The notes under the pieces were generated by a model. The model was not told the origin of the DNA. It saw nothing but the letters and a program-made list of their open reading frames with translations, and made no database searches. DNA of 64,000 nucleotides from Microbacterium proteolyticum (GTDB lineage Bacteria; Actinomycetota; Actinomycetes; Actinomycetales; Microbacteriaceae), in NCBI RefSeq assembly GCF_030818075.1, contig NZ_JAUSZZ010000001.1, positions 2,666,001 to 2,730,000 on the forward strand, read 5' to 3'. A program made the position numbers and the translations under genes. Below are positions 1-64,000 of this stretch, piece after piece. The stretch's first letter is position 1. Each line of letters opens with the position of its first letter.

Positions 1-666
1 GCCGCCGGTGGCCCGCACCGCCGTCAGACCTGAGCGCACCGGCCCCCGCACGAGCACGTGACCACGGCTGAGGGTCACACGCGTCCACGCGCCGCTCGTC
101 CTGACCGTGGCCGACTCCCCGCCGGCGATGAACCCCAGCGCGAAGGCTGCGAAGGCGGTGCCGAGCGGCAGCCCGCCCAGCGCCTCGTCCGGCTGTCCCC
201 ACACCTGCGCGCGGACGACGCGCACGACGTCCTCCCCCGCGTTCGCCGGCAGGGCGTCGGCGACGGCGGCGACGCCGTACTGGGCTCGGGATGCCAGCAC
301 GGCCGCGTCGATGGCATCCGTCTGCGTCCAGCCGCTCCGCGGTGGAGAGATGCCCGCCCAGGCGGGCGAGGAGGCCGTCTCGGGGAGCACGACCGCCTGC
401 GCGTCGTCGGGGGCGGGAAGCAAGGCGGCGGCATCCACGACGAGATCGCATTCGAGCTCGGGATCGATGGCCGACACCCGTAGTCCCAGCACCGTGGGCG
501 TGGTGTCGAAGAGGCCGCGGGGCGCGAGCGGCGCCGCGGTCGAGACGAGCACCCCCGCGTCGGCCCGCAGCCGTACCGTCCCGTCGCCCAGTCGGATCGC
601 GCGGGACGCGAAGGTGAGCAGGTCGGCTGCCGCCTGCGGATCGGGGAACAACAGACGCGCGGACAC
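1..666 (-). CDS. Hypothetical protein, 3' end beyond window
   Basis: The minus strand is open from a GTG at 666 through the window edge (222 codons, no stop reached). It begins VSARLLFPDPQAAADLLTF and shows normal high-GC codon use, with ordered aliphatic/acidic alternation rather than the Arg/Pro-rich composition of shadow frames. I do not recognise the family. A small hydrophobic stretch (LGTAFAAFALGFIAGG) lies near residues 170-185. The start is supported by a TAGTTT hexamer exactly 7 nt upstream, which would give a leaderless mRNA. It is divergent from the tesB-like gene. Reality of the gene is fairly sure; function is unknown. Confidence 0.72.
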   Translation of the reverse strand, partial: MSARLLFPDPQAAADLLTFASRAIRLGDGTVRLRADAGVLVSTAAPLAPRGLFDTTPTVLGLRVSAIDPELECDLVVDAAALLPAPDDAQAVVLPETASSPAWAGISPPRSGWTQTDAIDAAVLASRAQYGVAAVADALPANAGEDVVRVVRAQVWGQPDEALGGLPLGTAFAAFALGFIAGGESATVRTSGAWTRVTLSRGHVLVRGPVRSGLTAVRATGG

Positions 667-672
667 CCGCCC

Positions 673-679
673 TAAACTA
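673..679. promoter_or_regulatory. Overlapping divergent -10 elements
   Basis: The sequence TAAACTA reads TAAACT on the plus strand and TAGTTT on the minus strand, offset by one base. The minus hexamer is 7 nt from the GTG of the leftward gene; the plus hexamer would start a short leader for the thioesterase gene, which has its own GGAACGGAG ribosome site. No convincing -35 is visible on either side. Inference from spacing only. Confidence 0.5.
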
Positions 680-718
680 CCAAGCGGTGCGGACCTGCCG
701 TACCGGAACGGAGACGAC

Positions 719-1588
719 GTGGCCGACGCCCCCGACCCCGTGGCGTCGTTGCTCGCGGTTCTGGACCTGCGCGATGCCGGAGCCCGGACCACCGAGGACA
801 TCTTCACCGGCGTCTCGCAGCCCATGCCGTTCGGGCGCGTGTACGGCGGTCAGGTGCTCGCACAGACCATCGTCGCCGCATCGCGCACCCTGCCGCCGGA
901 GCGCACCGTCCACTCGATGCATGGATACTTCCTGCGCCCCGGCGACCCTGCGACCGGCATCACGTTCTCGGTCGACCGGATCCACGACGGTCGCTCGTTC
1001 TCGACGCGCCGCACGCAGGCGTTCCAGGCGGGTGTACCGATCTTCTCGATGATCGCGTCCTTCCAGGACGAGGATCCCGGTCTCGAGCACGCGGAGCCCA
1101 TGCCGGACGGCATCCCGCAACCGGAGGAGCTCCCGCCGTTCGACCCGACGGGCCTGCATCCCCTCAGCCGCCGGATGTTCTCGGAGCAGCCCGTCGACGT
1201 CCTCCACGTCCCGTCACCGCTCTACCGCTCCGTCGAGGGCCCCCACGTGCCACGTCAGGCCGTCTGGATGCGCGCGCGTCGCGCCCTGCCCGACGACCCC
1301 GCGGTGCACCGCGCCGCGCTGGCGTACCTCAGCGACCTCACGATCCAGGAGTCCATTCTGCGCGCGCACGGTGTGGCCTGGAGCACCGCGGGGCTCAAGG
1401 TCGCGAGCCTGGACCACGCGATGTGGTGGCACCGCCCCGCCCGCGTGGACGAGTGGCTGCTGTACGTGCAGGAGTCGCCGAACGCGCGCGGCGGCCGCGG
1501 CCTGTCGACCGGTCGGATGTACACGCGCGACGGCGCCCTCGTGGCCAGCGTGGCGCAGGAGGTCATGGTGCGCGTGCCGCGGGACTGA
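719..1588 (+). CDS. tesB: Acyl-CoA thioesterase II (TesB family)
   Basis: Predicted to hydrolyse medium- and long-chain acyl-CoA to free fatty acid and CoA in the cytoplasm. The 289 residues match the usual TesB length and hold two hot-dog domains: an N-terminal half with FGRVYGGQVLAQTIVAA, and a C-terminal half with AYLSDLTIQ (position of the catalytic Asp) followed by SLDHAMWWHRPARVDEWLLY and ASVAQEVMVR, all typical of TesB. The open frame extends far upstream, but GTG at 719 is chosen because GGAACGGAG precedes it and residues before it are low-complexity. It stands alone; a second, unrelated thioesterase lies convergent downstream. Confidence 0.93.
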   Translation: MADAPDPVASLLAVLDLRDAGARTTEDIFTGVSQPMPFGRVYGGQVLAQTIVAASRTLPPERTVHSMHGYFLRPGDPATGITFSVDRIHDGRSFSTRRTQAFQAGVPIFSMIASFQDEDPGLEHAEPMPDGIPQPEELPPFDPTGLHPLSRRMFSEQPVDVLHVPSPLYRSVEGPHVPRQAVWMRARRALPDDPAVHRAALAYLSDLTIQESILRAHGVAWSTAGLKVASLDHAMWWHRPARVDEWLLYVQESPNARGGRGLSTGRMYTRDGALVASVAQEVMVRVPRD

Positions 1589-1815
1589 GCCGCACGCCCG
1601 TGCCGCGATGAGTTCTGGCGAGCCGGAGCGCCGGCAACAGGTGACGAGGCCTCGGAGATCACTCGTCGGCCCCATCTCGCGGACGGTTCCGGACCGCAGC
1701 CTGCGGGGCGGAGCGAGCGCCCCTGCTGCGCAACACGTCGAGGGACGTCTCAGGACCCCGGGGCGGATGCCGCGACGCGCGGCGGACGCGAACGGCCGGC
1801 GGGTGCGCCGTGCGA

Positions 1816-2347
1816 TCAGGCCCGGGTGGTCCGGCGGCGATAGTCGATCGGGTCGCCCGTGACGGGCGCCCATGCATCGCGTTCCGCCGCGCTCCAGCGG
1901 ATCGGACGTCCGCTGGCGGTGTCGACGAGGACCACCACCACCGTTGCGCGGGCGTAGAGCACCGGGTCCGCGTCGCCGGCGGGGCTGAACACCTCGAAGC
2001 AGATGTCGGCGCTCGATCCGCCCATCGCTCCGATCCACAGGCGCACGTCGAGCGGACGCTGGCTGTAGGGCACCGGGCGGAGGTACTCGATCTCCTGCCG
2101 GGCGATCAACGTCGCCCGCGCCCCGCCGCTCTCGAGCACGCTCATGTCGAAAACGGCGGTCGGCAGTGCTTCCCCGCCGTCGTCGCTTCGCCAGAAAGCC
2201 CGGAGGCGCGCCTCTTCGAGGAGCTTCAGCATCGAGGTGTTGTTGACGTGACCGAGGGCGTCGAGGTCGCCCCACCGGAGCTGGATCGGCACGTGCACCC
2301 GCTCGGGCCCGGCCGAAGCCGGACCCGAGTCGGGCGTCGCGGGCGTC

Positions 2348-2355
<8 letters not shown>
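1816..2355 (-). CDS. Hot-dog acyl-CoA thioesterase (4HBT/YbgC-like)
   Basis: A 179-residue single hot-dog protein. LRWGDLDALGHVNN is the classic active-site loop of the 4HBT/YbgC family, with the catalytic Asp before the helix carrying LLEEARLRAFW. The family cleaves short or aromatic acyl-CoA thioesters. GTG at 2355 is used: it overlaps the ettA stop in GTGACTGA, so translation is probably coupled to ettA. An in-frame ATG 14 codons further up gives only Arg/Pro-rich residues. The substrate cannot be told from sequence. Confidence 0.88.
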
Positions 2356-4027
<1,672 letters not shown>

Positions 4028-4083
4028 AACCCGTCCAGTCTAGGGGCGGGCCTCGACGGGGGTCGACGAGCGTCGACCTCCGT

Positions 4084-4578
4084 TCACCAGTCGATGGCGC
4101 GCGTCTGCCCGATCAGGCATCCGCCGGACGCGAGTCCGGGGAGCACCGTGGTGACGGGGTTGCCGATGGAGGGCCCCACCTGACCGACCAGGCAGTCGTC
4201 GCCGAGGCGGACCGAGAATTCGATGCTCTCCGCGGCATTGCCGATCGTCGACTGATCGGGGGTGACCTGCATGGCGCTCTTGTCGAAGCCGGCAGCCGTC
4301 AGGGCGTCGACGTAGGCGCGTCCGGCGACCTGATCCGGTCCTCCCCACACGGACGTCACCACCTGGGTGAAGAACGCGAGGTTCTGCTGCGCGGTGCCGC
4401 CGGGGACGAACGCCACCGGTGCCGCCGTCGCCGCCGTTGTCGAGGGGGCCGCCGTGGTCGCCGTCGTTCCGGAGGCGCCGCTGGGGGCGGGGGCGGGCTG
4501 CTCGACGGTACAGCCGACGAGAGCCAATACGGCCACGAGGGTCAGGGCGGCGAGGGGACGACCGAGGGAGCGAGACAC
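4084..4578 (-). CDS. Small lipoprotein of unknown function
   Basis: A 164-residue lipoprotein. The signal peptide VSRSLGRPLAALTLVAVL ends in lipobox ALVGC, with the lipidated Cys near residue 25. A Thr/Ala-rich linker follows, then a compact C-terminal domain with two cysteines (DDCLVG and GGCLIG) that could form a disulfide outside the cell. It resembles a family of small actinobacterial lipoproteins, possibly DUF6993; that name is from memory. GTG at 4578 puts the signal peptide at the N terminus and has TAGACT 7 nt upstream (leaderless). The open frame continues upstream only as Arg-rich residues. Confidence 0.8.
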   Translation of the reverse strand: MSRSLGRPLAALTLVAVLALVGCTVEQPAPAPSGASGTTATTAAPSTTAATAAPVAFVPGGTAQQNLAFFTQVVTSVWGGPDQVAGRAYVDALTAAGFDKSAMQVTPDQSTIGNAAESIEFSVRLGDDCLVGQVGPSIGNPVTTVLPGLASGGCLIGQTRAIDW

Positions 4579-4899
4579 GGATGCGAGTCTACGTAACCGC
4601 GCGTTCGCGCCCGCCGGGCGGCGCGTCGGAGGCCCGGCCGTCCTCGCGACGCCCCCCGGCCGTCCTCGCGAAGCCCGCGGCCGTCTTGTCCGCTCGGCCC
4701 CGCCCCGACGCCGACGGTGCGTCGGCCGTCTCCTCGCTCCGACCCGCCGTGATTCCGGCGCCGGCCATCCCGTCCGCTCCACCCCGCCGGGACGCCGCCA
4801 CCCCGCCGGCCGTCCACTCGGGGTTCCGTCGACGGCGCTTCCGCACGCCCGAGCGCTGCCGCGACCGGCAGGCGTGCCCCCTTCCGCCACCTCTGCGGG
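4579..4899. other. Intergenic, no gene seen
   Basis: About 320 bp of extremely G+C-rich sequence. All frames give Arg/Pro-rich low-complexity peptides. Around 4637-4690 there are three imperfect copies of CGGCCGTCCTCGCG. Apart from the promoter hexamer of the leftward lipoprotein gene at 4586-4591, nothing functional can be supported. Confidence 0.5.
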
Positions 4900-5427
4900 T
4901 CAGAACGGTGTGGCGTCGTCCGTCGGGCCCGACTCCCCGCTCGCGCCGGCCCCGACGGCGGCCGGGACGCCGATCGGCTCTCCGGACGTTCCGGGCACCG
5001 ACCATTCCGCTTCGCTCGAGCCCCCTCCGGGCAGCGCGGCAGAGGGCGCCGGATCGGCGGACGCGGACGGTTTGGGGGTGCGCTCGAAGCGGGTGGTACC
5101 CCAGCGCAGGTCGTGTCCGATGGCGTCGGCGACGACGTCGGCACTCACGCCGCGCTTGGTCTCGGTCTCCCATTCGCGCAGGCGCAGGCGCCCACTGAGC
5201 ACGACGCGCTCGCCCTTGCGGAGGGAGCGGAGGGCATTGGCGCCCAACTCGCCGAACACCGAGACCGAGTAGTAGTTGGTATGCGCATCGACCCACTCGC
5301 CGCGCTCCCGGTCGAGCCTTCGTTCGCCGACGGCGAGCCGGAATGCCGCGACGGACCCGCCGCCGCGGGTCGCCCGCTGCTCGAGGTCACCGACGATGTT
5401 GCCGACGAGGGTGATGTGATCGCTCAT
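4900..5427 (-). CDS. Single-stranded DNA-binding protein (secondary SSB)
   Basis: A 175-residue SSB-like protein. Residues 1-105 form the OB fold (MSDHITLVGNIVGDLEQR, NYYSVSVFGELGANALRSLRKGERVVLSGRLRLREWE). A disordered Pro/Ser/Gly/Ala tail ends in DDATPF, which matches the acidic SSB tip that recruits repair partners. The usual replicative ssb of actinobacteria sits beside rpsF/rpsR, absent here, so this is probably a paralogue; in other actinobacteria such copies serve competence or segregation. ATG at 5427 is preceded by GAGAGGACAAC. Upstream in its leader is a strong hairpin built from the GGATGCC motif. Confidence 0.88.
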   Translation of the reverse strand: MSDHITLVGNIVGDLEQRATRGGGSVAAFRLAVGERRLDRERGEWVDAHTNYYSVSVFGELGANALRSLRKGERVVLSGRLRLREWETETKRGVSADVVADAIGHDLRWGTTRFERTPKPSASADPAPSAALPGGGSSEAEWSVPGTSGEPIGVPAAVGAGASGESGPTDDATPF

Positions 5428-5454
5428 GATGTTGTCCTCTCGATGTGATGTACG

Positions 5455-5487
5455 CTCCGGCATCCGTGTGCCCGACGGATGCCGGAG
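5455..5487. promoter_or_regulatory. 13-bp perfect inverted repeat in the ssb leader
   Basis: CTCCGGCATCCGT (5455-5467) pairs perfectly with ACGGATGCCGGAG (5475-5487) across a 7-nt loop. Each arm holds the heptamer GGCATCC/GGATGCC. It sits 28 nt before the ssb-like start on the minus strand. It could be a leader hairpin or a terminator for readthrough; no U-tract follows on either strand. Confidence 0.55.
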
Positions 5488-5630
5488 ACTCGCTCAGAAT
5501 GGCCGGAGAACCGCCCGCGCCGAGGACGAGACGACCCCGATCGTGGAGAGGTGACACGGATTCGCGGCTGTGCAGGAGCCCTGTCCGCCGTGACCAGGGC
5601 GATGTCGGAGGTCCGTCGTACGTTCGGGGC

Positions 5631-5888
5631 ATGAGCACCGCACTGTGGAACGACCTCGCTCCGGCCCCGCGTCCGGCCGGGTGGGGGGCGGCGACGCACG
5701 TCGCCGCGGGCCTGTGGCGCATCGCCGATCCCCGGGGCATCGTGGTCGGTCACATCCGCGCGATCGCCGCGGACGGTGGCTGGCGGTACGCCGCCGAACG
5801 ATTCCACACCGCGTCCGGGAGCTTCCGCCGGCTCGGCGAATTCTGGTCGTCCACTGACGCGCTCGAGTGCCTGCGGTACGCGCGGTGA
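5631..5888 (+). CDS. Small conserved-looking protein, unknown
   Basis: An 85-residue protein, MSTALWNDLAPAPRP..., with balanced composition (AAGLWRIADPRGIVVGHIRAI, then WRYAAERFHTASGSFRRLGEFW, then ALECLRYAR). It has no signal peptide or membrane segment and looks like one alpha/beta domain rich in Trp and Arg. I do not recognise it. ATG at 5631 has TACGTT 6 nt upstream, consistent with a leaderless transcript, and has no ribosome site. Convergent with the MocR regulator gene. Confidence 0.68.
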   Translation: MSTALWNDLAPAPRPAGWGAATHVAAGLWRIADPRGIVVGHIRAIAADGGWRYAAERFHTASGSFRRLGEFWSSTDALECLRYAR

Positions 5889-5922
5889 GCGTCCTGCCGC
5901 AGCGCGTCGGGGCGACGCGCCG

Positions 5923-7341
5923 TTACACGACCGTCGCGAATTCCTCGCGGACGGGGCTGGTGCGCCCACCTCGCACGTCGGCCCACGCCGCATGCAGCAC
6001 CTCCACGGCCCGTTCGAGCGTGGCCGGGGGTGCCGTGAACGGCACGCGCAGACGCCGGTCGTGTCCGCCTTCGACGGCGAAGCGCGAGCCCGCGGACAGC
6101 GCCAACCCGCGTGCGCGCGCGTTCATGACCAGAGGTGTGCTGAGCGGTTCGCCCAGGCCCACCCACAGCGACACCCCGCCGTTGACGTCCGGCACCTCCC
6201 ACTCCGGCAGCGTCCGGCGCAGCGCCGCCGACAAGGCGTCGCGGCCCGCGCGCAGAAGGTCGCCCCGCTGCCGGGCGATCTCGTCGAGTCGGGGGACGAG
6301 TCGCAAGGCGATGGCCTGCTCGATCTCGGGTGTACCGAGGTCGTTCACGGGGCGACCACTCGCCAGACGCCGCACGAGGTCGGGGGCTGCACGGACCCAC
6401 CCCACGCGCAGCCCGCCCCAGACCGTCTTTCCGAGCGAGGCCACGCGGAGGATGCGCTCGTCGTCGGGGAACGGCGCGGGGCCGGCCTCGCGGTCGATGT
6501 CCAACTGCGCGGTCGTCTCATCGAGAACGAGGAGGGTGCCGGCCGACTGCGCCGCCGTGACGAAGGCCGAAACCTCGCCCGGGGTCATCGTGCGGCCCGT
6601 CGGATTGTGGAAGTCGGGCATCAGATAGGCGAGCGTCGGCAGCGCCCGAGCGAAGCTCTGGGCCGCGCGCTCGAGGTCCCACCCGCTGACGGAATCGACG
6701 GGCACGCCGATCAGCCGGGCGCCGGCGCGGCGGAACGCGTCGGCGGCGTGGGGGTAGGTGGGTGTCTCGAGCATCACCCGGTCGGCGCGCCCGAGCAGCA
6801 CCGAAGCGATCAGGTGGATGGCGCTCTGCGCGCCGGTCGTGACCAGGATCTGCTCGGGCGAGGTGGGGAGACCGCGTGCGTCGTAATGCTCCGCGATGGC
6901 GGCCCGCAAGGCGGAGTCACCCACGACGTCGTATCCGATCCGGGCGACGAGCGCCGGAGCATCCTGTGCGACCTCGGCGATGATCCCGGGCAGACCCGGC
7001 CACGCGGCCGGGCTTGCCTGCTGCAGGTCGATGGCGGCCCCATCCCGGTCCTGCACGGCCGGGCTGCTCCTGCGCAGCGGGAGCGTCACACTGCCGCTTC
7101 CCCGCAGGCTCTCGATATGGCCGCTTTCACGCAGACTCCGGTAGGCCGCGGCCACGGTGGTGCGGCTGAGCCCGAGCGTCGCCGCGAGCTCGCGCTCCGC
7201 GGGAAGGGCCGTCGAGGGGGCGAGGCGGTTGTCGAGGCACAACAGCCTGACGCCGTCCGCGAGAGCCTCATAGGCGGGACCGCTCCCCCGCCACCCTCCG
7301 AGTGCGGACGTCAGGGCGCGAGCGGAGATGCGAGAGTCCAT
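5923..7341 (-). CDS. MocR-type regulator (GntR HTH + aminotransferase fold), YczR-like
   Basis: A 472-residue PLP-linked transcription factor. Residues 1-80 hold a GntR winged helix (LPAERELAATLGLSRTTVAAAYRSL, then RGSGSVTLP). The rest is a type-I aminotransferase fold (TTGAQSAIHLIASVLL, MPDFHNPTGRTM, VLDETTAQLD, RVASLGKTVWGGLRVGW, where the Lys would bind PLP). The gene directly opposite encodes a YczE-type membrane protein, the recurrent partner of the YczR subgroup, so it probably controls that gene. ATG at 7341 has TATCGT 6 nt upstream (leaderless). Ligand unknown. Confidence 0.92.
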   Translation of the reverse strand: MDSRISARALTSALGGWRGSGPAYEALADGVRLLCLDNRLAPSTALPAERELAATLGLSRTTVAAAYRSLRESGHIESLRGSGSVTLPLRRSSPAVQDRDGAAIDLQQASPAAWPGLPGIIAEVAQDAPALVARIGYDVVGDSALRAAIAEHYDARGLPTSPEQILVTTGAQSAIHLIASVLLGRADRVMLETPTYPHAADAFRRAGARLIGVPVDSVSGWDLERAAQSFARALPTLAYLMPDFHNPTGRTMTPGEVSAFVTAAQSAGTLLVLDETTAQLDIDREAGPAPFPDDERILRVASLGKTVWGGLRVGWVRAAPDLVRRLASGRPVNDLGTPEIEQAIALRLVPRLDEIARQRGDLLRAGRDALSAALRRTLPEWEVPDVNGGVSLWVGLGEPLSTPLVMNARARGLALSAGSRFAVEGGHDRRLRVPFTAPPATLERAVEVLHAAWADVRGGRTSPVREEFATVV

Positions 7342-7402
7342 GAGGCCACGATACTCCGATTGGCATCCTGCGTAACGTCCAATCTCGTGATTGGCTTTCT
7401 CC
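7342..7402. promoter_or_regulatory. Divergent operator region, mocR-like/yczE-like
   Basis: The 61-bp gap holds ATTGG at 7359 and 7390, with the inverse CCAAT at 7378. These spaced boxes suit a GntR-type dimer with a bulky second domain, as described for MocR regulators, which often bind repeats in the divergent spacer. Candidate -10 elements are TATCGT (minus, 7348-7353) and TTGGCT (plus, 7391-7396), each 6 nt from a start codon, so the boxes flank or overlap both promoters. Confidence 0.45.
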
Positions 7403-8011
7403 ATGCTGCTTCGGACCTCCCGCCTCTTGATCGGCCTCGTGCTGTACGGCTTCGGCTGCGCCCTGACCGTCGCGGCCGGCCTCGGGGTCGACCCGTGGAC
7501 CGTGTTCGCTCAGGGTCTCTCGCGTGTCACCGGAGTGGGCATCGGGTGGATCACGAACGTCGTGGGGCTCGCCGTTCTGCTGCTGTGGATTCCCCTCCGC
7601 CAGAAGCCCGGCCTCGGCACGATCGCCAACATCCTCCTGGTCGGCACGAGCATGCAGGTCGCCCTCGCGGTGCTCCCCCACCCCGATCAGCTGTGGCTTC
7701 AGGCCCTGTTACTGGTCGCGGGCGTCGTCGTCGTCGCGGCGGCATCCGGGCTGTACATCGGAGCCCGGTTCGGACCCGGGCCGCGGGATGGGCTCATGAC
7801 AGGTCTGAACGGGCGCTTCGGGTGGCCGATCTGGGCCTGTCGACTGCTCGTCGAGGGGTCGGTGCTCATCCTGGGGTGGATCCTCGGCGGCACCGTCGGG
7901 GTCGGTACGGTCGTGTTCGCCGTCGGCATCGGACCCCTGGTCCATGTCGCGTTGCGTCTGTTCACCTCCACCCAGCCCACCTCGCGCCCCCGCCGCCTCG
8001 CGCGGGCGTGA
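7403..8011 (+). CDS. YczE/YitT-like integral membrane protein
   Basis: A 202-residue polytopic protein with about five membrane segments: SRLLIGLVLYGFGCALTVAA, WITNVVGLAVLLLWIPL, the pair LLVGTSMQVALAVLP/LQALLLVAGVVVVAAAS, LVEGSVLILGWILGG, and TVVFAVGIGPLVHVALRLF. The GxGVDPW and GARFGPGPRDGLM segments are characteristic of the YczE group of probable transporters. The last residues are Arg-rich. Start at ATG 7403; a TTG four codons earlier would overlap the proposed -10. Expression is probably set by the opposite MocR regulator. Substrate not known. Confidence 0.87.
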   Translation: MLLRTSRLLIGLVLYGFGCALTVAAGLGVDPWTVFAQGLSRVTGVGIGWITNVVGLAVLLLWIPLRQKPGLGTIANILLVGTSMQVALAVLPHPDQLWLQALLLVAGVVVVAAASGLYIGARFGPGPRDGLMTGLNGRFGWPIWACRLLVEGSVLILGWILGGTVGVGTVVFAVGIGPLVHVALRLFTSTQPTSRPRRLARA

Positions 8012-8225
8012 ACAGGCGGGCACAGGCGCATACGTCGAGACCCCCTTTCACGAGAGACACTCCGGCCCACCCCTCGCACCTCGACCGCGGGCTCGCGCTC
8101 CCGGACTCCGCAATCGTCGCCGCGACAGGAGAATCACGAACGTTCGCAACCTAAGAGCCGCGCCTCGCCGAGGGATCAGGGCGACCGCGTGCGCGCTCCC
8201 GACGATCCGCTGACACGATCGAGAG

Positions 8226-8265
8226 GAGGCCGTCGAGCCGCCCGGACGGGCGGATGGACGGCCTC
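8226..8265 (-). terminator. Hairpin terminator of the 69-residue protein gene
   Basis: Outer arms GAGGCCGTC/GACGGCCTC (9 bp) enclose a second stem CCGCCC/GGGCGG. It lies just beyond the stop of the leftward small gene. No clean U-tract follows, common in high-GC actinobacteria. Confidence 0.55.
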
Positions 8266-8272
8266 CCCGGCG

Positions 8273-8482
8273 TCAGTGCTCGCGGAACTGCGGGCGGTCG
8301 CTCCCGGGCTTGAGGTGGGAGTGAACCGCGTTCTTGGCGATCTCCATCGAGGGGTAGACGCCCAGCGGCTCGGGCTTGCCCGCCATGTGCACGGCGTAGC
8401 CTTCGGCATCCTTCTGGATCTTGCCCACGACCCCGTTGGGCCCGTACGCCACCCAGAGTCGCTTGGTCACGGTTTCCGACAT
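8273..8482 (-). CDS. Small conserved-looking protein, unknown
   Basis: A 69-residue soluble protein: MSETVTKRLWVAYGPNGVVGKIQKDAEGYAVHM..., ending in a Lys/Arg/Pro-rich tail. The pattern of a short beta sheet (YAVHMAGKPEPLGVYPS) plus helix (MEIAKNAVHSHL) recalls small DUF2188-like proteins, but I cannot assign it. ATG at 8482 is preceded by AAAGGAGCACTC, a good ribosome site, so this is a leadered, probably well-translated gene. A strong hairpin follows the stop. Confidence 0.72.
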   Translation of the reverse strand: MSETVTKRLWVAYGPNGVVGKIQKDAEGYAVHMAGKPEPLGVYPSMEIAKNAVHSHLKPGSDRPQFREH

Positions 8483-8584
8483 GAGTGCTCCTTTGCTCTC
8501 GTTGCGCGGGAGAGTACGCCGGGCGCGGTCGGTGCGCCAGGGGCTGGTGCTGGCGGCGTGGCTCGACCGATATCCTGAGGACGA

Positions 8585-8657
8585 CCCCCAGTAGCTCAGT
8601 GGATAGAGCAGCGGCCTTCTAATCCGCCGGTCACACGTTCGAATCGTGTCTGGGGGA
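8585..8657 (+). tRNA. tRNA-Arg (anticodon TCT)
   Basis: Clover-leaf: acceptor CCCCCAG/CTGGGGG with discriminator A, D arm GCTC/GAGC, anticodon loop CTTCTAA giving TCT, T arm ACACG/CGTGT with TTCGAAT. CCA is not encoded (CCG follows). The anticodon stem GCGGC/TCCGC has an apparent C31-T39 mismatch at the loop end; otherwise normal. It reads AGA codons, which are rare at this GC content. Confidence 0.95.
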
Positions 8658-8694
8658 CCGAAGCGATGTCCGATGCCCTCAATAGAATGTGGGG

Positions 8695-9321
8695 ATGGTA
8701 AACGCCTCCGAAAACGACCGACTCGTCTGGATCGATTGCGAGATGACGGGACTGGACCTCGCCGTCGACGAGCTGGTCGAGATCGCGGTCGTCATCACCG
8801 ATTTCGAGCTGAACGTGCTCGACCCCGGATTCCAGATCGTCATCAAGCCCGACGATTCAGCGCTGGCGAATATGGGCGAATTCGTGACCGAGATGCACCG
8901 CTCGTCCGGCCTGCTCGACGAGATTCCGAACGGCGTCAGCCTCGCGGACGCCGAGTTCCAGGCGCTCGAGTACATTCAGCGTTTCGCCCCTGTCGAGGGG
9001 AAGGCGCCGCTCGCCGGCAACACGATCGGCACCGACCGGATGTTCCTGGCGAAGTACATGCCGCGCGTCGACCGGTGGCTGCACTACCGCAACGTCGACG
9101 TCTCGAGCATCAAGGAGCTGTCCCGTCGGTGGTACCCCCGCGCGTACTTTCAGGCGCCCGCCAAGAACGGCGGCCACCGTGCGCTCGCCGATATCCGCGA
9201 ATCCATCCGCGAACTCGCCTACTACCGCGCCGCGGTGTTCGTCCCGCAGCCCGGCCCCACGAGCGAGGAGGCGAAGGCCGTCTCGACGGCGGCCGTGTCG
9301 TCGTTCACCCTCGACGTATGA
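8695..9321 (+). CDS. orn: Oligoribonuclease
   Basis: A 208-residue DEDDh 3'-5' exonuclease that degrades 2-5 nt RNAs and linear pGpG. Motifs: ExoI LVWIDCEMTGLD (D and E bind metal), ExoII GNTIGTDRMFLAKYMPR, ExoIII NGGHRALADIRESI with the catalytic His and final Asp. Length is slightly above the usual 180-200 through a short Ser/Thr-rich tail. ATG at 8695 lies 6 nt after TAGAAT, so the mRNA should be leaderless; an earlier in-frame GTG overlaps that hexamer. It sits between two tRNA genes. Confidence 0.96.
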   Translation: MVNASENDRLVWIDCEMTGLDLAVDELVEIAVVITDFELNVLDPGFQIVIKPDDSALANMGEFVTEMHRSSGLLDEIPNGVSLADAEFQALEYIQRFAPVEGKAPLAGNTIGTDRMFLAKYMPRVDRWLHYRNVDVSSIKELSRRWYPRAYFQAPAKNGGHRALADIRESIRELAYYRAAVFVPQPGPTSEEAKAVSTAAVSSFTLDV

Positions 9322-9357
9322 CATAATCGTTCAGTTGTCTGCTGCGGCAGACACATG

Positions 9358-9433
9358 GTGGCTATAGCTCAGTTGGTAGAGCACCGCGTTGTGGTCGCGG
9401 GGGTCGCGGGTTCAAGTCCCGTTAGCCACCCCA
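9358..9433 (+). tRNA. tRNA-His (anticodon GTG)
   Basis: Acceptor GTGGCTA/TAGCCAC with the His-specific C73 and an extra G at 9357 as G-1. Anticodon stem CCGCG/CGCGG with loop TTGTGGT (GTG). T arm GCGGG/CCCGT. CCA is encoded at 9431-9433, unlike the neighbouring tRNA-Arg. It opens the ORF-poor kilobase downstream. Confidence 0.97.
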
Positions 9434-9864
9434 ACAAATCCCAAGCCGGGCGGGTCGCCCGGCGCCGGTGCCCCCAGCGGGCCTCCGTGTGGCGGCGGGC
9501 CGTACGCGACCGGGAGGACTCGGATCCCACGCCGTCGACGCACGGCCCCGGGCATCGTGTCCGTGTCGCGTTCCGCGTGCCACGCCCGATCACGTGGGAA
9601 CAGACGCGAGACGGGTCGAGGATCATCGGCGGGTCTCGCACCGACCGGGTGAATCAGTGACGTGCTGGCACGGCGCATCGACACCACCCGCCTCAGCGCA
9701 CGGAAGAGCCGTATCCGGCCGAGTCGTTCGTGTTCCCCCTCCACGACGCTTCCGACACCGCGAGAGACCGCGGACTGGCCACCGCCTCGAGGCCCACCCC
9801 GCGCTGACGCCGCCGGAGTTTCCCGGCGGTCACGGGGCACCCGTTCCGTCGTTCCCCCGTCGGG
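9434..9864. other. Gene-free stretch after tRNA-His
   Basis: About 430 bp with no credible coding frame. Open frames on both strands are Arg/Pro/Ser/Thr-rich, and the leftward one would run into the tRNA. I searched by eye for a copy of the tRNA 3' end as an integration scar and did not find one. No integrase remnant is readable. Confidence 0.45.
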
Positions 9865-10077
9865 TCACATCACCTGGTCTTCTTGTGCAAGCGCGGCGTG
9901 CGCGTGCGAGCAGTAGCCGGCGTGACCGGCCGCGCGCGACGCACGCCGGGTCACGGGGATCTCGCAGCGCGGTTCCGACAGCTCGCCCTGCGATCCGTAA
10001 GCACAGAGCACGTGCCTATCGAGCCGGTTCTCCATCCACGCTGATATCCGCCCCAGTGCTGGCTCGTCCTTGAGCAA
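9865..10077 (-). CDS. Possible small protein, unknown
   Basis: A 70-residue candidate starting at TTG 10077 with AGGGGGA 7 nt upstream: LLKDEPALGRISAWMENRLDRH..., then CEIPVTRRASRAAGHAGYC, then SHAHAALAQEDQVM. Composition is protein-like, unlike everything around it, with three Cys and several His that could bind metal. A TATATT hexamer at 10138-10143 on the minus strand could be its -10. Codons (ATA, TCA, AGG, GCA) are less GC-rich than in neighbours, so it may be foreign. I do not recognise it. Confidence 0.42.
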   Translation of the reverse strand: MLKDEPALGRISAWMENRLDRHVLCAYGSQGELSEPRCEIPVTRRASRAAGHAGYCSHAHAALAQEDQVM

Positions 10078-10444
10078 CGCAGTTCCCCCTTCGTCGACGG
10101 TCCGTGACGCCCCCCGGCCGGACCGCACCGGTCTCCGAATATAGAGGCCGCCTGCCGCCGCGCAGACAGGGTGTTGGCATACCTCCGAACATCGGCCCGA
10201 ACGGGGCCGTTCCGGCCGAGACGATCCACAAATGACAACGCGACAGCCGCTGAACGTGACGGGTGGGTGAGGCTCCTCGGTTGGGTGGACAGGGGTACAC
10301 ATTCCGTGACCCCTCGATCGATATAGCCCCGCTGGGCTCTCGCGTTCCCGCCTCGCGACCGCCCGCGCCCGTAGAATCGACGTCGGATGCGGAGGCGCGA
10401 GGCCGGTGACGCCGACACGCTCCACACACCCCCAGGAGGACCGC
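10078..10444. other. Gene-free stretch, promoter of the metallopeptidase operon
   Basis: About 370 bp, less GC-rich than average, with TATATT and ATATCGAT patches. No credible coding frame. TAGAAT at 10374-10379 lies about 65 nt before the metallopeptidase start and is the best -10 candidate for the clpS operon. Confidence 0.4.
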
Positions 10445-10942
10445 GTGCACGACGTCGATGACACGTACGCGCGAAGCGGTGTGAGCTCGCCGGCCCGGGC
10501 AGAGGCGGTTCGATGCGAGCCGACGGCGGATCAGGAGACGTCGGTCTTGTCGGCCTCCGGCGGGTCGCCGGCGGATGCCCCAGCTCATGGCCCCCTCGCG
10601 TTGGACGCCGACGCCTTCGAGCGTCTCGTCATCGACGAGCTCGATCGCCTCCCCGACGACATGATCGACGGGCTCGACAACGTCGTCTTCGTCGTCGAAG
10701 ACCGCCCGGAAGACGGCTCGCTCGACCTGCTGGGCCTCTACGACGGCTGGGCCCTCACCGAACGCGATCGATACGGCGTCGGCGAACTGCCGGATCGGAT
10801 CATCGTGTATCGCGAGCCGCATCTCGCCGCCTGCGCCGACGAAGACGAACTGCGCGACGAGATCCACACGACGTTGGTTCACGAGATCGCCCACTTCTAC
10901 GGCATCGACGACGAACGTCTGCACGAACTCGGGTGGGCATGA
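10445..10942 (+). CDS. Zincin-like metallopeptidase, first gene of the clpS operon
   Basis: A 165-residue member of the small zincin-like metallopeptidase family (DUF1025-like). Residues 1-55 are a disordered Ala/Ser/Pro leader. The domain follows: LALDADAFERLVIDELDRLP, VVFVVEDRP, LLGLYDG, LPDRIIVYREPHL, and the zinc site HEIAHFYGIDDERL (HExxHxxGxxD). GTG at 10445 is chosen because AGGAGGA ends 4 nt before it. The stop overlaps the clpS start in ATGA. Its place before clpS hints at a role in proteolysis, but its substrate is unknown. Confidence 0.9.
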   Translation: MHDVDDTYARSGVSSPARAEAVRCEPTADQETSVLSASGGSPADAPAHGPLALDADAFERLVIDELDRLPDDMIDGLDNVVFVVEDRPEDGSLDLLGLYDGWALTERDRYGVGELPDRIIVYREPHLAACADEDELRDEIHTTLVHEIAHFYGIDDERLHELGWA

Positions 10943-11241
10943 TGGCCGGGCTCGCCGCGCCGGAGGTCGACTCCGATATCGAGCACGACCTGTCGCGACA
11001 ATCCCCGTCGTCGTGGCAGACCGTCGTCTGGAACGATCCCGTCAACCTGATGAGCTACGTGACGCATGTCTTCCGCACCTACTTCGGTTTCGATGCCGCA
11101 ACCGCCCACCGCCTGATGCTCGCCGTACACCACGACGGTCACGCCGTGGTCGCCCGCGGGCCGCGCGAGGTGATGGAAGCCCACACCCTGGCCATGCACG
11201 ACTTCGGTCTGTGGGCCACCGTCCGGAAGGAGCCCTCGTGA
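10939..11241 (+). CDS. clpS: ATP-dependent Clp protease adaptor ClpS
   Basis: The N-degron adaptor that hands proteins with Leu/Phe/Tyr/Trp N termini to ClpAP or ClpCP. At 100 residues it is normal in length. Core motifs: WQTVVWNDPVNLMSYVTHVF (the NDPVN residues line the pocket), FGFDAATAHRLMLAVHHDGHAVVARG (His in the pocket), and EVMEAHTLAMHDFGLWATV. The ATG overlaps the preceding TGA, and its own stop overlaps the next GTG, so three genes are coupled. Confidence 0.96.
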   Translation: MMAGLAAPEVDSDIEHDLSRQSPSSWQTVVWNDPVNLMSYVTHVFRTYFGFDAATAHRLMLAVHHDGHAVVARGPREVMEAHTLAMHDFGLWATVRKEPS

Positions 11242-11720
11242 GCGAGCGGATCGTCGTTCTCGAGATCAGCGGGCTCGAGGCCCTGCACCTGGCCGGGATC
11301 GTCGGCCAATTCCGCGATCTGCTCACGGACACGCGAGCGGGAGACGATCCGGCCGTCTCCCGCCTCTCGCCTGACGCCTACCCGGACGACGCGGCCGCGA
11401 GTCGAGAGTTCCGACGCCTCACCGGGGACGACCTTCTCGACCGCCGAGGACAGGATGCCGAGACGGTGCTGCGAACGCTCGGCATCGACGGCGCGGACCT
11501 CGGCGAGGGCAGCGATCCCGATGCCACCATCGCCGTTGCACTCGGAGAGGGCGAGGCGTTGGCCTGGATGCGGACCCTCGCGGCGGTCCGTCTCGTTCTC
11601 GCCACCCGGCTCGGCATCCGGACGGAGGACGATCATCAGCCCGACGACCCGCGGTTCGGTCTCTACGACTGGATCGGTTACCGCCTCGACGGGTTGATGA
11701 CCGCGCTCGACCGTCCCTGA
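11238..11720 (+). CDS. DUF2017 family protein
   Basis: A 160-residue acidic soluble protein matching the DUF2017 family, which in actinobacteria nearly always follows clpS; function is undetermined. The N-terminal part (GLEALHLAGIVGQFRDLL) and C-terminal part (GEALAWMRTLAAVRLVLATRLGI, then YDWIGYRLDGLMTAL) are helical. GTG at 11238 shares GTGA with the clpS stop. The gene ends inside a bidirectional terminator. Confidence 0.88.
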   Translation: MSERIVVLEISGLEALHLAGIVGQFRDLLTDTRAGDDPAVSRLSPDAYPDDAAASREFRRLTGDDLLDRRGQDAETVLRTLGIDGADLGEGSDPDATIAVALGEGEALAWMRTLAAVRLVLATRLGIRTEDDHQPDDPRFGLYDWIGYRLDGLMTALDRP

Positions 11721-11745
11721 CGCCGGCTCATCCGGGCGGCGTCAG
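11717..11745. terminator. Bidirectional terminator between convergent genes
   Basis: CTGACGCCG (11717-11725) pairs with CGGCGTCAG (11737-11745). The two arms contain the stop codons of the rightward DUF2017 gene and the leftward kinase gene, so one hairpin closes both transcripts. Confidence 0.65.
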
Positions 11746-12335
11746 GGGATGCGCACCACGACCGACGCGAGGGCGACGGGGCCATGCGCCGCGATGTGCG
11801 CGTCCTCCTGGCGTGCCCACCGGTCCCAATGCGGCCGGTAGGTGTCCCCATCGCGGTCGAGTGCCCGGACTCGGCGCGAATCGCGCGGCGAGTCGACCCA
11901 GACCGCGACATCCGCCAGCCGTGCCACCTCCGGGGTGAGCAGTCCCGCCCCCTCGACCACCAGAGGCAGCGACGGGTCCACGGAGTGGGCCTCGGCGCGC
12001 GCGTCCGCCTCCCAGTCCCAGCGCTGCCAGACGCCGATCAGGCCGCGGGCGTGCGGGCGCAGGATGGATTCCCTCGCGTACACCACCCCGTCCGCGAGGC
12101 CGTCCCAGCCCGGGTACACGTCATCCAGCGCGACGAGCTGCACACGACCGTTCCCGGGCCACCCAGCCACCAGGCGACGTGCGAGGGAGCTCTTCCCTGC
12201 TCCGCTGCGGCCGTCGATCACGACGACGGGGTTGGGTGCCCCGACCGCGACGATGCGCGCCGACACCGCAGCCAGGGCTGCGGCGAGGGCGTCGTCGACC
12301 GGGTCCGCGTTACTTCTTGAGGGCGCGGATGACAC
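11742..12335 (-). CDS. P-loop kinase-like ATPase, uridine-kinase fold
   Basis: About 197 residues. VVIDGRSGAGKSSLARRL is a Walker A; LVALDDVYPGWDGLADG resembles the nucleotide-kinase Walker B/substrate loop; LPLVVEGAGLLTP and VAVWVDSPRDSRRVRALDRDGDTYRPHWDRWARQE complete a uridine/phosphoribulokinase-like fold with an Arg-rich lid. The substrate is unknown. GTG at 12335 overlaps the upstream stop by 26 nt; GTG at 12266 is an alternative that removes about 23 residues. The first was chosen because the helix DDALAAALAAVSARI looks native. Probably co-transcribed with the GerW-like gene. Confidence 0.8.
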   Translation of the reverse strand: MSSAPSRSNADPVDDALAAALAAVSARIVAVGAPNPVVVIDGRSGAGKSSLARRLVAGWPGNGRVQLVALDDVYPGWDGLADGVVYARESILRPHARGLIGVWQRWDWEADARAEAHSVDPSLPLVVEGAGLLTPEVARLADVAVWVDSPRDSRRVRALDRDGDTYRPHWDRWARQEDAHIAAHGPVALASVVVRIP

Positions 12336-12630
12336 GGCTGAGGGCGCGACCGGCGACCCAGACGAACGGGATGCCGACGGCCAGCAGCGACACGAGGTTC
12401 GGGTCGAAGCGCAGATCGTCGCCACGGCGGATGTAAGCGCCGAGTGGCAGCGTGTAGCCCCCGCCACCGCCGCCGCCATTACCCTGCTCGTCGGATCCGC
12501 CGCCGTAACCGGCCCAGACGAGAGCGACGGGCACGATGCGCACGCCGTCGACGTCCTGCTGCTCGCCATAGGCGGCGGTGACGCCGAAGCTGGTGGACTG
12601 CTTGCCGAGTTCCAGTGCGATGTTGGGCAT
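12310..12630 (-). CDS. GerW/YtfJ-like protein
   Basis: A 106-residue protein. GVTAAYGEQQDVDGVRIVPV, then ALVWAGYGGGSDEQG and a run of Gly, match the GerW (YtfJ) signature found in a Bacillus spore protein and in many non-sporulating actinobacteria, where its role is unknown. A C-terminal hydrophobic segment (LVSLLAVGIPFVWVAGRAL) ending in Lys/Arg suggests membrane association. ATG at 12630 has TACGGT 6 nt upstream (leaderless). Confidence 0.82.
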   Translation of the reverse strand: MPNIALELGKQSTSFGVTAAYGEQQDVDGVRIVPVALVWAGYGGGSDEQGNGGGGGGGYTLPLGAYIRRGDDLRFDPNLVSLLAVGIPFVWVAGRALSRVIRALKK

Positions 12631-12826
12631 GTCCCCACCGTAGCCCTCCGGCCACGGAGCCGCAGGGTGTTGCGCGGGCACGGCTGCACGTGCCACGACG
12701 GCATCGGCCGCGGATGCGGGCGCGTGATGGTGCAGCTGCGGTCGAGCTGTCCTCCCGCGGGCGTCGCCGGCGCGGACGCACGTGGCATCTCGACACAGCC
12801 CCGGAGGCGAGCAGCGCGGCGGCCGG

Positions 12827-14093
12827 TCAGTGGTCGTACGACGGGCGCGGATTGGTCGGCAGCGCTCCCCCGCCCCGCGACGGGCCCAGCAGCGAGCCTC
12901 GGGTGACCGCCCCGCGACCGAACCGCTCGGCAGCGCCGTCGAGCGCGCCCTCGACCCGTCGCCACTCGGCGTCGTCGTCCCACAGCGTGGCCGCCATCGC
13001 AGCCGGCCGCAGCTTCTCTCCGCGCACGCCCACGAGCCGCACGGGCCTGGCGTCTGTCGATGGAGTCGAACAGCTCGATCGCCGCGTCACCGATGCGCTG
13101 TCCGACGGACGTCGGCTCTCTCAGCGTGCGCGAGCGGCTCAGCGTGGTGAAGTCGGAGAAGCGCACCTTGATCGAGATGGTGGACGCCTCGTACTGCTGG
13201 CGACGCAGGCGCGCGCCGACGCGGTCGGCCAGCCGCCGCAGCTCGACGTGGAGCGTCGGCGTGTCGGAGATGTCCGTGTGGAAGGTCTCTTCGTGCCCGA
13301 CGCTCTTCTCTGACCGCCCCGTATGCACCTCGCGGGCGTCGATGCCGCGCGAAAGATGCCAGATGCGCTCCCCCATCGCCGTGCCCAGCACCTGGTCGAG
13401 GGCGTGACGCGGGGTGTCGAGGATGTCGGACACGAGACGAATCCCCCGTGCCTCGAGCGCCTCCGCGGCTTTCGGGCCCACGCCCCACAACGCCCGAACG
13501 GACCGCGGCCGGAGGAACGCCTCGGTATCGGCCGCCGCCACGACCAGCAGTCCGTCGGGCTTCGAGATGGTGGACGCCATCTTCGCGACGTGCTTGGTCG
13601 CCGCCACTCCGATGCTGCAAGTCAATCCCGTCTCGGCCTTGACCCGCGCGCGCAGGTCGCGGGCGATGGTGCCGGGGCTCCCCCACAGGCGCCGCGCGCC
13701 GCGGACGTCGAGGAAGGCTTCGTCGATCGAGAGCGGCTCGACCAGCGGCGTGACGCCGTGGAAGATCGCCATGACCTGCTGCGACATTTCGGTGTACCGA
13801 CTGTACGGCGGGTTGACGACGATCGCCGTCGGACACAGGCGCAACGCGATCGACACCGGCATGGCCGACTTCACGCCGTAGCGCCGCGCCTCGTACGACG
13901 CGCTCGAGACCACACCGCGGCCCTGGGATCCGCCGATGATCAACGGCTTGCCGGCGAGCGACGGGTCGTCGAGCACAGCCACCGAGGCGAAGAAGGCGTC
14001 CATGTCGACGTGGAGGATCCCGGTGCCCGTGTCGTCGGCGTCGGCGCGCGAGACGATGCGCCCCGTACCGTCACCGCGTCCCATGGCATCCAT
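12827..14093 (-). pseudogene. dinB: DNA polymerase IV (DinB), single-base frameshift
   Basis: Y-family translesion polymerase. The first 345 or so codons are intact: HVDMDAFFASV and SIDEAFLDV supply the catalytic acids, then CSIGVAATKHVAKMAS and LWGVGPKAAEAL (HhH). Within the little-finger domain, after AAIELFDSID, the frame breaks near 13050-13060. The correct C terminus (ARPVRLVGVRGEKLRPA... to PRPSYDH) is in another frame. Removing one base from GACAGAC restores a 421-residue DinB. Unrepaired, the frame reads on for hundreds of codons through the next genes. It may be a real mutation or a sequence error. ATG 14093 follows GGAGG. Confidence 0.85.
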
Positions 14094-14286
14094 TCTTCCA
14101 GCGACCTCCGACATCGGGCCGGTGGATGCCGCTCGCGCAGACGCACGCACACCGATCTGCACGATCTCGGAGGTGGACGCACCTGGGCGACCGGGACTGT
14201 GCAGATCACTGAGGTTGCGCAGACCAGGAGGGACTCCGCGCGCGCCCGAGCCGAACGCATCGCCCCGGGATACGGCGGACGAACGA

Positions 14287-14334
14287 CGGATGCCACGACC
14301 CGAGCCGCAGCAGGCGGCCAGGTCGTGGCATCCG
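14287..14334 (-). terminator. Terminator of the gatCAB operon
   Basis: CGGATGCCACGACC (14287-14300) pairs perfectly with GGTCGTGGCATCCG (14321-14334) around a 20-nt loop. It lies 8 nt beyond the gatB stop. The arms again contain the GGATGCC/GGCATCC pair. Confidence 0.7.
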
Positions 14335-14341
14335 GTGTCGC

Positions 14342-15859
14342 TTACTGGGCGGCGGCGCGCTCCAGCACGAGCTCTCGCACGCGCGCGGCGTCCGCCTGAC
14401 CCTTCATCGCCTTCATGACGGCGCCGATCACGGCTCCGGCGGCCTGCACCTTGCCGTCACGGATCTTCGCGAGCACGTCGGGCTGTGCGGCGAGGGCCGT
14501 ATCGATCGCGGCGATGAGCGCACCGTCGTCGGAGACGACCGCGAGACCGCGGGCGTCGACGACCTCCTGCGGGGTGCCCTCGCCGGCGATGACACCCTCG
14601 AGCACCTGGCGCGCGAGCTTGTCGGTGAGGGTTCCGGCGTCGACGAGCTGCTGCAGGGCCGCGACGTTCTGCGGAGACACGAGGTCTTCGGCGTCGCGCT
14701 CCTGGGCGTTGGCCACACGGGTGATCTCACCCGTCCACCACTTGCGAGCAGCGGCCGGAGCGGCGCCCGCGGCGATCGTCTCGGCGACGGCGTCCAGCAG
14801 ACCGCCGTTGGCGACGTCCTGGAACTCCAGATCGGTGAAGCCCCACTCGGCCTTGAGACGACGGCGACGAGCGGCAGGCTGCTCGGGAAGCGCCGCACGC
14901 AGCTCCTCGATCAGCTCGGGCGCGGGGACGACCGGCAGCAGGTCGGGCTCCGGGAAGTAGCGGTAGTCGTCGGCATCCGACTTCGGGCGACCCGGGGAGG
15001 TGCGCCCGGTGTCCTCGTGCCAGTGACGGGTCTCCTGGGTGATGGTGCCACCCTTCGCGAGGATCGCCGCCTGCCGCTGGATCTCGTACCGCACGGCGCG
15101 CTCGACCGAGCGCATCGAGTTGACGTTCTTCGTCTCGGTGCGGGTGCCGAGCTTCTCCTGGCCGCGCGGGCGCAACGACACGTTCGCGTCGCAGCGCAGG
15201 TTGCCGCGCTCGAGCTTCGCCTCGGAGATGCCGAGGGCCCGGACGATGTCGCGGATCGTGGCGACGTAGGCCTTGGCCAGATCGGGAGCCGAGTGCTCCG
15301 CGCCGAAGATCGGCTTGGTGACGATCTCGACCAGGGGCACGCCCGCACGGTTGTAGTCGACCAGCGAGTACTCCGCGCCCTGGATGCGGCCCGTGGAGCC
15401 GCCCATGTGGGTGAGCTTGCCGGCATCCTCTTCCATGTGCGCGCGCTCGATGGGGACCGTGACGATCGTCCCGTCGGCGAGTTCGACCTCGACCGAGCCC
15501 TCGAAGGCGATCGGCTCGTCATACTGCGAGATCTGATAGTTCTTGCCCAGGTCGGGGTAGAAGTAGTTCTTCCGTGCGAACCTGCTGGATGCCGCGATCG
15601 AGCAGCCGAGGGCGAGGCCCAGGCTGATCGACGAGCGGATCGCCTCGGCGTTCACAACCGGGAGCGCGCCGGGCAGACCCATGTCGACCGGGGCAACGAG
15701 CGTGTTCGGCTCGGCGCCGTGGTTCGCGTCGTTGGCGGGGTTGGGCGCGGAGGAGAACATCTTCGTCGCGGTGTTCAGCTCGACGTGCACCTCGAAACCG
15801 AGGACCGGCTCGAACATCTCGAGCGCCTCGTCGAAGTCCATGAGTGCGTCTTTCGCCAT
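14342..15859 (-). CDS. gatB: Asp/Glu-tRNA amidotransferase subunit B
   Basis: A 505-residue subunit that binds misacylated Glu-tRNA-Gln or Asp-tRNA-Asn and activates it for amidation with ammonia from GatA. Visible: [18 protein letters not shown] at the N terminus, the kinase core segment [64 protein letters not shown], and the C-terminal YqeY-like helical tail ([27 protein letters not shown]). ATG at 15859 shares its A with the gatA stop (TGATG). Last gene of gatC-gatA-gatB. Confidence 0.97.
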
Positions 15860-17379
15860 CAGAGCGACGCTCCGTTCGTGAGAGAGGGGGCCTTGTCGAG
15901 CAGGGGGCCGCCCCACTGGTCGACGAGCACGGCCTCCAGGGCCGCGCCGACGCGGTACAGACGCGCGTCTTCACGGGCGGGGGCGAGGAACTGGATGCCG
16001 ACGGGCAGGCCGTCTTCGTCCGCGAGACCGCTCGGGATCGAGATGCCCGGGACACCGGCGAGGTTCGCGGGGATCGTGGTGATGTCGTTGAGGTACATCT
16101 GCAGCGGGTCGTCGATCTTCTCCCCCAGGCGGAACGCCGTGGTGGGCGCCGAGGGGGTCGCGATGACGTCGACCTGCGCGAACGCGGCGTCGAAGTCCTG
16201 CTGGATGAGCGTGCGGACCTTCTGCGCGCTGCCGTAGTACGCGTCGTAGTACCCGGCCGACAGGGCGTAGGTTCCCAGGATGATGCGGCGCTTGACCTCG
16301 GGGCCGAACCCGGCGTCGCGCGTGGTCGCCATGACGTTCTCGACCGTGGGGGTGCCCTGCGGCGTCACACGGAGGCCGAAGCGCACCGAGTCGAACTTCG
16401 CCAGGTTGCTCGACGCCTCGGCGGGGAGGATGAGGTAGTAGGCGGCGACGCCGTACTCGAAGTGCGGGGCGCTGATCTCGACGATCTCCGCGCCCTGCTC
16501 CTCCATGGCGGCGAGAGCCGCGCGGAACGAGGCGGTGACGCCCGACTGGAAGCCGGTGCCGTCGAGCTCGCGCACGACGCCCACCTTCAGGCCCTTCAGC
16601 ACGCGACCGGTCGCGCCCTCGCGGGCAGCGGCGGCGAACGACGGCCAGGCGTCGGTCAGCGATGTCGAGTCGTTGACGTCGTGGCCGCCGATGACGTCGT
16701 GCAGCAGCCCCGCGTCGAGCACGGTGCGGGTGACCGGGCCGACCTGATCCAGGCTGGACGCCAGGGCGATCGCGCCGTAGCGACTCACCCCGCCGTAGGT
16801 GGGCTTGACGCCGACCGTGCCCGTGACGTGCGCGGGCTGCCGGATCGACCCGCCGGTGTCGGAGCCGAGAGCCAGCGGCGCTTCGAACGCCGCCACGGCG
16901 GCGGCCGAACCGCCGCCCGAGCCGCCGGGGATGCGGTCCAGATCCCAGGGATTGCGCGTGGGGCCGTACGCCGAGAACTCGGTGGAGGAGCCCATGGCGA
17001 ACTCGTCCATGTTCGTCTTGCCGAGCGGCACCAGTCCCGCGGCGCGCGAGCGCGCGACGACCGTGGCGTCGTAGGGCGACATGTACCCCTCGAGGATCTT
17101 CGATCCGCTGGTGGAGGGCATGTCGGTGGTGACGAGCACGTCCTTCACCGCGAGCGGGACGCCGGCGAGTTCGTGCAGCTGCTCACCGGCCGCACGACGG
17201 CGGTCGATGTCGGCGGCGGCCTCGAGGGCGTGGTCGCTGACGTGGAGGAAGGCGTGCACGTCACCGTCGACGGCGGCGATGCGGTCGAGGTGCGCCTGCG
17301 TCGCCTCGACGCTCGACACCTCGTTCTTCGCCAGCGCGGCGGCGAGGTCGGCGGCGCTCAGGCGGGTGAGATCGGTCAC
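15859..17379 (-). CDS. gatA: Asp/Glu-tRNA amidotransferase subunit A
   Basis: A 506-residue amidase-signature enzyme that hydrolyses glutamine and channels ammonia to GatB. The Ser-cisSer-Lys triad is in [21 protein letters not shown] (Lys) and [32 protein letters not shown], split here as [16 protein letters not shown] and [15 protein letters not shown]. The [13 protein letters not shown] loop is standard. GTG at 17379 overlaps the gatC stop in GTGA. Confidence 0.97.
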
Positions 17380-17675
17380 TGTTCCTCCCCCAGGATCGCG
17401 GTCACGCGGAATCGGCCGTCGGCCTGATCGGGTGCGTTCTGCAGCACCTGCTCTCGGGTGAGTTGCGGCTGCACGACATCGGGACGGAAGACGTTCTCGA
17501 GCGGGATCGGGTGGCTCGTGGCCACGACGTCGGGGGTCGCCACCTCGGACACCTTCGCGATGTTGTCGACGATGGCATCCAACTGGCCGGTGAGGCTCTG
17601 GACCTCCTCGTCGCTCAACTGGATCCGGGCGAGCACACCGAGATGGCGCACGAGATCGGGAGTGATTTCAGACAC
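17376..17675 (-). CDS. gatC: Asp/Glu-tRNA amidotransferase subunit C
   Basis: The 99-residue belt subunit that stabilises GatA-GatB. It shows the family pattern: [36 protein letters not shown], then [33 protein letters not shown]. Two starts are possible: ATG 17678 or GTG 17675. TAGAAT at 17682-17687 places the predicted transcription start on the GTG, so the GTG is preferred and the operon mRNA is leaderless. Confidence 0.94.
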
Positions 17676-17791
17676 CATCCGATTCTAGTTCGCGCGTCGT
17701 GGACGCCTCGGACGGGACGGGGGTGCACGAGCGTGCGGAGGGCTGTGGACAAGCCCTCCGGTGCCAGAACTCCACGCCGTAGGCTGGCCGG

Positions 17792-19471
17792 GTGACGAGC
17801 TTCGATCCGCCGCGACCCTGGACCTCGAGCTACGCCGCGGGGGTGCCCGATGACCTGCCACCGCAGAGCGGTTCGCTCATCGACATCGTCGACGCCTCCG
17901 TGCGCGACTACCCGAACGCCCCGGCCCTGCAGTTCTTCGGACGCGAGACGACGTATACCGAACTGTCCGGCCAGATCGCGCGCGCGGCCGCTTTCCTGCA
18001 GGCGCACGGGGTGCGGGCGGGCGATCCCGTCGCGATCGTGCTGCCCAACTGCCCCCAGCACATCGTGGCCTTCTACGCGGTGCTCCGGCTCGGGGCCGTG
18101 GTCGTCGAGCACAATCCGCTCTACACCCCGCGAGAGCTGCGAAAGCAGTTCGAAGACCACGGAGCGAAGCACGCGATCGTCTGGAGCAAGGTCGTGGCGA
18201 GCGTGCAGGAGTTCCCCGCCGACCTCCGCGTCGACACCCTCGTATCCGTCGACGTCACCACGGCGATGCCATGGGCGACGCGACTCGCGCTCCGTCTTCC
18301 GGTGGCGAAGGCGCGGGAGTCCCGGGCGGCGCTGCACGCCAAGACGAGAGGCGCGACCGCCTGGATCGACATCGTCCGTCACCCGCCCCTCGCGCCGTCG
18401 CACCCTCGGCCGGCGGCGGGAGACCTCGCCATCATCCAGTACACGAGCGGGACGACGGGCACTCCCAAGGGTGCGATGCTCACGCACGCCAACCTTCTCG
18501 CCAACGCGGCCCAAGCGCGGGCGTGGGTCCCCCAGATCGTCCGCGGCGAGGGGTGCGTGGTGTATGCGGTGCTGCCGATGTTCCATGCGTACGGCCTCAC
18601 GCTGTGTCTGACGTTCGCGATGTCGATGGGCGCGCGCCTGGTGCTCTTCCCCAAGTTCGACCCCGACCTCGTGCTCGCGGTGACGAAGAAGCACCCCGCG
18701 ACCTTCCTGCCGCTCGTTCCGCCCATCGCCGACCGTCTGCTGACGGCCGCGCAGGAGAAGGGCGTGTCGCTGGCGGGCACCCGGGTGGCCATCTCCGGCG
18801 CCATGGCTCTGCCCCATGATCTCGTCGTGCCGTTCGAGGAGGCCACGGGCGGCTACCTCGTCGAGGGGTACGGCCTGAGCGAATGCTCTCCGGTCCTGAT
18901 GGCGAACCCGGTGGCCGACAACCGCGTCGCCGGAACGGTCGGTCTGCCGCTCCCGGGTACGGAATGCCGCGTCGTCGACCCTGATGACCCGGTGAAAGAC
19001 GTGGAACGCGGCGAGTTGCTCGTCCGGGGCCCGCAGGTGTTCCGCGGGTACTACGGCAAGCCGGAGGAGACGGCGGCCGTCTTCGTGGACGACTGGTTCC
19101 GCACCGGTGACATCGTCACGATCGACGACGCCGGCTTCGTGCGCATCGTCGACCGCATCAAAGAACTCATCATCACCGGCGGCTTCAATGTCGCTCCCAC
19201 CGAAGTCGAGAGCGTGCTGCGCCAGCATCCGTCCGTCGTCGACGTGGCTGTCGTCGGCCTGCCCAGTGAGCACTCGGGTGAGGAGGTCGTGGCGGCGGTC
19301 GTGCCGACCGACCCCGACACGTTCGATGCCGAGGCTGTGCGGGCGTACTCGCGCGGCATCCTGACGCCGTACAAAGTGCCGAAGCATCTCGTGGTGGTCG
19401 ATGATCTCCCACGCTCGCTCATCGGAAAGGTGCTGCGGCGTCAGGTGCGCGACCGGTTGCTGTCCGAGTGA
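17792..19471 (+). CDS. Long-chain acyl-CoA synthetase (FadD-like)
   Basis: A 559-residue ANL-family adenylate-forming ligase that activates fatty acids with ATP and CoA. Motifs: P-loop YTSGTTGTPKGAMLTHANL, VLPMFHAYGL, YGLSECSP (A5), DWFRTGDIVTIDD (A7), IVDRIKELIITGGFNVAPTEVE (A8 hinge), and catalytic Lys in LPRSLIGKVLRRQVRD. No membrane segment. GTG at 17792 has TAGGCT exactly 6 nt upstream and no ribosome site, so a leaderless start is likely. It stands alone between gatC (divergent) and a lipoprotein gene. Chain-length preference cannot be read from sequence. Confidence 0.92.
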   Translation: MTSFDPPRPWTSSYAAGVPDDLPPQSGSLIDIVDASVRDYPNAPALQFFGRETTYTELSGQIARAAAFLQAHGVRAGDPVAIVLPNCPQHIVAFYAVLRLGAVVVEHNPLYTPRELRKQFEDHGAKHAIVWSKVVASVQEFPADLRVDTLVSVDVTTAMPWATRLALRLPVAKARESRAALHAKTRGATAWIDIVRHPPLAPSHPRPAAGDLAIIQYTSGTTGTPKGAMLTHANLLANAAQARAWVPQIVRGEGCVVYAVLPMFHAYGLTLCLTFAMSMGARLVLFPKFDPDLVLAVTKKHPATFLPLVPPIADRLLTAAQEKGVSLAGTRVAISGAMALPHDLVVPFEEATGGYLVEGYGLSECSPVLMANPVADNRVAGTVGLPLPGTECRVVDPDDPVKDVERGELLVRGPQVFRGYYGKPEETAAVFVDDWFRTGDIVTIDDAGFVRIVDRIKELIITGGFNVAPTEVESVLRQHPSVVDVAVVGLPSEHSGEEVVAAVVPTDPDTFDAEAVRAYSRGILTPYKVPKHLVVVDDLPRSLIGKVLRRQVRDRLLSE

Positions 19472-19565
19472 AGCGGAGTCGGCAGGGCACCCCCGGACGA
19501 TCCGGCCGTCTCGGTACGGTGAGGTGACCGGGCGCCCTGCGCCTCGACCAGACCTGGGGGAACTC

Positions 19566-20051
19566 ATGATCATCACACGCGCGCCGTTCGCGCTCATCGC
19601 CGCCTCGACCCTGCTGCTGCTCGCGGGGTGTTCCGGCGGCGACACGACGTCGACGGAGGTCGAGCCCGCGGAGTCCATCGCAGCGACGTCGGCTGCGTCG
19701 ACGCCCGCCTCCCCCGAGACCGAGACGGGGCAGTCGAAGGCCGACGCCTGCCAGGTCATCATCGCCTCCTTCAGCGACGTCGTGTCGACCAGCCAGGCGA
19801 TGGACCCCACGGACCCGCAGGGCAATCTGGCGAAATTCAAGGAGCTCACCGACAAGGTGCAGGGCGACTTCGCGCAGATCACTCACGCGGACATCGCGCC
19901 CGCCGCGCAGAAGGCCAGCGCCCAGCTCGACGAGTACGCCGCGTTCCTCGAGGCCGTGGCGGCCGATCCGGGAAGGGCCGGCGAGCTCGGCACGCAGGTC
20001 ATGGCCCTTCAGCAGAGTTTCACCGAGGCCGGAACAGCCTGCGAGGGCTGA
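19566..20051 (+). CDS. Putative lipoprotein, unknown function
   Basis: A 161-residue lipoprotein: signal MIITRAPFALIAASTLLLL, lipobox LLAGC, then a Ser/Thr/Glu-rich linker and a helical domain from about residue 60 (KADACQVIIASFSDVVSTS to LQQSFTEAGTACEG) with one Cys near each end. I do not recognise the family. ATG at 19566 follows TGGGGGAACTC. TACGGT at about 19514-19519 would give a leader of roughly 45 nt. Confidence 0.75.
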   Translation: MIITRAPFALIAASTLLLLAGCSGGDTTSTEVEPAESIAATSAASTPASPETETGQSKADACQVIIASFSDVVSTSQAMDPTDPQGNLAKFKELTDKVQGDFAQITHADIAPAAQKASAQLDEYAAFLEAVAADPGRAGELGTQVMALQQSFTEAGTACEG

Positions 20052-20107
20052 GAGCGAGGAGGGGCGAGGCGGAAAGCCCCGCCCCTCCTCTCGTCGTCGG
20101 GCATCTA

Positions 20108-20300
20108 CCGCTCTGCGCTCCCCGCCGGCAAGCGCGCGTCGGTCTGGTGTGGGGCGGAAAACAACCCGCTCTGGTGCAGTCGAGCACCTGCCGCTCTGCG
20201 TTGCCTGCCGGAGAGCGAGCATCGGTCTGGTGTGGGGCGGAAGACGCCCCACCCTCGTGCCGTCGAGCGCCTGCCGCTCTGCGGGGCAGCGAGCGTCGGC
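20108..20300. repeat. 83-bp tandem repeat, two copies plus a fragment
   Basis: Copies start at 20108, 20191 and 20274, each with CCGCTCTGCG; the shared core is CGGTCTGGTGTGGGGCGGAA. The period is exactly 83 bp; the third copy decays after about 27 bp. Not a multiple of three and no frame looks coding. It fills most of the 350-bp gap between the lipoprotein gene and the end of ligA, where nothing else is seen. Confidence 0.8.
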
Positions 20301-20401
20301 TCGGCGCGAGGCGCTGAGCGGGCACTTCGTCGTCCCGCCGCGGCGCGGCACCGGCCGCCTGCCGGGCGGCGTCGGCCAGGCACACCGCGGTCGCGTCGAG
20401 G

Positions 20402-22840
<2,439 letters not shown>

Positions 22841-23019
22841 TTAAAGAGGGCCTCCGACATCGCCGGAGACCCTTGCCCCCGCACGGCGAAGGCGGAACGA
22901 CGAGGAGATCGTCCGTGACGAACGGACCGGATGCCGGGCGCCTACCGCGCCGACCCACGGGCAGCGCAGCGGGTGGCGCGGCCAGGCTCCGGCGTGGGGT
23001 TCGCCCGTTCGAGACCCGC

Positions 23020-24117
23020 TCAGGCCTCGACCGGCACGGCCGACACGGTCCGGTCGATCGTGAACTGGCCGATCACGCGCGTGCCGTCGTAGAGCACGGC
23101 CGTCTGGCCGGGTGCGACGCCGTCGAAGGGCACATCGGGCCGCACGGTCAGGACGCCGTCGCGCAACGACGCGCGTGCCGGCACCGGCTCGGCGTGTGCA
23201 CGGATCTGCACGTCGCAGCCGAACTCCGCCTCCGACGGCGCACGACCGGCCCAGGTGAAGCGCTCCCCGGCGATCTCGGCGCAGGCGAGCGCCTCTTTCG
23301 GTCCGACCACGACGGTGTTGCTGACGGGTCGCACCTCCAGGACGAAGCGGGGCTTGCCGTCGGCTGCCGGCACACCGAGCTGCAGCCCGCGCCGTTGTCC
23401 CACCGTGAAGGCGTGCGCCCCCTCGTGCGACCCGATCACCGCTCCCGCGCGGTCGAGAATGTCGCCGCGTTCGGCACCCACCTTGCCGGCCAGCCATCCC
23501 CGGGTGTCGCCGTCGGGGATGAAGCAGATGTCGTGGCTGTCCGGCTTCTGCGCGACCGACAGACCCCGCGACTCGGCTTCGGCGCGCACCAGCGCCTTCG
23601 ACGGCGTCGCGCCGAGGGGGAAGTAGGTGTGCGCGAGCTGCTCCTGGGTGAGGACGCCCAGCACGTACGACTGGTCCTTGGCGTTGTCGGAGGCGCGGTG
23701 CAGTTCGCGCCCGTCGGGCGTGTCGACCAGGGTGGCGTAATGACCGGTGCAGACCGCGTCGAAACCGAGTTCGAGAGCCCTCTCCAGGAGAGCGGCGAAC
23801 TTGATCTTCTCGTTGCACCGCATGCACGGGTTCGGGGTGCGCCCGGCGCGGTACTCGGCGACGAAGTCGTCGATCACGTCGTCGCGGAACCGCTCCGAGA
23901 AGTCCCACACATAGAAGGGCATTCCGAGCTTGTCGGCCGCGCGGCGCGCATCCATCGCATCCTCGATGGTGCAGCACCCGCGGCTGCCCGCGCGTAACGT
24001 CCCGCCGGCGCGCGAGAGCGCCAGATGCACGCCGACGACGTCGTGCCCCGCCTCGACGGCGCGGGCCGCCGCCACCGCGGAGTCGACGCCACCGCTCATC
24101 GCCGCCAGAACTCGCAT
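23020..24117 (-). CDS. mnmA: tRNA-specific 2-thiouridylase MnmA
   Basis: A 365-residue enzyme that adenylates and thiolates U34 of tRNA-Lys, -Glu and -Gln. PP-loop [14 protein letters not shown] near residue 6, first catalytic Cys in [25 protein letters not shown], second Cys in [14 protein letters not shown], and the C-terminal beta-barrel ([27 protein letters not shown]). It lies 9 nt downstream of the cysteine desulfurase that can supply its sulfur. TAGACT is 6 nt before the ATG, so it may also have its own leaderless promoter. Confidence 0.96.
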
Positions 24118-24126
24118 CGCTCCAGT

Positions 24127-25311
24127 CTACGAACGTGTCGCTGAACGGGCACCGGATGCCACGGCCCGGGCGTACGCCTCGGGGAGGCGCGCCAGCACGG
24201 CGTCGACATCCGCCGCGGTCGAGGTCCAGCCGAGGGTGAACCGGAGAACCGAGCGGGCCGCGCGGTCGTCGAGGCCGAGCGCGAGGACGACGTGCGACGG
24301 CTCGGCGACCCCGGCCTGGCATGCGGATCCGGTGGAGACGGCGATGCCCGTCATGTCGAGCAGGAACAGCAGGGTCTCGCCCGCGGCATCCGGGAACAGC
24401 ACGTGCGCGTTGCCGGGGAGACGTTCGACGGGGTCGCCGAGCAGGCGCGCTGCGGGCACCGAGGAACGGATGCCGTCGATCAGGCGATCGCGCAGCGCGC
24501 TCACCCGCGCGGTTTCGGCGACGCGCTCCGCCTCGGCCGCGCGTGCCGCAGCGGCGAACGCCGCAGCACCCGCGACGTCCTGCGTGCCGGCCCGCAGACC
24601 ACGCTGCTGGCCGCCCCCGTGGACGAGCGGCGTCACGCGCGCGTGCCGCGAGACGACCGCCGCCCCGACTCCCACGGGACCTCCGACCTTGTGCGCCGAC
24701 ACCGACATCGCGGCCAGGCCCCCGGGGTCCCTTCCCGGACCCCGCCACGCGGAGAAGTCCACGGCGACCTGTCCGAGCGCCGAGACGGCATCCAGGTGCA
24801 GGGGCACGCCGGCACCGGATGCCGCAGCGGCCAGGGCCGCGGCATCCTGAAGCGTCCCCACCTCGTTGTTGGCCACCAGCGCCGTCGCGACGGCCGCTCT
24901 GGGCAGGGCGGAGGAGAAGGCGTCGAGATCGATGCGGCCGAGGTCGTCGAGGGGCACCGTGCGAACGGTCGCCCGCTCCGCCGCGGCGAGCCACCCCACC
25001 ACGTCGAGGGTGGCGTGATGTTCGCCGTCGGGGAGCACCACGGCATCCGTCCCCTCCGGTCGCGACCACCACAGGCCCTTCAGCGCGAGGTTGGCGGCCT
25101 CCGTGCCGCCGGAGGTGAAGACGATCTCGATGGCCTGGCACCCGAGCACCTCGGCCAACTGTTCCCGGGCATCCTCGAGCAGCCGGCGGGCCGACTGACC
25201 GGCCCCGTGGATCGACGAGGGATTGCCCAGCACCTCATGCGCCGACAGCCAGGCGTCGCGCGCTTCTGCGCGCAGAGGCGTCGTTGCTGCGTGATCGAGG
25301 TAGACCTGCAC
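24127..25311 (-). CDS. Cysteine desulfurase (NifS/IscS class)
   Basis: A 394-residue PLP enzyme that removes sulfur from cysteine as a persulfide. Motifs: VYLDHAATTPLR, SIHGAGQSARR, FTSGGTEAANLAL, GEHHAT, SAHKVGGPVGVGAAVV (PLP Lys), active-site Cys in STGSACQAGVAEPSHV, and LRFTLGWTSTAADVD. GTG at 25311 gives VQVYLDHAATT, the expected N terminus, with GGGGGCACAGG upstream. Position directly before mnmA points to tRNA thiolation as its main job; Fe-S assembly cannot be excluded. Confidence 0.93.
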   Translation of the reverse strand: MQVYLDHAATTPLRAEARDAWLSAHEVLGNPSSIHGAGQSARRLLEDAREQLAEVLGCQAIEIVFTSGGTEAANLALKGLWWSRPEGTDAVVLPDGEHHATLDVVGWLAAAERATVRTVPLDDLGRIDLDAFSSALPRAAVATALVANNEVGTLQDAAALAAAASGAGVPLHLDAVSALGQVAVDFSAWRGPGRDPGGLAAMSVSAHKVGGPVGVGAAVVSRHARVTPLVHGGGQQRGLRAGTQDVAGAAAFAAAARAAEAERVAETARVSALRDRLIDGIRSSVPAARLLGDPVERLPGNAHVLFPDAAGETLLFLLDMTGIAVSTGSACQAGVAEPSHVVLALGLDDRAARSVLRFTLGWTSTAADVDAVLARLPEAYARAVASGARSATRS

Positions 25312-25347
25312 CCTGTGCCCCCGTCTTCCACTGTCCGCCGTCTTCAC

Positions 25348-25354
25348 TACCCTA
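25348..25354. promoter_or_regulatory. Overlapping divergent -10 elements, desulfurase/glgX
   Basis: TACCCTA reads TACCCT on the plus strand (7 nt before the glgX ATG, leaderless) and TAGGGT on the minus strand (leader of about 32 nt for the desulfurase). The two hexamers are offset by one base, as at 673-679. RNA polymerase could bind in only one direction at a time. Confidence 0.5.
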
Positions 25355-25360
25355 AGACGC

Positions 25361-27439
25361 ATGGTCCGCCCCGAGACTGCCGTCGCAGCCCGCCCCGCCC
25401 TGCTGAGCCCCGCGCTCGACGACCTGGGCGTGCGCCTGGGCCCCGAGGGCGGGACGCTCCGCGTCTGGTCCGGCTCCGCCGATGCGATGCAGCTGCTCAT
25501 CTTCGACGACGTCGACCTCGACTGGGCCACCGACACGATTCCCCTCGTCCCGGTCGGCGGCGGCGTGTTCGAGGTGACCACTCCCCTCCTGCGTCCCGGC
25601 GCGTGCTACGCGATCCGCGTCGGCGGCCCCCATGGTGCCGGGCACACCTTCAATCCGCAGTCACTCCTCATCGAGCCGTACTCGCGCGGTCTCGTCTCCG
25701 GGAGCTTCGGCGATTGGCGCTCGGTCGTCGTCGACGGCTCCTTCGATTGGGGCGGTTCGACCAAGCCGCGCGTGCCGATGGATCGCACCGTGATCTACGA
25801 GGGTCACGTGAAGGGCCTGACCAAGCGGCATCCGTTCGTGCCGCCGGCCCTGCACGGCACGTACGCGGGCCTCGCGCACCCGGCCATGATCGAGCACCTG
25901 CTCTCACTCGGGGTCACCACCGTCGAACTGCTGCCGGTGCATGCCTTCGCCACCGAACCGCGACTGCTGCACCTCGGTCTGACCAACTACTGGGGCTACA
26001 ACTCTCTCAACTTCTTCACCCCGCACGCGCCGTACGCGACGGCCGCCAATCGCGCCGCGGGGCCGGAGGCGGTGCTGCGGGAGTTCAAGGGCATGGTCAA
26101 GCTCCTGCACGAGGCCGGGCTCGAGGTCGTCCTCGACGTCGTCTACAACCACACGGCCGAAGAGGGCATCGGCGGTCCCCGGTCGAGCTTCCGCGGTATC
26201 GACAATCGCGCCTACTACCGTCAGACGGCCGAGGGCGTCTACATCGATGAGACGGGGTGCGGCAACGCAGTGAACACGTCGACGGATGCCGCGGCCCGCC
26301 TCGTGCTCGACTCGCTGCGCTACTGGACCAACGAGGTGCAGGTCGACGGGTTCCGCTTCGATCTCGCCGTCACGCTCGGACGCGACGAACGTCACTCCTT
26401 CACCCCCGACCATCCCCTCCTCACGGCCATCCGCGACGACGACGCACTGGCGGGGACGAAGCTCATCGCCGAACCCTGGGACGTCGGCATGGGCGGCTGG
26501 CAGACCGGCAACTTCGGTGACGGCTGGATCGAGTGGAACGACCGCTACCGCGACCGCGTGCGCAACTTCTGGCTGAGCGACATCGACTACGCCCGACGTG
26601 CCGACACCGCGCCCGTGGGCATCGGCGGGTTGGCCACGCGCCTCGCGGGTTCCTCGAACACCTTCAGCGAGGAGCGCGGACCGCTCGCGAGCGTCAACTT
26701 CGTCACGGCCCACGACGGGTTCACGCTGAACGACCTCGTCTCCTACGACGTCAAGCACAATCTCGGCAACGGAGAGCAGAACCGCGACGGCGCCGACACC
26801 AACCGCTCGTTCAACCACGGTGCCGAGGGACCGACCGACGAGGAACGGGTGCTGGCCACCCGCCGCAAGGCGATGCGCAACCTCATGGGCACGCTGCTGC
26901 TGTCCGCGGGAGTGCCGATGATCACCGCCGGCGACGAGATGGGCCGCACCCAGCGAGGGAACAACAACGCCTACTGTCACGACTCCGCCCTCACCTGGCT
27001 GTCGTGGGACCTCGCGCCCTGGCAGCGCGACCTGTTCGCCCATACCCAGCGGCTGCTCCAGGTGCGGCGCGAGAATCCCGCCCTGCGCCCGAAGAAGTTC
27101 GCCCGGCTCGGGGAGCGCATCCCCTCGGCGTCCGTCATGGACTGGTTCGACGAGAACGGCCGGACCATGTCGAGCGAACGCTGGAACGACCCCGCTCACC
27201 GCACCCTGCAGTATCTGGCGACCTCGACCCCCGAGCACGAGGAGCCCAACCGGGTGCTGCTGGTCATCCACGGCACGGAGGCCCCCACCGACATCGTGCT
27301 CCCCGACATCGAGGATGCCGTGTTCGTCGAGCTGTGGTCGAGCGCCGACGAGACGCCGTCCCCGACGTGCACGACGTTCGAACCCGGGGATGTCGTCGCG
27401 CTCGCGGGCGCGTCGATGAGGCTGTTCCGCGTCGACTGA
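25361..27439 (+). CDS. glgX: Glycogen debranching enzyme GlgX-type
   Basis: A 692-residue GH13 alpha-1,6-glucosidase/isoamylase that removes side chains from glycogen limit dextrin. An N-terminal CBM48-like module (VRLGPEGGTLRVWSGSADA to EPYSRG) precedes the barrel: YEGHVKGLTKRHP, VELLPVHAF, NYWGYNSLNFF, VVLDVVYNHTAE, GFRFDLAVTLGRD (nucleophile Asp), LIAEPWDVG (acid/base Glu), and NFVTAHDGFTLNDLVSY. Length fits. First of three glycogen genes; 68 bp precede glgE, which has its own promoter. Confidence 0.95.
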   Translation: MVRPETAVAARPALLSPALDDLGVRLGPEGGTLRVWSGSADAMQLLIFDDVDLDWATDTIPLVPVGGGVFEVTTPLLRPGACYAIRVGGPHGAGHTFNPQSLLIEPYSRGLVSGSFGDWRSVVVDGSFDWGGSTKPRVPMDRTVIYEGHVKGLTKRHPFVPPALHGTYAGLAHPAMIEHLLSLGVTTVELLPVHAFATEPRLLHLGLTNYWGYNSLNFFTPHAPYATAANRAAGPEAVLREFKGMVKLLHEAGLEVVLDVVYNHTAEEGIGGPRSSFRGIDNRAYYRQTAEGVYIDETGCGNAVNTSTDAAARLVLDSLRYWTNEVQVDGFRFDLAVTLGRDERHSFTPDHPLLTAIRDDDALAGTKLIAEPWDVGMGGWQTGNFGDGWIEWNDRYRDRVRNFWLSDIDYARRADTAPVGIGGLATRLAGSSNTFSEERGPLASVNFVTAHDGFTLNDLVSYDVKHNLGNGEQNRDGADTNRSFNHGAEGPTDEERVLATRRKAMRNLMGTLLLSAGVPMITAGDEMGRTQRGNNNAYCHDSALTWLSWDLAPWQRDLFAHTQRLLQVRRENPALRPKKFARLGERIPSASVMDWFDENGRTMSSERWNDPAHRTLQYLATSTPEHEEPNRVLLVIHGTEAPTDIVLPDIEDAVFVELWSSADETPSPTCTTFEPGDVVALAGASMRLFRVD

Positions 27440-27507
27440 TCGGTCCGCGCTGTCAAGGCCGAAGGAAACGATGCGGCAACGTCGGCGGCCCGCGGTAGGT
27501 TCGGATC

Positions 27508-29592
27508 GTGGCCACCACGACGACACCCTCGCCCGAGCTGCCTTGGCGCAGCGCCGCCTCGATCCCGGTGCGTCCGGTCAAACCGACGCTCGGTTCGCGA
27601 CGCGTTGTCACACCGCGCATCCCGATGGCTCTGCCGCACCCGAGCGTCCCGGGCGGTGCCTTCCGTCCCTCGGCCTACGTGGGCGAGGCCGTGCCGTTCA
27701 CGGTGACCGCCTTCCGCGAGGGTCACGACCGGATCGGTGTGCAGGTGCGCCTGTTCTCCCCCTCCGGCGATGAGTCGCTGCATCGCCTCAGCCCCCTCAA
27801 CGACGGCTTCGACCGCTGGTCCACCCTCATCGCGCCCCTCGAGCAGGGCGTGTGGCGCTTCCGCTTCGAGGCCTTCGCCGACGACTTCGCCACGTGGGAG
27901 CACGCCGCCGAGCTCAAGATCGCGGCGGGCGTCGACACGGCACTGATGCGCGAGATGGGAGCCCAGCTCTTCGATCGTGCGCGCGGCGAGAAGAAGCGCC
28001 CCGGCGCCGACAAAGACGCCTTGTACGAAGCCGCCCGCGCCCTGCGCGACGCCGAGGTCTCCGACGATGTCGCCCTCTCGATCGTGCGCGACCCCGCCAT
28101 CGCCGCCCTTTTCGAGGCGCGGCCGCTCATGAGTCTGGTGTCGGTGGGCCGGGATGCCGAGGTGCTCGTCGAGCGCGAACGCGCCGGCGTCGGCGCCTGG
28201 TACGAATTCTTCCCCCGGTCCGAGGGCGCCACGCGCGCGGAGGACGGAACCGTCATCAGCGGCACGTTCCGCACCGCGATCGACCGCCTGCCGGGCGTCG
28301 CCGGGATGGGTTTCGACGTGCTCTACCTGCCGCCCATCCACCCCATCGGCGAGACCAACCGCAAGGGACCGAACAACACCCTGGTCACCCAGCCCGGCGA
28401 CCCCGGCTCGCCGTGGGCCATCGGTGGCGCGGCAGGCGGCCACGACACGGTCCACCCCGATCTCGGAACGCTCGACGACTTCCGGGCCTTCGTCGCGGCC
28501 GCTCGGGAGAACGGCATCGAGGTCGCCCTCGATCTGGCGTTGCAGGCGTCCCCCGATCACCCCTGGGTCGCCGAACACCCGGAGTGGTTCACCACCCTGC
28601 CCGACGGCTCGATCGCATTCGCCGAGAATCCGCCGAAGAAGTACCAGGACATCTACCCCGTCAATTTCGACAACGATCCCGACGGCATCCGCGCCGAGGT
28701 CCTGCGGATCGTGCGGCACTGGATCGCTCAGGGCGTGACCATCTTCCGTGTCGACAATCCGCACACCAAGCCCCTGCAGTTCTGGGAGTGGCTCATCGCG
28801 ACCGTCAGCGCCGAAGAGCCCGACGCGGTCTTCCTGGCCGAAGCCTTCACCCGGCCGGCTCCCCTCCAGGGACTGGCGATGGCCGGGTTCCAGCAGAGCT
28901 ACACGTACTTCACCTGGCGCAACACGAAGGAGGAGCTCGAGGAGTTTCTCAGCGGTCTGGCGCACGAGACCGCCGACTTCCTACGCCCGAACCTGTTCGT
29001 CAACACCCCCGACATCCTCACCGAGTACCTCCAGTACGGCGGACGGCCGGCGTACAAGATCCGCGCCGCCATCGCCGCGACCGCCGCCCCCACGTACGGT
29101 GTCTACGCCGGATACGAGCTGATCGAGAACGTGGCGCGTCCGGGGTCGGAAGAGAACATCGACAACGAGAAGTACGAGTACAAGTTCCGCGACTGGGCCG
29201 GAGCCGAAGCCGCCGGCCACTCCCTGGCGCCGTACCTGCGCATGCTCAACGCCGCTCGTCGGGCACACCCGGCGCTGCGTCAACTGCGCAACCTCGCCGT
29301 GCACTGGAGCGACGACGACGCCACCCTCGTCTATTCCAAACACCTGCCGGCCGCGCTGTCGCCCACCGGCGTCGCCGACACGATCATCGTCGTGGCGAAC
29401 GTCGACCCGCACTCGGCCCGCGAGACCACCGTCCACCTCGACACGAGCGTGTTCGGCGTCGAGCCGGGCGCGTGGTACGACGTCGAAGACCTCGTGACGG
29501 GCCAGGTGTGGACCTGGGCCGACCACAACTTCGTGCGCCTCGACGCGTTCAGCGAGCCGGTGCACATCCTTCACGTCAAGGAGAACCGATGA
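27508..29592 (+). CDS. glgE: Alpha-1,4-glucan:maltose-1-phosphate maltosyltransferase
   Basis: A 694-residue GH13_3 enzyme that adds maltosyl units from maltose 1-phosphate to growing alpha-glucan. The N-terminal domain is followed by LPPIHPIGETNRKGPNN, GGHDTVHPDLGT, LDLALQASPDHPWV, FRVDNPHTKPLQFWEW (nucleophile Asp), and VFLAEAFTRPAPL (acid/base Glu). These are diagnostic of GlgE. GTG at 27508 lies 6 nt after TAGGTT (leaderless). The stop overlaps the glgB start in ATGA. The usual source of maltose 1-phosphate (TreS/maltokinase, or GlgM) is not in the window. Confidence 0.96.
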   Translation: MATTTTPSPELPWRSAASIPVRPVKPTLGSRRVVTPRIPMALPHPSVPGGAFRPSAYVGEAVPFTVTAFREGHDRIGVQVRLFSPSGDESLHRLSPLNDGFDRWSTLIAPLEQGVWRFRFEAFADDFATWEHAAELKIAAGVDTALMREMGAQLFDRARGEKKRPGADKDALYEAARALRDAEVSDDVALSIVRDPAIAALFEARPLMSLVSVGRDAEVLVERERAGVGAWYEFFPRSEGATRAEDGTVISGTFRTAIDRLPGVAGMGFDVLYLPPIHPIGETNRKGPNNTLVTQPGDPGSPWAIGGAAGGHDTVHPDLGTLDDFRAFVAAARENGIEVALDLALQASPDHPWVAEHPEWFTTLPDGSIAFAENPPKKYQDIYPVNFDNDPDGIRAEVLRIVRHWIAQGVTIFRVDNPHTKPLQFWEWLIATVSAEEPDAVFLAEAFTRPAPLQGLAMAGFQQSYTYFTWRNTKEELEEFLSGLAHETADFLRPNLFVNTPDILTEYLQYGGRPAYKIRAAIAATAAPTYGVYAGYELIENVARPGSEENIDNEKYEYKFRDWAGAEAAGHSLAPYLRMLNAARRAHPALRQLRNLAVHWSDDDATLVYSKHLPAALSPTGVADTIIVVANVDPHSARETTVHLDTSVFGVEPGAWYDVEDLVTGQVWTWADHNFVRLDAFSEPVHILHVKENR

Positions 29593-31727
29593 CCCCGCTG
29601 GCCCCCGAGATCCTGGATGCCGTGGCCCACGGCGCCCACCACGACCCGCACAGCGTCCTGGGGGTCCACCACACCGGCGAGGGCTGGGTGATCCGGTCCC
29701 GCCGGCCCCTCGCCCGCGAGGTGGTCGCCGAGCTCGCCGATGGCCGGAGCGTGCCCCTCGAGCACCTTCGTGGCGGCATCTGGGAAGCCGCCGTGGCGGA
29801 CTACCCGGGCATGTACACCGTGCGAGCGCGCTACGACGGCGCCGAACACGTCGCAGACGACGGCTATCGGCACTCCCCCTCGATCGGCGAGCTCGACCTG
29901 CACCTCGTCTCGGAGGGTCGCCACGAGGAGCTGTGGCGCGTTCTCGGCGCCCACGTGCGCGAGCTCGACGGATCACGGGGAGTGGCCTTCACCGTCTGGG
30001 CCCCGAACGCCCGCGCTGTGCGCGTGATCGGCGACTTCAACGGCTGGGACGGCGCCGGGAGCGCGATGCGCTCGATGGGCGGCAGCGGCGTGTGGGAACT
30101 CTTCGTTCCGGGGATCGGCACGGGCGCCCGTTACAAGTTCGAGATCCTCACGCGCAGCGGCCAGTGGATCGAGAAGGCCGACCCGATGGCCCGCCTCGCC
30201 GAAACTCCCCCGGCCACGGCATCCGTGGTCACGGAATCGGAATACACCTGGTCGGACGACGCCTGGATCGCGCACCGCTCCTCCACGGCGCCGATCGATC
30301 GGCCGATGTCGGTCTACGAGCTGCACCTCGGTTCGTGGAAGCAGGGCCTGTCGTATCGGGATGCCGCGGACCAGATCATCGAGTACGTCGGCGCGCAGGG
30401 TTTCACACACGTGGAGTTCCTCCCCCTGGCCGAGCACCCGTTCGGCGGGTCGTGGGGCTACCAGGTGTCGGGCTATTACGCGCCGACCAGTCGCTTCGGC
30501 AACCCCGACGATCTGCGCTACCTGATCGACCGCCTGCACCAGGCCGGTATCGGCGTGATCATGGACTGGGTTCCGGGCCACTTCCCGAAAGACGAGTTCG
30601 CCCTCGCCCGCTTCGACGGTGAAGCACTGTATGAGCACCCCGATCCCCGCCGGGGCGAGCACAAGGACTGGGGCACGCTCATCTTCGACTACGGCCGGAG
30701 CGAGGTGCGCAACTTCCTCGTCGCCAACGCGCTGTACTGGTTCGAGGAGTTCCACGTCGACGGTCTGCGCGTGGATGCCGTGGCATCCATGCTCTATCTC
30801 GACTACTCCCGGAACGACGGAGAATGGGCTCCCAACCAGTACGGCGGTCGCGAGAACCTCGAAGCGATCCGATTCCTCCAGGAGGTCAACGCGACCTCGT
30901 ACAAGCGCTACCCCGGCATCGCGCTCATCGCCGAGGAATCCACCAGCTTCCCGGGCGTCACGGCGCCGACGTCGCACGCCGGCCTGGGTTTCGGGTTCAA
31001 GTGGAACATGGGCTGGATGAACGACTCGCTCCAGTACATCGCGCGCGACCCCATGTACCGGTCGCACCATGAAGGCGAGCTGTCGTTCTCGTTCGTGTAC
31101 TCCTTCAGCGAGAACTTCGTGCTGCCGATCAGCCACGACGAGGTCGTTCACGGCAAGGGCAGCCTGTTCGGCCGGATGCCGGGCGATCACTGGCAGAAGC
31201 TGGCGAACATGCGCGCCTTCCTCGCCTACATGTGGGGTCACCCCGGCAAGCAGCTGCTGTTCATGGGCCAGGAATTCGGTCAGATGTCGGAGTGGTCGGA
31301 GTCCCGCAGCCTCGACTGGTGGATGCTCGACCAGCCCGCTCACCGGCAGCTGCACGACTTCGTCGCCGAGCTCAACCGCGTGTACAAGGACCAGGCGGCG
31401 CTGTGGTCACGCGACCACGACGGGGCGGCCTTCTCGCGCCTGGGCGCTCCCGCGTGGAATCCGAACGTCCTCGCCTTCGCCCGCCGCGACCACCACGGCA
31501 ACACCATCGCCGTCGTCTGCAACTTCTCGGGCGTTCCCCTGAGTGATTTCCCCCTCGACCTCCCCGAGGCGGGGACCTGGACCGAGGTGCTGAACAGCGA
31601 CGCGGAGGTCTTCGGCGGCTCGGGCCAGGGAAACCTCGGTGCCGTCACCACCGACGCCCGCGGCAACGCGACGCTGACCCTTCCGCCCCTGGGCGTGCTC
31701 TGGCTGCATCACCGCCCCGGCGCCTGA
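29589..31727 (+). CDS. glgB: 1,4-alpha-glucan branching enzyme
   Basis: A 712-residue GH13_9 enzyme that creates alpha-1,6 branches. N-terminal CBM48 modules (PHSVLGVHHTGEGWVIRSR; GVAFTVWAPNARAVRVIGDF) precede the barrel: YELHLGSWK, FTHVEFLPLAEHPFGGSWGY, VIMDWVPGHFPKD, VDGLRVDAVASMLYLDY (nucleophile Asp), and LIAEESTSFPGV (acid/base Glu). Translated by coupling from glgE. A motif pair GGATGCCGTGGCATCC lies inside the coding region at 30773-30788, across the VDAVAS codons. Confidence 0.97.
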   Translation: MTPLAPEILDAVAHGAHHDPHSVLGVHHTGEGWVIRSRRPLAREVVAELADGRSVPLEHLRGGIWEAAVADYPGMYTVRARYDGAEHVADDGYRHSPSIGELDLHLVSEGRHEELWRVLGAHVRELDGSRGVAFTVWAPNARAVRVIGDFNGWDGAGSAMRSMGGSGVWELFVPGIGTGARYKFEILTRSGQWIEKADPMARLAETPPATASVVTESEYTWSDDAWIAHRSSTAPIDRPMSVYELHLGSWKQGLSYRDAADQIIEYVGAQGFTHVEFLPLAEHPFGGSWGYQVSGYYAPTSRFGNPDDLRYLIDRLHQAGIGVIMDWVPGHFPKDEFALARFDGEALYEHPDPRRGEHKDWGTLIFDYGRSEVRNFLVANALYWFEEFHVDGLRVDAVASMLYLDYSRNDGEWAPNQYGGRENLEAIRFLQEVNATSYKRYPGIALIAEESTSFPGVTAPTSHAGLGFGFKWNMGWMNDSLQYIARDPMYRSHHEGELSFSFVYSFSENFVLPISHDEVVHGKGSLFGRMPGDHWQKLANMRAFLAYMWGHPGKQLLFMGQEFGQMSEWSESRSLDWWMLDQPAHRQLHDFVAELNRVYKDQAALWSRDHDGAAFSRLGAPAWNPNVLAFARRDHHGNTIAVVCNFSGVPLSDFPLDLPEAGTWTEVLNSDAEVFGGSGQGNLGAVTTDARGNATLTLPPLGVLWLHHRPGA

Positions 31728-31741
31728 CGACGCGTGAACAC

Positions 31742-31771
31742 CGACGGCCCCGTCTGCGGACGGGGCCGTCG
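31742..31771 (+). terminator. Terminator of the glycogen genes
   Basis: CGACGGCCCCGTC (31742-31754), loop TGCG, GACGGGGCCGTCG (31759-31771): a perfect 13-bp stem 14 nt after the glgB stop. GTGTGT follows rather than a U-tract. Confidence 0.75.
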
Positions 31772-31875
31772 TGTGTGGCGCAGGTGGTCACGCGGGCGGA
31801 CGAGACGCGAAGCCGACCCGCACCGCGCGGTGCGGCGCGGTCGTCAGTCCGAAGCCGGCGCCGGCCGCCCGCCGC

Positions 31876-32814
31876 TCAGAAGAGCAGGGATGCCAGGCGG
31901 GTCCGGGCGCGGGTGACGCGGGGGTCGTCGTCGCCGACCAGTCCGAACAGCTCGAGCAGCCGCTCGCGCACCGGCGCGCGCTCATCGGCGGGCAGCGCGG
32001 CGAACACCTCGAGGAGGCGCCCGAACGCATCGTCGACGTGTCCGCCGACGACGTCGAGGTCGGCGACGAGGAACTGCTCGTCGATTCCCGTGGGAGAAGC
32101 CGCGGCCGCGGCACGTGCCGCCTGCAGATCTGCGCCCTGCACACGGTCGAGGAGGCGCACCTGACCGAGACCGGCGCGCGCGTCGGCATCGCGCGGATTC
32201 TCCGCGAGGGCCTTCTCGTACGCCGCGATGGCTCGGGCGTAGTCGCCTTCTTCGATCGCGGCGAACGCTTCGGCGTGCAGCGGAGGGAGCGGCTCGTCAG
32301 CGGGGGCACCCGCGTCGGACGCGCCATCGACCGGCACGGTCCCCGTCACGCCATGCTGGGCGGCGAGCTGAAGGAGCTGAGCGAAGACGTCGCGCACCTG
32401 CTGCTCGGGTACGGCTCCGGTGAACAGGGGAACGGGCTGTCCGGCCACGAGCGCGAGCACCATCGGGATCGACTGGGCGCGGAAGCCCTGCGCGAGCTGC
32501 GGGTTCGCGTCGACGTCCACCTTGGCGAGCACGAGACGGCCGCCGAGTTCGGTCACCACCTTCTCGAGCACCGGGCTCAGCTGCTTGCACGGTTCGCACC
32601 ACTCCGCCCACAGGTCGATGACGACGGGCACGGTGCGGGAGAGTTCCAGGACCTCGCCGAAGGTGGCATCCGTCACATCGAACACGAGCGGGGTGGCGCC
32701 GGCGGTCGTCGCGTCCGCGGACGCGGGCGCGGGCGCGGGAGTCTGCGGGCGATTGCGCAGCGAGGACAGATCGACGGCACCGCGCAGGACGGAACCAGGG
32801 GCGGGAGTGCTCAC
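31876..32814 (-). CDS. Thioredoxin-TPR protein (YbbN/CnoX-like)
   Basis: A 312-residue protein. After a 40-residue Ala/Pro leader comes a thioredoxin fold: VVIDLWAEWCEPCKQLSPVLEKV, LAKVDVDANPQLAQGFRAQSIPMVLAL. TPR-like helices (AEAFAAIEEGDYARAIAAYEKALAENP) fill the C-terminal half. This is the YbbN/CnoX architecture, a chaperone-linked holdase. E. coli YbbN lacks a full CxxC, whereas this one keeps WCEPC and may be redox-active. GTG at 32814 overlaps the upstream gene's TGA. Confidence 0.88.
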   Translation of the reverse strand: MSTPAPGSVLRGAVDLSSLRNRPQTPAPAPASADATTAGATPLVFDVTDATFGEVLELSRTVPVVIDLWAEWCEPCKQLSPVLEKVVTELGGRLVLAKVDVDANPQLAQGFRAQSIPMVLALVAGQPVPLFTGAVPEQQVRDVFAQLLQLAAQHGVTGTVPVDGASDAGAPADEPLPPLHAEAFAAIEEGDYARAIAAYEKALAENPRDADARAGLGQVRLLDRVQGADLQAARAAAAASPTGIDEQFLVADLDVVGGHVDDAFGRLLEVFAALPADERAPVRERLLELFGLVGDDDPRVTRARTRLASLLF

Positions 32815-34613
32815 GGGGACACCTTCGCTTCGAGGAGGCTGGATCGGTAGCCGAGCAGGCGGATCTGGTCGTCCGAACCCTGGCTGGGCACGTAGAAGAA
32901 CACCTGGTCGGAGTAGGTGGTCGTGAAGCCTGTCGCCGACTGGTCGACACCGGTCAGGGCCTTCACGGCGGGGTTGTTGTCGAGCTTGATGACGGCGTCG
33001 GGGTTCGTCGGCTTGGCCGTGTCGCTCTCGTAGACGTTCACCGCGACGATCGCTCCGGTGTCGAGGGTGGCGAGGGCGATGGGGGCGGCCGGTCCGGCAG
33101 AGGCTGAGAAGCTGATCTCGGCGGTGCCCGCGCCCGTCTGGTTCAGCTCATCGGTGCGCTTGGTCTTGTTGTCCTGGATCGCCGCGAGCAGCAGGTCGTT
33201 GGCCGTGTCGAACGTCGCGTACGATGCGCTGTTCTGCCCGTTGTTGATGATGTCGGCGTAGGCCGCCGCGACGTCTTCGGGGGCCAGCACGAGGAAGTTG
33301 GAGTCCGGCGGCACCTGGGTCGCGCCGACGTACGGCGCGGCGAGCTCGGGCAGGTTCGTCGAGGCTTCGAGGTTGCCGACGTAGGACGCTTTGTACGCAT
33401 CCCACGGCGTCTGCTGGGTCATCATCATGATCGTCGTGGTCGGCGTCGCGGCATCCGCGGACTCGACGACGGTCATGAGAGTGCGCGGCCACGTCCCCGT
33501 GGTCTGCGGGAGCACGATCTGCACGGGCTCCGCAGGGATCGCCGGCAGCGCGGGGCGGTCGGTGATCGCCGCACGGAGCTTGTAGCTGGTCTCGCGCTCG
33601 GCCAGCGCCGGACCCGACAGACGCGCCGCGGCCGCCGAAGCGTCGAGGGCGGCGTCGGCCTCCGCCACCGTCGACGACACCCGCGAGACGATCCGCTGCG
33701 CCTGCGACTCGGTGACGGCGGGAGGGAACTGGCCTTCCGGCACGATCACGGTCGGGCTGGGGCTGGGCGACTCGGGGGCCGCGACGCGGGGCCAGGCGTC
33801 CGCGGAACAGCCGGCCAGCAGCGCCACCGACATCCCGAGGGCAGGAACCGCCACGAGTGCCCGGCGTCCGCCCCGGGAGCGACCGCGCGAGGCGCCACGA
33901 CCGGGACTCTCGCTGATCACGCCTCGGGCGGAACCCTCGCCGTCGACGGTCGAGATCGGCTCGGTCACCGGCAGCGGCAGCCCCTTGCGGCGCGGCCGGC
34001 GGGAGCGGCGGACGTGACGGATGCCGAGAAGGTAGAGCACGAGACCGGCGAGCAGCACAATCCCGCCGCCGACGATGAGAGGTCCGGCCCACGGTGTGGA
34101 GTCGTCGATCGGCCACGTCACGCTGATGTTCGCCGGGGCGGGCGCCGTGCCGTCGGATGCGACGAGCACGCTCATCTCGCGGGGCAACTGCAGCGTGGCG
34201 GACAGCGTCCCCGTCTGCTCGTACTCGTCCAGCCACAGATCGGAGTCGACCGGACTGCGGCCCGCGGCGGCCGCGCTGGACGCGGTCACGGTGGGTTGGA
34301 CCGCGGTCGTCTGTACGACGCCCTCGCCGTCGACGGTGACCGCGGTGTACGGCACGTCCGCCAGCCAGGCCTGCGCGTCGGCGGTGCGCGCATACGCGGC
34401 GAAGACCGCTCCGTCGCCCTCGACGCGGAGGGTCTGAGCGCCCGGCACGCTCGTGAGCAGCGCGCCGTCGACCAGGGTGTAGGCGGTCGTCCCGTCGGTC
34501 TGCACCGTCGCCGACGTTTCGGACGGCCCGTGGAACACCGTCCTCTGGGCGATACCGGCACCGATCATGACGGCGGCGATGACGAATGCCACCACAGCCC
34601 AGACGAATCTCAC
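32811..34613 (-). CDS. Large membrane-anchored protein, unknown function
   Basis: 600 residues. Segments: TM1 (about 3-23), extracytoplasmic domain (24-176), TM2 (177-199), a basic cytoplasmic stretch (200-251, RRSRRPRRKG and RGRSRGGRR), TM3 (252-268) ending in LLAGC, then a large extracytoplasmic domain (270-600) with many Thr and Asn. The third segment plus LLAGC looks like a lipoprotein signal in the middle of the chain, so the gene reads like a membrane protein fused to a lipoprotein. I do not recognise the domains. Coupled to the thioredoxin/TPR gene by GTGA, suggesting an envelope folding function; that is inference. Confidence 0.78.
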   Translation of the reverse strand: MRFVWAVVAFVIAAVMIGAGIAQRTVFHGPSETSATVQTDGTTAYTLVDGALLTSVPGAQTLRVEGDGAVFAAYARTADAQAWLADVPYTAVTVDGEGVVQTTAVQPTVTASSAAAAGRSPVDSDLWLDEYEQTGTLSATLQLPREMSVLVASDGTAPAPANISVTWPIDDSTPWAGPLIVGGGIVLLAGLVLYLLGIRHVRRSRRPRRKGLPLPVTEPISTVDGEGSARGVISESPGRGASRGRSRGGRRALVAVPALGMSVALLAGCSADAWPRVAAPESPSPSPTVIVPEGQFPPAVTESQAQRIVSRVSSTVAEADAALDASAAAARLSGPALAERETSYKLRAAITDRPALPAIPAEPVQIVLPQTTGTWPRTLMTVVESADAATPTTTIMMMTQQTPWDAYKASYVGNLEASTNLPELAAPYVGATQVPPDSNFLVLAPEDVAAAYADIINNGQNSASYATFDTANDLLLAAIQDNKTKRTDELNQTGAGTAEISFSASAGPAAPIALATLDTGAIVAVNVYESDTAKPTNPDAVIKLDNNPAVKALTGVDQSATGFTTTYSDQVFFYVPSQGSDDQIRLLGYRSSLLEAKVSP

Positions 34614-34789
34614 GCTTCACACCATCCCCACCGGCGGCTCGAGCGCCACCGAAGAATCGACGTTTCAGACTATCCGAGGGCGGCTGAAAGTTCTCGGCGA
34701 GGGCTCGTCGCGCGCGGCCGAGGCCCCGGCGTCAGTATTCTGGCGTCACGGGCACGAACGCCCGACTGAGGCGCGGGAGTCCTGTCGGC

Positions 34790-35863
34790 ATGAAGATCCA
34801 CAACCCTTTCCGTGTCGCGCTGCTGGCCACGCTCGGCGTCGGTGTCGGCCTCCTCCTCATCGGCAGCGTCGAGAACCTCTCGACGATCCTCCTGTACGTC
34901 GGAACGGCGCTCTTCCTCTCCCTCGGCCTCGACCCCGTGGTGTCGTTCCTCGACAAGCGCGGCCTGCCGCGCTGGGCGGCGGTGCTGATCACGATCCTCG
35001 GCGTCCTCGGGATCTTCGCGGGCATCATCGTGATGGTCGTCCCGATCATCGTCGGCCAGATCACGCAGCTGGTCGTGCAGGTGGAGCAACTGCTGCAACC
35101 CGACCGCTGGAACGAGGTCGTCCGGCAGGTGCAGAACTGGGCGTCGCAGACGCTTCCCTGGCTCCGATTGGATGACGTCTGGGCGGGCGTGCAGCAGTGG
35201 ATCTCCACCCTCGATGTGGGCTCGATCTCCACGATGGTGGGCAACAGCATCCTCACCATCGGCGGCGCCGTGGCCACTGGCCTCGGTGGCGCGTTCATCG
35301 TGCTCATCCTGACGATCTATTTCACGGCATCCACCCCCTCGTTGAAGTCGGCCGTGTATCAGCTCGTGCCCGCCTCCAAGCGCGCCCGCTTCATCGAGCT
35401 CGCCGAGAAGATCACCGACTCGGTCGGCTACTACGTCATGGGCCAGGTGAGCCTGGGCGTGATCAACGGCATCCTGAGCGCGATCTTCCTGACGATCATC
35501 GATGCGCCCTTCCCGGCGGTGCTCGCGGTGATCGCGTTCTTCTTCTCGCTCATCCCCCTGGTCGGCACGCTGACCGGGTCGACGATCATCGTGCTGCTGT
35601 GCCTCATCCCGGGCCTGGGTTCGCCCACGATCGCGTTGATCGCCCTCATCTACTACCTCGTCTACATGCAGATCGAGGCCTACGTGATCTCACCGCGCAT
35701 CATGAACCGCGCGGTCTCGGTGCCCGGGTCGGTCGTCGTGATCTCGGCTCTCGCCGGCGGCGCGCTGCTGAATCTTCTCGGCGCGCTCATCGCCATCCCG
35801 GTCGCGGCCAGCATCCTCATCATCTACCGCGAGGTCATCATCCCGCGGCAGAACGAACGCTGA
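34790..35863 (+). CDS. AI-2E family transporter (PerM-like)
   Basis: A 357-residue polytopic protein with about eight membrane segments: early hairpins (FRVALLATLGVGVGLLLIGS, ILLYVGTALFLSLGLDPVVS, WAAVLITILGVLGIFAGIIV), a soluble loop (residues 90-150), and the family signature region LVPASKRARFIELAEKITDSVGYYVMGQVSLGVINGI followed by a re-entrant PLVGTLTG and GGALLNLLGALIAIPVAA, here written in parts. Members export diverse substrates; the autoinducer name is historical. A TATTCT near 34736 gives a leader of about 45 nt. Confidence 0.9.
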   Translation: MKIHNPFRVALLATLGVGVGLLLIGSVENLSTILLYVGTALFLSLGLDPVVSFLDKRGLPRWAAVLITILGVLGIFAGIIVMVVPIIVGQITQLVVQVEQLLQPDRWNEVVRQVQNWASQTLPWLRLDDVWAGVQQWISTLDVGSISTMVGNSILTIGGAVATGLGGAFIVLILTIYFTASTPSLKSAVYQLVPASKRARFIELAEKITDSVGYYVMGQVSLGVINGILSAIFLTIIDAPFPAVLAVIAFFFSLIPLVGTLTGSTIIVLLCLIPGLGSPTIALIALIYYLVYMQIEAYVISPRIMNRAVSVPGSVVVISALAGGALLNLLGALIAIPVAASILIIYREVIIPRQNER

Positions 35864-36577
35864 TCAGCCGGCGACCTCGCCGTCCCAGTCCGTGGGAAGC
35901 GGCAGCGCGTCGGGGTTGGCCGCCGCCACGATCTCGGTCAGAACCCGACGGGTCTGCGTCTCCCCCACCCACAGGTGCTTGCCGCCCTCGACCGCGATGA
36001 GCGTGGCATGCGGGATCGAGGCGAAACGCTCGCGCGCCTCGTCGGGTCGGAGGTAGTCGTCGAATTCGGGCACGAGGATCACGACCCGGCGGTCGTCCCC
36101 GGCCCACGCGGCCACCTCGTCGGCGGTCGCACGGTGCAGGGGCGGGGAGAGCAGGATGACGCCCTCGATGTCGTGATCGCGGCCGTACTTCAGCGCCAGC
36201 TCGGTGCCGAACGACCACCCCACGAGCCACGGCCGGGGCAGGCCTCGCTCGCGCACGAAGTCGACCGCGGCGGCCACGTCGAAGACTTCACTCGCTCCCC
36301 CGTCGAACGCGCCCTCGCTCGTCCCACGGGGGGAGGTCGTGCCGCGGGTGTTGAACCGCAGCACGGCGATGTCGGCGAGAGCGGGGAGGCGGCCGGCTGC
36401 CTTGCGAAGGATGTGGGAGTCCATGAACCCGCCCGCGGTCGGCAGCGGATGCAGAGTCACGAGGGTCGCAACCGGGTCGCGATCGACCGGCAGCGCCAGC
36501 TCGCCGACGAGGGTGAGCTCGTCGACGGTGGTCAGAGCGATGTCCCTCCCGACGGGCGGGGAGCAGAACGGGTCCAC
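35864..36577 (-). CDS. Alpha/beta hydrolase, dienelactone-hydrolase-like
   Basis: A 237-residue soluble hydrolase. ATLVTLHPLPTAGGFMDSHI (oxyanion region), VLRFNTRGTTSPRG, nucleophile elbow GWSFGTELALKYG (Ser in GxSxG), VILVPEFDDYLRPDEAR (Asp), and GGKHLWVGE (His) supply a full triad. It resembles small esterases of the YfhR/DUF type; the substrate is unknown. GTG at 36577 is preceded by TGGAGATTC and lies 9 nt after the stop of the zinc-ribbon protein gene, so the two are probably co-transcribed. Confidence 0.85.
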   Translation of the reverse strand: MDPFCSPPVGRDIALTTVDELTLVGELALPVDRDPVATLVTLHPLPTAGGFMDSHILRKAAGRLPALADIAVLRFNTRGTTSPRGTSEGAFDGGASEVFDVAAAVDFVRERGLPRPWLVGWSFGTELALKYGRDHDIEGVILLSPPLHRATADEVAAWAGDDRRVVILVPEFDDYLRPDEARERFASIPHATLIAVEGGKHLWVGETQTRRVLTEIVAAANPDALPLPTDWDGEVAG

Positions 36578-36586
36578 GAATCTCCA

Positions 36587-36874
36587 TCAGGCGATCCTCC
36601 AGCAGTGGGTGTGCCAATGGCGGCGCGCCGCGAGGTCGGCGGCATCGCCGAGGACTCCGTCGGCCCGCCAGACGACGAGATGGGCGGTACCGGCGGCGAC
36701 CGTGCGGCCGCAGCCCGGGCAGACGTAGTCCTTCTGGGCCTGCGGGGCGGAGAGGGGCTGCACGGTCCATTCCGTTCCGCGCCGGACCTCGGTGCGCTTC
36801 CAGCCCGCGATCAGCCGGTCGAGCGAGTCGTCGCCGCGGTTCGGATCGGGGCGACGCTTATGCGAGCGGGGCAT
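36587..36874 (-). CDS. Small zinc-ribbon-like protein
   Basis: A 95-residue basic protein. CPGC (about residue 52) and HWHTHC near the C terminus are plausible zinc ligands. In between, GRTVAAGTAHLVVW forms a beta hairpin. The N terminus (MPRSHKRRPDPNRGDD) is strongly basic and may bind nucleic acid. Family not identified. ATG at 36874 is 9 nt downstream of the transglycosylase stop, so it may belong to the same operon. Confidence 0.75.
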   Translation of the reverse strand: MPRSHKRRPDPNRGDDSLDRLIAGWKRTEVRRGTEWTVQPLSAPQAQKDYVCPGCGRTVAAGTAHLVVWRADGVLGDAADLAARRHWHTHCWRIA

Positions 36875-36883
36875 GGATGCCGC

Positions 36884-37600
36884 TCACCACCAGTGGTTGC
36901 TGGTCCAGAACGCGTACGCGTTGGCCCAGCTTCCGTACCGGCCGACGGCGTAGCCGTTGCCCCAGCGCAGGTTGTCGACCGGGTCGTAGCCGTTTCCGGC
37001 CACCTTGCTGCAGGGCAGGGCCTGAACGAGGCCGCACGCCCCCGACGACCGGTTCGTCGCGTTCGGGTTCCAGCCGCTCTCGCGGCTCACGATGTAGTCG
37101 ACGTAGCCCATGTCGGACTCGGCGATGCCGGCCGCCGCCATCCACTCCGCGGGGGCACCACCGCCGGTGTAGAAGACCGGGCCCGCGCTGCCCGCCGAGG
37201 AGCCCTCCCCGGACTCGCTCGTCCGCGTCGGAGTGGGGGTGGGCGTCGGTGTGGGCTTCGGTTTGACGTAGACGTTGTAACTCGAGCGGTCGAGCTGAGG
37301 CGACTGCTTCTCGCCGCCCACCGACACGGCCTGCACGTCGTCCAGACCCTCGGCGTAGAGGGTGACCGTACGCGGACCGTCGGCCTGCGCCGGCGCGAGC
37401 GCAGCCCCCATGGGACCGACGTACGCCGCCGCGAACAGCACCGCCGCACACGCTCCGAAGACACTCACGACGCCGCGACGGCGGGACCACCGTGGTGCCG
37501 AGCGACGAACGAGCACCGGAGCGATCACGTCGACGCCCGTCTCGCCGCGACGGGCGACACGGGACGACGGGGAGCGTGAGGGTCGCGAACCGGAAGTCAC
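36884..37600 (-). CDS. Secreted lytic-transglycosylase-like protein
   Basis: About 238 residues. A basic N terminus and one hydrophobic segment (GVVSVFGACAAVLFAAAYV) act as signal/anchor. A G5-like or ubiquitin-like segment (RTVTLYAEGLDDVQAVSV) and a Pro-Thr linker follow. The C-terminal domain (DYIVSRESGWNPNATNRSSGACGLVQALPCSKV, then NLRWGNGYAVGRYGSWANAYAFW) is a degenerate SLT/resuscitation-type fold with catalytic Glu in SRESGW. It should cleave peptidoglycan. GTG 37600 is chosen because TAGACT lies just upstream; the two in-frame GTGs further up overlap that promoter. Confidence 0.85.
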   Translation of the reverse strand: MTSGSRPSRSPSSRVARRGETGVDVIAPVLVRRSAPRWSRRRGVVSVFGACAAVLFAAAYVGPMGAALAPAQADGPRTVTLYAEGLDDVQAVSVGGEKQSPQLDRSSYNVYVKPKPTPTPTPTPTRTSESGEGSSAGSAGPVFYTGGGAPAEWMAAAGIAESDMGYVDYIVSRESGWNPNATNRSSGACGLVQALPCSKVAGNGYDPVDNLRWGNGYAVGRYGSWANAYAFWTSNHWW

Positions 37601-37646
37601 AGTGCGCACGAGTCTACCGACGCGCACCGGTGGGTGTCATCCGGCC

Positions 37647-38219
37647 TCATCCGACGGCGAGCATCACTTCGACGACCGCATCGAGCACCGCGTCGACCTG
37701 AGCTTCGCGGTACCCGCCGCGCTGCATGCGGAACGCGACGGAACGGACCTGGTCGGGGGTCACGGGGTCGCCGGCGGCGAGGTAACGCGCCACGCGGTCC
37801 GCCACGACGTCGACCTCGTCGATGCGGTAGCCGTAGTGCAGGATGCCGACGCGATCGAACCGGGCGCCCCGGGGGCGGCGGAGCCGGTCGAGAACGACCT
37901 GTGCGGTGTCGCGCGTCTCCTTGACCCAGGCGCGCGCGCCGAGCCGTGACAGGGCGTGCTCGCGCTCGCGAGCGGCGAAGGCGTCTTCGACCCGGCCGAG
38001 CGCGGCATCCACCGCCCTCACCGAGTAGCCGCCGCGCACGAGCGGGAACGCCGCCGAGCGGACCTCCGAGGAGCGCAGGGCACCGACGTCGTCGTTCTCG
38101 AAGACCTCGCGCGCACGCGCCAGGAAGGCGTCGACGGCGCGTTTCTCATAGCCCTTCGCCCGCCCCGACTCCGGGAACGGGGTGGCCGCGACCTCATCGT
38201 GGACGGGCGTTCCGGTCAT
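37647..38219 (-). CDS. DivIVA-domain protein
   Basis: 190 residues. Three repeats of the actinobacterial DivIVA-domain motif are visible: FPESGRAKGYEKRAVDAFLARAREVFE, RSAAFPLVRGGYSVRAVDAAL, RSVAFRMQRGGYREAQVDAVLD (each RxxxF...GY...VDxxL). This motif in DivIVA/Wag31 proteins senses curved membrane or recruits partners; here it lacks a long coiled coil. ATG shares ATGA with the cdsA stop, linking it to lipid synthesis. Confidence 0.84.
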   Translation of the reverse strand: MTGTPVHDEVAATPFPESGRAKGYEKRAVDAFLARAREVFENDDVGALRSSEVRSAAFPLVRGGYSVRAVDAALGRVEDAFAAREREHALSRLGARAWVKETRDTAQVVLDRLRRPRGARFDRVGILHYGYRIDEVDVVADRVARYLAAGDPVTPDQVRSVAFRMQRGGYREAQVDAVLDAVVEVMLAVG

Positions 38220-39262
38220 GACACTCCCAACGGGGCGAGCAGATAGTAGGTCACCAGGGCGGCCGTGGCCGACGGCAGGATCGAGTCGAGGCGGTCGAGC
38301 ACGCCCCCGTGGCCGGGCAGCCACGAGCTCATGTCTTTGATGCCGAGGTCGCGTTTGACCATCGACTCCCCCAGGTCTCCGACCGTGGCGGTGGCCAGCA
38401 CGACGGCGCCGAAGACGAGCCCCGCCCACCAGGGGACCTGCAGCATGAACATCGCCAGCAACGCCCCCGCGACGAGGGCGGCAACGCACGCACCGGCGAA
38501 GCCTTCCCACGTCTTCTTGGGACTGATGCGCGGGGCCATCGGATGACGCCCGCCCCGCCCGAACGTCAGACCCGAGACGTACGCACCGGTGTCGGCCGCG
38601 ACGGCGAGGATGATGAAGGCCAGCACCCACCACTCACCGCGCGGCTGGGCGAGCAGCACCACCGCCATGCTGGTGAGGAACGGGACGTACAGCTGGACGA
38701 ACGCCGCCACGAGGACATCGCCGAAGACGTCGATGCGCGATCGGCCGTCGGAGACGAACAACTGCGCGGTCAGGCGCCAGACGATGACCACGGCGACGGC
38801 GATCACCGCGGTGATCCAGTGGACCCACGGCTCGAGGAAGAAACCGGTCAGCAGCAGCAACGAACCCATGACGAGCTGCGGGACGACGTCGACGCGACGG
38901 CCCGCGACCTGTAGGGCGCGCGAGAACTCGAGCACGCCGAGCACCATCGCCGCGCCCGCGAAGAAGACGAACAGCCACTTCACGAACACGAGCGAGGCGA
39001 TGAGCACGGCCCCGATGCCCACACCGATGAGCGTCGCGACGATCAGGTCGCGACCTGTGCGCTGCTTGAGCCGTTCGTTGGCCTGACCGAACTCCGCCCG
39101 GGCATGAGCGATGTGCTGCTCGGCATCCGTGCGCATGGCGCGCAGCTGCGACTCGATCGCCGTCACGCCCTCGCCCGTGATCGGCGAGCGACGCGCCGCG
39201 TCCCGACGGAAGCCGGGCGGATCGACCGGCTGATCCTCGCCGGTCTCAGGGGCATCGGGCAT
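38216..39262 (-). CDS. cdsA: Phosphatidate cytidylyltransferase
   Basis: A 348-residue integral membrane enzyme making CDP-diacylglycerol. About eight membrane segments follow a 75-residue soluble N terminus with a helical stretch (IESQLRAMRTDAEQHIAHARAEFGQANERL), longer than in E. coli. The CDS signature is near the C terminus: SMVKRDLGIKDMSSWLPGHGGVLDRLDS. PRISPKKTWEGFAGA is also typical. Five bases downstream of frr in the same direction, as in many actinobacteria. Confidence 0.95.
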   Translation of the reverse strand: MPDAPETGEDQPVDPPGFRRDAARRSPITGEGVTAIESQLRAMRTDAEQHIAHARAEFGQANERLKQRTGRDLIVATLIGVGIGAVLIASLVFVKWLFVFFAGAAMVLGVLEFSRALQVAGRRVDVVPQLVMGSLLLLTGFFLEPWVHWITAVIAVAVVIVWRLTAQLFVSDGRSRIDVFGDVLVAAFVQLYVPFLTSMAVVLLAQPRGEWWVLAFIILAVAADTGAYVSGLTFGRGGRHPMAPRISPKKTWEGFAGACVAALVAGALLAMFMLQVPWWAGLVFGAVVLATATVGDLGESMVKRDLGIKDMSSWLPGHGGVLDRLDSILPSATAALVTYYLLAPLGVS

Positions 39263-39267
39263 GCGGG

Positions 39268-39822
39268 TCAGACCTCGAGCAGCTCGGCCTCTTTGCGCTT
39301 GAGCGCCTCGTCGATGAGCTCGACGTGCGTGCGCGTGATGCCGTCGAGTTCTTTCTCGGCACGGACCAGCTCGTCCTCGCCGACGTCGCTCTTCAGCGCG
39401 TCGAGGTCGTCCTTGGCCTTGCGGCGGAGGTTGCGCACCTGCACCTTGGCGTCTTCGCCCTTGCCGCGCACGATCTTCACGTATTCTTTGCGGCGGTCCT
39501 GCGTGAGCTCGGGCATCGTGACGCGCACGATGGTGCCGTCGTTCGTGGGGTTCACGCCCAGGTTGGGCATGTCGCGGATCGCCTGCTCGATGGCCTTCAG
39601 CGCCGACTTGTCGTACGGGTTGATGACGAGCGTGCGGGCCTCGGGGTTGTTCAGCGATGCGAGCTGCGCGAGGGGGGTCGGCGAGCCGTAGTAGTCGACC
39701 AGGACCTTCTGGAACATCTGGGGGTTCGCGCGCCCGGTGCGGACGGTCGCGAAGTCCTCCTTGGCGGCCTCCACGGCGCGATCCATGCGCGCTCCGGCAT
39801 CGGCGAGGACATCGGCGATCAC
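39268..39822 (-). CDS. frr: Ribosome recycling factor
   Basis: 184 residues; with EF-G it splits post-termination ribosomes. Whole-length signature: [72 protein letters not shown], and the three-helix tail. GTG 39822 gives the normal length, with GGAG 5 nt upstream. An in-frame ATG nine codons earlier lies only 3 nt after TAGACT, so it cannot be in the main mRNA. Confidence 0.97.
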
Positions 39823-39897
39823 GGTGACTCCATTCGTTGGAACTGACATCTCAGTCTAGTCGCGTGCGGGCCCGGCTCCCCGGGCCCGCACGGCGCG

Positions 39898-40617
39898 TCA
39901 CGCGGTGACGAGCGTGCCCATGGTCTCGCCGAGCAGCGCCTGAGTGACGTTGCCGGCGGGTTCCATACCGAACACGCGCATGTCGATGCCGTTGTCCATG
40001 CACAGGCTGAAAGCGGTGGAGTCGACGACCTTCAGGCCCTTCTGGAGGGCGTCGTTGTAGGTCAGGTGATCGAGCTTCGTGGCGGTCGGATCGACGCGCG
40101 GATCGGCGGTGTAGACGCCGTCGACGCCGTTCTTCGCCACCAGCACCTCCGTCGCGCCGATCTCGAGGGCCCGCTGGGCGGCGACGGTGTCGGTGGAGAA
40201 GTACGGCAGGCCGGCACCGGCGCCGAAGATCACGACGCGGCCCTTCTCGAGGTGGCGCACCGCACGGCGCGGGATGTACGGCTCGGCGACCTGCGTCATC
40301 GAGATCGCGGACTGTACGCGGGTGGCGGCACCCGCCTGCTCGAGGAAGTCCTGCAGCGCCAGGGAGTTCATGACCGTGCCGAGCATGCCCATGTAATCGG
40401 CCCGGCCGCGGTCCATACCGCGCTGGCTCAGTTCGGCCCCGCGGAAGAAGTTGCCGCCGCCGACGACGACGGCGATCTCGACGCGGTCCACCGCCTCGGC
40501 GATCTCGCGCGCGATCTGGCTGACGACGTCGGGATTGACACCCAACTGACCTCCTCCGAACGCCTCCCCCGACAGCTTCAGCAGAACTCGGCGGCGCTTG
40601 GTGGCTTCATCGATCAC
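39898..40617 (-). CDS. pyrH: UMP kinase
   Basis: A 239-residue amino-acid-kinase-fold enzyme that phosphorylates UMP and is usually activated by GTP and inhibited by UTP. Motifs: [62 protein letters not shown], and [17 protein letters not shown] start at 40617 follows GAGAGGACACCACAC. A TAGTTT upstream indicates its own promoter after the tsf terminator, so pyrH-frr-cdsA form a transcript separate from rpsB-tsf. Confidence 0.97.
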
Positions 40618-40684
40618 GTGTGGTGTCCTCTCGTCTTGAACAAACTATCCCGCGCACGTTTCCGCCGCGCGGCGGGCAGGGAAA

Positions 40685-40714
40685 AGGCCCGGGATGCCGT
40701 GGCATCCCGGGCCT
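40685..40714 (-). terminator. Rho-independent terminator after tsf
   Basis: AGGCCCGGGATGCC and GGCATCCCGGGCCT form a long stem; on the minus strand it is followed by TTTTC. The core is the motif pair GGATGCCGTGGCATCC. It separates tsf from pyrH. Confidence 0.85.
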
Positions 40715-40722
40715 CATGACGG

Positions 40723-40742
40723 GCCCTGAGCCTGTCGAAGGG
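40723..40742. repeat. Short dispersed repeat abutting the tsf stop
   Basis: On the minus strand the sequence is CCCTTCGACAGGCTCAGGGC, a short palindrome-like element (CCCT...AGGG ends) I have seen dispersed in many unrelated bacterial genomes. It lies immediately after the tsf stop codon, before the terminator stem. Single copy in this window as far as I can see. Confidence 0.6.
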
Positions 40743-41570
40743 TTACGCGCCGACCTTGAAGCGGGCGAAGTCGGTCAGGGTGAGACCGGCGTCGGACGCG
40801 ACCTTGGCGACGGACAGCTTGTTGTCCTTCGCGTAGTCCTGGTCGAGCAGGGCGACCTGCTTGAAGAACGCGTTGACGCGACCCTCGACGATCTTCGGCA
40901 GAGCCGCCTCGGGCTTGCCCTCGTTGCGGGAGATCTCGGTGACGATCTCGCGCTCCTTCTCGACGTCGGCCTCGGGCACGGCGTCGCGGGTGAGGTACGA
41001 GGGGTTGGCGAACGAGACGTGCTGCGCGATCGAGCGAGCGGTCTCGGCGTCGTCGCCGGTGTAGGCGAGCACCACGCCGACCTGCGGGGGCAGGTCCTTG
41101 CTGGTCTTGTGCAGGTACACCTCGAACTTCTCGCCCGAGATCGTGCGCACGCGACGCAGCTCGACCTTCTCGCCGATGATGGCGGCCTCGTCGGAGATGA
41201 GCTGCTCGACGGTCTGACCACCGGCGTCGGCGGCGAGAGCGGCCTCGACGGAGTCGGCGCCGGCCGCGGCGGCGGCGTCGACGACCTTCTCGGCCAGGGC
41301 GATGAAGCGCTCGTTCTTGGCGACGAAGTCGGTCTCGCAGGCGAGCTCGAGGAGCGTCACGGAACCGTCGTTCTCGCGAGCGACCACGAGGCCCTCGCTG
41401 GTCGAACGGTCGGCGCGCTTGGCGTTGCCCTTGGCGCCCTTGAGGCGCAGGATCTCGACGGCCTTCTCGACGTCGCCGTCAGCCTCTTCGAGCGCCTTCT
41501 TGGTGTCGACCATGCCGGTGCCGAGCTGCTCGCGCAGCGCCTTGATGTCGGCGATCGTGAAGTTTGCCAT
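40743..41570 (-). CDS. tsf: Elongation factor Ts
   Basis: 275 residues; nucleotide exchange factor of EF-Tu. The N-terminal UBA module (DIKALREQLGTGMVDTKKAL), the ETDFVAKN signature in LLELACETDFVAKNERF, and two dimer-domain halves are present. ATG at 41570 follows AAGGAGACC. Third in the order rpsB-tsf-pyrH-frr when read leftward. Confidence 0.98.
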   Translation of the reverse strand: MANFTIADIKALREQLGTGMVDTKKALEEADGDVEKAVEILRLKGAKGNAKRADRSTSEGLVVARENDGSVTLLELACETDFVAKNERFIALAEKVVDAAAAAGADSVEAALAADAGGQTVEQLISDEAAIIGEKVELRRVRTISGEKFEVYLHKTSKDLPPQVGVVLAYTGDDAETARSIAQHVSFANPSYLTRDAVPEADVEKEREIVTEISRNEGKPEAALPKIVEGRVNAFFKQVALLDQDYAKDNKLSVAKVASDAGLTLTDFARFKVGA

Positions 41571-41683
41571 GGTGTGGCGGTCTCCTTGTCGTTTTCGTTC
41601 TCGATGTGAGCCCGGCGGGGCCGTGTCGCCACCCTCGCGCGAGGGGGCTGTCACGACCCCGCCGGATCGTAGCCTGTGCGGGT

Positions 41684-41717
41684 GACGCGTCGTTCACCCC
41701 GTGGTGAAGCGTGCGTC
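41684..41717 (-). promoter_or_regulatory. rpsB-tsf intergenic hairpin
   Basis: GACGCGTCGTTCACC and GGTGAAGCGTGCGTC form an imperfect 34-nt hairpin with a perfect TTCACC/GGTGAA core, starting 8 nt after the rpsB stop on the minus strand. No U-tract, so an attenuator or processing site seems likelier than a full stop. TACGAT about 15 nt further on may be an extra tsf promoter. Confidence 0.5.
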
Positions 41718-41724
41718 GCGCGGC

Positions 41725-42570
41725 TTACTTGCTGTCGGTGGCCTCGGCGTCGGCGGCCTCGGTCGACTCCGCCTCGGCAGCCGGGGCCTCGGTGGGCTCC
41801 GCGGTCTCGGCGGGGGTCTCGAGCAGCTCGCGCTCCCACTCGGCGAGGGGCTCGGCGGCCTCGTCCTCACCGGCGGGCTGGTGACGCTGGATCAGGCCCT
41901 CGGCGGCGGCGTCGGCGATGATGCGCGTGAGCAGGCTCACCGAGCGGATCGCGTCGTCGTTACCGGGGATCGGGTACTGGAACTCGTCGGGGTCGGCGTT
42001 CGTGTCGAGGATGCCGATCACGGGGATGCCGAGCTTCTTGGCCTCGTCGACTGCGAGGTGCTCGCGCTTGGCGTCGACGACCCAGATGGCCGACGGGGTC
42101 TTCTGCAGGTTGCGGATACCACCGAGCGACTTGTGCAGCTTGTCGAGCTCGCGCTTCTTGAGCAGGAGCTCCTTCTTGGTGAAGCCGCTCTCGGCCGGGT
42201 TCTCGTAGTCGAGCTCCTCGAGCTCCTTCATGCGGGCGAGGCGCTTCGACACCGTCTGGAAGTTGGTGAGGAGGCCACCGAGCCAGCGCTGGTTGACGTA
42301 GGGCTGGCCCACGCGCGTCGCCTGCTCGGCGAGGACTTCCTGCGCCTGCTTCTTGGTGCCGACGAAGAGGATGGTGCCGCCGTGCGCGACGGTCTCCTTG
42401 ACGAACTCGTACGCCTTGTCGATGTAGCCGAGCGACTGCTGCAGGTCGATGATGTGGATGCCACTGCGCTCGGTGAGGATGAAGCGCTTCACCTTCGGGT
42501 TCCACCGGCGGGTCTGGTGTCCGAAGTGAACGCCGCTGTCGAGCAACTGGCGGATGGTGACGACGGCCAT
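41725..42570 (-). CDS. rpsB: 30S ribosomal protein S2
   Basis: 281 residues. Core: [99 protein letters not shown] (given in parts in the family pattern), and [12 protein letters not shown] 45-residue acidic Ala/Glu tail extends beyond the usual end, common in actinobacteria. ATG at 42570 follows CAGGAGTACGACC. Confidence 0.98.
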
Positions 42571-42874
42571 GGTCGTACTCCTGTTTCTGGGCGCTCTCGC
42601 GCCGTGGTTGTGGTTGTTCGCGCCAGACGGTCCGTCTGGCGAGCCTGGTGCCCGGCGCACACCCGCCGACCGCCGGAGCGGTGGACCATGGGGTGTGGAT
42701 GCCGCGCGGTGCGCCTTCCGTGAAGAAGATGCGGTGCGCTGTGGGCACGCGGAGTCATCCCGACATGCGGGATGCGTCCCCCAGCATACAGGACGCCTCC
42801 TCCCCGCGGCGTGTCCGTCCCCACTCGCGCCGGCGCGCCGCCGTGCTGAGCGCGCACCGCGGGAGACTCCTGCA
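42571..42874 (-). promoter_or_regulatory. Long rpsB leader with hairpins and promoter
   Basis: No gene fits here. On the minus strand TATGCT (complement at 42783-42788) is the best -10, giving a leader of about 200 nt. It contains ATCCCG/CGGGAT, the 21-bp palindrome at 42621-42641, and GGCGC-GAGA-GCGCC just before the ribosome site. The layout suits autoregulation by S2, known in other bacteria with different structures. Confidence 0.5.
42621..42641. repeat. Perfect palindrome in the rpsB leader
   Basis: CGCCAGACGG, one T, CCGTCTGGCG. It forms a perfect 10-bp dyad 51 nt before the rpsB start; as RNA the loop is tiny, so the stem would open at its tip. It may be a dimeric-protein operator or an RNA stem. 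Confidence 0.7.
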
Positions 42875-43339
42875 ATGGTCTCGACATCCCTCGCCGTCTT
42901 CGTGGCTCTCGTCACCGCCGTCTCCGATCCGCTCACCGGGCTCGGCTGGGCCTGGCCGGTCGAGCAGGTCCGCGTCGTGCGCCCGTACGAAGCGCCCGCC
43001 CACGCCTACGGCGCCGGCCACCGCGGGATCGATCTCGCGTCGACGGAGGTCGTGCGCTCGCCCGCCGACGGGCACATCGCGTTCACGGGCGACGTGGCCG
43101 GTCGCCCTGTGCTGACGATCGATCACGGTGGTGGACTGGTCACGACGCTCGAGCCCGTCGACTCCGACCTGGCCGTCGGCGACGCCGTCGCCCGGGCGGC
43201 GCCGGTCGGTCACCTCGCGCCGGGCGGACACACGGCGCCGGGAACCGTGCACTTCGGCGTCCGTCTGGACGGGGAGTACATCAACCCGTTGCGGTTGCTC
43301 GGCGGCGTCCCTCGGGCGGTGCTCCTGCCCTGCTGCTGA
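42875..43339 (+). CDS. M23-family peptidase (LytM-like), secreted
   Basis: A 154-residue protein. The N terminus [17 protein letters not shown] is a short signal or anchor. The M23 domain follows directly: [11 protein letters not shown] (zinc His and Asp), [23 protein letters not shown], and [17 protein letters not shown] (HxH region reduced to one clear His). It should cut peptidoglycan cross-bridges or regulate such enzymes. It ends in CC. ATG at 42875 follows GGGAGACTCC. Divergent from rpsB. Confidence 0.87.
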
Positions 43340-43370
43340 CGAGGCCGAGCCGTGGGCGCGGTCGACGGGC

Positions 43371-44018
43371 TCAGCCGATGGTGTTACCGCGGCCTTCGAC
43401 GACGACCGACCCGACGCCGCCGCCGGAGCGTACGACGTTGTCCTGGCCACGGACAGTGACGGCGGAGATGCCCGCGTTCGCGTCGATCGCGTTGCGGTCG
43501 CCCGAGACGTCCACGCTGTCGATGCCCGCCGTCGAAGTGACGACACCGTCGTTCCCCTGCACGACGACCTGACCGGCGTCGGCGAAGCGGATGCGGATGC
43601 GGTCCCCCGACATCCGAAGCGTCTCGATCGTCGCCGACGAGGCGTCCACGGTCAGGGCGGTCCCCCCGACGGTGAGCTCCGCGCACGAGCCCGTGATGCG
43701 GACCGTCCGTTCGGATCCCGACACGGTCTCGATCCCGGCGTCACCGCAGTCGACGGCATCGGCCGCGCCCGACGACGGGGGCGCCGTGGTGCCGCCCGGG
43801 CCGGATGCGTCGGCCGGTTTGACCGGAGTGGGGGTCATCGACAGCGTCGGCGGGAGCGGCGTCGGGGGCGCGGTGGGAGAGGACGCGGTTCGCCCATCGA
43901 ACCCCGGCGGAAGTCGCGTCTCGACCGGCCGGGGCACGGTCACCGAGATGCATCCCCCAAGCAGCACCGACGACGCGACCGCGCCGAAGAGCGCGAAGAG
44001 GCGAGAGCCGGGATGCAT
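43371..44018 (-). CDS. DUF3060-type lipoprotein
   Basis: A 215-residue lipoprotein. Signal MHPGSRLFALFGAVASSVL, lipobox LLGGC (Cys near 23). A Pro/Thr linker runs to about residue 85, then short repeated beta strands (VRITGSCAELTVGGTALTV, VDVSGDRNAIDANAG, VTVRGQDNVVRSGGG, VVVEGRGNTIG) form a parallel beta-helix, as in DUF3060 proteins. Function unknown. ATG at 44018 lies 6 nt after TACCGT (leaderless). Confidence 0.85.
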   Translation of the reverse strand: MHPGSRLFALFGAVASSVLLGGCISVTVPRPVETRLPPGFDGRTASSPTAPPTPLPPTLSMTPTPVKPADASGPGGTTAPPSSGAADAVDCGDAGIETVSGSERTVRITGSCAELTVGGTALTVDASSATIETLRMSGDRIRIRFADAGQVVVQGNDGVVTSTAGIDSVDVSGDRNAIDANAGISAVTVRGQDNVVRSGGGVGSVVVEGRGNTIG

Positions 44019-44090
44019 GAGCTCACGGTACGGCTGGGGAGCGAACGCGCACCAGGGGGTCCTCCCCCGCGAACGCGGAGCGGGAGGGGG

Positions 44091-44242
44091 GAGCCACAGA
44101 GGGGCCGGCGACGCGCCGTGACGCTGCGCCCGCGGGCCCCTCCCCTCCGCAGCCGCATCGGGCGGGGAGCCACAGAGGGACCGGCGACGCGCCGTGACGC
44201 CGGGCCCGCGGGCCCCTCCCCTCCGCAGCCGCATCGGGCGGG
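44091..44242. repeat. 76-bp tandem duplication
   Basis: GAGCCACAGAGG starts at 44091 and 44167; the copies run ACCGGCGACGCGCCGTGACG, then CCCGCGGGCCCCTCCCCTCC, with few differences. 76 bp is not a multiple of three. It lies between the DUF3060 gene and xerC. Confidence 0.85.
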
Positions 44243-44287
44243 GGGGTCGAACGGCGAACGGGTCGCGGGAGCCCAGACTCCGCTGCG

Positions 44288-45280
44288 TCACGCTCGTGGG
44301 TGCGCCAGCCGGTACGCCTCGCGCAGGCGCTCCGCTGAGACGTGCGTGTAGATCTGTGTGGTGCCGAGGCTGGCGTGACCCAGGATCTCCTGCACGGCAC
44401 GAAGGTCGGCGCCGCCGTCGAGCAGGTGCGTCGCCGCCGAGTGACGGAGCGCGTGCGGGCCGAGCACTTCGGCGCCCACTCGCGGTGCGACCGTCCGCGA
44501 CACCAGAGCATGCACCGCCCGCGGTCCCAGTCGCGCGCCCTTCGCCCCGAAGAAGACGGCGCGCTCGTCCCCGACGGCGAGAGCGGATGCCGAACGCGAA
44601 CCGTCATCCGAGGCTCGCGCCCCGCGACGTGCGAGGAGCACGGGACGGGCGCGCACGAGATACGACTGCAGTGCGCGCTCGGCCGGAAGGCCGAACGGCA
44701 CCACTCTCTCCTTGTCGCCCTTTCCCCGGAGGCGCACCGTGCGGCGCTCATGGTCGACGTCGTCGAGGTCGAGACCGCAGATCTCGGAGACCCGCGCCCC
44801 CGATCCGTAGAGCAGCTCGAGGAGGGCGTGATCGCGCAGCGCGATCGCGTCTCCCCCCTCGGCGGCCGCGGCGGCGTCGACGAGCACCTCGTCGAGAGCG
44901 TCCGCCGTGGCCACCGACGGAAGGGTCCGTCCTCGCTTGGGCGACGACATCCGTTGCGAGGGGTCATGCGTGACCAGGCCCTGTTCGCTCGCCCACGCGA
45001 ACATTCCGCGGACCGTGGACAGGCGCCGTGCGGCCGTCGACTTCGCACGCCCGGCCTTCGTCGCCTGCCACTGCCACTCGCGGAGGTCGTCGACGTCGAC
45101 GTCCGCGATGGGGCGGTCACCGAGCGCGGCCACCAGGTCGGCGAGATCGGCGCCGTAGGCGCGCACGGTCGCCGGGGAGAGTCGGCGCACGTCCGCGACG
45201 TGGGCGAGATAGCCCTCGACGACCTCGGAGATGCGCACGTCCCCAGCCTGCCCCGCCAGGGCCTGCGACCCGGGACTCAC
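44288..45280 (-). CDS. xerC: Tyrosine recombinase XerC
   Basis: About 330 residues; with XerD it resolves chromosome dimers at dif. An N-terminal SAM-like core-binding domain (VVEGYLAHVADVRRLSPATVRAYGADL) precedes the catalytic domain: GSGARVSEICGLDLDD (Arg), RGKGDKERVVPF (Lys), GPHALRHSAATHLLDGGADLRAVQEILGHASL split as HALRHSAATHLL and EILGHASLGTTQIYTHV (His, Arg, His, Tyr). GTG 45280 follows TGGGAGTCGGCGC; GTG 45238 is a shorter alternative (316 residues). Between yraN/comM/dprA and rpsB, its usual actinobacterial place. Confidence 0.94.
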   Translation of the reverse strand: MSPGSQALAGQAGDVRISEVVEGYLAHVADVRRLSPATVRAYGADLADLVAALGDRPIADVDVDDLREWQWQATKAGRAKSTAARRLSTVRGMFAWASEQGLVTHDPSQRMSSPKRGRTLPSVATADALDEVLVDAAAAAEGGDAIALRDHALLELLYGSGARVSEICGLDLDDVDHERRTVRLRGKGDKERVVPFGLPAERALQSYLVRARPVLLARRGARASDDGSRSASALAVGDERAVFFGAKGARLGPRAVHALVSRTVAPRVGAEVLGPHALRHSAATHLLDGGADLRAVQEILGHASLGTTQIYTHVSAERLREAYRLAHPRA

Positions 45281-45517
45281 GCGCCGACTCCCAGCGATTC
45301 GCTCCCGCCTCGGCGTGCGTACGGGCGCCGGCCGTCGGACGGGGCTGTCCCGCCGCCACGGAGGGCGATCCGCGAGACCCGTCACCCGTCCGGCGCCGGC
45401 TCGAACGCACCCGCCCCGAGCCTCGGACCGGCATACGCGCATCAGCCGGCGGACGAGGCCGCGCCGGCGCCGGCTGGGAGCGCACCGGCGCCACCTGGGC
45501 GCGCTCCGCGAGACCCG

Positions 45518-46690
45518 CTACCCCGTCCGGCGCCGAGTCGACCGGTCACGCCCGACCGTGCGCCACCCTCCGTCGTCGTCTCGCATCACGCGGCCCTCCA
45601 GCTCGGCGAAACCCAGCAGGATCGCCGCCTCGTCCGGCGCGAGCCCACTACGGCGGGCGACTTCGTCCGTCGAGCGTCCGCTGCGGGGCGACAGGGCGTC
45701 CAGCAGTCTCGTGGTCTCGTCGGTGCGGCCCTGCTCCCCCGCAGGCGGCCCAGGACTCGCCGCACCGAGCATTTCGAGCACATCCGCTGACGAGGTCACG
45801 CACACGCCGTCGAACTCACGGAGTACCCGGTGGCATCCCGCCGAGGCGGCGCTGGTCACCGGCCCCGGAACGGCGCCCAGCGCGCGACCCAGCGTGGCGG
45901 CATGAGCGGCGGTGTTCAACGACCCGCTGCGCCAGCCCGCTTCGACGACGACGACCGCGTCGGCCATCGCGGCGATCAGCCGGTTGCGGGCCAGGAAGCG
46001 CCACTTCGTCGGCGCAGCGCCGCACGGCGTCTCGCTCCAGACCGCCCCGGTCTCGGCGATCCGCGTGAGCAGGCCCTCGTGGCCTCGGGGATAGGCGCGA
46101 TCGACACCGCCGGCGAGGAAGGCGACGGTGGCGCCACCCGCCGACAGGGCCGCGCGGTGACAGGCGCCGTCGATGCCGTAGGCCGCACCGGAGACGACCG
46201 CGACGCCCGCCGCCGCGAGGTCGGCCGCCAGGTCGGCGGCGACCCCCTCGCCGTAAGCGGTCGACGCGCGAGCTCCCACGAGGGCGACGGCCGGAGATTC
46301 GGCGTGCGCAGACGCTCCCCGCCGCCACAGGGCGATCGGCGCGTGCGCGTCGAGGTCGTCGAACCGCACCGGCCAGTCGCGGTCGCCCGGTACGACGAGC
46401 GACGCGCCACATCGTCGCGCCGCGTCGATCGCGGCGCCGACCGCCGAGGGCTGGAGTCGTGGCATCCACCGAGCCCGAGCCTTGCGAACCTCCGGGTCGT
46501 CGATCTCCGGCGCGAGTCGGAGGGCCTCGGCCGCGCCGTACGCGGAGACGAGCGCCCCCGCCACACCGTCGCCCGGTTCGACGAGGACGCTCCAGACCGC
46601 ACGGGCGTAGGCCTCCTCGGCGGAGGTTCCCGTCGCGCGGTGCACGCCGCTCAATGCCTGCGCCGCCGAAGACGCGTCGAGAGGGATCAC
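45518..46690 (-). CDS. dprA: DNA-processing protein DprA
   Basis: 390 residues; protects incoming single-stranded DNA and loads RecA. The Rossmann-like core is complete: VALVGARASTAYGEGVAADLAADLA, VVSGAAYGIDGACHRAAL, VAFLAGGVDRAYPRGHEGLL, GAVWSETPCGAAPTKWRFLARNRLIA, VVVVEAGWRSGSLNTAAHA, and VPGPVTSAASAGCHRVL. A C-terminal winged helix (about 330-385) is present. GTG overlaps the comM stop in GTGA. Presence of DprA alone does not prove competence. Confidence 0.95.
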   Translation of the reverse strand: MIPLDASSAAQALSGVHRATGTSAEEAYARAVWSVLVEPGDGVAGALVSAYGAAEALRLAPEIDDPEVRKARARWMPRLQPSAVGAAIDAARRCGASLVVPGDRDWPVRFDDLDAHAPIALWRRGASAHAESPAVALVGARASTAYGEGVAADLAADLAAAGVAVVSGAAYGIDGACHRAALSAGGATVAFLAGGVDRAYPRGHEGLLTRIAETGAVWSETPCGAAPTKWRFLARNRLIAAMADAVVVVEAGWRSGSLNTAAHAATLGRALGAVPGPVTSAASAGCHRVLREFDGVCVTSSADVLEMLGAASPGPPAGEQGRTDETTRLLDALSPRSGRSTDEVARRSGLAPDEAAILLGFAELEGRVMRDDDGGWRTVGRDRSTRRRTG

Positions 46691-48211
46691 GCGTGGGCCC
46701 CCTGACGGAGATAGAGCGCACGACCCACGTCGTCGAGCTGGAGATGGTCGTGGCCCGCGATGTCGGCGACGGTCCACGCCACCCGAAGGAGGCGGTCGTA
46801 TCCCCGCAGTGTCAACGCTCCCCGACGCAGGGCCGCATCGAGCGGCCGCAGCACTTCTGCCGGCGGTGCCGCGGGGCCCCGCAGCCAGGTGCCGGGTACG
46901 TCGGCATTGCGCCGCCAAGGTGTCGCCGACCAGCGTCGCGCGGATCGGCCCCGCGCCTCGATGACCATGCCCCGCGCGTCTGCGGTCGTCACGACGCGCG
47001 CGTCGCTGTCTCGGCGGGCCGACGACACGCGCTGCAATCGGAGGTCGATGTCGATTCGGTCCAGCAGCGGTCCCGACAGGCGTCGCGTGTATCGGCGGAT
47101 GGCCTGCGGGGCGCACTCGCACGCGCCGCCCGCGACACCGTACTGTCCGCACGGACAGGGAGTCGTGGCGATCACCAATTGGAAGCGCGCGGGGTAGGTC
47201 GCGGCCACGCCGGAACGGTGCACCTGGATCACGCCACTTTCGAGCGGCTGCCGCAGTGCGTCCAGGACGGAGGCGGGGAATTCGCCACCCTCGTCGAGGA
47301 AGAGGACGCCGTCGCTCGCGCGGGCGATGGCTCCGGGGCGGACCACACCCGATCCGCCGCCGATGAGCGCTGCCGCCGTCGCGCCGTGATGCGGGCTCTC
47401 GAAAGGAGGGGTGCGCGAGAGCCGCGTCACGGTGTCACCCGAGAGCGAGCGGATGGATGCCACCGACAGGGCGGCGGCGTCGTCCAGCGGCGGCAGGATG
47501 CCGGGGAGTCGCCGCGCCAGCATCGTCTTGCCCGCACCCGGCGGGCCCGCTCATCAGCAGGTGATGGCCGCCGGCCGCCGCGACGACGAGGGCGTCCACC
47601 GCCTCCGGTTGACCGACGACGTCGGCGAGGTCGCGCGACGCGTCGTCCGTGTTGCTGCTCGTCGGCGCCTCCGCCGCCACGAGTTCGGCCGCTTCACTCC
47701 GGCCGCCGTGCCACCGCACGACCTCCGCGAGACACACCGCCGCCAGCACCTCGACGCCCTCCACCAGACGCGCCTCGGCCGCGTTCGCGCTCGGCACGAC
47801 GACGCGACGGTGCCCCGCCTTCCGCGCGGCGACGACCGCCGGCAGGACACCGGGAACCGGCCGGAGTCGGCCGTCGAGCCCCAGCTCGCCGATGTGCACC
47901 GTCGTCGCGACCCGCGCGGCATCCATCTCGCCGGACGTGGCCAGCGCGGCCACCGCGATCGCGACGTCGAAGCCCGACCCGCGTTTGGGAAGGCTGGCGG
48001 GCGAGAGATTGACCGTTATGCGGCGTTTCGGCAGGTCGAGACCGCGATTGGTGCACGCGTTTCGCACCCGACGCCCCGCTTCGCCGAGCGCCTTGTCGGG
48101 CAGGCCGATGATCGAGAACTCGGGGGTCTGCGACGACACGTCGGCCTCGACCTCGACGAGGTCGCCGCGCAGGCCCGACAGGGCCACCGCCCACGTGCGA
48201 GCGACGGTCAC
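46687..48211 (-). pseudogene. comM: ComM/YifB magnesium-chelatase-like ATPase, frameshifted in Walker A
   Basis: A hexameric AAA+ helicase that aids branch migration during transformation. The N-terminal Lon-like half is intact (EVEADVSSQTPEFSIIGLPDKAL, RRITVNLSPASLPKRGSGFD). At the P-loop, HHLLMSGPAGCGQDD is read instead of HHLLMSGPPGAGKT. One extra base in the GGGCCC run at 47543-47548 explains it. The other frame continues MLARRLPGILPPL, VLFLDEGGEF, ATTPCPCGQYG to the stop. Corrected length is about 507 residues, normal for ComM. Unrepaired, a 258-residue fragment without ATPase would form. Sequence error or true inactivation. Confidence 0.88.
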
Positions 48212-48570
48212 AGCGCGTCTTCGAGGTGTTCGAGCCGCGCCGTAGCCGGGTCGGGGCCGGTCAGTCCGATCGCGTCGACGCGGAGCTGCCGCCCCCGCGC
48301 GAGATCGGGGTGCGCGGCGAGCCAGGCCAGCGCGAGCCGCCACAGGCGCGTCGCCTTGCGCTTGTCGATCGCCTCGAACGGATGCCCGAAGTCCTCCGTC
48401 CGCCGAGTCTTGACCTCCACCACGACGAGCGTGCCGTCACGCTCGGCGACGATGTCGATCTCGCCCTGGGTGCACCGCCAGTTGCGGGCGATGATGCGGT
48501 AGCCGTCGCCTGCCAGATAGGCGACGGCGCGGTCCTCCCCGGCCCTGCCGAGGTCGTCTTTCGCTGCCAT
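48208..48570 (-). CDS. yraN: UPF0102 protein YraN
   Basis: A 120-residue endonuclease-fold protein. GRAGEDRAVAYLAGDGYRIIARNWR, GEIDIVAERDGTLVVVEVKTRR (Asp and ExK of the nuclease core) and LRVDAIGL follow the family. Function is unproven; it is commonly next to comM and rnhB. Its stop overlaps the comM start. Confidence 0.93.
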   Translation of the reverse strand: MAAKDDLGRAGEDRAVAYLAGDGYRIIARNWRCTQGEIDIVAERDGTLVVVEVKTRRTEDFGHPFEAIDKRKATRLWRLALAWLAAHPDLARGRQLRVDAIGLTGPDPATARLEHLEDAL

Positions 48571-48662
48571 GCCCGAGAGCGTGGCATCCGGCTCCGACGG
48601 CGCGCGGGCCCGGATGGCTCATCCGTGGAGAGCCCGGGCATCCTCGCCGCTGGGGAGGAGTC

Positions 48663-48986
48663 TCAGTTGTCGAGCGAGAGCTCGTCGGGAAGCTGGAAGT
48701 CGTGACGCGACAGCTCTTCGACGTTCACGTCTTTGAACGTCAGTACGCGCACCGACTTCACGAACCGGTCGGCGCGGTAGATGTCCCACACCCACACGTC
48801 GGTCATCGAGATCTCGAAGTAGAAGTCGTGCTCGGTGTCGCGGCGCACGACGTTGACGTCGTTCGCGAGATAGAACCGACGCTCGGTCTCGATCACGTAG
48901 GTGAACTGGCGCACGACATCGCGATACTCGCGGTACAGGGCCAGCTCGAGTTCGCGGTCGTAGTCCTCGAAGACGTCGTCATCCAT
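48663..48986 (-). CDS. DUF2469 family protein
   Basis: A 107-residue acidic protein, nearly invariant in actinobacteria beside rnhB and yraN: MDDDVFEDYDRELELALYREYRDVV, YVIETERRFYLANDVN, and FEISMTDVWVWDIYR. Function unknown. TAGGAT lies 9 nt before the ATG, so the leader would be 2-3 nt, though GGGAAG could also be a ribosome site. Confidence 0.92.
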   Translation of the reverse strand: MDDDVFEDYDRELELALYREYRDVVRQFTYVIETERRFYLANDVNVVRRDTEHDFYFEISMTDVWVWDIYRADRFVKSVRVLTFKDVNVEELSRHDFQLPDELSLDN

Positions 48987-49065
48987 GGTCTTCCCATCCT
49001 AGGCGCGCACCGCCGAACGGGCCGCACGGAGTCGCACGCCGGGCGCGTCCGCCGCATCGAAACGA

Positions 49066-49719
49066 TCAGAACAGTGTCGGCGCCGCCGCGATGGCCCAGG
49101 AGTGACGGTGGTGCACGCTCATGCCGTGCATGGTGATCGCGTCGCGGTGATCCAGGCTCGCGTAGCCCTTGTTGCGCACCCAGCCGTAGGCGGGCAAGTC
49201 ATCGTGCAGTCCCACCATGAGCGTGTCGCGGGCCACCTTGGCGATGACGGATGCCGCCGCCGCACTCGCGCAGTCGCGGTCGGCCTTGACGATGGGCTTC
49301 ACCGTGAGACCCGACTCCCCCGCCGGGGTGATGTAGTCGTGGTTGCCGTCGAGGATGACCAACGCCTCTTCGGGCACCACGCCGTGCGCACGCAGGTCGG
49401 CGATCGCGCGAACGGCGGCGAGACCGAGGGCCCGGATGATGCCGATCTCGTCGATCTCGACCGAGCTCGCCCACCCCACCGCGCTGTGCTGCACGAACGC
49501 CGCCGCCCGCGCGGCGACCTCGGGCCGGCGCGCCTCCGGCACCAGTTTCGAATCGCGCAGACCCGAGGGCACGCGCTTGCGCGAGCGAGCGGGGTCGATG
49601 ACCGCCGCGCCCACCGCCACCGGCCCCGCGAGCGCCCCGCGGCCGACCTCGTCGCACGCGATGACGATCGCGTGCTCTTTCAGCACGCGACGCTCGAGGG
49701 TGAGGGTGGGTTCGATCAC
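49066..49719 (-). CDS. rnhB: Ribonuclease HII
   Basis: 217 residues; removes single ribonucleotides and RNA from DNA hybrids. Motifs: IACDEVGRGALAGPVAVGAAV (catalytic Asp, Glu), GLRDSKLVPEARRPEV, LVILDGNHDYI (Asp), VKADRDCASAAAASVIAKVARD (Asp), and YGWVRNKGYASLDH. GTG at 49719 overlaps the lepB stop in GTGA. Confidence 0.96.
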   Translation of the reverse strand: MIEPTLTLERRVLKEHAIVIACDEVGRGALAGPVAVGAAVIDPARSRKRVPSGLRDSKLVPEARRPEVAARAAAFVQHSAVGWASSVEIDEIGIIRALGLAAVRAIADLRAHGVVPEEALVILDGNHDYITPAGESGLTVKPIVKADRDCASAAAASVIAKVARDTLMVGLHDDLPAYGWVRNKGYASLDHRDAITMHGMSVHHRHSWAIAAAPTLF

Positions 49720-50465
49720 TGGTCTCCCGGTGCGGGAACCCCCGCGAACACCTCGTGGTGGAAGTCGATCGCCCCGAAGCGCGTGAAGGGCCACGTGATG
49801 AGGAAGGCGCGACCCACGACGTTGTCGACGGGCACGAAGCCCTGGGACGGCTGGCTCTGGTTGTAGCGCGAGTCGCGGGAGCTGTCGCGGTTGTCGCCGA
49901 GCACCCACAACGACCCCTCGGGCACGGTCACGTCATAGGGGACCGGCTCCGGCGCCGTCGCCCCGGGCGAGAGGCGCACGTACGTCTCGTCGAGAGGCAC
50001 GCCGTTCACGGTGGTCTGTCCGAGCGCATTGCAGCACACGACGTGATCGCCCGCCGTGCCGATGACCCGCTTGATGAGGTGATCGTCGCTGTCGGGCGCG
50101 GAGAAGCCGAACAGCGAGAGCACCCAGTCCGCGCCCTCGACGACCGGCGACCGCTCCTCGGTGGGGCTCGACGGCAGCCAGCCGCCCGGATCGCGGAAGA
50201 CGACGATGTCTCCCCGGGAGTATTCGCCGAACCGCGGCGTCAGCTCATCGACGAGGATGCGGTCCTTGATCAGGAGGGTGTCCTCCATCGACGCCGACGG
50301 GATGTAGAACGAACGGACGACGAACGTCTTCACGAGGAACGACACCAGCAGCGCGATGAGGATGATCACGACGAGGTCGCGGAAGAACGCGCCCCACCCG
50401 CGCCGTCGTCGCTCGGGAGCGGCGGATGCCGTGGCATCCGGGGTCGAGGCGGTCATGTCGCTCAT
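49716..50465 (-). CDS. lepB: Signal peptidase I
   Basis: A 249-residue membrane protease. One N-terminal membrane segment (FFRDLVVIILIALLVSFLVKTFVV) precedes the catalytic Ser in SFYIPSASMEDTLL. Box C YSRGDIVVFRDP, box D with the Lys in HLIKRVIGTAGDHV, and box E GDNRDSSRDSR follow. ATG at 50465 follows GAAGGAACAC. The order rplS-lepB-rnhB is standard. A GGATGCCGTGGCATCC pair lies near the start of the coding region (50424-50439). Confidence 0.96.
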   Translation of the reverse strand: MSDMTASTPDATASAAPERRRRGWGAFFRDLVVIILIALLVSFLVKTFVVRSFYIPSASMEDTLLIKDRILVDELTPRFGEYSRGDIVVFRDPGGWLPSSPTEERSPVVEGADWVLSLFGFSAPDSDDHLIKRVIGTAGDHVVCCNALGQTTVNGVPLDETYVRLSPGATAPEPVPYDVTVPEGSLWVLGDNRDSSRDSRYNQSQPSQGFVPVDNVVGRAFLITWPFTRFGAIDFHHEVFAGVPAPGDQ

Positions 50466-50563
50466 GTGTTCCTTCACCGGGTTCGTCGCGCATCGACGAA
50501 CCGCACAGACCAGGGTCGCATACCCGGATGCAGCACTCCGACCGCCCTCACCCAGGAAAACGC

Positions 50564-50598
50564 CGAACGCCCCGCGGGTCGGAACCACGGGGCGTTCG
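50564..50598 (-). terminator. Rho-independent terminator after rplS
   Basis: CGAACGCCCCG (50564-50574) pairs with CGGGGCGTTCG (50588-50598), an 11-bp perfect stem; the minus strand continues GCGTTTTCC. It separates rplS from lepB, which then needs its own promoter. Confidence 0.85.
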
Positions 50599-50609
50599 AG
50601 AGAGCGGAC

Positions 50610-50957
50610 TCAGCGGTCGCGCTTCTCCTTGATCTTGGCCTTCTTGCCGCGGAGGCTGCGGAGGTAGTAGAGCTTCGCGCGACGCACGTCACCGCGGGTG
50701 ACGACCTCGATGTGGTCGATCACGGGGCTGTGGACCGGGAAGGTGCGCTCGACGCCGACCTGGAAGCTGACCTTGCGGACGCAGAACGTCTCGCGCACGC
50801 CATCGCCCGAGCGACCGATGACGACACCCTGGAAGACCTGGATGCGCGAGCGGTTGCCCTCGGTGATGTTCACGTGCACCTTGACGGTGTCACCGGGCGA
50901 GAAGGGGGGGATGTCGGAGCGGAGCGAGGCCGCGTCGACGGAGTCGAGGATCTGCAT
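50610..50957 (-). CDS. rplS: 50S ribosomal protein L19
   Basis: 115 residues, the normal length. [50 protein letters not shown] and [15 protein letters not shown] match L19. ATG at 50957 is used, with AGGAAG 8 nt upstream; an in-frame GTG three codons earlier lies inside the spacer. Confidence 0.98.
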
Positions 50958-51121
50958 GATCGTCACTTCCTGCGACCGCCACAGGTCGATCGCACGATAA
51001 GAGGGAAAAGGATGAGGCGTGCCCGAGGCCGCGGATGCGGCGTGACTCCCCTGAGGCAGAGCCGGTCAGGGCACGATCGTCCATTCTGCCACGCCCGGGC
51101 CTCACGGCCAAAACGGTGCGG

Positions 51122-51619
51122 TCAGGGCTGATCCCCGCGACGGTTCTCGGTGACGACGATGACCTCGCCGCCTGTCGGCTCCTGCGCACGGTCGCGGGCG
51201 GACGGGATGTACGCCGTGCCGTCGGTCGCGTGCAGCACGGTGACGGCGCCGCGAGCCTCGTTCCACAACTGCGCGAGCGACGACCAGAACAGCAGCAGGG
51301 CGCCCACGATCGACAGCACGAGCAGGGGGAAGAACACCCGCGAGTCGAAAAGGCCCAACGCGACGATGACGAGGTGCCAGACACCCACGCCCGCCAGGTC
51401 GCGCCACGAGACCGCCCGCGTCTCGCGCACGCTCGCCCGCGCCCGGATCAGCAGCGCCAGCAGCACCTGCGACACGAACACCGCCGGGACCGCGACCAAC
51501 AACCACAGCAGCGCCCACCCGCTGCCGCCGGAGAAGACGATCCAGCCGACGAAGAGCCACAGCGGCAGCACGAAGGCGGCCGGGAACAACCAGCGGAGGA
51601 ACAATCGGCGCAGCACCAT
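51122..51619 (-). CDS. Membrane protein, unknown function
   Basis: A 165-residue protein with four likely membrane segments: LFPAAFVLPLWLFVGWIVF, WALLWLLVAVPAVFVSQVLLALL, VGVWHLVIVALGLF, and FFPLLVLSIVGALLLFWSSL, then a soluble tail ending in VIVVTENRRGDQP. Not recognised; resembles MFS-permease-like small proteins annotated in Microbacteriaceae. ATG at 51619 has TAGCAT 7 nt upstream (leaderless). Confidence 0.82.
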   Translation of the reverse strand: MVLRRLFLRWLFPAAFVLPLWLFVGWIVFSGGSGWALLWLLVAVPAVFVSQVLLALLIRARASVRETRAVSWRDLAGVGVWHLVIVALGLFDSRVFFPLLVLSIVGALLLFWSSLAQLWNEARGAVTVLHATDGTAYIPSARDRAQEPTGGEVIVVTENRRGDQP

Positions 51620-51733
51620 GGTGCCGATGCTAGGACCGCTCGATGTGCGGCGCCTTTGAGAACGCAATGGGGCGACGGACCGGTACCCGGCGACTCATCG
51701 GCGAGAATGGAGGTTCGACGAGAGGATCCACTG

Positions 51734-52516
51734 ATGATCGAACTGCGCACGCCCGCCGAGATCGAAGCGATGCGGCCCGCCGGACGCTTCGTCGCGGAGG
51801 TGCTGGCCACGCTGCGCGACGAGACCAAGGTGGGCACCAACCTGCTGCACCTCGACCGCCGGGCGCACGAGATGATCCGCGCCGCCGGCGCCGAGTCCTG
51901 CTACATCGACTACCACCCCTCGTTCGGCGCGAGCCCGTTCGGCAAGGTGCTGTGCACGTCCATTAACGACGCGGTCCTGCACGGCCTCCCCCACGACTAC
52001 GCGCTGCGCGACGGCGACCTCGTCTCGCTCGACTTCGCCGCCTCCGTCGACGGCTGGGTGGCGGACTCCGCGGTGTCGTTCGTCGTCGGCACCCCGCGCG
52101 AGGAGGACCTCGCCCTCATCGACACCACCCAGCGGGCCCTCGCGGCGGCGATCGACGCGGCCACCGTGGGTCACAAGATCGGCGACATCTCGGCGGCCAT
52201 CGCCGCAGTCGCCCGTGCCGAGGGCCTGTCGATCAACACCGATTTCGGTGGCCACGGCGTGGGTCGCACCATGCACGGCGATCCGCACGTCGCCAACGAC
52301 GGCAAGGCCGGACGCGGATACCCGCTTCGCGCGGGCCTGGTCGTCGCGCTCGAGCCGTGGTTCCTGCACACGACCGACGAACTCATCACCGACCCCGACG
52401 GGTGGACCTTGCGCAGCGCCGACGGCTCCCGCGGTTCGCACTCCGAGCACACCGTGGCGATCACGCCCGACGGCCCGATCGTTCTTACCGACCGTTCGTT
52501 CCTCGGCGTCGACTGA
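51734..52516 (+). CDS. map: Methionine aminopeptidase, type I
   Basis: 260 residues; removes initiator Met. Metal ligands: DLVSLDFAASVDGWVADSAVSF (two Asp), GGHGVGRTMH (His), ALEPW (Glu), and SEHTVAI (Glu). It lacks the N-terminal zinc-ribbon extension of some actinobacterial MAPs. Actinobacteria usually have another map beside secY-adk, so this is probably the second copy. ATG at 51734 follows GAGAGGATCCACTG. Confidence 0.94.
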   Translation: MIELRTPAEIEAMRPAGRFVAEVLATLRDETKVGTNLLHLDRRAHEMIRAAGAESCYIDYHPSFGASPFGKVLCTSINDAVLHGLPHDYALRDGDLVSLDFAASVDGWVADSAVSFVVGTPREEDLALIDTTQRALAAAIDAATVGHKIGDISAAIAAVARAEGLSINTDFGGHGVGRTMHGDPHVANDGKAGRGYPLRAGLVVALEPWFLHTTDELITDPDGWTLRSADGSRGSHSEHTVAITPDGPIVLTDRSFLGVD

Positions 52517-52527
52517 CGACGGAGGGT

Positions 52528-53400
52528 GGATGCCGCGGCCTCGGGCTCGGCATCCGCCCTCCCCAAGCGCGCGCCGCGCGCACGGAAGCAGACGCGCGCA
52601 ATCCTCGCAGATTGCAGCCACGCATCTGCGAGCAGGTGGCGTTCCTGCGAAGATCGCGCCGGACCGCGGATGCAGCGAATCCCGGGCTCGGCGCCCACCC
52701 ACCCCAGTGCGCGCCGCGCGCACGAACGCAGACGCGCGCGATCCTCGCACATAACAGCCAGGCGTCTGCGAGCAGGTGCCGTTCCTGCGAAGATCGCGCC
52801 GGACCGCGGATGCCGCGGACTCCGGGCTCGGCGCCCACCCTCCCCAACGCACGCCGCGCACGGACGCAGACGCGCGCGATCCTCGCACCTAGCAGCCAGG
52901 TATCTGCGAGCAGGTGGCGTTCCTGCGAAGATCGCGCCGGACCGCGGATGCCACGAACTCCGGGCTCGGCATCCGCCCTCTCCAGCGCACGCAGCGCGCA
53001 CGGACGCAGACGCGCGCGATCCTCGCACCTAGCAGCCAGGCGTCTGCGAGCAGGGGGCGTTCCTGCGAAGATCGCGCCGGACCGCGGATGCCGCGGACTC
53101 CGGGCTCGGCGCCCACCCTCCCCAGCGCACGCCGCGCACACGAACGCAGACGCGTGCGATCCTCGCAGATTGCAGCCAGGCGTCTGCGAGCAGGTGGCGT
53201 TCCTGCGAAGATCGCGCCGGAGCGCGGATGCCACGAACTCCGGGCTCGGCATCCGCCCTCTCCAGCGCACGCCGCGCACACGGACGCAGACGCACGCGTT
53301 CCTCGCACATCGCAGCCAGGCACCTGCGAGCAGGCGGCGTTCCTGCGAAGATCGCGCCGGACCACGGATGCCATCGCCTCGGCATCCGCCGACGCGCCGC
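52528..53400. repeat. 140-bp tandem repeat array, six units plus a partial
   Basis: Units begin at the GGATGC heptamer at 52528, 52668, 52808, 52946, 53086, 53226 and 53366 (spacing 140, 140, 138, 140, 140, 140). Each has GTTCCTGCGAAGATCGCGCC near the end and GCGCGATCCTCGCA about 45 bp before it; these pair as a 14-bp imperfect stem. CTCGCAGA/TCTGCGAG gives an alternative stem in some units. The array fills the 966-bp gap between map and trmD. Long open frames on both strands are a by-product of the repeat lacking stops, not genes. Confidence 0.93.
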
Positions 53401-53482
53401 ACTCCCCCGGCGCGGACCACACCCCTGGGGCGTCGGCCGGGATCGGCGCGTCGGGCAGACGCGCCGTATCGGACGCGGGGCG

Positions 53483-54172
53483 TCAGTCGGGAAGCAGGTC
53501 GGGGCGGCGCTCGCGCGTGCGGACGAGCTGCTGCTCGCGCCGCCAGGCGGCGACGGCGCCGTGGTTGCCACTCAACAGGACGGGCGGCACCTCGCGCTCG
53601 CGCCAGACGGCGGGCTTGGTGAAGGAGGGGTATTCGAGCAGGCCGTCTTCGTGCGATTCCTCGACGAGGCTCTCGGGATTGCCGACGACACCGGGGATGA
53701 GTCGGCCGATCGCCTCCACCATCGCCATGACGGCGACCTCTCCCCCGTTCAGCACGTAGTCGCCGAGGCTGATCAGACGGACGTCCCCGAGCTCGGCGGC
53801 GTAGTCGAACACCCGCTCGTCGATGCCCTCGTAGCGTCCGCACCCGAAGACGAGGTGTGAGGCGGTCGAGAGTTCGCGCGCGGTGGCCTGCGTGAACCGC
53901 TCACCGGCGGGCGACGGGAAGATGATGACGGGCCGCTCGGGGGCGTCACGCACGATGCCGTCCAACGCCTCGCCCCACGGCTCGGGCTTCATCACCATGC
54001 CGGCTCCCCCGCCGTAGGGGGTGTCGTCGACGGTACGGTGACGGTCGCGCGTGTGCTCGCGCAGATCGTGCACGTGCACGTCGAGCAGACCGCTCTGCCG
54101 CGCCTTCCCCAGCAGCGAGACCTCGAGGGCGTCGAAGATCGTGGGGAAGATCGACACGATGTCGATGCGCAC
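53483..54172 (-). CDS. trmD: tRNA (guanine-N1)-methyltransferase TrmD
   Basis: A 229-residue trefoil-knot SPOUT enzyme that makes m1G37. [53 protein letters not shown] and [21 protein letters not shown] span the SAM knot. GTG at 54172 is one base downstream of the rimM stop. Last gene of rpsP-khpA-rimM-trmD. Confidence 0.97.
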
Positions 54173-54173
54173 G

Positions 54174-54845
54174 TCAGTCCTTGCGAGCGTCGGTGGACTC
54201 GTCGGGGTCGACGACGTCAGGGTCGTCCGCGTCGAGCGCTGAGGGGTCGGGAGCGGACTCCGCTTCGTCGGCCTCGGGAGCGAGGTCTTCGAACAGGCCC
54301 GTGGGCGGGGTGACGACGACGCGCCCGCCGGCGATGTCGACCTCCGGCACGATAGCGCTCACGAACGGCACCAGCACCTCGCGGTCCTCACCCGAAGGGC
54401 GGATGATCAGCAGGTCCTGCGCGGGGAAGTGGTCGACCCGCACGACGCGGCCGATGATCGCCCCGTCGCGCACGACGTCGAGGCCCACCAGCTGGTGGTC
54501 GTACCAGGCGTCGTCCTCCACGGGCGCAGTCTCGAGGTCCTGGTCGATCCAGAGGATGGCCTTCACGAGCTCCTCGGCGACCGTGCGGTCGTCGACGCCC
54601 TCGAAGAACACGACGGGGTGGGAGTTCATCCAGCGGAACTCGCGAACCGTCAGCTCGCGGCCATGCCACGGCGACGATTCGGGCACCTGCAGGGTGAACG
54701 TGCTGCCCGGGACGAAGCGGCCGTCGGGATCGTCGGTGTACAGCTCGAGCTTGAACGCGCCCTTCAGGCCGTGGGCCTTCACGAGGCGTCCGACCCGCAG
54801 CTGGGTCTTGGCGGGCTGCGCGCCCGCGGTGTCGCCGGCCGCCAT
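54174..54845 (-). CDS. rimM: Ribosome maturation factor RimM
   Basis: 223 residues; binds S19 during 30S maturation. [25 protein letters not shown] opens the N-terminal barrel; the PRC-barrel part holds [22 protein letters not shown] and [19 protein letters not shown] 45-residue acidic tail follows, longer than in E. coli. Its ATG shares a base with the KH-protein stop. Confidence 0.95.
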
Positions 54846-55075
54846 CAGTCGTCGGCGACGTCGACGCGCACGCGGCGACCGTCTGCGAGGGCGGTGATGA
54901 GTGTGCGCAGCGCCTTGGCGGTGCGTCCGCCGCGCCCGATCACGCGACCCCGGTCATCGGGGTGCACGCGAACCTCCAGCACATCGCCACGAGGAGACGT
55001 ACTGGAACGGATGGTCACGGCATCCGGGTGATCGACGATCCCCTTGACGACGTGTTCGAGCGCGGCAGACAGCAC
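54845..55075 (-). CDS. khpA: KH-domain RNA-binding protein KhpA
   Basis: 76 residues forming a single KH domain: VTIRSSTSPRGDVLEVRVHPDDRGRVIGRGGRTAKALRTL, with the GxxG loop GRGG. KhpA/YlqC proteins bind RNA with KhpB and affect cell size and ribosome assembly. It sits between rpsP and rimM, its usual place. The start residue is displayed within LSAALEHVVKGIVDHP. Confidence 0.95.
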   Translation of the reverse strand: MLSAALEHVVKGIVDHPDAVTIRSSTSPRGDVLEVRVHPDDRGRVIGRGGRTAKALRTLITALADGRRVRVDVADD

Positions 55076-55080
55076 GGGGA

Positions 55081-55485
55081 TTACTCGGCCGAGGTCTCGG
55101 CGGCGTCCTCAGCGGGCGCCTCGTCGGCCTTCTTCTCGGCCTTGGGCTTGACGACCGACTTCTTCGAGGAGTCGGCCTCGAACGCGGCCTTGGGCTCGCG
55201 CACCTTGACGGTGGACACGGCGTCCTTGTCGCCCTTGAACTTGCCCCAGTCGCCCGTGAGCTTGAGGATGGCGGCGACCTGCTCGGTCGGCTGCGCACCG
55301 ACCGAGAGCCAGTACTGCGCACGCTCCGAGTCGACCTCGATGAACGAGGGCTCCTCGGTCGGGTGGTACTTGCCGATCTCCTCGATCACACGACCGTCGC
55401 GCTTGGTGCGCGAGTCGGCGACGACGATGCGGTAGTAGGGCGCGCGGATCTTTCCGAGGCGCTTGAGACGGATCTTGACAGCCAC
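55081..55485 (-). CDS. rpsP: 30S ribosomal protein S16
   Basis: 134 residues. The conserved core [26 protein letters not shown], then [16 protein letters not shown] and [17 protein letters not shown] is complete; an Ala/Glu/Lys-rich tail of about 45 residues extends it. GTG at 55485 follows GGAGTCATC. Its leader of about 110 nt begins near an AGAATAGAG patch (55608-55618). Confidence 0.97.
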
Positions 55486-55718
55486 GATGACTCCAAATGA
55501 TGAAAACGAACGAACCGAACGCCTGGAGAGTGGGGTGCACACCCGGCGGAAGCTCAAAAGGGTGGACCGACACCGGATAGAGGGTCGAGTGACGGGTCCA
55601 GCCCTCTATTCTGCCAGATCCTTCACCCTTGCCGTGACAGGTGACGCGTGTCGACACGGGGCGTCGCGCAGCGTAGCGGAACCTCTTCCTCGAGGGGCGC
55701 CGTGCCAGACTGAGCCGC

Positions 55719-56882
55719 ATGAGGCTGCCGTTCGCTGCATCGACGCGTTCGTCCGTGGGTCTGGAGTGGGAGCTCATGCTCGCCGATCGCGCGACGGGCG
55801 ACCTCGTCCCCCGCGCACCCGAGATCCTCGAGCACCTCGAAGACAAGACGGCGCTCGAGCGCTTCACCATCACCGGCGAGCTGCTCACCAACACCGTCGA
55901 GGTCACGAGCGGGGTCGGGCATACCGTCGCCGAGGCCGTCGACGACATCGGCGATGCGATCTGCGCGCTGCGGGAGGAGACCGAGCCCCGCGGGCTCGAG
56001 CTTCTCTGCGCCGGCAGCCACCCGTTCGCGCAGTGGTACGACCAGGAGGTCACGGACAAGACGCGGTACCACTCGCTCATCGAACGCACCCAGTGGTGGG
56101 GCCGCAACATGATGATCTGGGGCATCCATGTGCATGTCGGCGTCGACGACGTCGAGAAGGTCATTCCCATCGTCAACGCCCTCACGGTGTTCCTCCCCCA
56201 CCTGCAGGCCCTGTCGGCATCCAGTCCGTTCTGGGCGGGCGAGCGCACCGGCTACACCTCGAACCGCGCGCTGGTCTTCCAGCAGCTGCCGACGGCGGGT
56301 CTGCCGTGGCAGCTCGGCTCTTGGACCGACTTCGAGAACTACCTCGACGACATGGTGCGCACGGGGGTGATGGCGGATGCCACCGAGGTGCGCTGGGACA
56401 TCCGTCCGGCGCCGAAGTGGGGCACGGTCGAGATCCGCGCGTGCGACGGCATGTCGACGCTGCCCGAGCTCGCGGCCGTCGCCTCCCTCGCGCAGACGCT
56501 CGTCGAGCACTTCTCACGCCTCATCGACGAGGGGCGCGAGCTCCCCGGCATCCCTCCGTGGTACGCCCGGGAGAACAAGTGGCGCGCCGCCCGATATGGA
56601 CTGGACGCCCGGGTCATCGTCGACCGCGAGGGCACGCAACGCCCGGTGATCGAGCATCTCCGAGAGACGATGGAGGAGCTGGCCGACGTGGCGCTGGAGC
56701 TGAAGTGCGCGCGGGAGTTCGCGAGCCTCGAGACCATCCTCGCCACCGGCGGCAGCTCCGCCCGTCAAGTGGCGGTGGCCGACGCCGCCGGCGGCGATCT
56801 GCGCGCGGTCGTGCAGCACCTCATCCGCGAATTCCGCGGGGGCCCGACCTTGCGCGAGCACCTGGCCGCGCTGCGCGTCTGA
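55719..56882 (+). CDS. Carboxylate-amine ligase, YbdK type (GCS2)
   Basis: A 387-residue member of glutamate-cysteine ligase family 2: SSVGLEWELMLADRATGDLVP, ELLTNTVEVTSGV, AGSHPFAQWYDQEV, GIHVHVGVDD, EVRWDIRPAPKWGTVEIRACDG (given as EVRWDIRPAPKWG plus TVEIRACDG), and YARENKWRAARYGLDA. YbdK has weak gamma-glutamylcysteine activity; in actinobacteria, which use mycothiol, the true product is uncertain. ATG at 55719 has CAGACT 7 nt upstream. Standalone gene. Confidence 0.91.
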   Translation: MRLPFAASTRSSVGLEWELMLADRATGDLVPRAPEILEHLEDKTALERFTITGELLTNTVEVTSGVGHTVAEAVDDIGDAICALREETEPRGLELLCAGSHPFAQWYDQEVTDKTRYHSLIERTQWWGRNMMIWGIHVHVGVDDVEKVIPIVNALTVFLPHLQALSASSPFWAGERTGYTSNRALVFQQLPTAGLPWQLGSWTDFENYLDDMVRTGVMADATEVRWDIRPAPKWGTVEIRACDGMSTLPELAAVASLAQTLVEHFSRLIDEGRELPGIPPWYARENKWRAARYGLDARVIVDREGTQRPVIEHLRETMEELADVALELKCAREFASLETILATGGSSARQVAVADAAGGDLRAVVQHLIREFRGGPTLREHLAALRV

Positions 56883-56917
56883 GTGGGCTCATAGCTGCGC
56901 GCTCCTAGGATCGCGAC

Positions 56918-57655
56918 ATGATCTCCCGACACCGCGCATCGTCGGTATCGCTGACGGTGCTCGCGGCCTCGGCCGTGGCACTGCTCTCCGGCTGCGCGGC
57001 GGATCCCGTCGCGCCCGCAACGGCCCCGACCCCGACGTTCGCTGCGCCGATGCTCGCGGCATCCGCCCCGTCCGCTCCGCCGGTGAGCTCCTCGGCGACC
57101 GAGCGCGTGGTCACCCTCGGCGACTCGCTCATGTCGGGCTTCGGCCTCTCGCCACGCGACGCGTGGCCCCTCCTCCTCGCCGAGCGGGCGCACATCTCGC
57201 TGACCAACCTCGCGTGCCCCGGCATGGGGTTCGTGGTGCAGGGCGACTGCGGCACGCCGTATGCGGGCCTCGTGCCCGCGATCGCGGCGCTCCAGCCCGA
57301 CGTCCTGATCGTGCAGTCCTCCAGCAACGACTTCTGGGAGGACCCCGACGAGATCCGGTACAGCACCGCGGACACCGTCGACAGCCTGCACGCTGCGGCA
57401 CCCGGAGCGCGCATCGTCGCTCTCAGCACCATCTGGAACGACGACCCGCAGGTGCCCGACGACACCGCCGTGACCTCCGAGGCGCTGCGCGACGCCGTTC
57501 AGGCGATCGGCGGCACGTACATCGACCTCAGGCAGCCACTGGCGGGCCACCCCGAATGGATGCAGGACGACGACGTTCACCCGACAGCCCGCGGGCAGAG
57601 GGCCATCGAGCAGACGGTGATGAGCGCTCTGCAGGAAGCCGGAGTGTTGCCCTGA
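56918..57655 (+). CDS. SGNH/GDSL hydrolase lipoprotein
   Basis: 245 residues. Signal ASSVSLTVLAASAVALLS with lipobox LLSGC; an Ala/Pro/Thr linker to about 60; then an SGNH domain: VVTLGDSLMSGFGLSP (Ser), NLACPGMGFVVQGDCG, VLIVQSSSNDFWEDP (Asn), and DDDVHPTARGQ (Asp, His). It is an extracellular esterase or lipase-like enzyme with unknown substrate. ATG at 56918 has TAGGAT exactly 6 nt upstream (leaderless). Confidence 0.88.
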   Translation: MISRHRASSVSLTVLAASAVALLSGCAADPVAPATAPTPTFAAPMLAASAPSAPPVSSSATERVVTLGDSLMSGFGLSPRDAWPLLLAERAHISLTNLACPGMGFVVQGDCGTPYAGLVPAIAALQPDVLIVQSSSNDFWEDPDEIRYSTADTVDSLHAAAPGARIVALSTIWNDDPQVPDDTAVTSEALRDAVQAIGGTYIDLRQPLAGHPEWMQDDDVHPTARGQRAIEQTVMSALQEAGVLP

Positions 57656-57676
57656 CGCCGTCCCGTAGAACGCGGA

Positions 57677-59221
57677 TCAGCCCTTGCCGAGCATCTTCTG
57701 CAGCTCGGCGAGGTCGGCTTCGCTCGGCATCTTCTGACCGCCCAGCCCGAAGCCCGAACCCGTGGCCGGCGCGGATGCCGCGATACCGGCGTTCTCGGCG
57801 GCGCGCTTGGCGGGGTTGCCCGAGCGCGACCCCTTCGCCTTCTGCTGCTTGCCACGCTTGGACGAGGCGCCGGGCTTGCCGCCGACGGGACCCATGCCCG
57901 GGATGTTGGGCACACCGCCGCGCGCGACGGTCTTCATCATCTTCGCCGCCTGATCGAAGCGCTGGACGAGCTGATTGACGTCGGTGACGGTCATGCCCGA
58001 TCCGCGCGCGATGCGCAGGCGCCGGGAGCCGTTGAGGATCTTGGGGTTCCGGCGCTCGGCGAGGGTCATCGAGCGGATGATGGCCTCGGTGCGGTCGATC
58101 TCGCGCTCGTCGAAGTCTTCGAGCTGCTGCTTCATGTTTCCCATGCCCGGGAGCATCCCGAGCATCTTCTTCATGGAGCCCATCTTCTTCATCTGCTGCA
58201 TCTGCTCGAGGAAGTCCTCGAGCGTGAAGGTCTCCGTCGCGATCTTCTCGGCGACCTTCATCGCCTCGGCCTCGTCGAAGGCCTGCTGCGCCTGCTCGAT
58301 CAGGGTGAGGATGTCACCGAGGTCGAGGATGCGGGATGCCATGCGGTCGGGGTGGAACGGCTCGACGTCGTCGAGGCCCTCACCGGTGGAGGCGAAGATG
58401 ATGGGGCGGCCGGTGACCGACGCGACCGAGAGCGCCGCACCACCGCGGGCGTCACCGTCGAGCTTGGACAGCACCACGCCGGTGAAGTCGACGCCGTCCT
58501 GGAACGCCTTGGCCGTGTTGACGGCATCCTGTCCGATCATCGCGTCGATGACGAACAGCACCTCGTCGGGCTGGGTGGCCTTGCGGATGTCCGCCGCCTG
58601 CTTCATCAGCTGGGCGTCGACACCGAGACGACCGGCGGTGTCGATGATGACGATGTCGTGCTGCTGGCGGGTCGCGTGGGCGACGCCGTCGCGGGCCACC
58701 TTGACCGGGTCGCCCACCCCGTTGCCGGGCTCGGGCGCGTAGATGGCGGCCCCGGCGCGCTCAGCGACGACCTGCAGCTGGTTGACGGCGTTGGGGCGCT
58801 GCAGGTCGCACGCGACCAGAAGCGGCGTGTGGCCGTCTTTCTCGAGCATCTTGGCGAGCTTGCCCGCGAAGGTCGTCTTACCGGAGCCCTGGAGACCGGC
58901 GAGCATGATGACCGTCGGGGGGTTCTTCGCGAACTGCAGACGGCGCTGCTGACCGCCCAGGATGCCGATGAGCTCGTCGTTGACGATCTGCACGACCTGC
59001 TGCGCGGGGTTCAGCGCCCGGTTGACCTCATCGCCGAGGGCACGCTCGCGCACCGCGGCGGTGAACTCCTTGACCACGGGCAGCGCCACGTCGGCGTCGA
59101 GCAGGGCCCGGCGGATCTCGCGCACCGTCCCGTCGACGTCGGCGGCCGTGAGCTGGCCCTTCTTACGCAGATTGCGGAGGGTCTCTGTGAGCCGGTCGGA
59201 GAGGGTGCCGAAAGTCGCCAT
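57677..59221 (-). CDS. ffh: Signal recognition particle protein Ffh
   Basis: 514 residues. N domain (SDRLTETLRNLRKKGQLTAADV), G domain with GLQGSGKTTFAGKLAKM (G1), DTAGRLGVDAQLM (G3), and SKLDGDARGGAALS (G4), then the Met-rich M domain (LEDFLEQMQQMKKMGSMKKMLGMLPGMGNMKQQ, here in parts). The tail is Gly/Lys-rich. TAAACT lies 9 nt upstream of the ATG, so the leader is very short. No SRP RNA gene was seen nearby. FtsY is 4 kb away. Confidence 0.97.
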   Translation of the reverse strand: MATFGTLSDRLTETLRNLRKKGQLTAADVDGTVREIRRALLDADVALPVVKEFTAAVRERALGDEVNRALNPAQQVVQIVNDELIGILGGQQRRLQFAKNPPTVIMLAGLQGSGKTTFAGKLAKMLEKDGHTPLLVACDLQRPNAVNQLQVVAERAGAAIYAPEPGNGVGDPVKVARDGVAHATRQQHDIVIIDTAGRLGVDAQLMKQAADIRKATQPDEVLFVIDAMIGQDAVNTAKAFQDGVDFTGVVLSKLDGDARGGAALSVASVTGRPIIFASTGEGLDDVEPFHPDRMASRILDLGDILTLIEQAQQAFDEAEAMKVAEKIATETFTLEDFLEQMQQMKKMGSMKKMLGMLPGMGNMKQQLEDFDEREIDRTEAIIRSMTLAERRNPKILNGSRRLRIARGSGMTVTDVNQLVQRFDQAAKMMKTVARGGVPNIPGMGPVGGKPGASSKRGKQQKAKGSRSGNPAKRAAENAGIAASAPATGSGFGLGGQKMPSEADLAELQKMLGKG

Positions 59222-59394
59222 GATGCAATGAGTTTACGCGGGGCACGCCCGGCGCGCTTTCGCGTCGGCCCGGTTCCGTGCGGACTCGCCCGGCGGCACG
59301 AGCTCCTCACCCCGTCGACCCCGGATGCCACGGACTCTGCGCGGATCACCCAGGTCAGGCACCGCGGCCCGGCGCCCGGAAGTCCGGAGGCGGG

Positions 59395-59943
59395 TCACGC
59401 GAGGTCGAGGACCTCCGCCAGCACCTCATCGAGCGGGCGTCCGGCGCCCGTGCGATCCGCCCACGCCCATACCGCGGCGAGCACGGCCGCCGACAGGGCG
59501 CCGGCACGCACCTGCGCGGCGAGCACCGGCATCCCGTCGTGCGCAAGACGGAGGGCGATCTCACGCTGCAGCCGGAACTGCCGCACGGCACGGTCGCGGT
59601 CGAGCTCGGCGGCGATTCCCATTGCCTCGGCGTTGGTGATCGCGAGCGCGAGGGCATCCGGCGCGAGACCTGCGCCGATAGCGGCCAGAGCGCCCTCGAC
59701 CGCGATGCCCTCGCGCAGCAGCGCGATCCCCGCCGCGGCCTGTTCGTCGAAGCCCGACCACAACACGTCGCTCTTGGCGGCGAAGTAGTTGAAGAAACTC
59801 GACCGGCTCACGCCCGCGCGTCGGGTGATGTCGGACACGCTCGTGGCGTCGTAGCCCTGCTCGAGGAACAATTCGCAAGCCGCCTCGGCCAGCACCTCAC
59901 GCGATGAGGCGCGAGGGCGTCCACTGCGCGGCTCGGGGGTCAC
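59395..59943 (-). CDS. TetR-family transcriptional regulator
   Basis: 182 residues. N-terminal [28 protein letters not shown], then [23 protein letters not shown]. The ligand domain (85-180) is Ala/Leu-rich and not diagnostic. GTG at 59943 has TAGGCT 6 nt upstream, so leaderless. It is divergent from lipB but the 64-bp gap shows no obvious dyad; a target cannot be named. Confidence 0.9.
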
Positions 59944-60007
59944 CGGCTCAGCCTAGACGCGAGGCGGGCATGTATTCTTGGACGCAATCCAACATCGGAG
60001 GCGATCG

Positions 60008-60646
60008 ATGATCGACATCCATCACGCGGGCCTCGCTCCGCTCTACGTCCCCTATCTCGATGGCTGGGCCCACCAGCGTCGCATCCACGCCGACGTCGTC
60101 GCCGACGAACGCCCCGACACCCTTCTGCTCCTCGAGCACGAAGCCGTCTACACCGCCGGCAAGCGCACCGAGGCGCACGAGCGTCCCGACGACGGCACCC
60201 CCGTCATCGACGTCGATCGCGGCGGCAAGATCACCTGGCACGGCCCGGGTCAGCTCGTCGGGTACCCGATCGTGCGCCTGGCCGAGCCGATCGACGTCGT
60301 GGCCCACGTGCGCCGACTGGAGGGACTGCTGATCGATGCGCTCGGCGAGCACGGGGTCGACGGCTTCCGCGTCGACGGCCGCAGCGGCGTGTGGGTTCAG
60401 CGGCCGCTCGGTGTGGACAAGGTCGCCGCGATCGGCGTGCGCGTCGAGAAGGGTGTGACCATGCACGGTTTCGCTGTCAATTGCAACAACTCCCTCAGCG
60501 GTTTCCGGCACATCGTGCCGTGCGGCATCTCGGATGCCGGTGTCACGACCGTCAGCGACGTGGTGGGCGCCGACGTCTCCCCCGCCGACCTCGTACCGGC
60601 GATCGAGCGCGTCTTCCGCGCCGAGTACGCGGCGGTGGCGGCATGA
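60008..60646 (+). CDS. lipB: Octanoyltransferase LipB
   Basis: 212 residues; moves octanoyl from ACP to lipoyl domains. Motifs: [65 protein letters not shown] (catalytic Lys) and [10 protein letters not shown] (catalytic Cys). ATG at 60008 follows CGGAGGCGATCG. TATTCT at 59973-59978 is the likely -10. Its stop overlaps the lipA start in ATGA. Confidence 0.97.
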
Positions 60647-61677
60647 GCGCCTGCGGGACCGGGAACGCCGGGGCCCCGGCATCCACCGCTCCGAACGGGC
60701 GGAAGCTCCTGCGCCTCGAGGTACGCAACGCCGAGACCCCCATCGAGCGCAAGCCCGAGTGGATCAAGACCAAGGCCAAGATGGGCCCGGAGTACACGGC
60801 GCTGCAGAAGCTCGTGAAGGGTGAAGACCTGCACACCGTGTGTCAGGAGGCCGGCTGCCCGAACATCTTCGAGTGCTGGGAGGACCGCGAGGCGACGTTC
60901 CTCATCGGCGGCTCGCAGTGCACCCGCCGCTGCGATTTCTGCCAGATCGACACGGGTAAGCCCGCCGACTACGACACCGATGAGCCGCGCCGCGTCGCCG
61001 AGAGCGTGACACGGATGCAGCTGCGGTACGCCACGGTGACCGGTGTGGCCCGCGATGATCTGCCCGACGAGGGAGCGTGGCTGCACGCCGAGACGGTGCG
61101 CCGCATCCACGCCGAGAACCCGGGCACAGGCGTCGAGATCCTCGCGACGGATTTCTCGGGCAACCCCGCGCACCTCGAAGAGGTGTTCTCCTCACGCCCG
61201 GAGGTGTTCGCGCACAACGTCGAGACGGTGCCGCGCATCTTCAAGCGCATCCGCCCGGCGTTCCGCTACGACCGCTCGCTGGGTGTGCTGAGCGCCGCCC
61301 GCGACGCGGGGCTCATCACGAAGTCGAACCTCATCCTCGGGATGGGCGAGGAGCCGGAAGAGGTGGTGCAGGCGCTTCAGGATCTGCACGACGCCGGCAC
61401 CGACATCATCACGATCACGCAGTACCTCCGCCCCACGCCTCGACACCTGCCCGTCCAGCGCTGGGTGAAGCCCGCCGAGTTCGTGGAGTTCAAGGACGAG
61501 GCCGAACGCATCGGCTTCCTCGGCGTGCTCGCCGGCCCCCTGGTGCGCTCGTCGTACCGCGCAGGTCGGTTGTGGGCGCAGTCGATGGTGTCGAAGGGCC
61601 GCGAGATCCCGCCGCACCTCGCCCACCTCGCGAAGGACATCGCGGCGGCCGACGCCGGATTCGCGCAGGCGGTCTGA
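60643..61677 (+). CDS. lipA: Lipoyl synthase LipA
   Basis: A 344-residue radical-SAM enzyme that inserts two sulfurs into the octanoyl chain. The auxiliary cluster cysteines are in [20 protein letters not shown] and the SAM cluster in [25 protein letters not shown] at the C terminus is the conserved RSSY ligand motif. With LipB it forms the endogenous lipoate route. The last eight codons and stop are repeated 113 bp downstream in a tandem duplication. Confidence 0.97.
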
Positions 61678-61876
61678 CCCGCGCATGTCCCGGAAGCGGC
61701 TGCCGGGCGGCCCCTCAGCCAGCCGGTTCGGGGACACGCCCTCGCCGGAATCGGGACACGGCTGACGCCGGGTTCGCGCAGGCGGTCTGACCCGCGCATG
61801 TCCCGGAAGCGGCTGCCGGGTTGCCCCTCGGCCAGCCGGTTCGGGGACATGCCCTCGCCGGAACCGGGACACGGTC
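61651..61876. repeat. 113-bp tandem duplication covering the lipA 3' end
   Basis: Copy A (61651-61763) and copy B (61764-61876) both begin GACGCCGG and hold the codons for DAGFAQAV, a stop, then CATGTCCCGGAAGCGGCT... and AGCCGGTTCGGGGACA, which pair as an 18-bp imperfect stem. They differ at a handful of positions. Copy B abuts the stop of the leftward endonuclease-V-like gene, so the hairpins may terminate both transcripts. Confidence 0.92.
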
Positions 61877-62303
61877 AGACCGGCCAGATGTAGGGAAGGT
61901 CGTCGGGCACGTCACCGAAGCGGGGGACGTAGAACTCGGCATCCTTGCGGATGAGGTTCGACCGGTGGGCACGGTGGAACTCGGGGTCGCCGATCCAGTG
62001 CGGAAGGTCGAGTTCGCTCGGGTCGAGACCGTCGACCTCGGGCGCGAACGCACGGATCTTCTCCCGCACCGTGTCGGTGCGGCCCCGGGCGATCCACTCA
62101 TCGCTCATCACGAGTCCGTACGCGACGAGGGCGGGCAGGTGCCCGTCCCACATCTTCGCCGCCGGGTGGTGACGCCACCCATGCCCGGGGACCGTCAGCG
62201 CCCGCAGCAGCTGGAACGTCTCGACGCGCTGCTTGCCCAACCGCTTGAGGTCGAGGGCGCGGGCGGAGTCGACGAAGGACGGGTACGGCAGGAAGGTCTG
62301 CAC
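61875..62303 (-). CDS. Pyrimidine-dimer DNA glycosylase/endonuclease V-like protein
   Basis: A 142-residue protein of the MSMEG_6728 type: MQTFLPYPSFVDSARALDLKRLGKQRVETFQLLRAL, then GWRHHPAAKMWDGH and WIARGRTDTVREKIRAF. The family is related to T4 endonuclease V, but the T4 catalytic Thr2 is a Gln here, so activity is unproven. GTG at 62303 is preceded by the DUF2004 gene's stop 4 nt upstream. Confidence 0.85.
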   Translation of the reverse strand: MQTFLPYPSFVDSARALDLKRLGKQRVETFQLLRALTVPGHGWRHHPAAKMWDGHLPALVAYGLVMSDEWIARGRTDTVREKIRAFAPEVDGLDPSELDLPHWIGDPEFHRAHRSNLIRKDAEFYVPRFGDVPDDLPYIWPV

Positions 62304-62307
62304 GCGC

Positions 62308-62808
62308 TCAGTCGGCGCTGGTGACCGACTGCACCCGGCCGTCGGAGGCGAGGTTGACCAACAGCACGTCGTCGGTCGCGTCGGGGTCGAGCGCGTACTC
62401 CAGGACGGCGAACGGGTCGGCGCCGCCGTGCTCGTCGGCGAGGATGGTCATGCTCATCAGCTGCAGCGCCTTGATGACGTCGATGTGCGTGTCACCGCTC
62501 ACGTCGGCGAGCAGGTCGTCGAGCCCGTCACCGAGCGTCGCCTGCTGCTGCAGGATGTATTCGGTCACTTCACTCGTACGGGAATCGAGCTCCCCGACCA
62601 TCGCGTTGCGCGCGGCGAGGTCGATCGCCTCGAGGGAGGAGATCATGGATGCCGCGACATCGAGCGCCTCGGCCGAGACGTCATCCTGATCGGGTGCGGT
62701 CAGGTCGACGGTGACGCTCTGGTCGCCGAACTCGACGTTCTCGCTCCAGAAGATCGACCCGTCGGGGCCCGACTCGAGGAGTCCGAAGAAGTCGTGCTCG
62801 ATGGCCAT
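62308..62808 (-). CDS. DUF2004-like cytoplasmic protein
   Basis: 166 residues, strongly acidic (MAIEHDFFGLLESGPDGSIFWSE, VTVDLTAPDQDDVSAEALDVAA, VNLASDGRVQSVTSAD). It matches what I know of DUF2004 proteins: an N-terminal beta domain and helical C-terminal part. Function unknown. ATG at 62808 has GGAG 2 nt upstream and TTACAT 6 nt upstream, so it may be leaderless. Probably heads a two-gene transcript with the endonuclease-like gene. Confidence 0.8.
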   Translation of the reverse strand: MAIEHDFFGLLESGPDGSIFWSENVEFGDQSVTVDLTAPDQDDVSAEALDVAASMISSLEAIDLAARNAMVGELDSRTSEVTEYILQQQATLGDGLDDLLADVSGDTHIDVIKALQLMSMTILADEHGGADPFAVLEYALDPDATDDVLLVNLASDGRVQSVTSAD

Positions 62809-62914
62809 GGCTCCATGTAATCAGGCCCGTCGGGGTTCGGGAAGACGACCCGCCCACGCGCGCCGGTGCGGTATGGGGCGATCGCTGCGCGAACGGCCCG
62901 CGGGTGCCGCTACG

Positions 62915-63787
62915 TCAGTCGACCAGCGACGACGCGAACACGTGCGGGGTGAACCCCGTGAGGTCGCCGATCCCCTCGCCCTGGCCGAGGAGCTTGACCG
63001 GGATGCCGGTGCGCTCCTGCACGGCGAGGACGAATCCGCCCTTCGCCGACCCGTCGAGCTTGGTGAGCACGAGGCCGGTCACACCCGCGCTGTCGAGGAA
63101 GGCCTGCGCCTGCATGAGACCGTTCTGGCCCGTCGTTGCATCCAGCACCAACAGAACCTCGCTGATGGGCGCCTGCTTCTCGATGACGCGCTTGATCTTC
63201 CCGAGCTCGTCCATGAGCCCGCCCTTGGTGTGGAGGCGCCCAGCCGTGTCGACGAGCACGATCTCGGTGCCCGTCTCCTTGGCGTGGGCGACGGTCTGGA
63301 AGGCGACGGATGCCGGGTCCTGGCCCTCATGCTGAGGACGCACGATGGTCGCGCCTCCGCGCTCAGCCCACGTGGCGAGCTGGTCGACGGCCGCGGCGCG
63401 GAACGTGTCGGCGGCGCCGACCACGACCGTGCGTCCGTAGCGCTGCAGGAACTTGGCGAACTTGCCGATGGTGGTGGTCTTACCCACGCCGTTCACGCCG
63501 ACGACCAACACGACGGCCGGACGCTCGGTGAGGCGCAGTGTCGTGTCGAACTTCGCGAAGTGCTCTTCGAGCGTCTCGCGCAGCATGCGCTGCAGGTCGC
63601 GCGGATCCGTCGTGCGGTAACGGTCGACCTTCTCGTGCAGCTCGTCGATGAGCCGCTCCGTGACGTCGGGGCCGAAATCGGCGGTCAGCAGCGCCGTCTC
63701 GAGGTCGTCCCACGTCGTCTCGTCGATCGTGGGCTTGACGAACAATCCGCGCAGCGCGCGGCCCAGCGACCAGGAGTTCTCAGCCAT
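62915..63787 (-). CDS. ftsY: Signal recognition particle receptor FtsY
   Basis: 290 residues: a short N domain and the G domain GVNGVGKTTTIGKFAKFL (G1), DTFRAAAVDQL, DTAGRLHTKGGLMDEL (G3), and TKLDGSAKGGFVLAV (G4). The long acidic A domain of E. coli FtsY is absent, as in many actinobacteria; membrane binding would rest on the N-terminal helix (SLGRALRGLFVKP). TAAGCT lies 6 nt before the ATG, inside the smc 3' end. Confidence 0.97.
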   Translation of the reverse strand: MAENSWSLGRALRGLFVKPTIDETTWDDLETALLTADFGPDVTERLIDELHEKVDRYRTTDPRDLQRMLRETLEEHFAKFDTTLRLTERPAVVLVVGVNGVGKTTTIGKFAKFLQRYGRTVVVGAADTFRAAAVDQLATWAERGGATIVRPQHEGQDPASVAFQTVAHAKETGTEIVLVDTAGRLHTKGGLMDELGKIKRVIEKQAPISEVLLVLDATTGQNGLMQAQAFLDSAGVTGLVLTKLDGSAKGGFVLAVQERTGIPVKLLGQGEGIGDLTGFTPHVFASSLVD

Positions 63788-63791
63788 TGCT

Positions 63792-64000
63792 TCAGCTTAC
63801 GGGCGCGGCTTCGACCCGGCTCGCCGCCCGGTCCCCCACGCGTTGACCGACGACCGCCGACACGCCGTCCTGTCGCATCGACACCCCGTACAGCGCGTCC
63901 GCGATCTCCATCGTGCGCTTCTGGTGCGTGATGACGATGAGCTGACTGCTGGCGCGAAGCTTCTCGAACACCCCCAGCAAGCGCCCGAGGTTGGCGTCGT
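63792..64000 (-). CDS. smc: Chromosome segregation protein SMC, C-terminal end
   Basis: The last 68 codons of an ABC-type SMC ATPase: [15 protein letters not shown] (just after the Walker B), [37 protein letters not shown] (H-loop HQK), and a short tail. The 5' part is outside the window. The next gene, ftsY, follows after 4 nt, the usual smc-ftsY order. Confidence 0.93.

Follow-up and report, generated by a model that had tools for sequence, protein, structure and literature searches.

DNA uptake sequences (DUS) of Neisseriaceae occur at a density of one site per 400–1100 bp according to PMC7371117. Their dialects have CTG in common (PMC3630211), and inverted DUS pairs are described as terminators (PMC2397512). 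From the same accounts, DUS emerge as strand-neutral words with dialects around an invariant core, scarce in genomic islands and highly conserved at their sites (PMC3630211, PMC7371117, PMC2397512). The USS of Pasteurellaceae are reported at hundreds to thousands of copies, genes included, with no general orientation bias (PMC2346458). In the account of PMC1939737, the over-representation of known uptake sequences varies gradually with the number of mismatches; such grading is not a strict part of their definition. The HIP words of cyanobacteria are given as palindromes linked to methyltransferases (PMC4390886).

Abundance and strand balance of GGATGCC

The window, i.e., the whole stretch of 64,000 nucleotides analysed, lies in a Microbacterium-like chromosome (G000), and GGATGCC is its most over-represented 7-mer under a second-order Markov model. 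Exact search gave 53 GGATGCC and 56 GGCATCC, the same figures as counted by eye in an earlier note on this DNA. Together these 109 copies stand against 16.4 expected (z 22; Poisson tail ~1.6e-51). The sites, and two hairpins formed by inverted pairs, are as follows.

289..63314, + strand: GGATGCC, 53 sites by exact search; first bases 289, 1765, 3811, 5477, 10573, 11453, 12369, 14124, 14288, 15587, 15993, 21055, 22929, 24154, 24468, 24817, 26284, 27313, 28152, 29615, 30359, 30773, 31174, 31888, 34019, 36875, 37841, 40692, 42009, 42024, 42456, 42697, 44585, 47455, 47496, 48380, 49249, 50424, 52528, 52808, 52946, 53086, 53226, 53366, 56375, 57773, 58334, 58960, 59323, 60532, 62647, 63001, 63308
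313..61944, − strand: GGCATCC (motif on the − strand), 56 sites by exact search; first bases on the + strand 313, 430, 1109, 2393, 3245, 3584, 4116, 5459, 7362, 7741, 8405, 11613, 14085, 14327, 14972, 15422, 17574, 19355, 20501, 22718, 24385, 24787, 24841, 25042, 25168, 25827, 28684, 30218, 30782, 32665, 33450, 35326, 35468, 38004, 39122, 40701, 45832, 46461, 47918, 48583, 48637, 50433, 52549, 52968, 53248, 53381, 55019, 56121, 56216, 56547, 57058, 58523, 59528, 59653, 60678, 61938
40685..40714, no strand assigned: terminator-like hairpin, inverted pair GGATGCC-GT-GGCATCC, 13-bp stem, outside called genes; RNA fold −29 kcal/mol, z −5.4
5455..5487, no strand assigned: second terminator-like hairpin, inverted pair GGCATCC ... 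GGATGCC, 13-bp stem, outside called genes; RNA fold −27.2 kcal/mol, z −5.3

By pattern count over the whole of G000, GGATGCC and GGCATCC amount to 6,569 copies (3,231 + 3,338), whereas the control word, GGATGCC read backwards, yields 375 (188 + 187). The strong over-representation claimed for the window thus extends to the chromosome, and so does the spacing of about 0.6 kb, with one copy per 574 bp (1.74/kb). For fine-scale tests we combined the window with 20 stretches of G000, 20 kb each, to a sample of 464 kb. Spacing of the copies is near random (CV 1.09), and the extended form of the word reads YGGATGCCRNG. One-mismatch words lie at 0.5–1.5x of their level in motif-less genomes, i.e., they are not enriched and a graded pattern is absent; against the Markov model, four of them reach 1.5–1.9x.

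Chi, KOPS and similar signals are short over-represented words that are oriented by replichore. For GGATGCC, the forward share was 42–60% in each of the 20 sampled stretches and in the window. As the strand split is even within every stretch, the word is not polar, and the equal orientation that had been held against a Chi- or KOPS-type signal is found also in the genome-wide counts.

Codon usage

Inside genes the word forces the codon pairs GAT-GCC and GCA-TCC, as had been pointed out before. The 363 called genes contain 613 copies of GGATGCC/GGCATCC, versus 150.8 after synonymous codons were shuffled within each gene (60 shuffles; sd 7.9, maximum 170). Broken down by frame, the excess over the shuffle is 36.7x for GCA-TCC, 7.2x for GAT-GCC and 1.5x for GGC-ATC. 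Outside called genes the density is equal, 1.74/kb, in agreement with the claim that the word also occurs between genes; because the gene calls extend over just 76% of the DNA, this class is impure and includes uncalled genes.

One could ascribe the word to codon-pair or mutational bias alone, in which case it would have no function. Codon use indeed accounts for most of the GGC-ATC frame, and motif-less relatives still contain the word at a background of 0.36/kb (99 in 272 kb). However, ordinary codon-pair preference fails as an explanation for the 613 copies and for the GCA-TCC frame above all, and the density is unchanged outside called genes. Furthermore, other genomes use other dialect words, and phages, taken as a set, are near background. 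We hence reject bias alone and give it next to no weight.

Dialects and motif-less relatives

Some Microbacterium genomes write other words, here called dialects, in place of GGATGCC. CGGATCC has 7,280 hits in G044 and 9,333 in G152, where GGATGCC is down to 468 and 704 copies, respectively. In G106, CGGAACC has 4,768 hits next to 507 of GGATGCC, and the genome of L027 uses GGATGCTG (50 vs 3.4 expected in 82 kb). GGATGCC itself is most numerous in G097, with 9,877 copies, and in G008 and G150 none of the tested dialect words is abundant. GGA, a possible core, is common to all dialect words and is usually preceded by C; the words of dialects A, B and C have a short spacer set between a GG arm and its CC partner. 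GGATCC is a palindrome; GGATGCC, CGGAACC and GGATGCT are not, and dialects A, B and D are non-palindromic.

In a ComEC tree built from 21 of 23 extracted rows (two had too few columns; G044 and G263 are absent, and many rows are partial), dialect B forms one clade and dialect C occupies two places. The GlgX tree comprises 78 of 80 loci (L022 and L040 left out), is rooted for drawing only and carries labels derived from ~12–22 kb each, namely GGATGCC for 57 loci, none for 16, GGATGCT for 2, CGGAACC for 2 and CGGATCC for 1. L076 forms one very long branch in this tree.

Words of this kind might also be maintained in analogy to HIP1: a methyltransferase would mark the word, methyl-directed or sequence-specific mismatch repair would create and maintain it, and dialects would follow changes in specificity. 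For cyanobacterial HIP words, a very high frequency is described together with a proposed model of repair that depends on methylation (PMC4390886); among our genomes, PF01555 N6/N4 methyltransferases are common (19 of 22). But PF01555 has no match in G097, the genome richest in GGATGCC, and is present in the motif-less G008, G150, G119 and G660. PF00145, found in 13 of 25 genomes, has no match in G000, G097, G106, G044, G078, G028 and G334. Neither family tracks GGATGCC, and we discarded both as word determinants. In addition, GGATGCC is not palindromic, and none of its one-mismatch neighbours is depleted both by the Markov model and versus motif-less genomes (GCATGCC 0.45 and 1.2, GGATCCC 0.80 and 0.50), i.e., no neighbour word was consistent as a source for repair. 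We consider a HIP1-like origin rather improbable.

Conservation and turnover of sites

The nearest aligned relative keeps 24 of 34 GGATGCC sites, compared with a phase-matched expectation of 7.7 (the unmatched control rate of 0.39 gives 13 of 34). In all six close relatives, 11 of the 34 sites are intact, versus 56 of 610 control words. In relatives at 76–77% identity, the number of sites kept is near expectation (6 of 29 vs 3.1; 5 of 30 vs 4.2), and the same loci keep their density (30 and 31 copies vs 5.8 expected in either case). Positions thus turn over at 76–77% identity, while density persists; the conservation of motif positions, suggested earlier as a check, holds for close relatives. 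Where sites have changed, two or more bases are altered in 11 of 23 cases, compared with 49 of 554 controls. Such multi-base changes fit an import by recombination, or the return of two preferred codons after the constraint was lost.

Phages, islands and hairpins

Eleven Microbacterium phages, counted irrespective of the word content of their own hosts, together contain 197 GGATGCC/GGCATCC in 509,793 bases; several of them have M. foliorum NRRL B-24224 as host. This is 0.386/kb, compared with 0.363/kb in three Gordonia phages and 1.74/kb in G000. Phage Efeko is an outlier (19 in 17,491 bases, 1.09/kb); phage Min1 has 16 copies vs 12.9 expected. In G000 segments of 57–63% GC, the ratio of observed to expected copies is 1.0–1.7, versus 5.6–9.9 in higher GC bins. 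Five of the seven motif gaps >3 kb have a GC content of 0.58–0.63 and two have normal GC; the longest desert carries a resolvase, an integrase and a SIR2-domain gene. Phages as a set and low-GC islands are thus near background for GGATGCC. Plasmids, sought with window genes as further foreign DNA, gave no usable match.

These data also bear on the idea of a restriction–modification system that targets the word. In its favour, CGGATCC includes the BamHI site and GGATGCC the FokI site. A restriction target, however, predicts avoidance, and the excess observed contradicts this direction of bias. Taken together, the phages show no depletion relative to those of the other genus, nor does Min1 relative to expectation. 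We regard this origin as highly unlikely.

Inverted pairs with a stem extension of at least 3 occur seven times in 464 kb, corresponding to 14 of 811 copies, and two of them are the hairpins in the window. All seven lie outside called genes, four between convergent called genes. These inverted GGATGCC pairs form terminator-like hairpins, and the use of the word in hairpins is real but minor; hairpins of the kind noted earlier as terminators were found, yet as a small minority. Dialects B and C have few such hairpins (direct vs inverted pairs 23 vs 6 and 12 vs 7, respectively).

Alternatively, an abundant protein that organises the chromosome, or that acts in replication or recombination, could bind the word, and selection would then act on how many sites the chromosome carries. 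A site of this type would be conserved, widespread and on both strands, as seen here, and scarce in low-GC islands and most tested phages; the GG/CC paired arms of dialects A, B and C would suit a dimeric protein. On the other hand, each dialect change would demand that thousands of sites be rewritten, and the absence of any tested word from G008 and G150 implies that cells could do without the function. The balance within stretches rules out polar signals, and a binding site offers no ready explanation for inverted pairs as terminator-like hairpins. We thus find it an unlikely origin. The earlier note had considered a methylation, replication or nucleoid-protein site equally possible. These readings remain as rivals, but they have become less likely because polarity is excluded and two methyltransferase families fail.

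Competence genes

G000 encodes comEA-comEC (Pfam above cut-off; NCBIfam ComEA and full ComEC models below cut-off), and its tad locus contains TadA and two TadE-like proteins above NCBIfam cut-offs. The transformation apparatus of Micrococcus luteus is reported to include Flp (Tad) pili, and transformation to be lost on deletion of comEC (PMC4322843). ComEC is present in 148 of 150 family genomes and a ComEA-type HHH domain in 25 of 25. The motif-less G008, G150, G277, G119 and G325 retain ComEA, a T2SSE-family (Tad-type) ATPase and at least part of ComEC; ComEC was also found in the motif-less G416 and G485. As wordless relatives have these genes, the machinery does not track the word, and we dismissed ComEC, the ComEA-type HHH domain and the T2SSE ATPase as candidates for genes lost with the motif. 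When seeking dialect-specific Tad pilins, we found two different tad systems. With tblastn, the G000 system could be identified in G171, G044, G325 and one of two G182 loci; the other fetched tad loci match in TadA alone (38–43% identity) plus one weak TadE match and represent another system.

GGATGCC as a putative uptake signal

With a probability of about 0.6, we interpret GGATGCC (YGGATGCCRNG) as a DUS-like self-recognition signal of Microbacterium and many other Microbacteriaceae, spread by biased uptake plus recombination. Competence, uptake bias, receptor and drive are the parts of this reading that we infer. Competent cells would prefer environmental DNA bearing the word, which a surface DNA receptor would recognise; a Tad-pilus minor pilin or ComEA would be the obvious candidate. 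ComEC would bring in one strand, and homologous recombination would swap out the resident allele. The word would then build up on both strands wherever coding constraint permits, because word-bearing alleles would enter more often. After a shift in receptor specificity, the genome would slowly be rewritten in a new dialect. The likeness to uptake sequences proposed earlier stands for density, strand neutrality, dialects, terminator-like inverted pairs, the background level of phages and islands, and conservation with turnover. It does not extend to near-match words, which are not enriched versus motif-less genomes, or to the competence genes, which do not track the word.

We may further speculate, at roughly even odds, that this is the first uptake-sequence system of Gram-positive bacteria. 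It would be a Microbacteriaceae-wide self-recognition code that exists in several dialects and has been lost in places. Part of the Tad pilus/ComEA–ComEC machinery would read the code, and the system would drive the word through genomes and set sexual barriers between clades. Among the matches listed, a literature search covering few subscription journals gave none for an uptake sequence in Microbacterium/Actinobacteria or for a Microbacteriaceae overrepresented motif; the matches listed for the term GGATGCC concern unrelated subjects by title and abstract. If true, the uptake reading would add an independent case in Actinomycetota beyond Neisseriaceae and Pasteurellaceae, where the literature cited here describes such sequences. 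It would also point to competence in Microbacteriaceae, a family for which our literature search listed no report of it. Hundreds of sequenced species, with dialects and motif-less relatives, would provide replicate evolution to test why uptake sequences exist, be it for self-recognition, repair or by pure molecular drive. In practice, the word could serve as a tag for transforming Microbacterium, and motif deserts as a cheap marker of foreign islands.

Comparison with known systems

Like Chi and KOPS, GGATGCC is a short over-represented word; unlike them, it is balanced in every sampled stretch. With HIP1 (GCGATCGC) of cyanobacteria it shares the very high genome-wide frequency and the alternative words in some strains. 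In contrast to the palindromic HIP, dialects A, B and D are no palindromes, and PF01555 and PF00145 do not track GGATGCC. As in the USS of Pasteurellaceae, copies are abundant, have no orientation bias and lie inside genes too, but the graded enrichment of near matches in USS has no counterpart for GGATGCC versus motif-less genomes. From the DUS of Neisseriaceae the word differs in its unrelated sequence, its length (7–9 bases vs 10–12) and its Gram-positive host, an actinomycetote. Moreover, hairpin use is a small minority, and uptake bias and a sequence-specific receptor are postulates for GGATGCC; in Neisseria this receptor is ComP. In common with DUS, it has a density within the range of 400–1100 bp, many strand-neutral copies, dialects with a core (GGA here, CTG in DUS), inverted pairs at terminator-like hairpins, scarcity in islands and conserved sites.

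Abundance, strand balance and codon usage

Our exact search of the window returned 53 copies of GGATGCC and 56 of GGCATCC in 64,000 bases (GC 70.2%), precisely the numbers that the earlier note had counted by eye. The expectation from a second-order Markov model is 16.4, and under this model GGATGCC is the most deviant 7-mer of the window, which upholds the strong over-representation claimed there. By pattern count, the whole Microbacterium proteolyticum genome (G000, a single contig of 3,767,688 bases, of which the window is bases 2,666,001-2,730,000) has 3,231 copies in forward and 3,338 in reverse orientation; for the same letters in backward order the counts are 188 and 187. GlgX of this genome matches that of M. 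enclense at 93%, and its closest named relatives are Microbacterium. For further analyses we sampled 20 spread-out stretches of 20 kb and added the window, which makes 464 kb with 811 copies. The forward share lies at 42-60% in every stretch and in the window; GGATGCC is not polar in G000, as its strand neutrality had suggested. Intersite gaps are near exponential (CV 1.09), and the excess over motif-less relatives of equal GC, which have 99 copies in 272 kb, is 4.8-fold.

The abundance is not due to codons. In 363 genes called from third-position GC within the 464 kb, the word occurs 613 times, whereas 60 shuffles of synonymous codons, each within its gene, gave a mean of 150.8 and a maximum of 170, so that ordinary codon-pair preference is insufficient. 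The frames forcing GCA-TCC and GAT-GCC, the codon pairs singled out previously, show excesses of 36.7-fold and 7.2-fold over the shuffles, the GGC-ATC frame only 1.5-fold. Density is 1.74/kb both inside and outside called genes, the outside class including missed genes because gene calling reached 76% of the DNA.

The word is preferentially preceded by C (0.45) or T (0.23) and followed by G (0.71) or A (0.24), also outside called genes; at the third base after it, G is preferred in called genes or not. One-mismatch words are not enriched relative to motif-less genomes (0.5-1.5-fold). In a Markov model of 49 pooled sequences, itself inflated by GGATGCC, 4 of the 21 such words reach 1.5-1.9 (GGATGCT 1.92, GGATGTC 1.73, GGATTCC 1.56, GGATGAC 1.53) and one lies at 0.45.

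Conservation and turnover of sites

We aligned the window to 22-kb loci of 14 relatives, dropping unaligned sites. In the nearest relative (87% identity), 24 of 34 sites are identical, compared with 7.7 expected from phase-matched words, i.e., controls sharing the strong/weak pattern of GGATGCC, and 13 from the unmatched rate. Twelve loci with identities of 82-87% all keep this excess, 18-24 of their 33-36 sites being conserved. At 76-77% identity (two loci) it is gone or small, with 6 of 29 vs 3.1 and 5 of 30 vs 4.2 expected, and the unmatched rates (0.22 and 0.25) are not reached; copy numbers there are still normal despite site turnover. The positional conservation raised in the earlier note thus holds in the 82-87% range and fades at 76-77%.

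Six close relatives were compared site by site, with sites aligned gap-free in at least four. Intact in all six were 11 of 34 GGATGCC sites vs 56 of 610 control words, and at least two bases differed at 11 of 23 changed sites vs 49 of 554 changed controls. Such multi-base changes would be expected if entire alleles were imported, which PMC2397512 describes for DNA uptake sequences (DUS); a return to two preferred codons also fits.

Distribution and dialects

All 366 genus genomes searched contain GGATGCC, from 434 (G272) to 9,877 copies (G097). In our family survey (150 genomes, 85 genera), counts range from control level (G416, 229 vs 245 control copies) to 7,364 (G422). An order survey of 149 genomes included 139 outside the family, mostly with about 0.1-0.5 copies/kb; genus g88 (genomes of about 2 Mb, outside the family) has 0.39-0.68/kb.

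Several GGATGCC-poor genomes carry other words instead, which we sought by unsupervised k-mer ranking of 20-kb stretches. CGGATCC or GGATCC ranked near the top in G044, G078, G060, G045, G108, G152 and G028, and CGGAACC or GGAACCA ranked first in G106, G327 and G244. This ranking yielded no dialect word in G008, G150, G324, G277 and G119; G324 nevertheless has 5,107 CGGATCC hits genome-wide. Whole-genome counts, spanning 32 genomes, gave 7,280 (G044), 9,333 (G152), 8,706 (G028) and 9,177 (G240) for CGGATCC vs 721 in G000, although CGGATCCG is its own complement and hits hence exceed sites. For CGGAACC they gave 4,768 (G106), 3,802 (G327) and 4,315 (G244) vs 825 in G000. Microbacterium sp. AG1240 (locus L027) uses GGATGCT, mainly as GGATGCTG (50 vs 3.4 in 82 kb). 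With five words tested in 100 kb, neither G008 nor G150 showed a clear excess (GGATGCC 25 vs 24.7 and 34 vs 24.9), and 17 intermediate genomes (14-20 kb each) mostly had no clear word. In about 20 kb each, CCGGATG leads in G062 and G063 (L152/L153), GGATGCG in G024 (L151) and CGTGTAG in motif-poor G022 (L150); at about 20 kb per genome, these three are perhaps further dialects.

GGA is common to the four main dialects, A (GGATGCC), B (CGGAACC), C (CGGATCC) and D (GGATGCT), and is preceded by C at 0.45, 0.85, 0.58 and 0.58, respectively. A GlgX tree covering 78 loci, whose root is a drawing aid only and fixes no ancestral word, carries GGATGCC as its most frequent label (57), present on most branches; on the ComEC tree, CGGAACC forms one clade and CGGATCC sits in two places. 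A chromosome-binding site, the nearest alternative to an uptake sequence, accounts less well for these dialects.

Inverted pairs and repeats

Neighbouring copies at most 30 bp apart in the 464 kb comprise 42 inverted and 12 direct pairs, while 60 control words gave 732 inverted, 1,115 direct and 40 extended pairs at 42,912 sites. In seven inverted pairs the stem continues for at least three more bases; all seven lie outside called genes and four of them between convergent ones; six were folded, giving -27 to -47 kcal/mol (z -5.3 to -11.2). The other 35 are without extension. Across 40 related loci, 41 inverted vs 7 direct pairs occurred, only 3 extended. Dialects B and C are reversed, with 6 inverted vs 23 direct and 7 vs 12. 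The proposed use in terminator hairpins may apply to the extended pairs, 7 of 42. Hairpins, too, are explained less well by a chromosome-binding site than by an uptake sequence.

Separately, 24 of the 42 inverted pairs fall inside called genes. A tandem array (window 52528-53372) consists of about six 140-bp units with 88% matches, and copies are spaced about 140 bp through most of it. Four direct copies at exact 21-bp spacing (stretch L089 14326-14395; G000 14,326-14,395) are probably a small tandem repeat. The GlgB branching-enzyme ORF (window 27852-31727) has a long N-terminal stretch, its matches beginning near residue 575-682 of 1291.

Competence genes, pili and methyltransferases

G000 carries:
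comEA and comEC, about 60 kb before the window (stretch L102): Pfam Competence, HHH_3 and SLBB over cut-offs
tad pilus locus: TadA, a DUF4244 protein and two TadE-like proteins

Neither the NCBIfam models for ComEA nor the one for full-length ComEC reach their cut-offs in G000. Of the 150 family genomes, 148 gave a ComEC match and the exceptions are fragmented assemblies (180 and 420 contigs); a ComEA-type HHH domain was found in 25 of 25. TadA is the sole T2SSE match of G000 over cut-off. A large gene adjoins the tad locus, and we take its start to resemble topoisomerase I. The genus has two distinct tad systems (loci L214-L234): that of G000 (TadA, DUF4244, TadE, Rv3654c-like) and a second with a TadA about 40% identical, for which G000 gave no T2SSE match over cut-off. 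For Micrococcus luteus, PMC4322843 assigns Flp pili to the transformation apparatus and reports that comEC deletion abolishes transformation; it also calls tad with comEA/EC frequent in actinobacteria. Motif-less genomes retain ComEA, a T2SSE ATPase and ComEC, which the retrieved pieces cover wholly or in part; presence of these genes hence does not predict GGATGCC. Two methyltransferase families were searched for. PF01555 occurs in 19 of 22 genomes searched, motif-less ones included, and was not found in G097, the genome richest in the word; PF00145 occurs in 13 of 25, G000 not among them.

Phages and motif deserts

Eleven Microbacterium phages of several genera, whose recorded hosts are other Microbacterium species, contain 197 copies in 509,793 bases (0.386/kb), and three Gordonia phages 61 in 167,886 (0.363/kb); a Curtobacterium phage (9 in 39,487) was kept out of both sets. 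The small phage Efeko deviates (19 in 17,491; 1.09/kb). Taken together, phages show neither the enrichment nor an avoidance of the word.

In 2-kb windows of G000, observed/expected is 1.0-1.7 at GC 57-63% (10 windows) and 5.6-9.9 in higher-GC bins. Seven gaps exceed 3 kb in the sample, five at GC 0.58-0.63 and two near normal (0.69, 0.70). The low-GC deserts include:
L103 7146-17353: two adjoining gaps with resolvase, phage integrase and SIR2-domain protein
L090 1497-6745: extends into an ORF that weakly matches NACHT
L093 13749-20000

The L103 desert is likely a mobile or defence island, found through its missing GGATGCC. The NACHT-like ORF at L090 lies upstream of RelA/SpoT domains.

Comparison with uptake sequences

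The likeness to DUS drawn in the earlier note falls short for the one-mismatch words, which lack enrichment over motif-less genomes. Judged by its sequence features, GGATGCC would work like a DUS, a reading to which we give a probability of roughly 0.6 and which stops short of counting it as an established DUS. In most testable sequence features, it resembles an uptake sequence.
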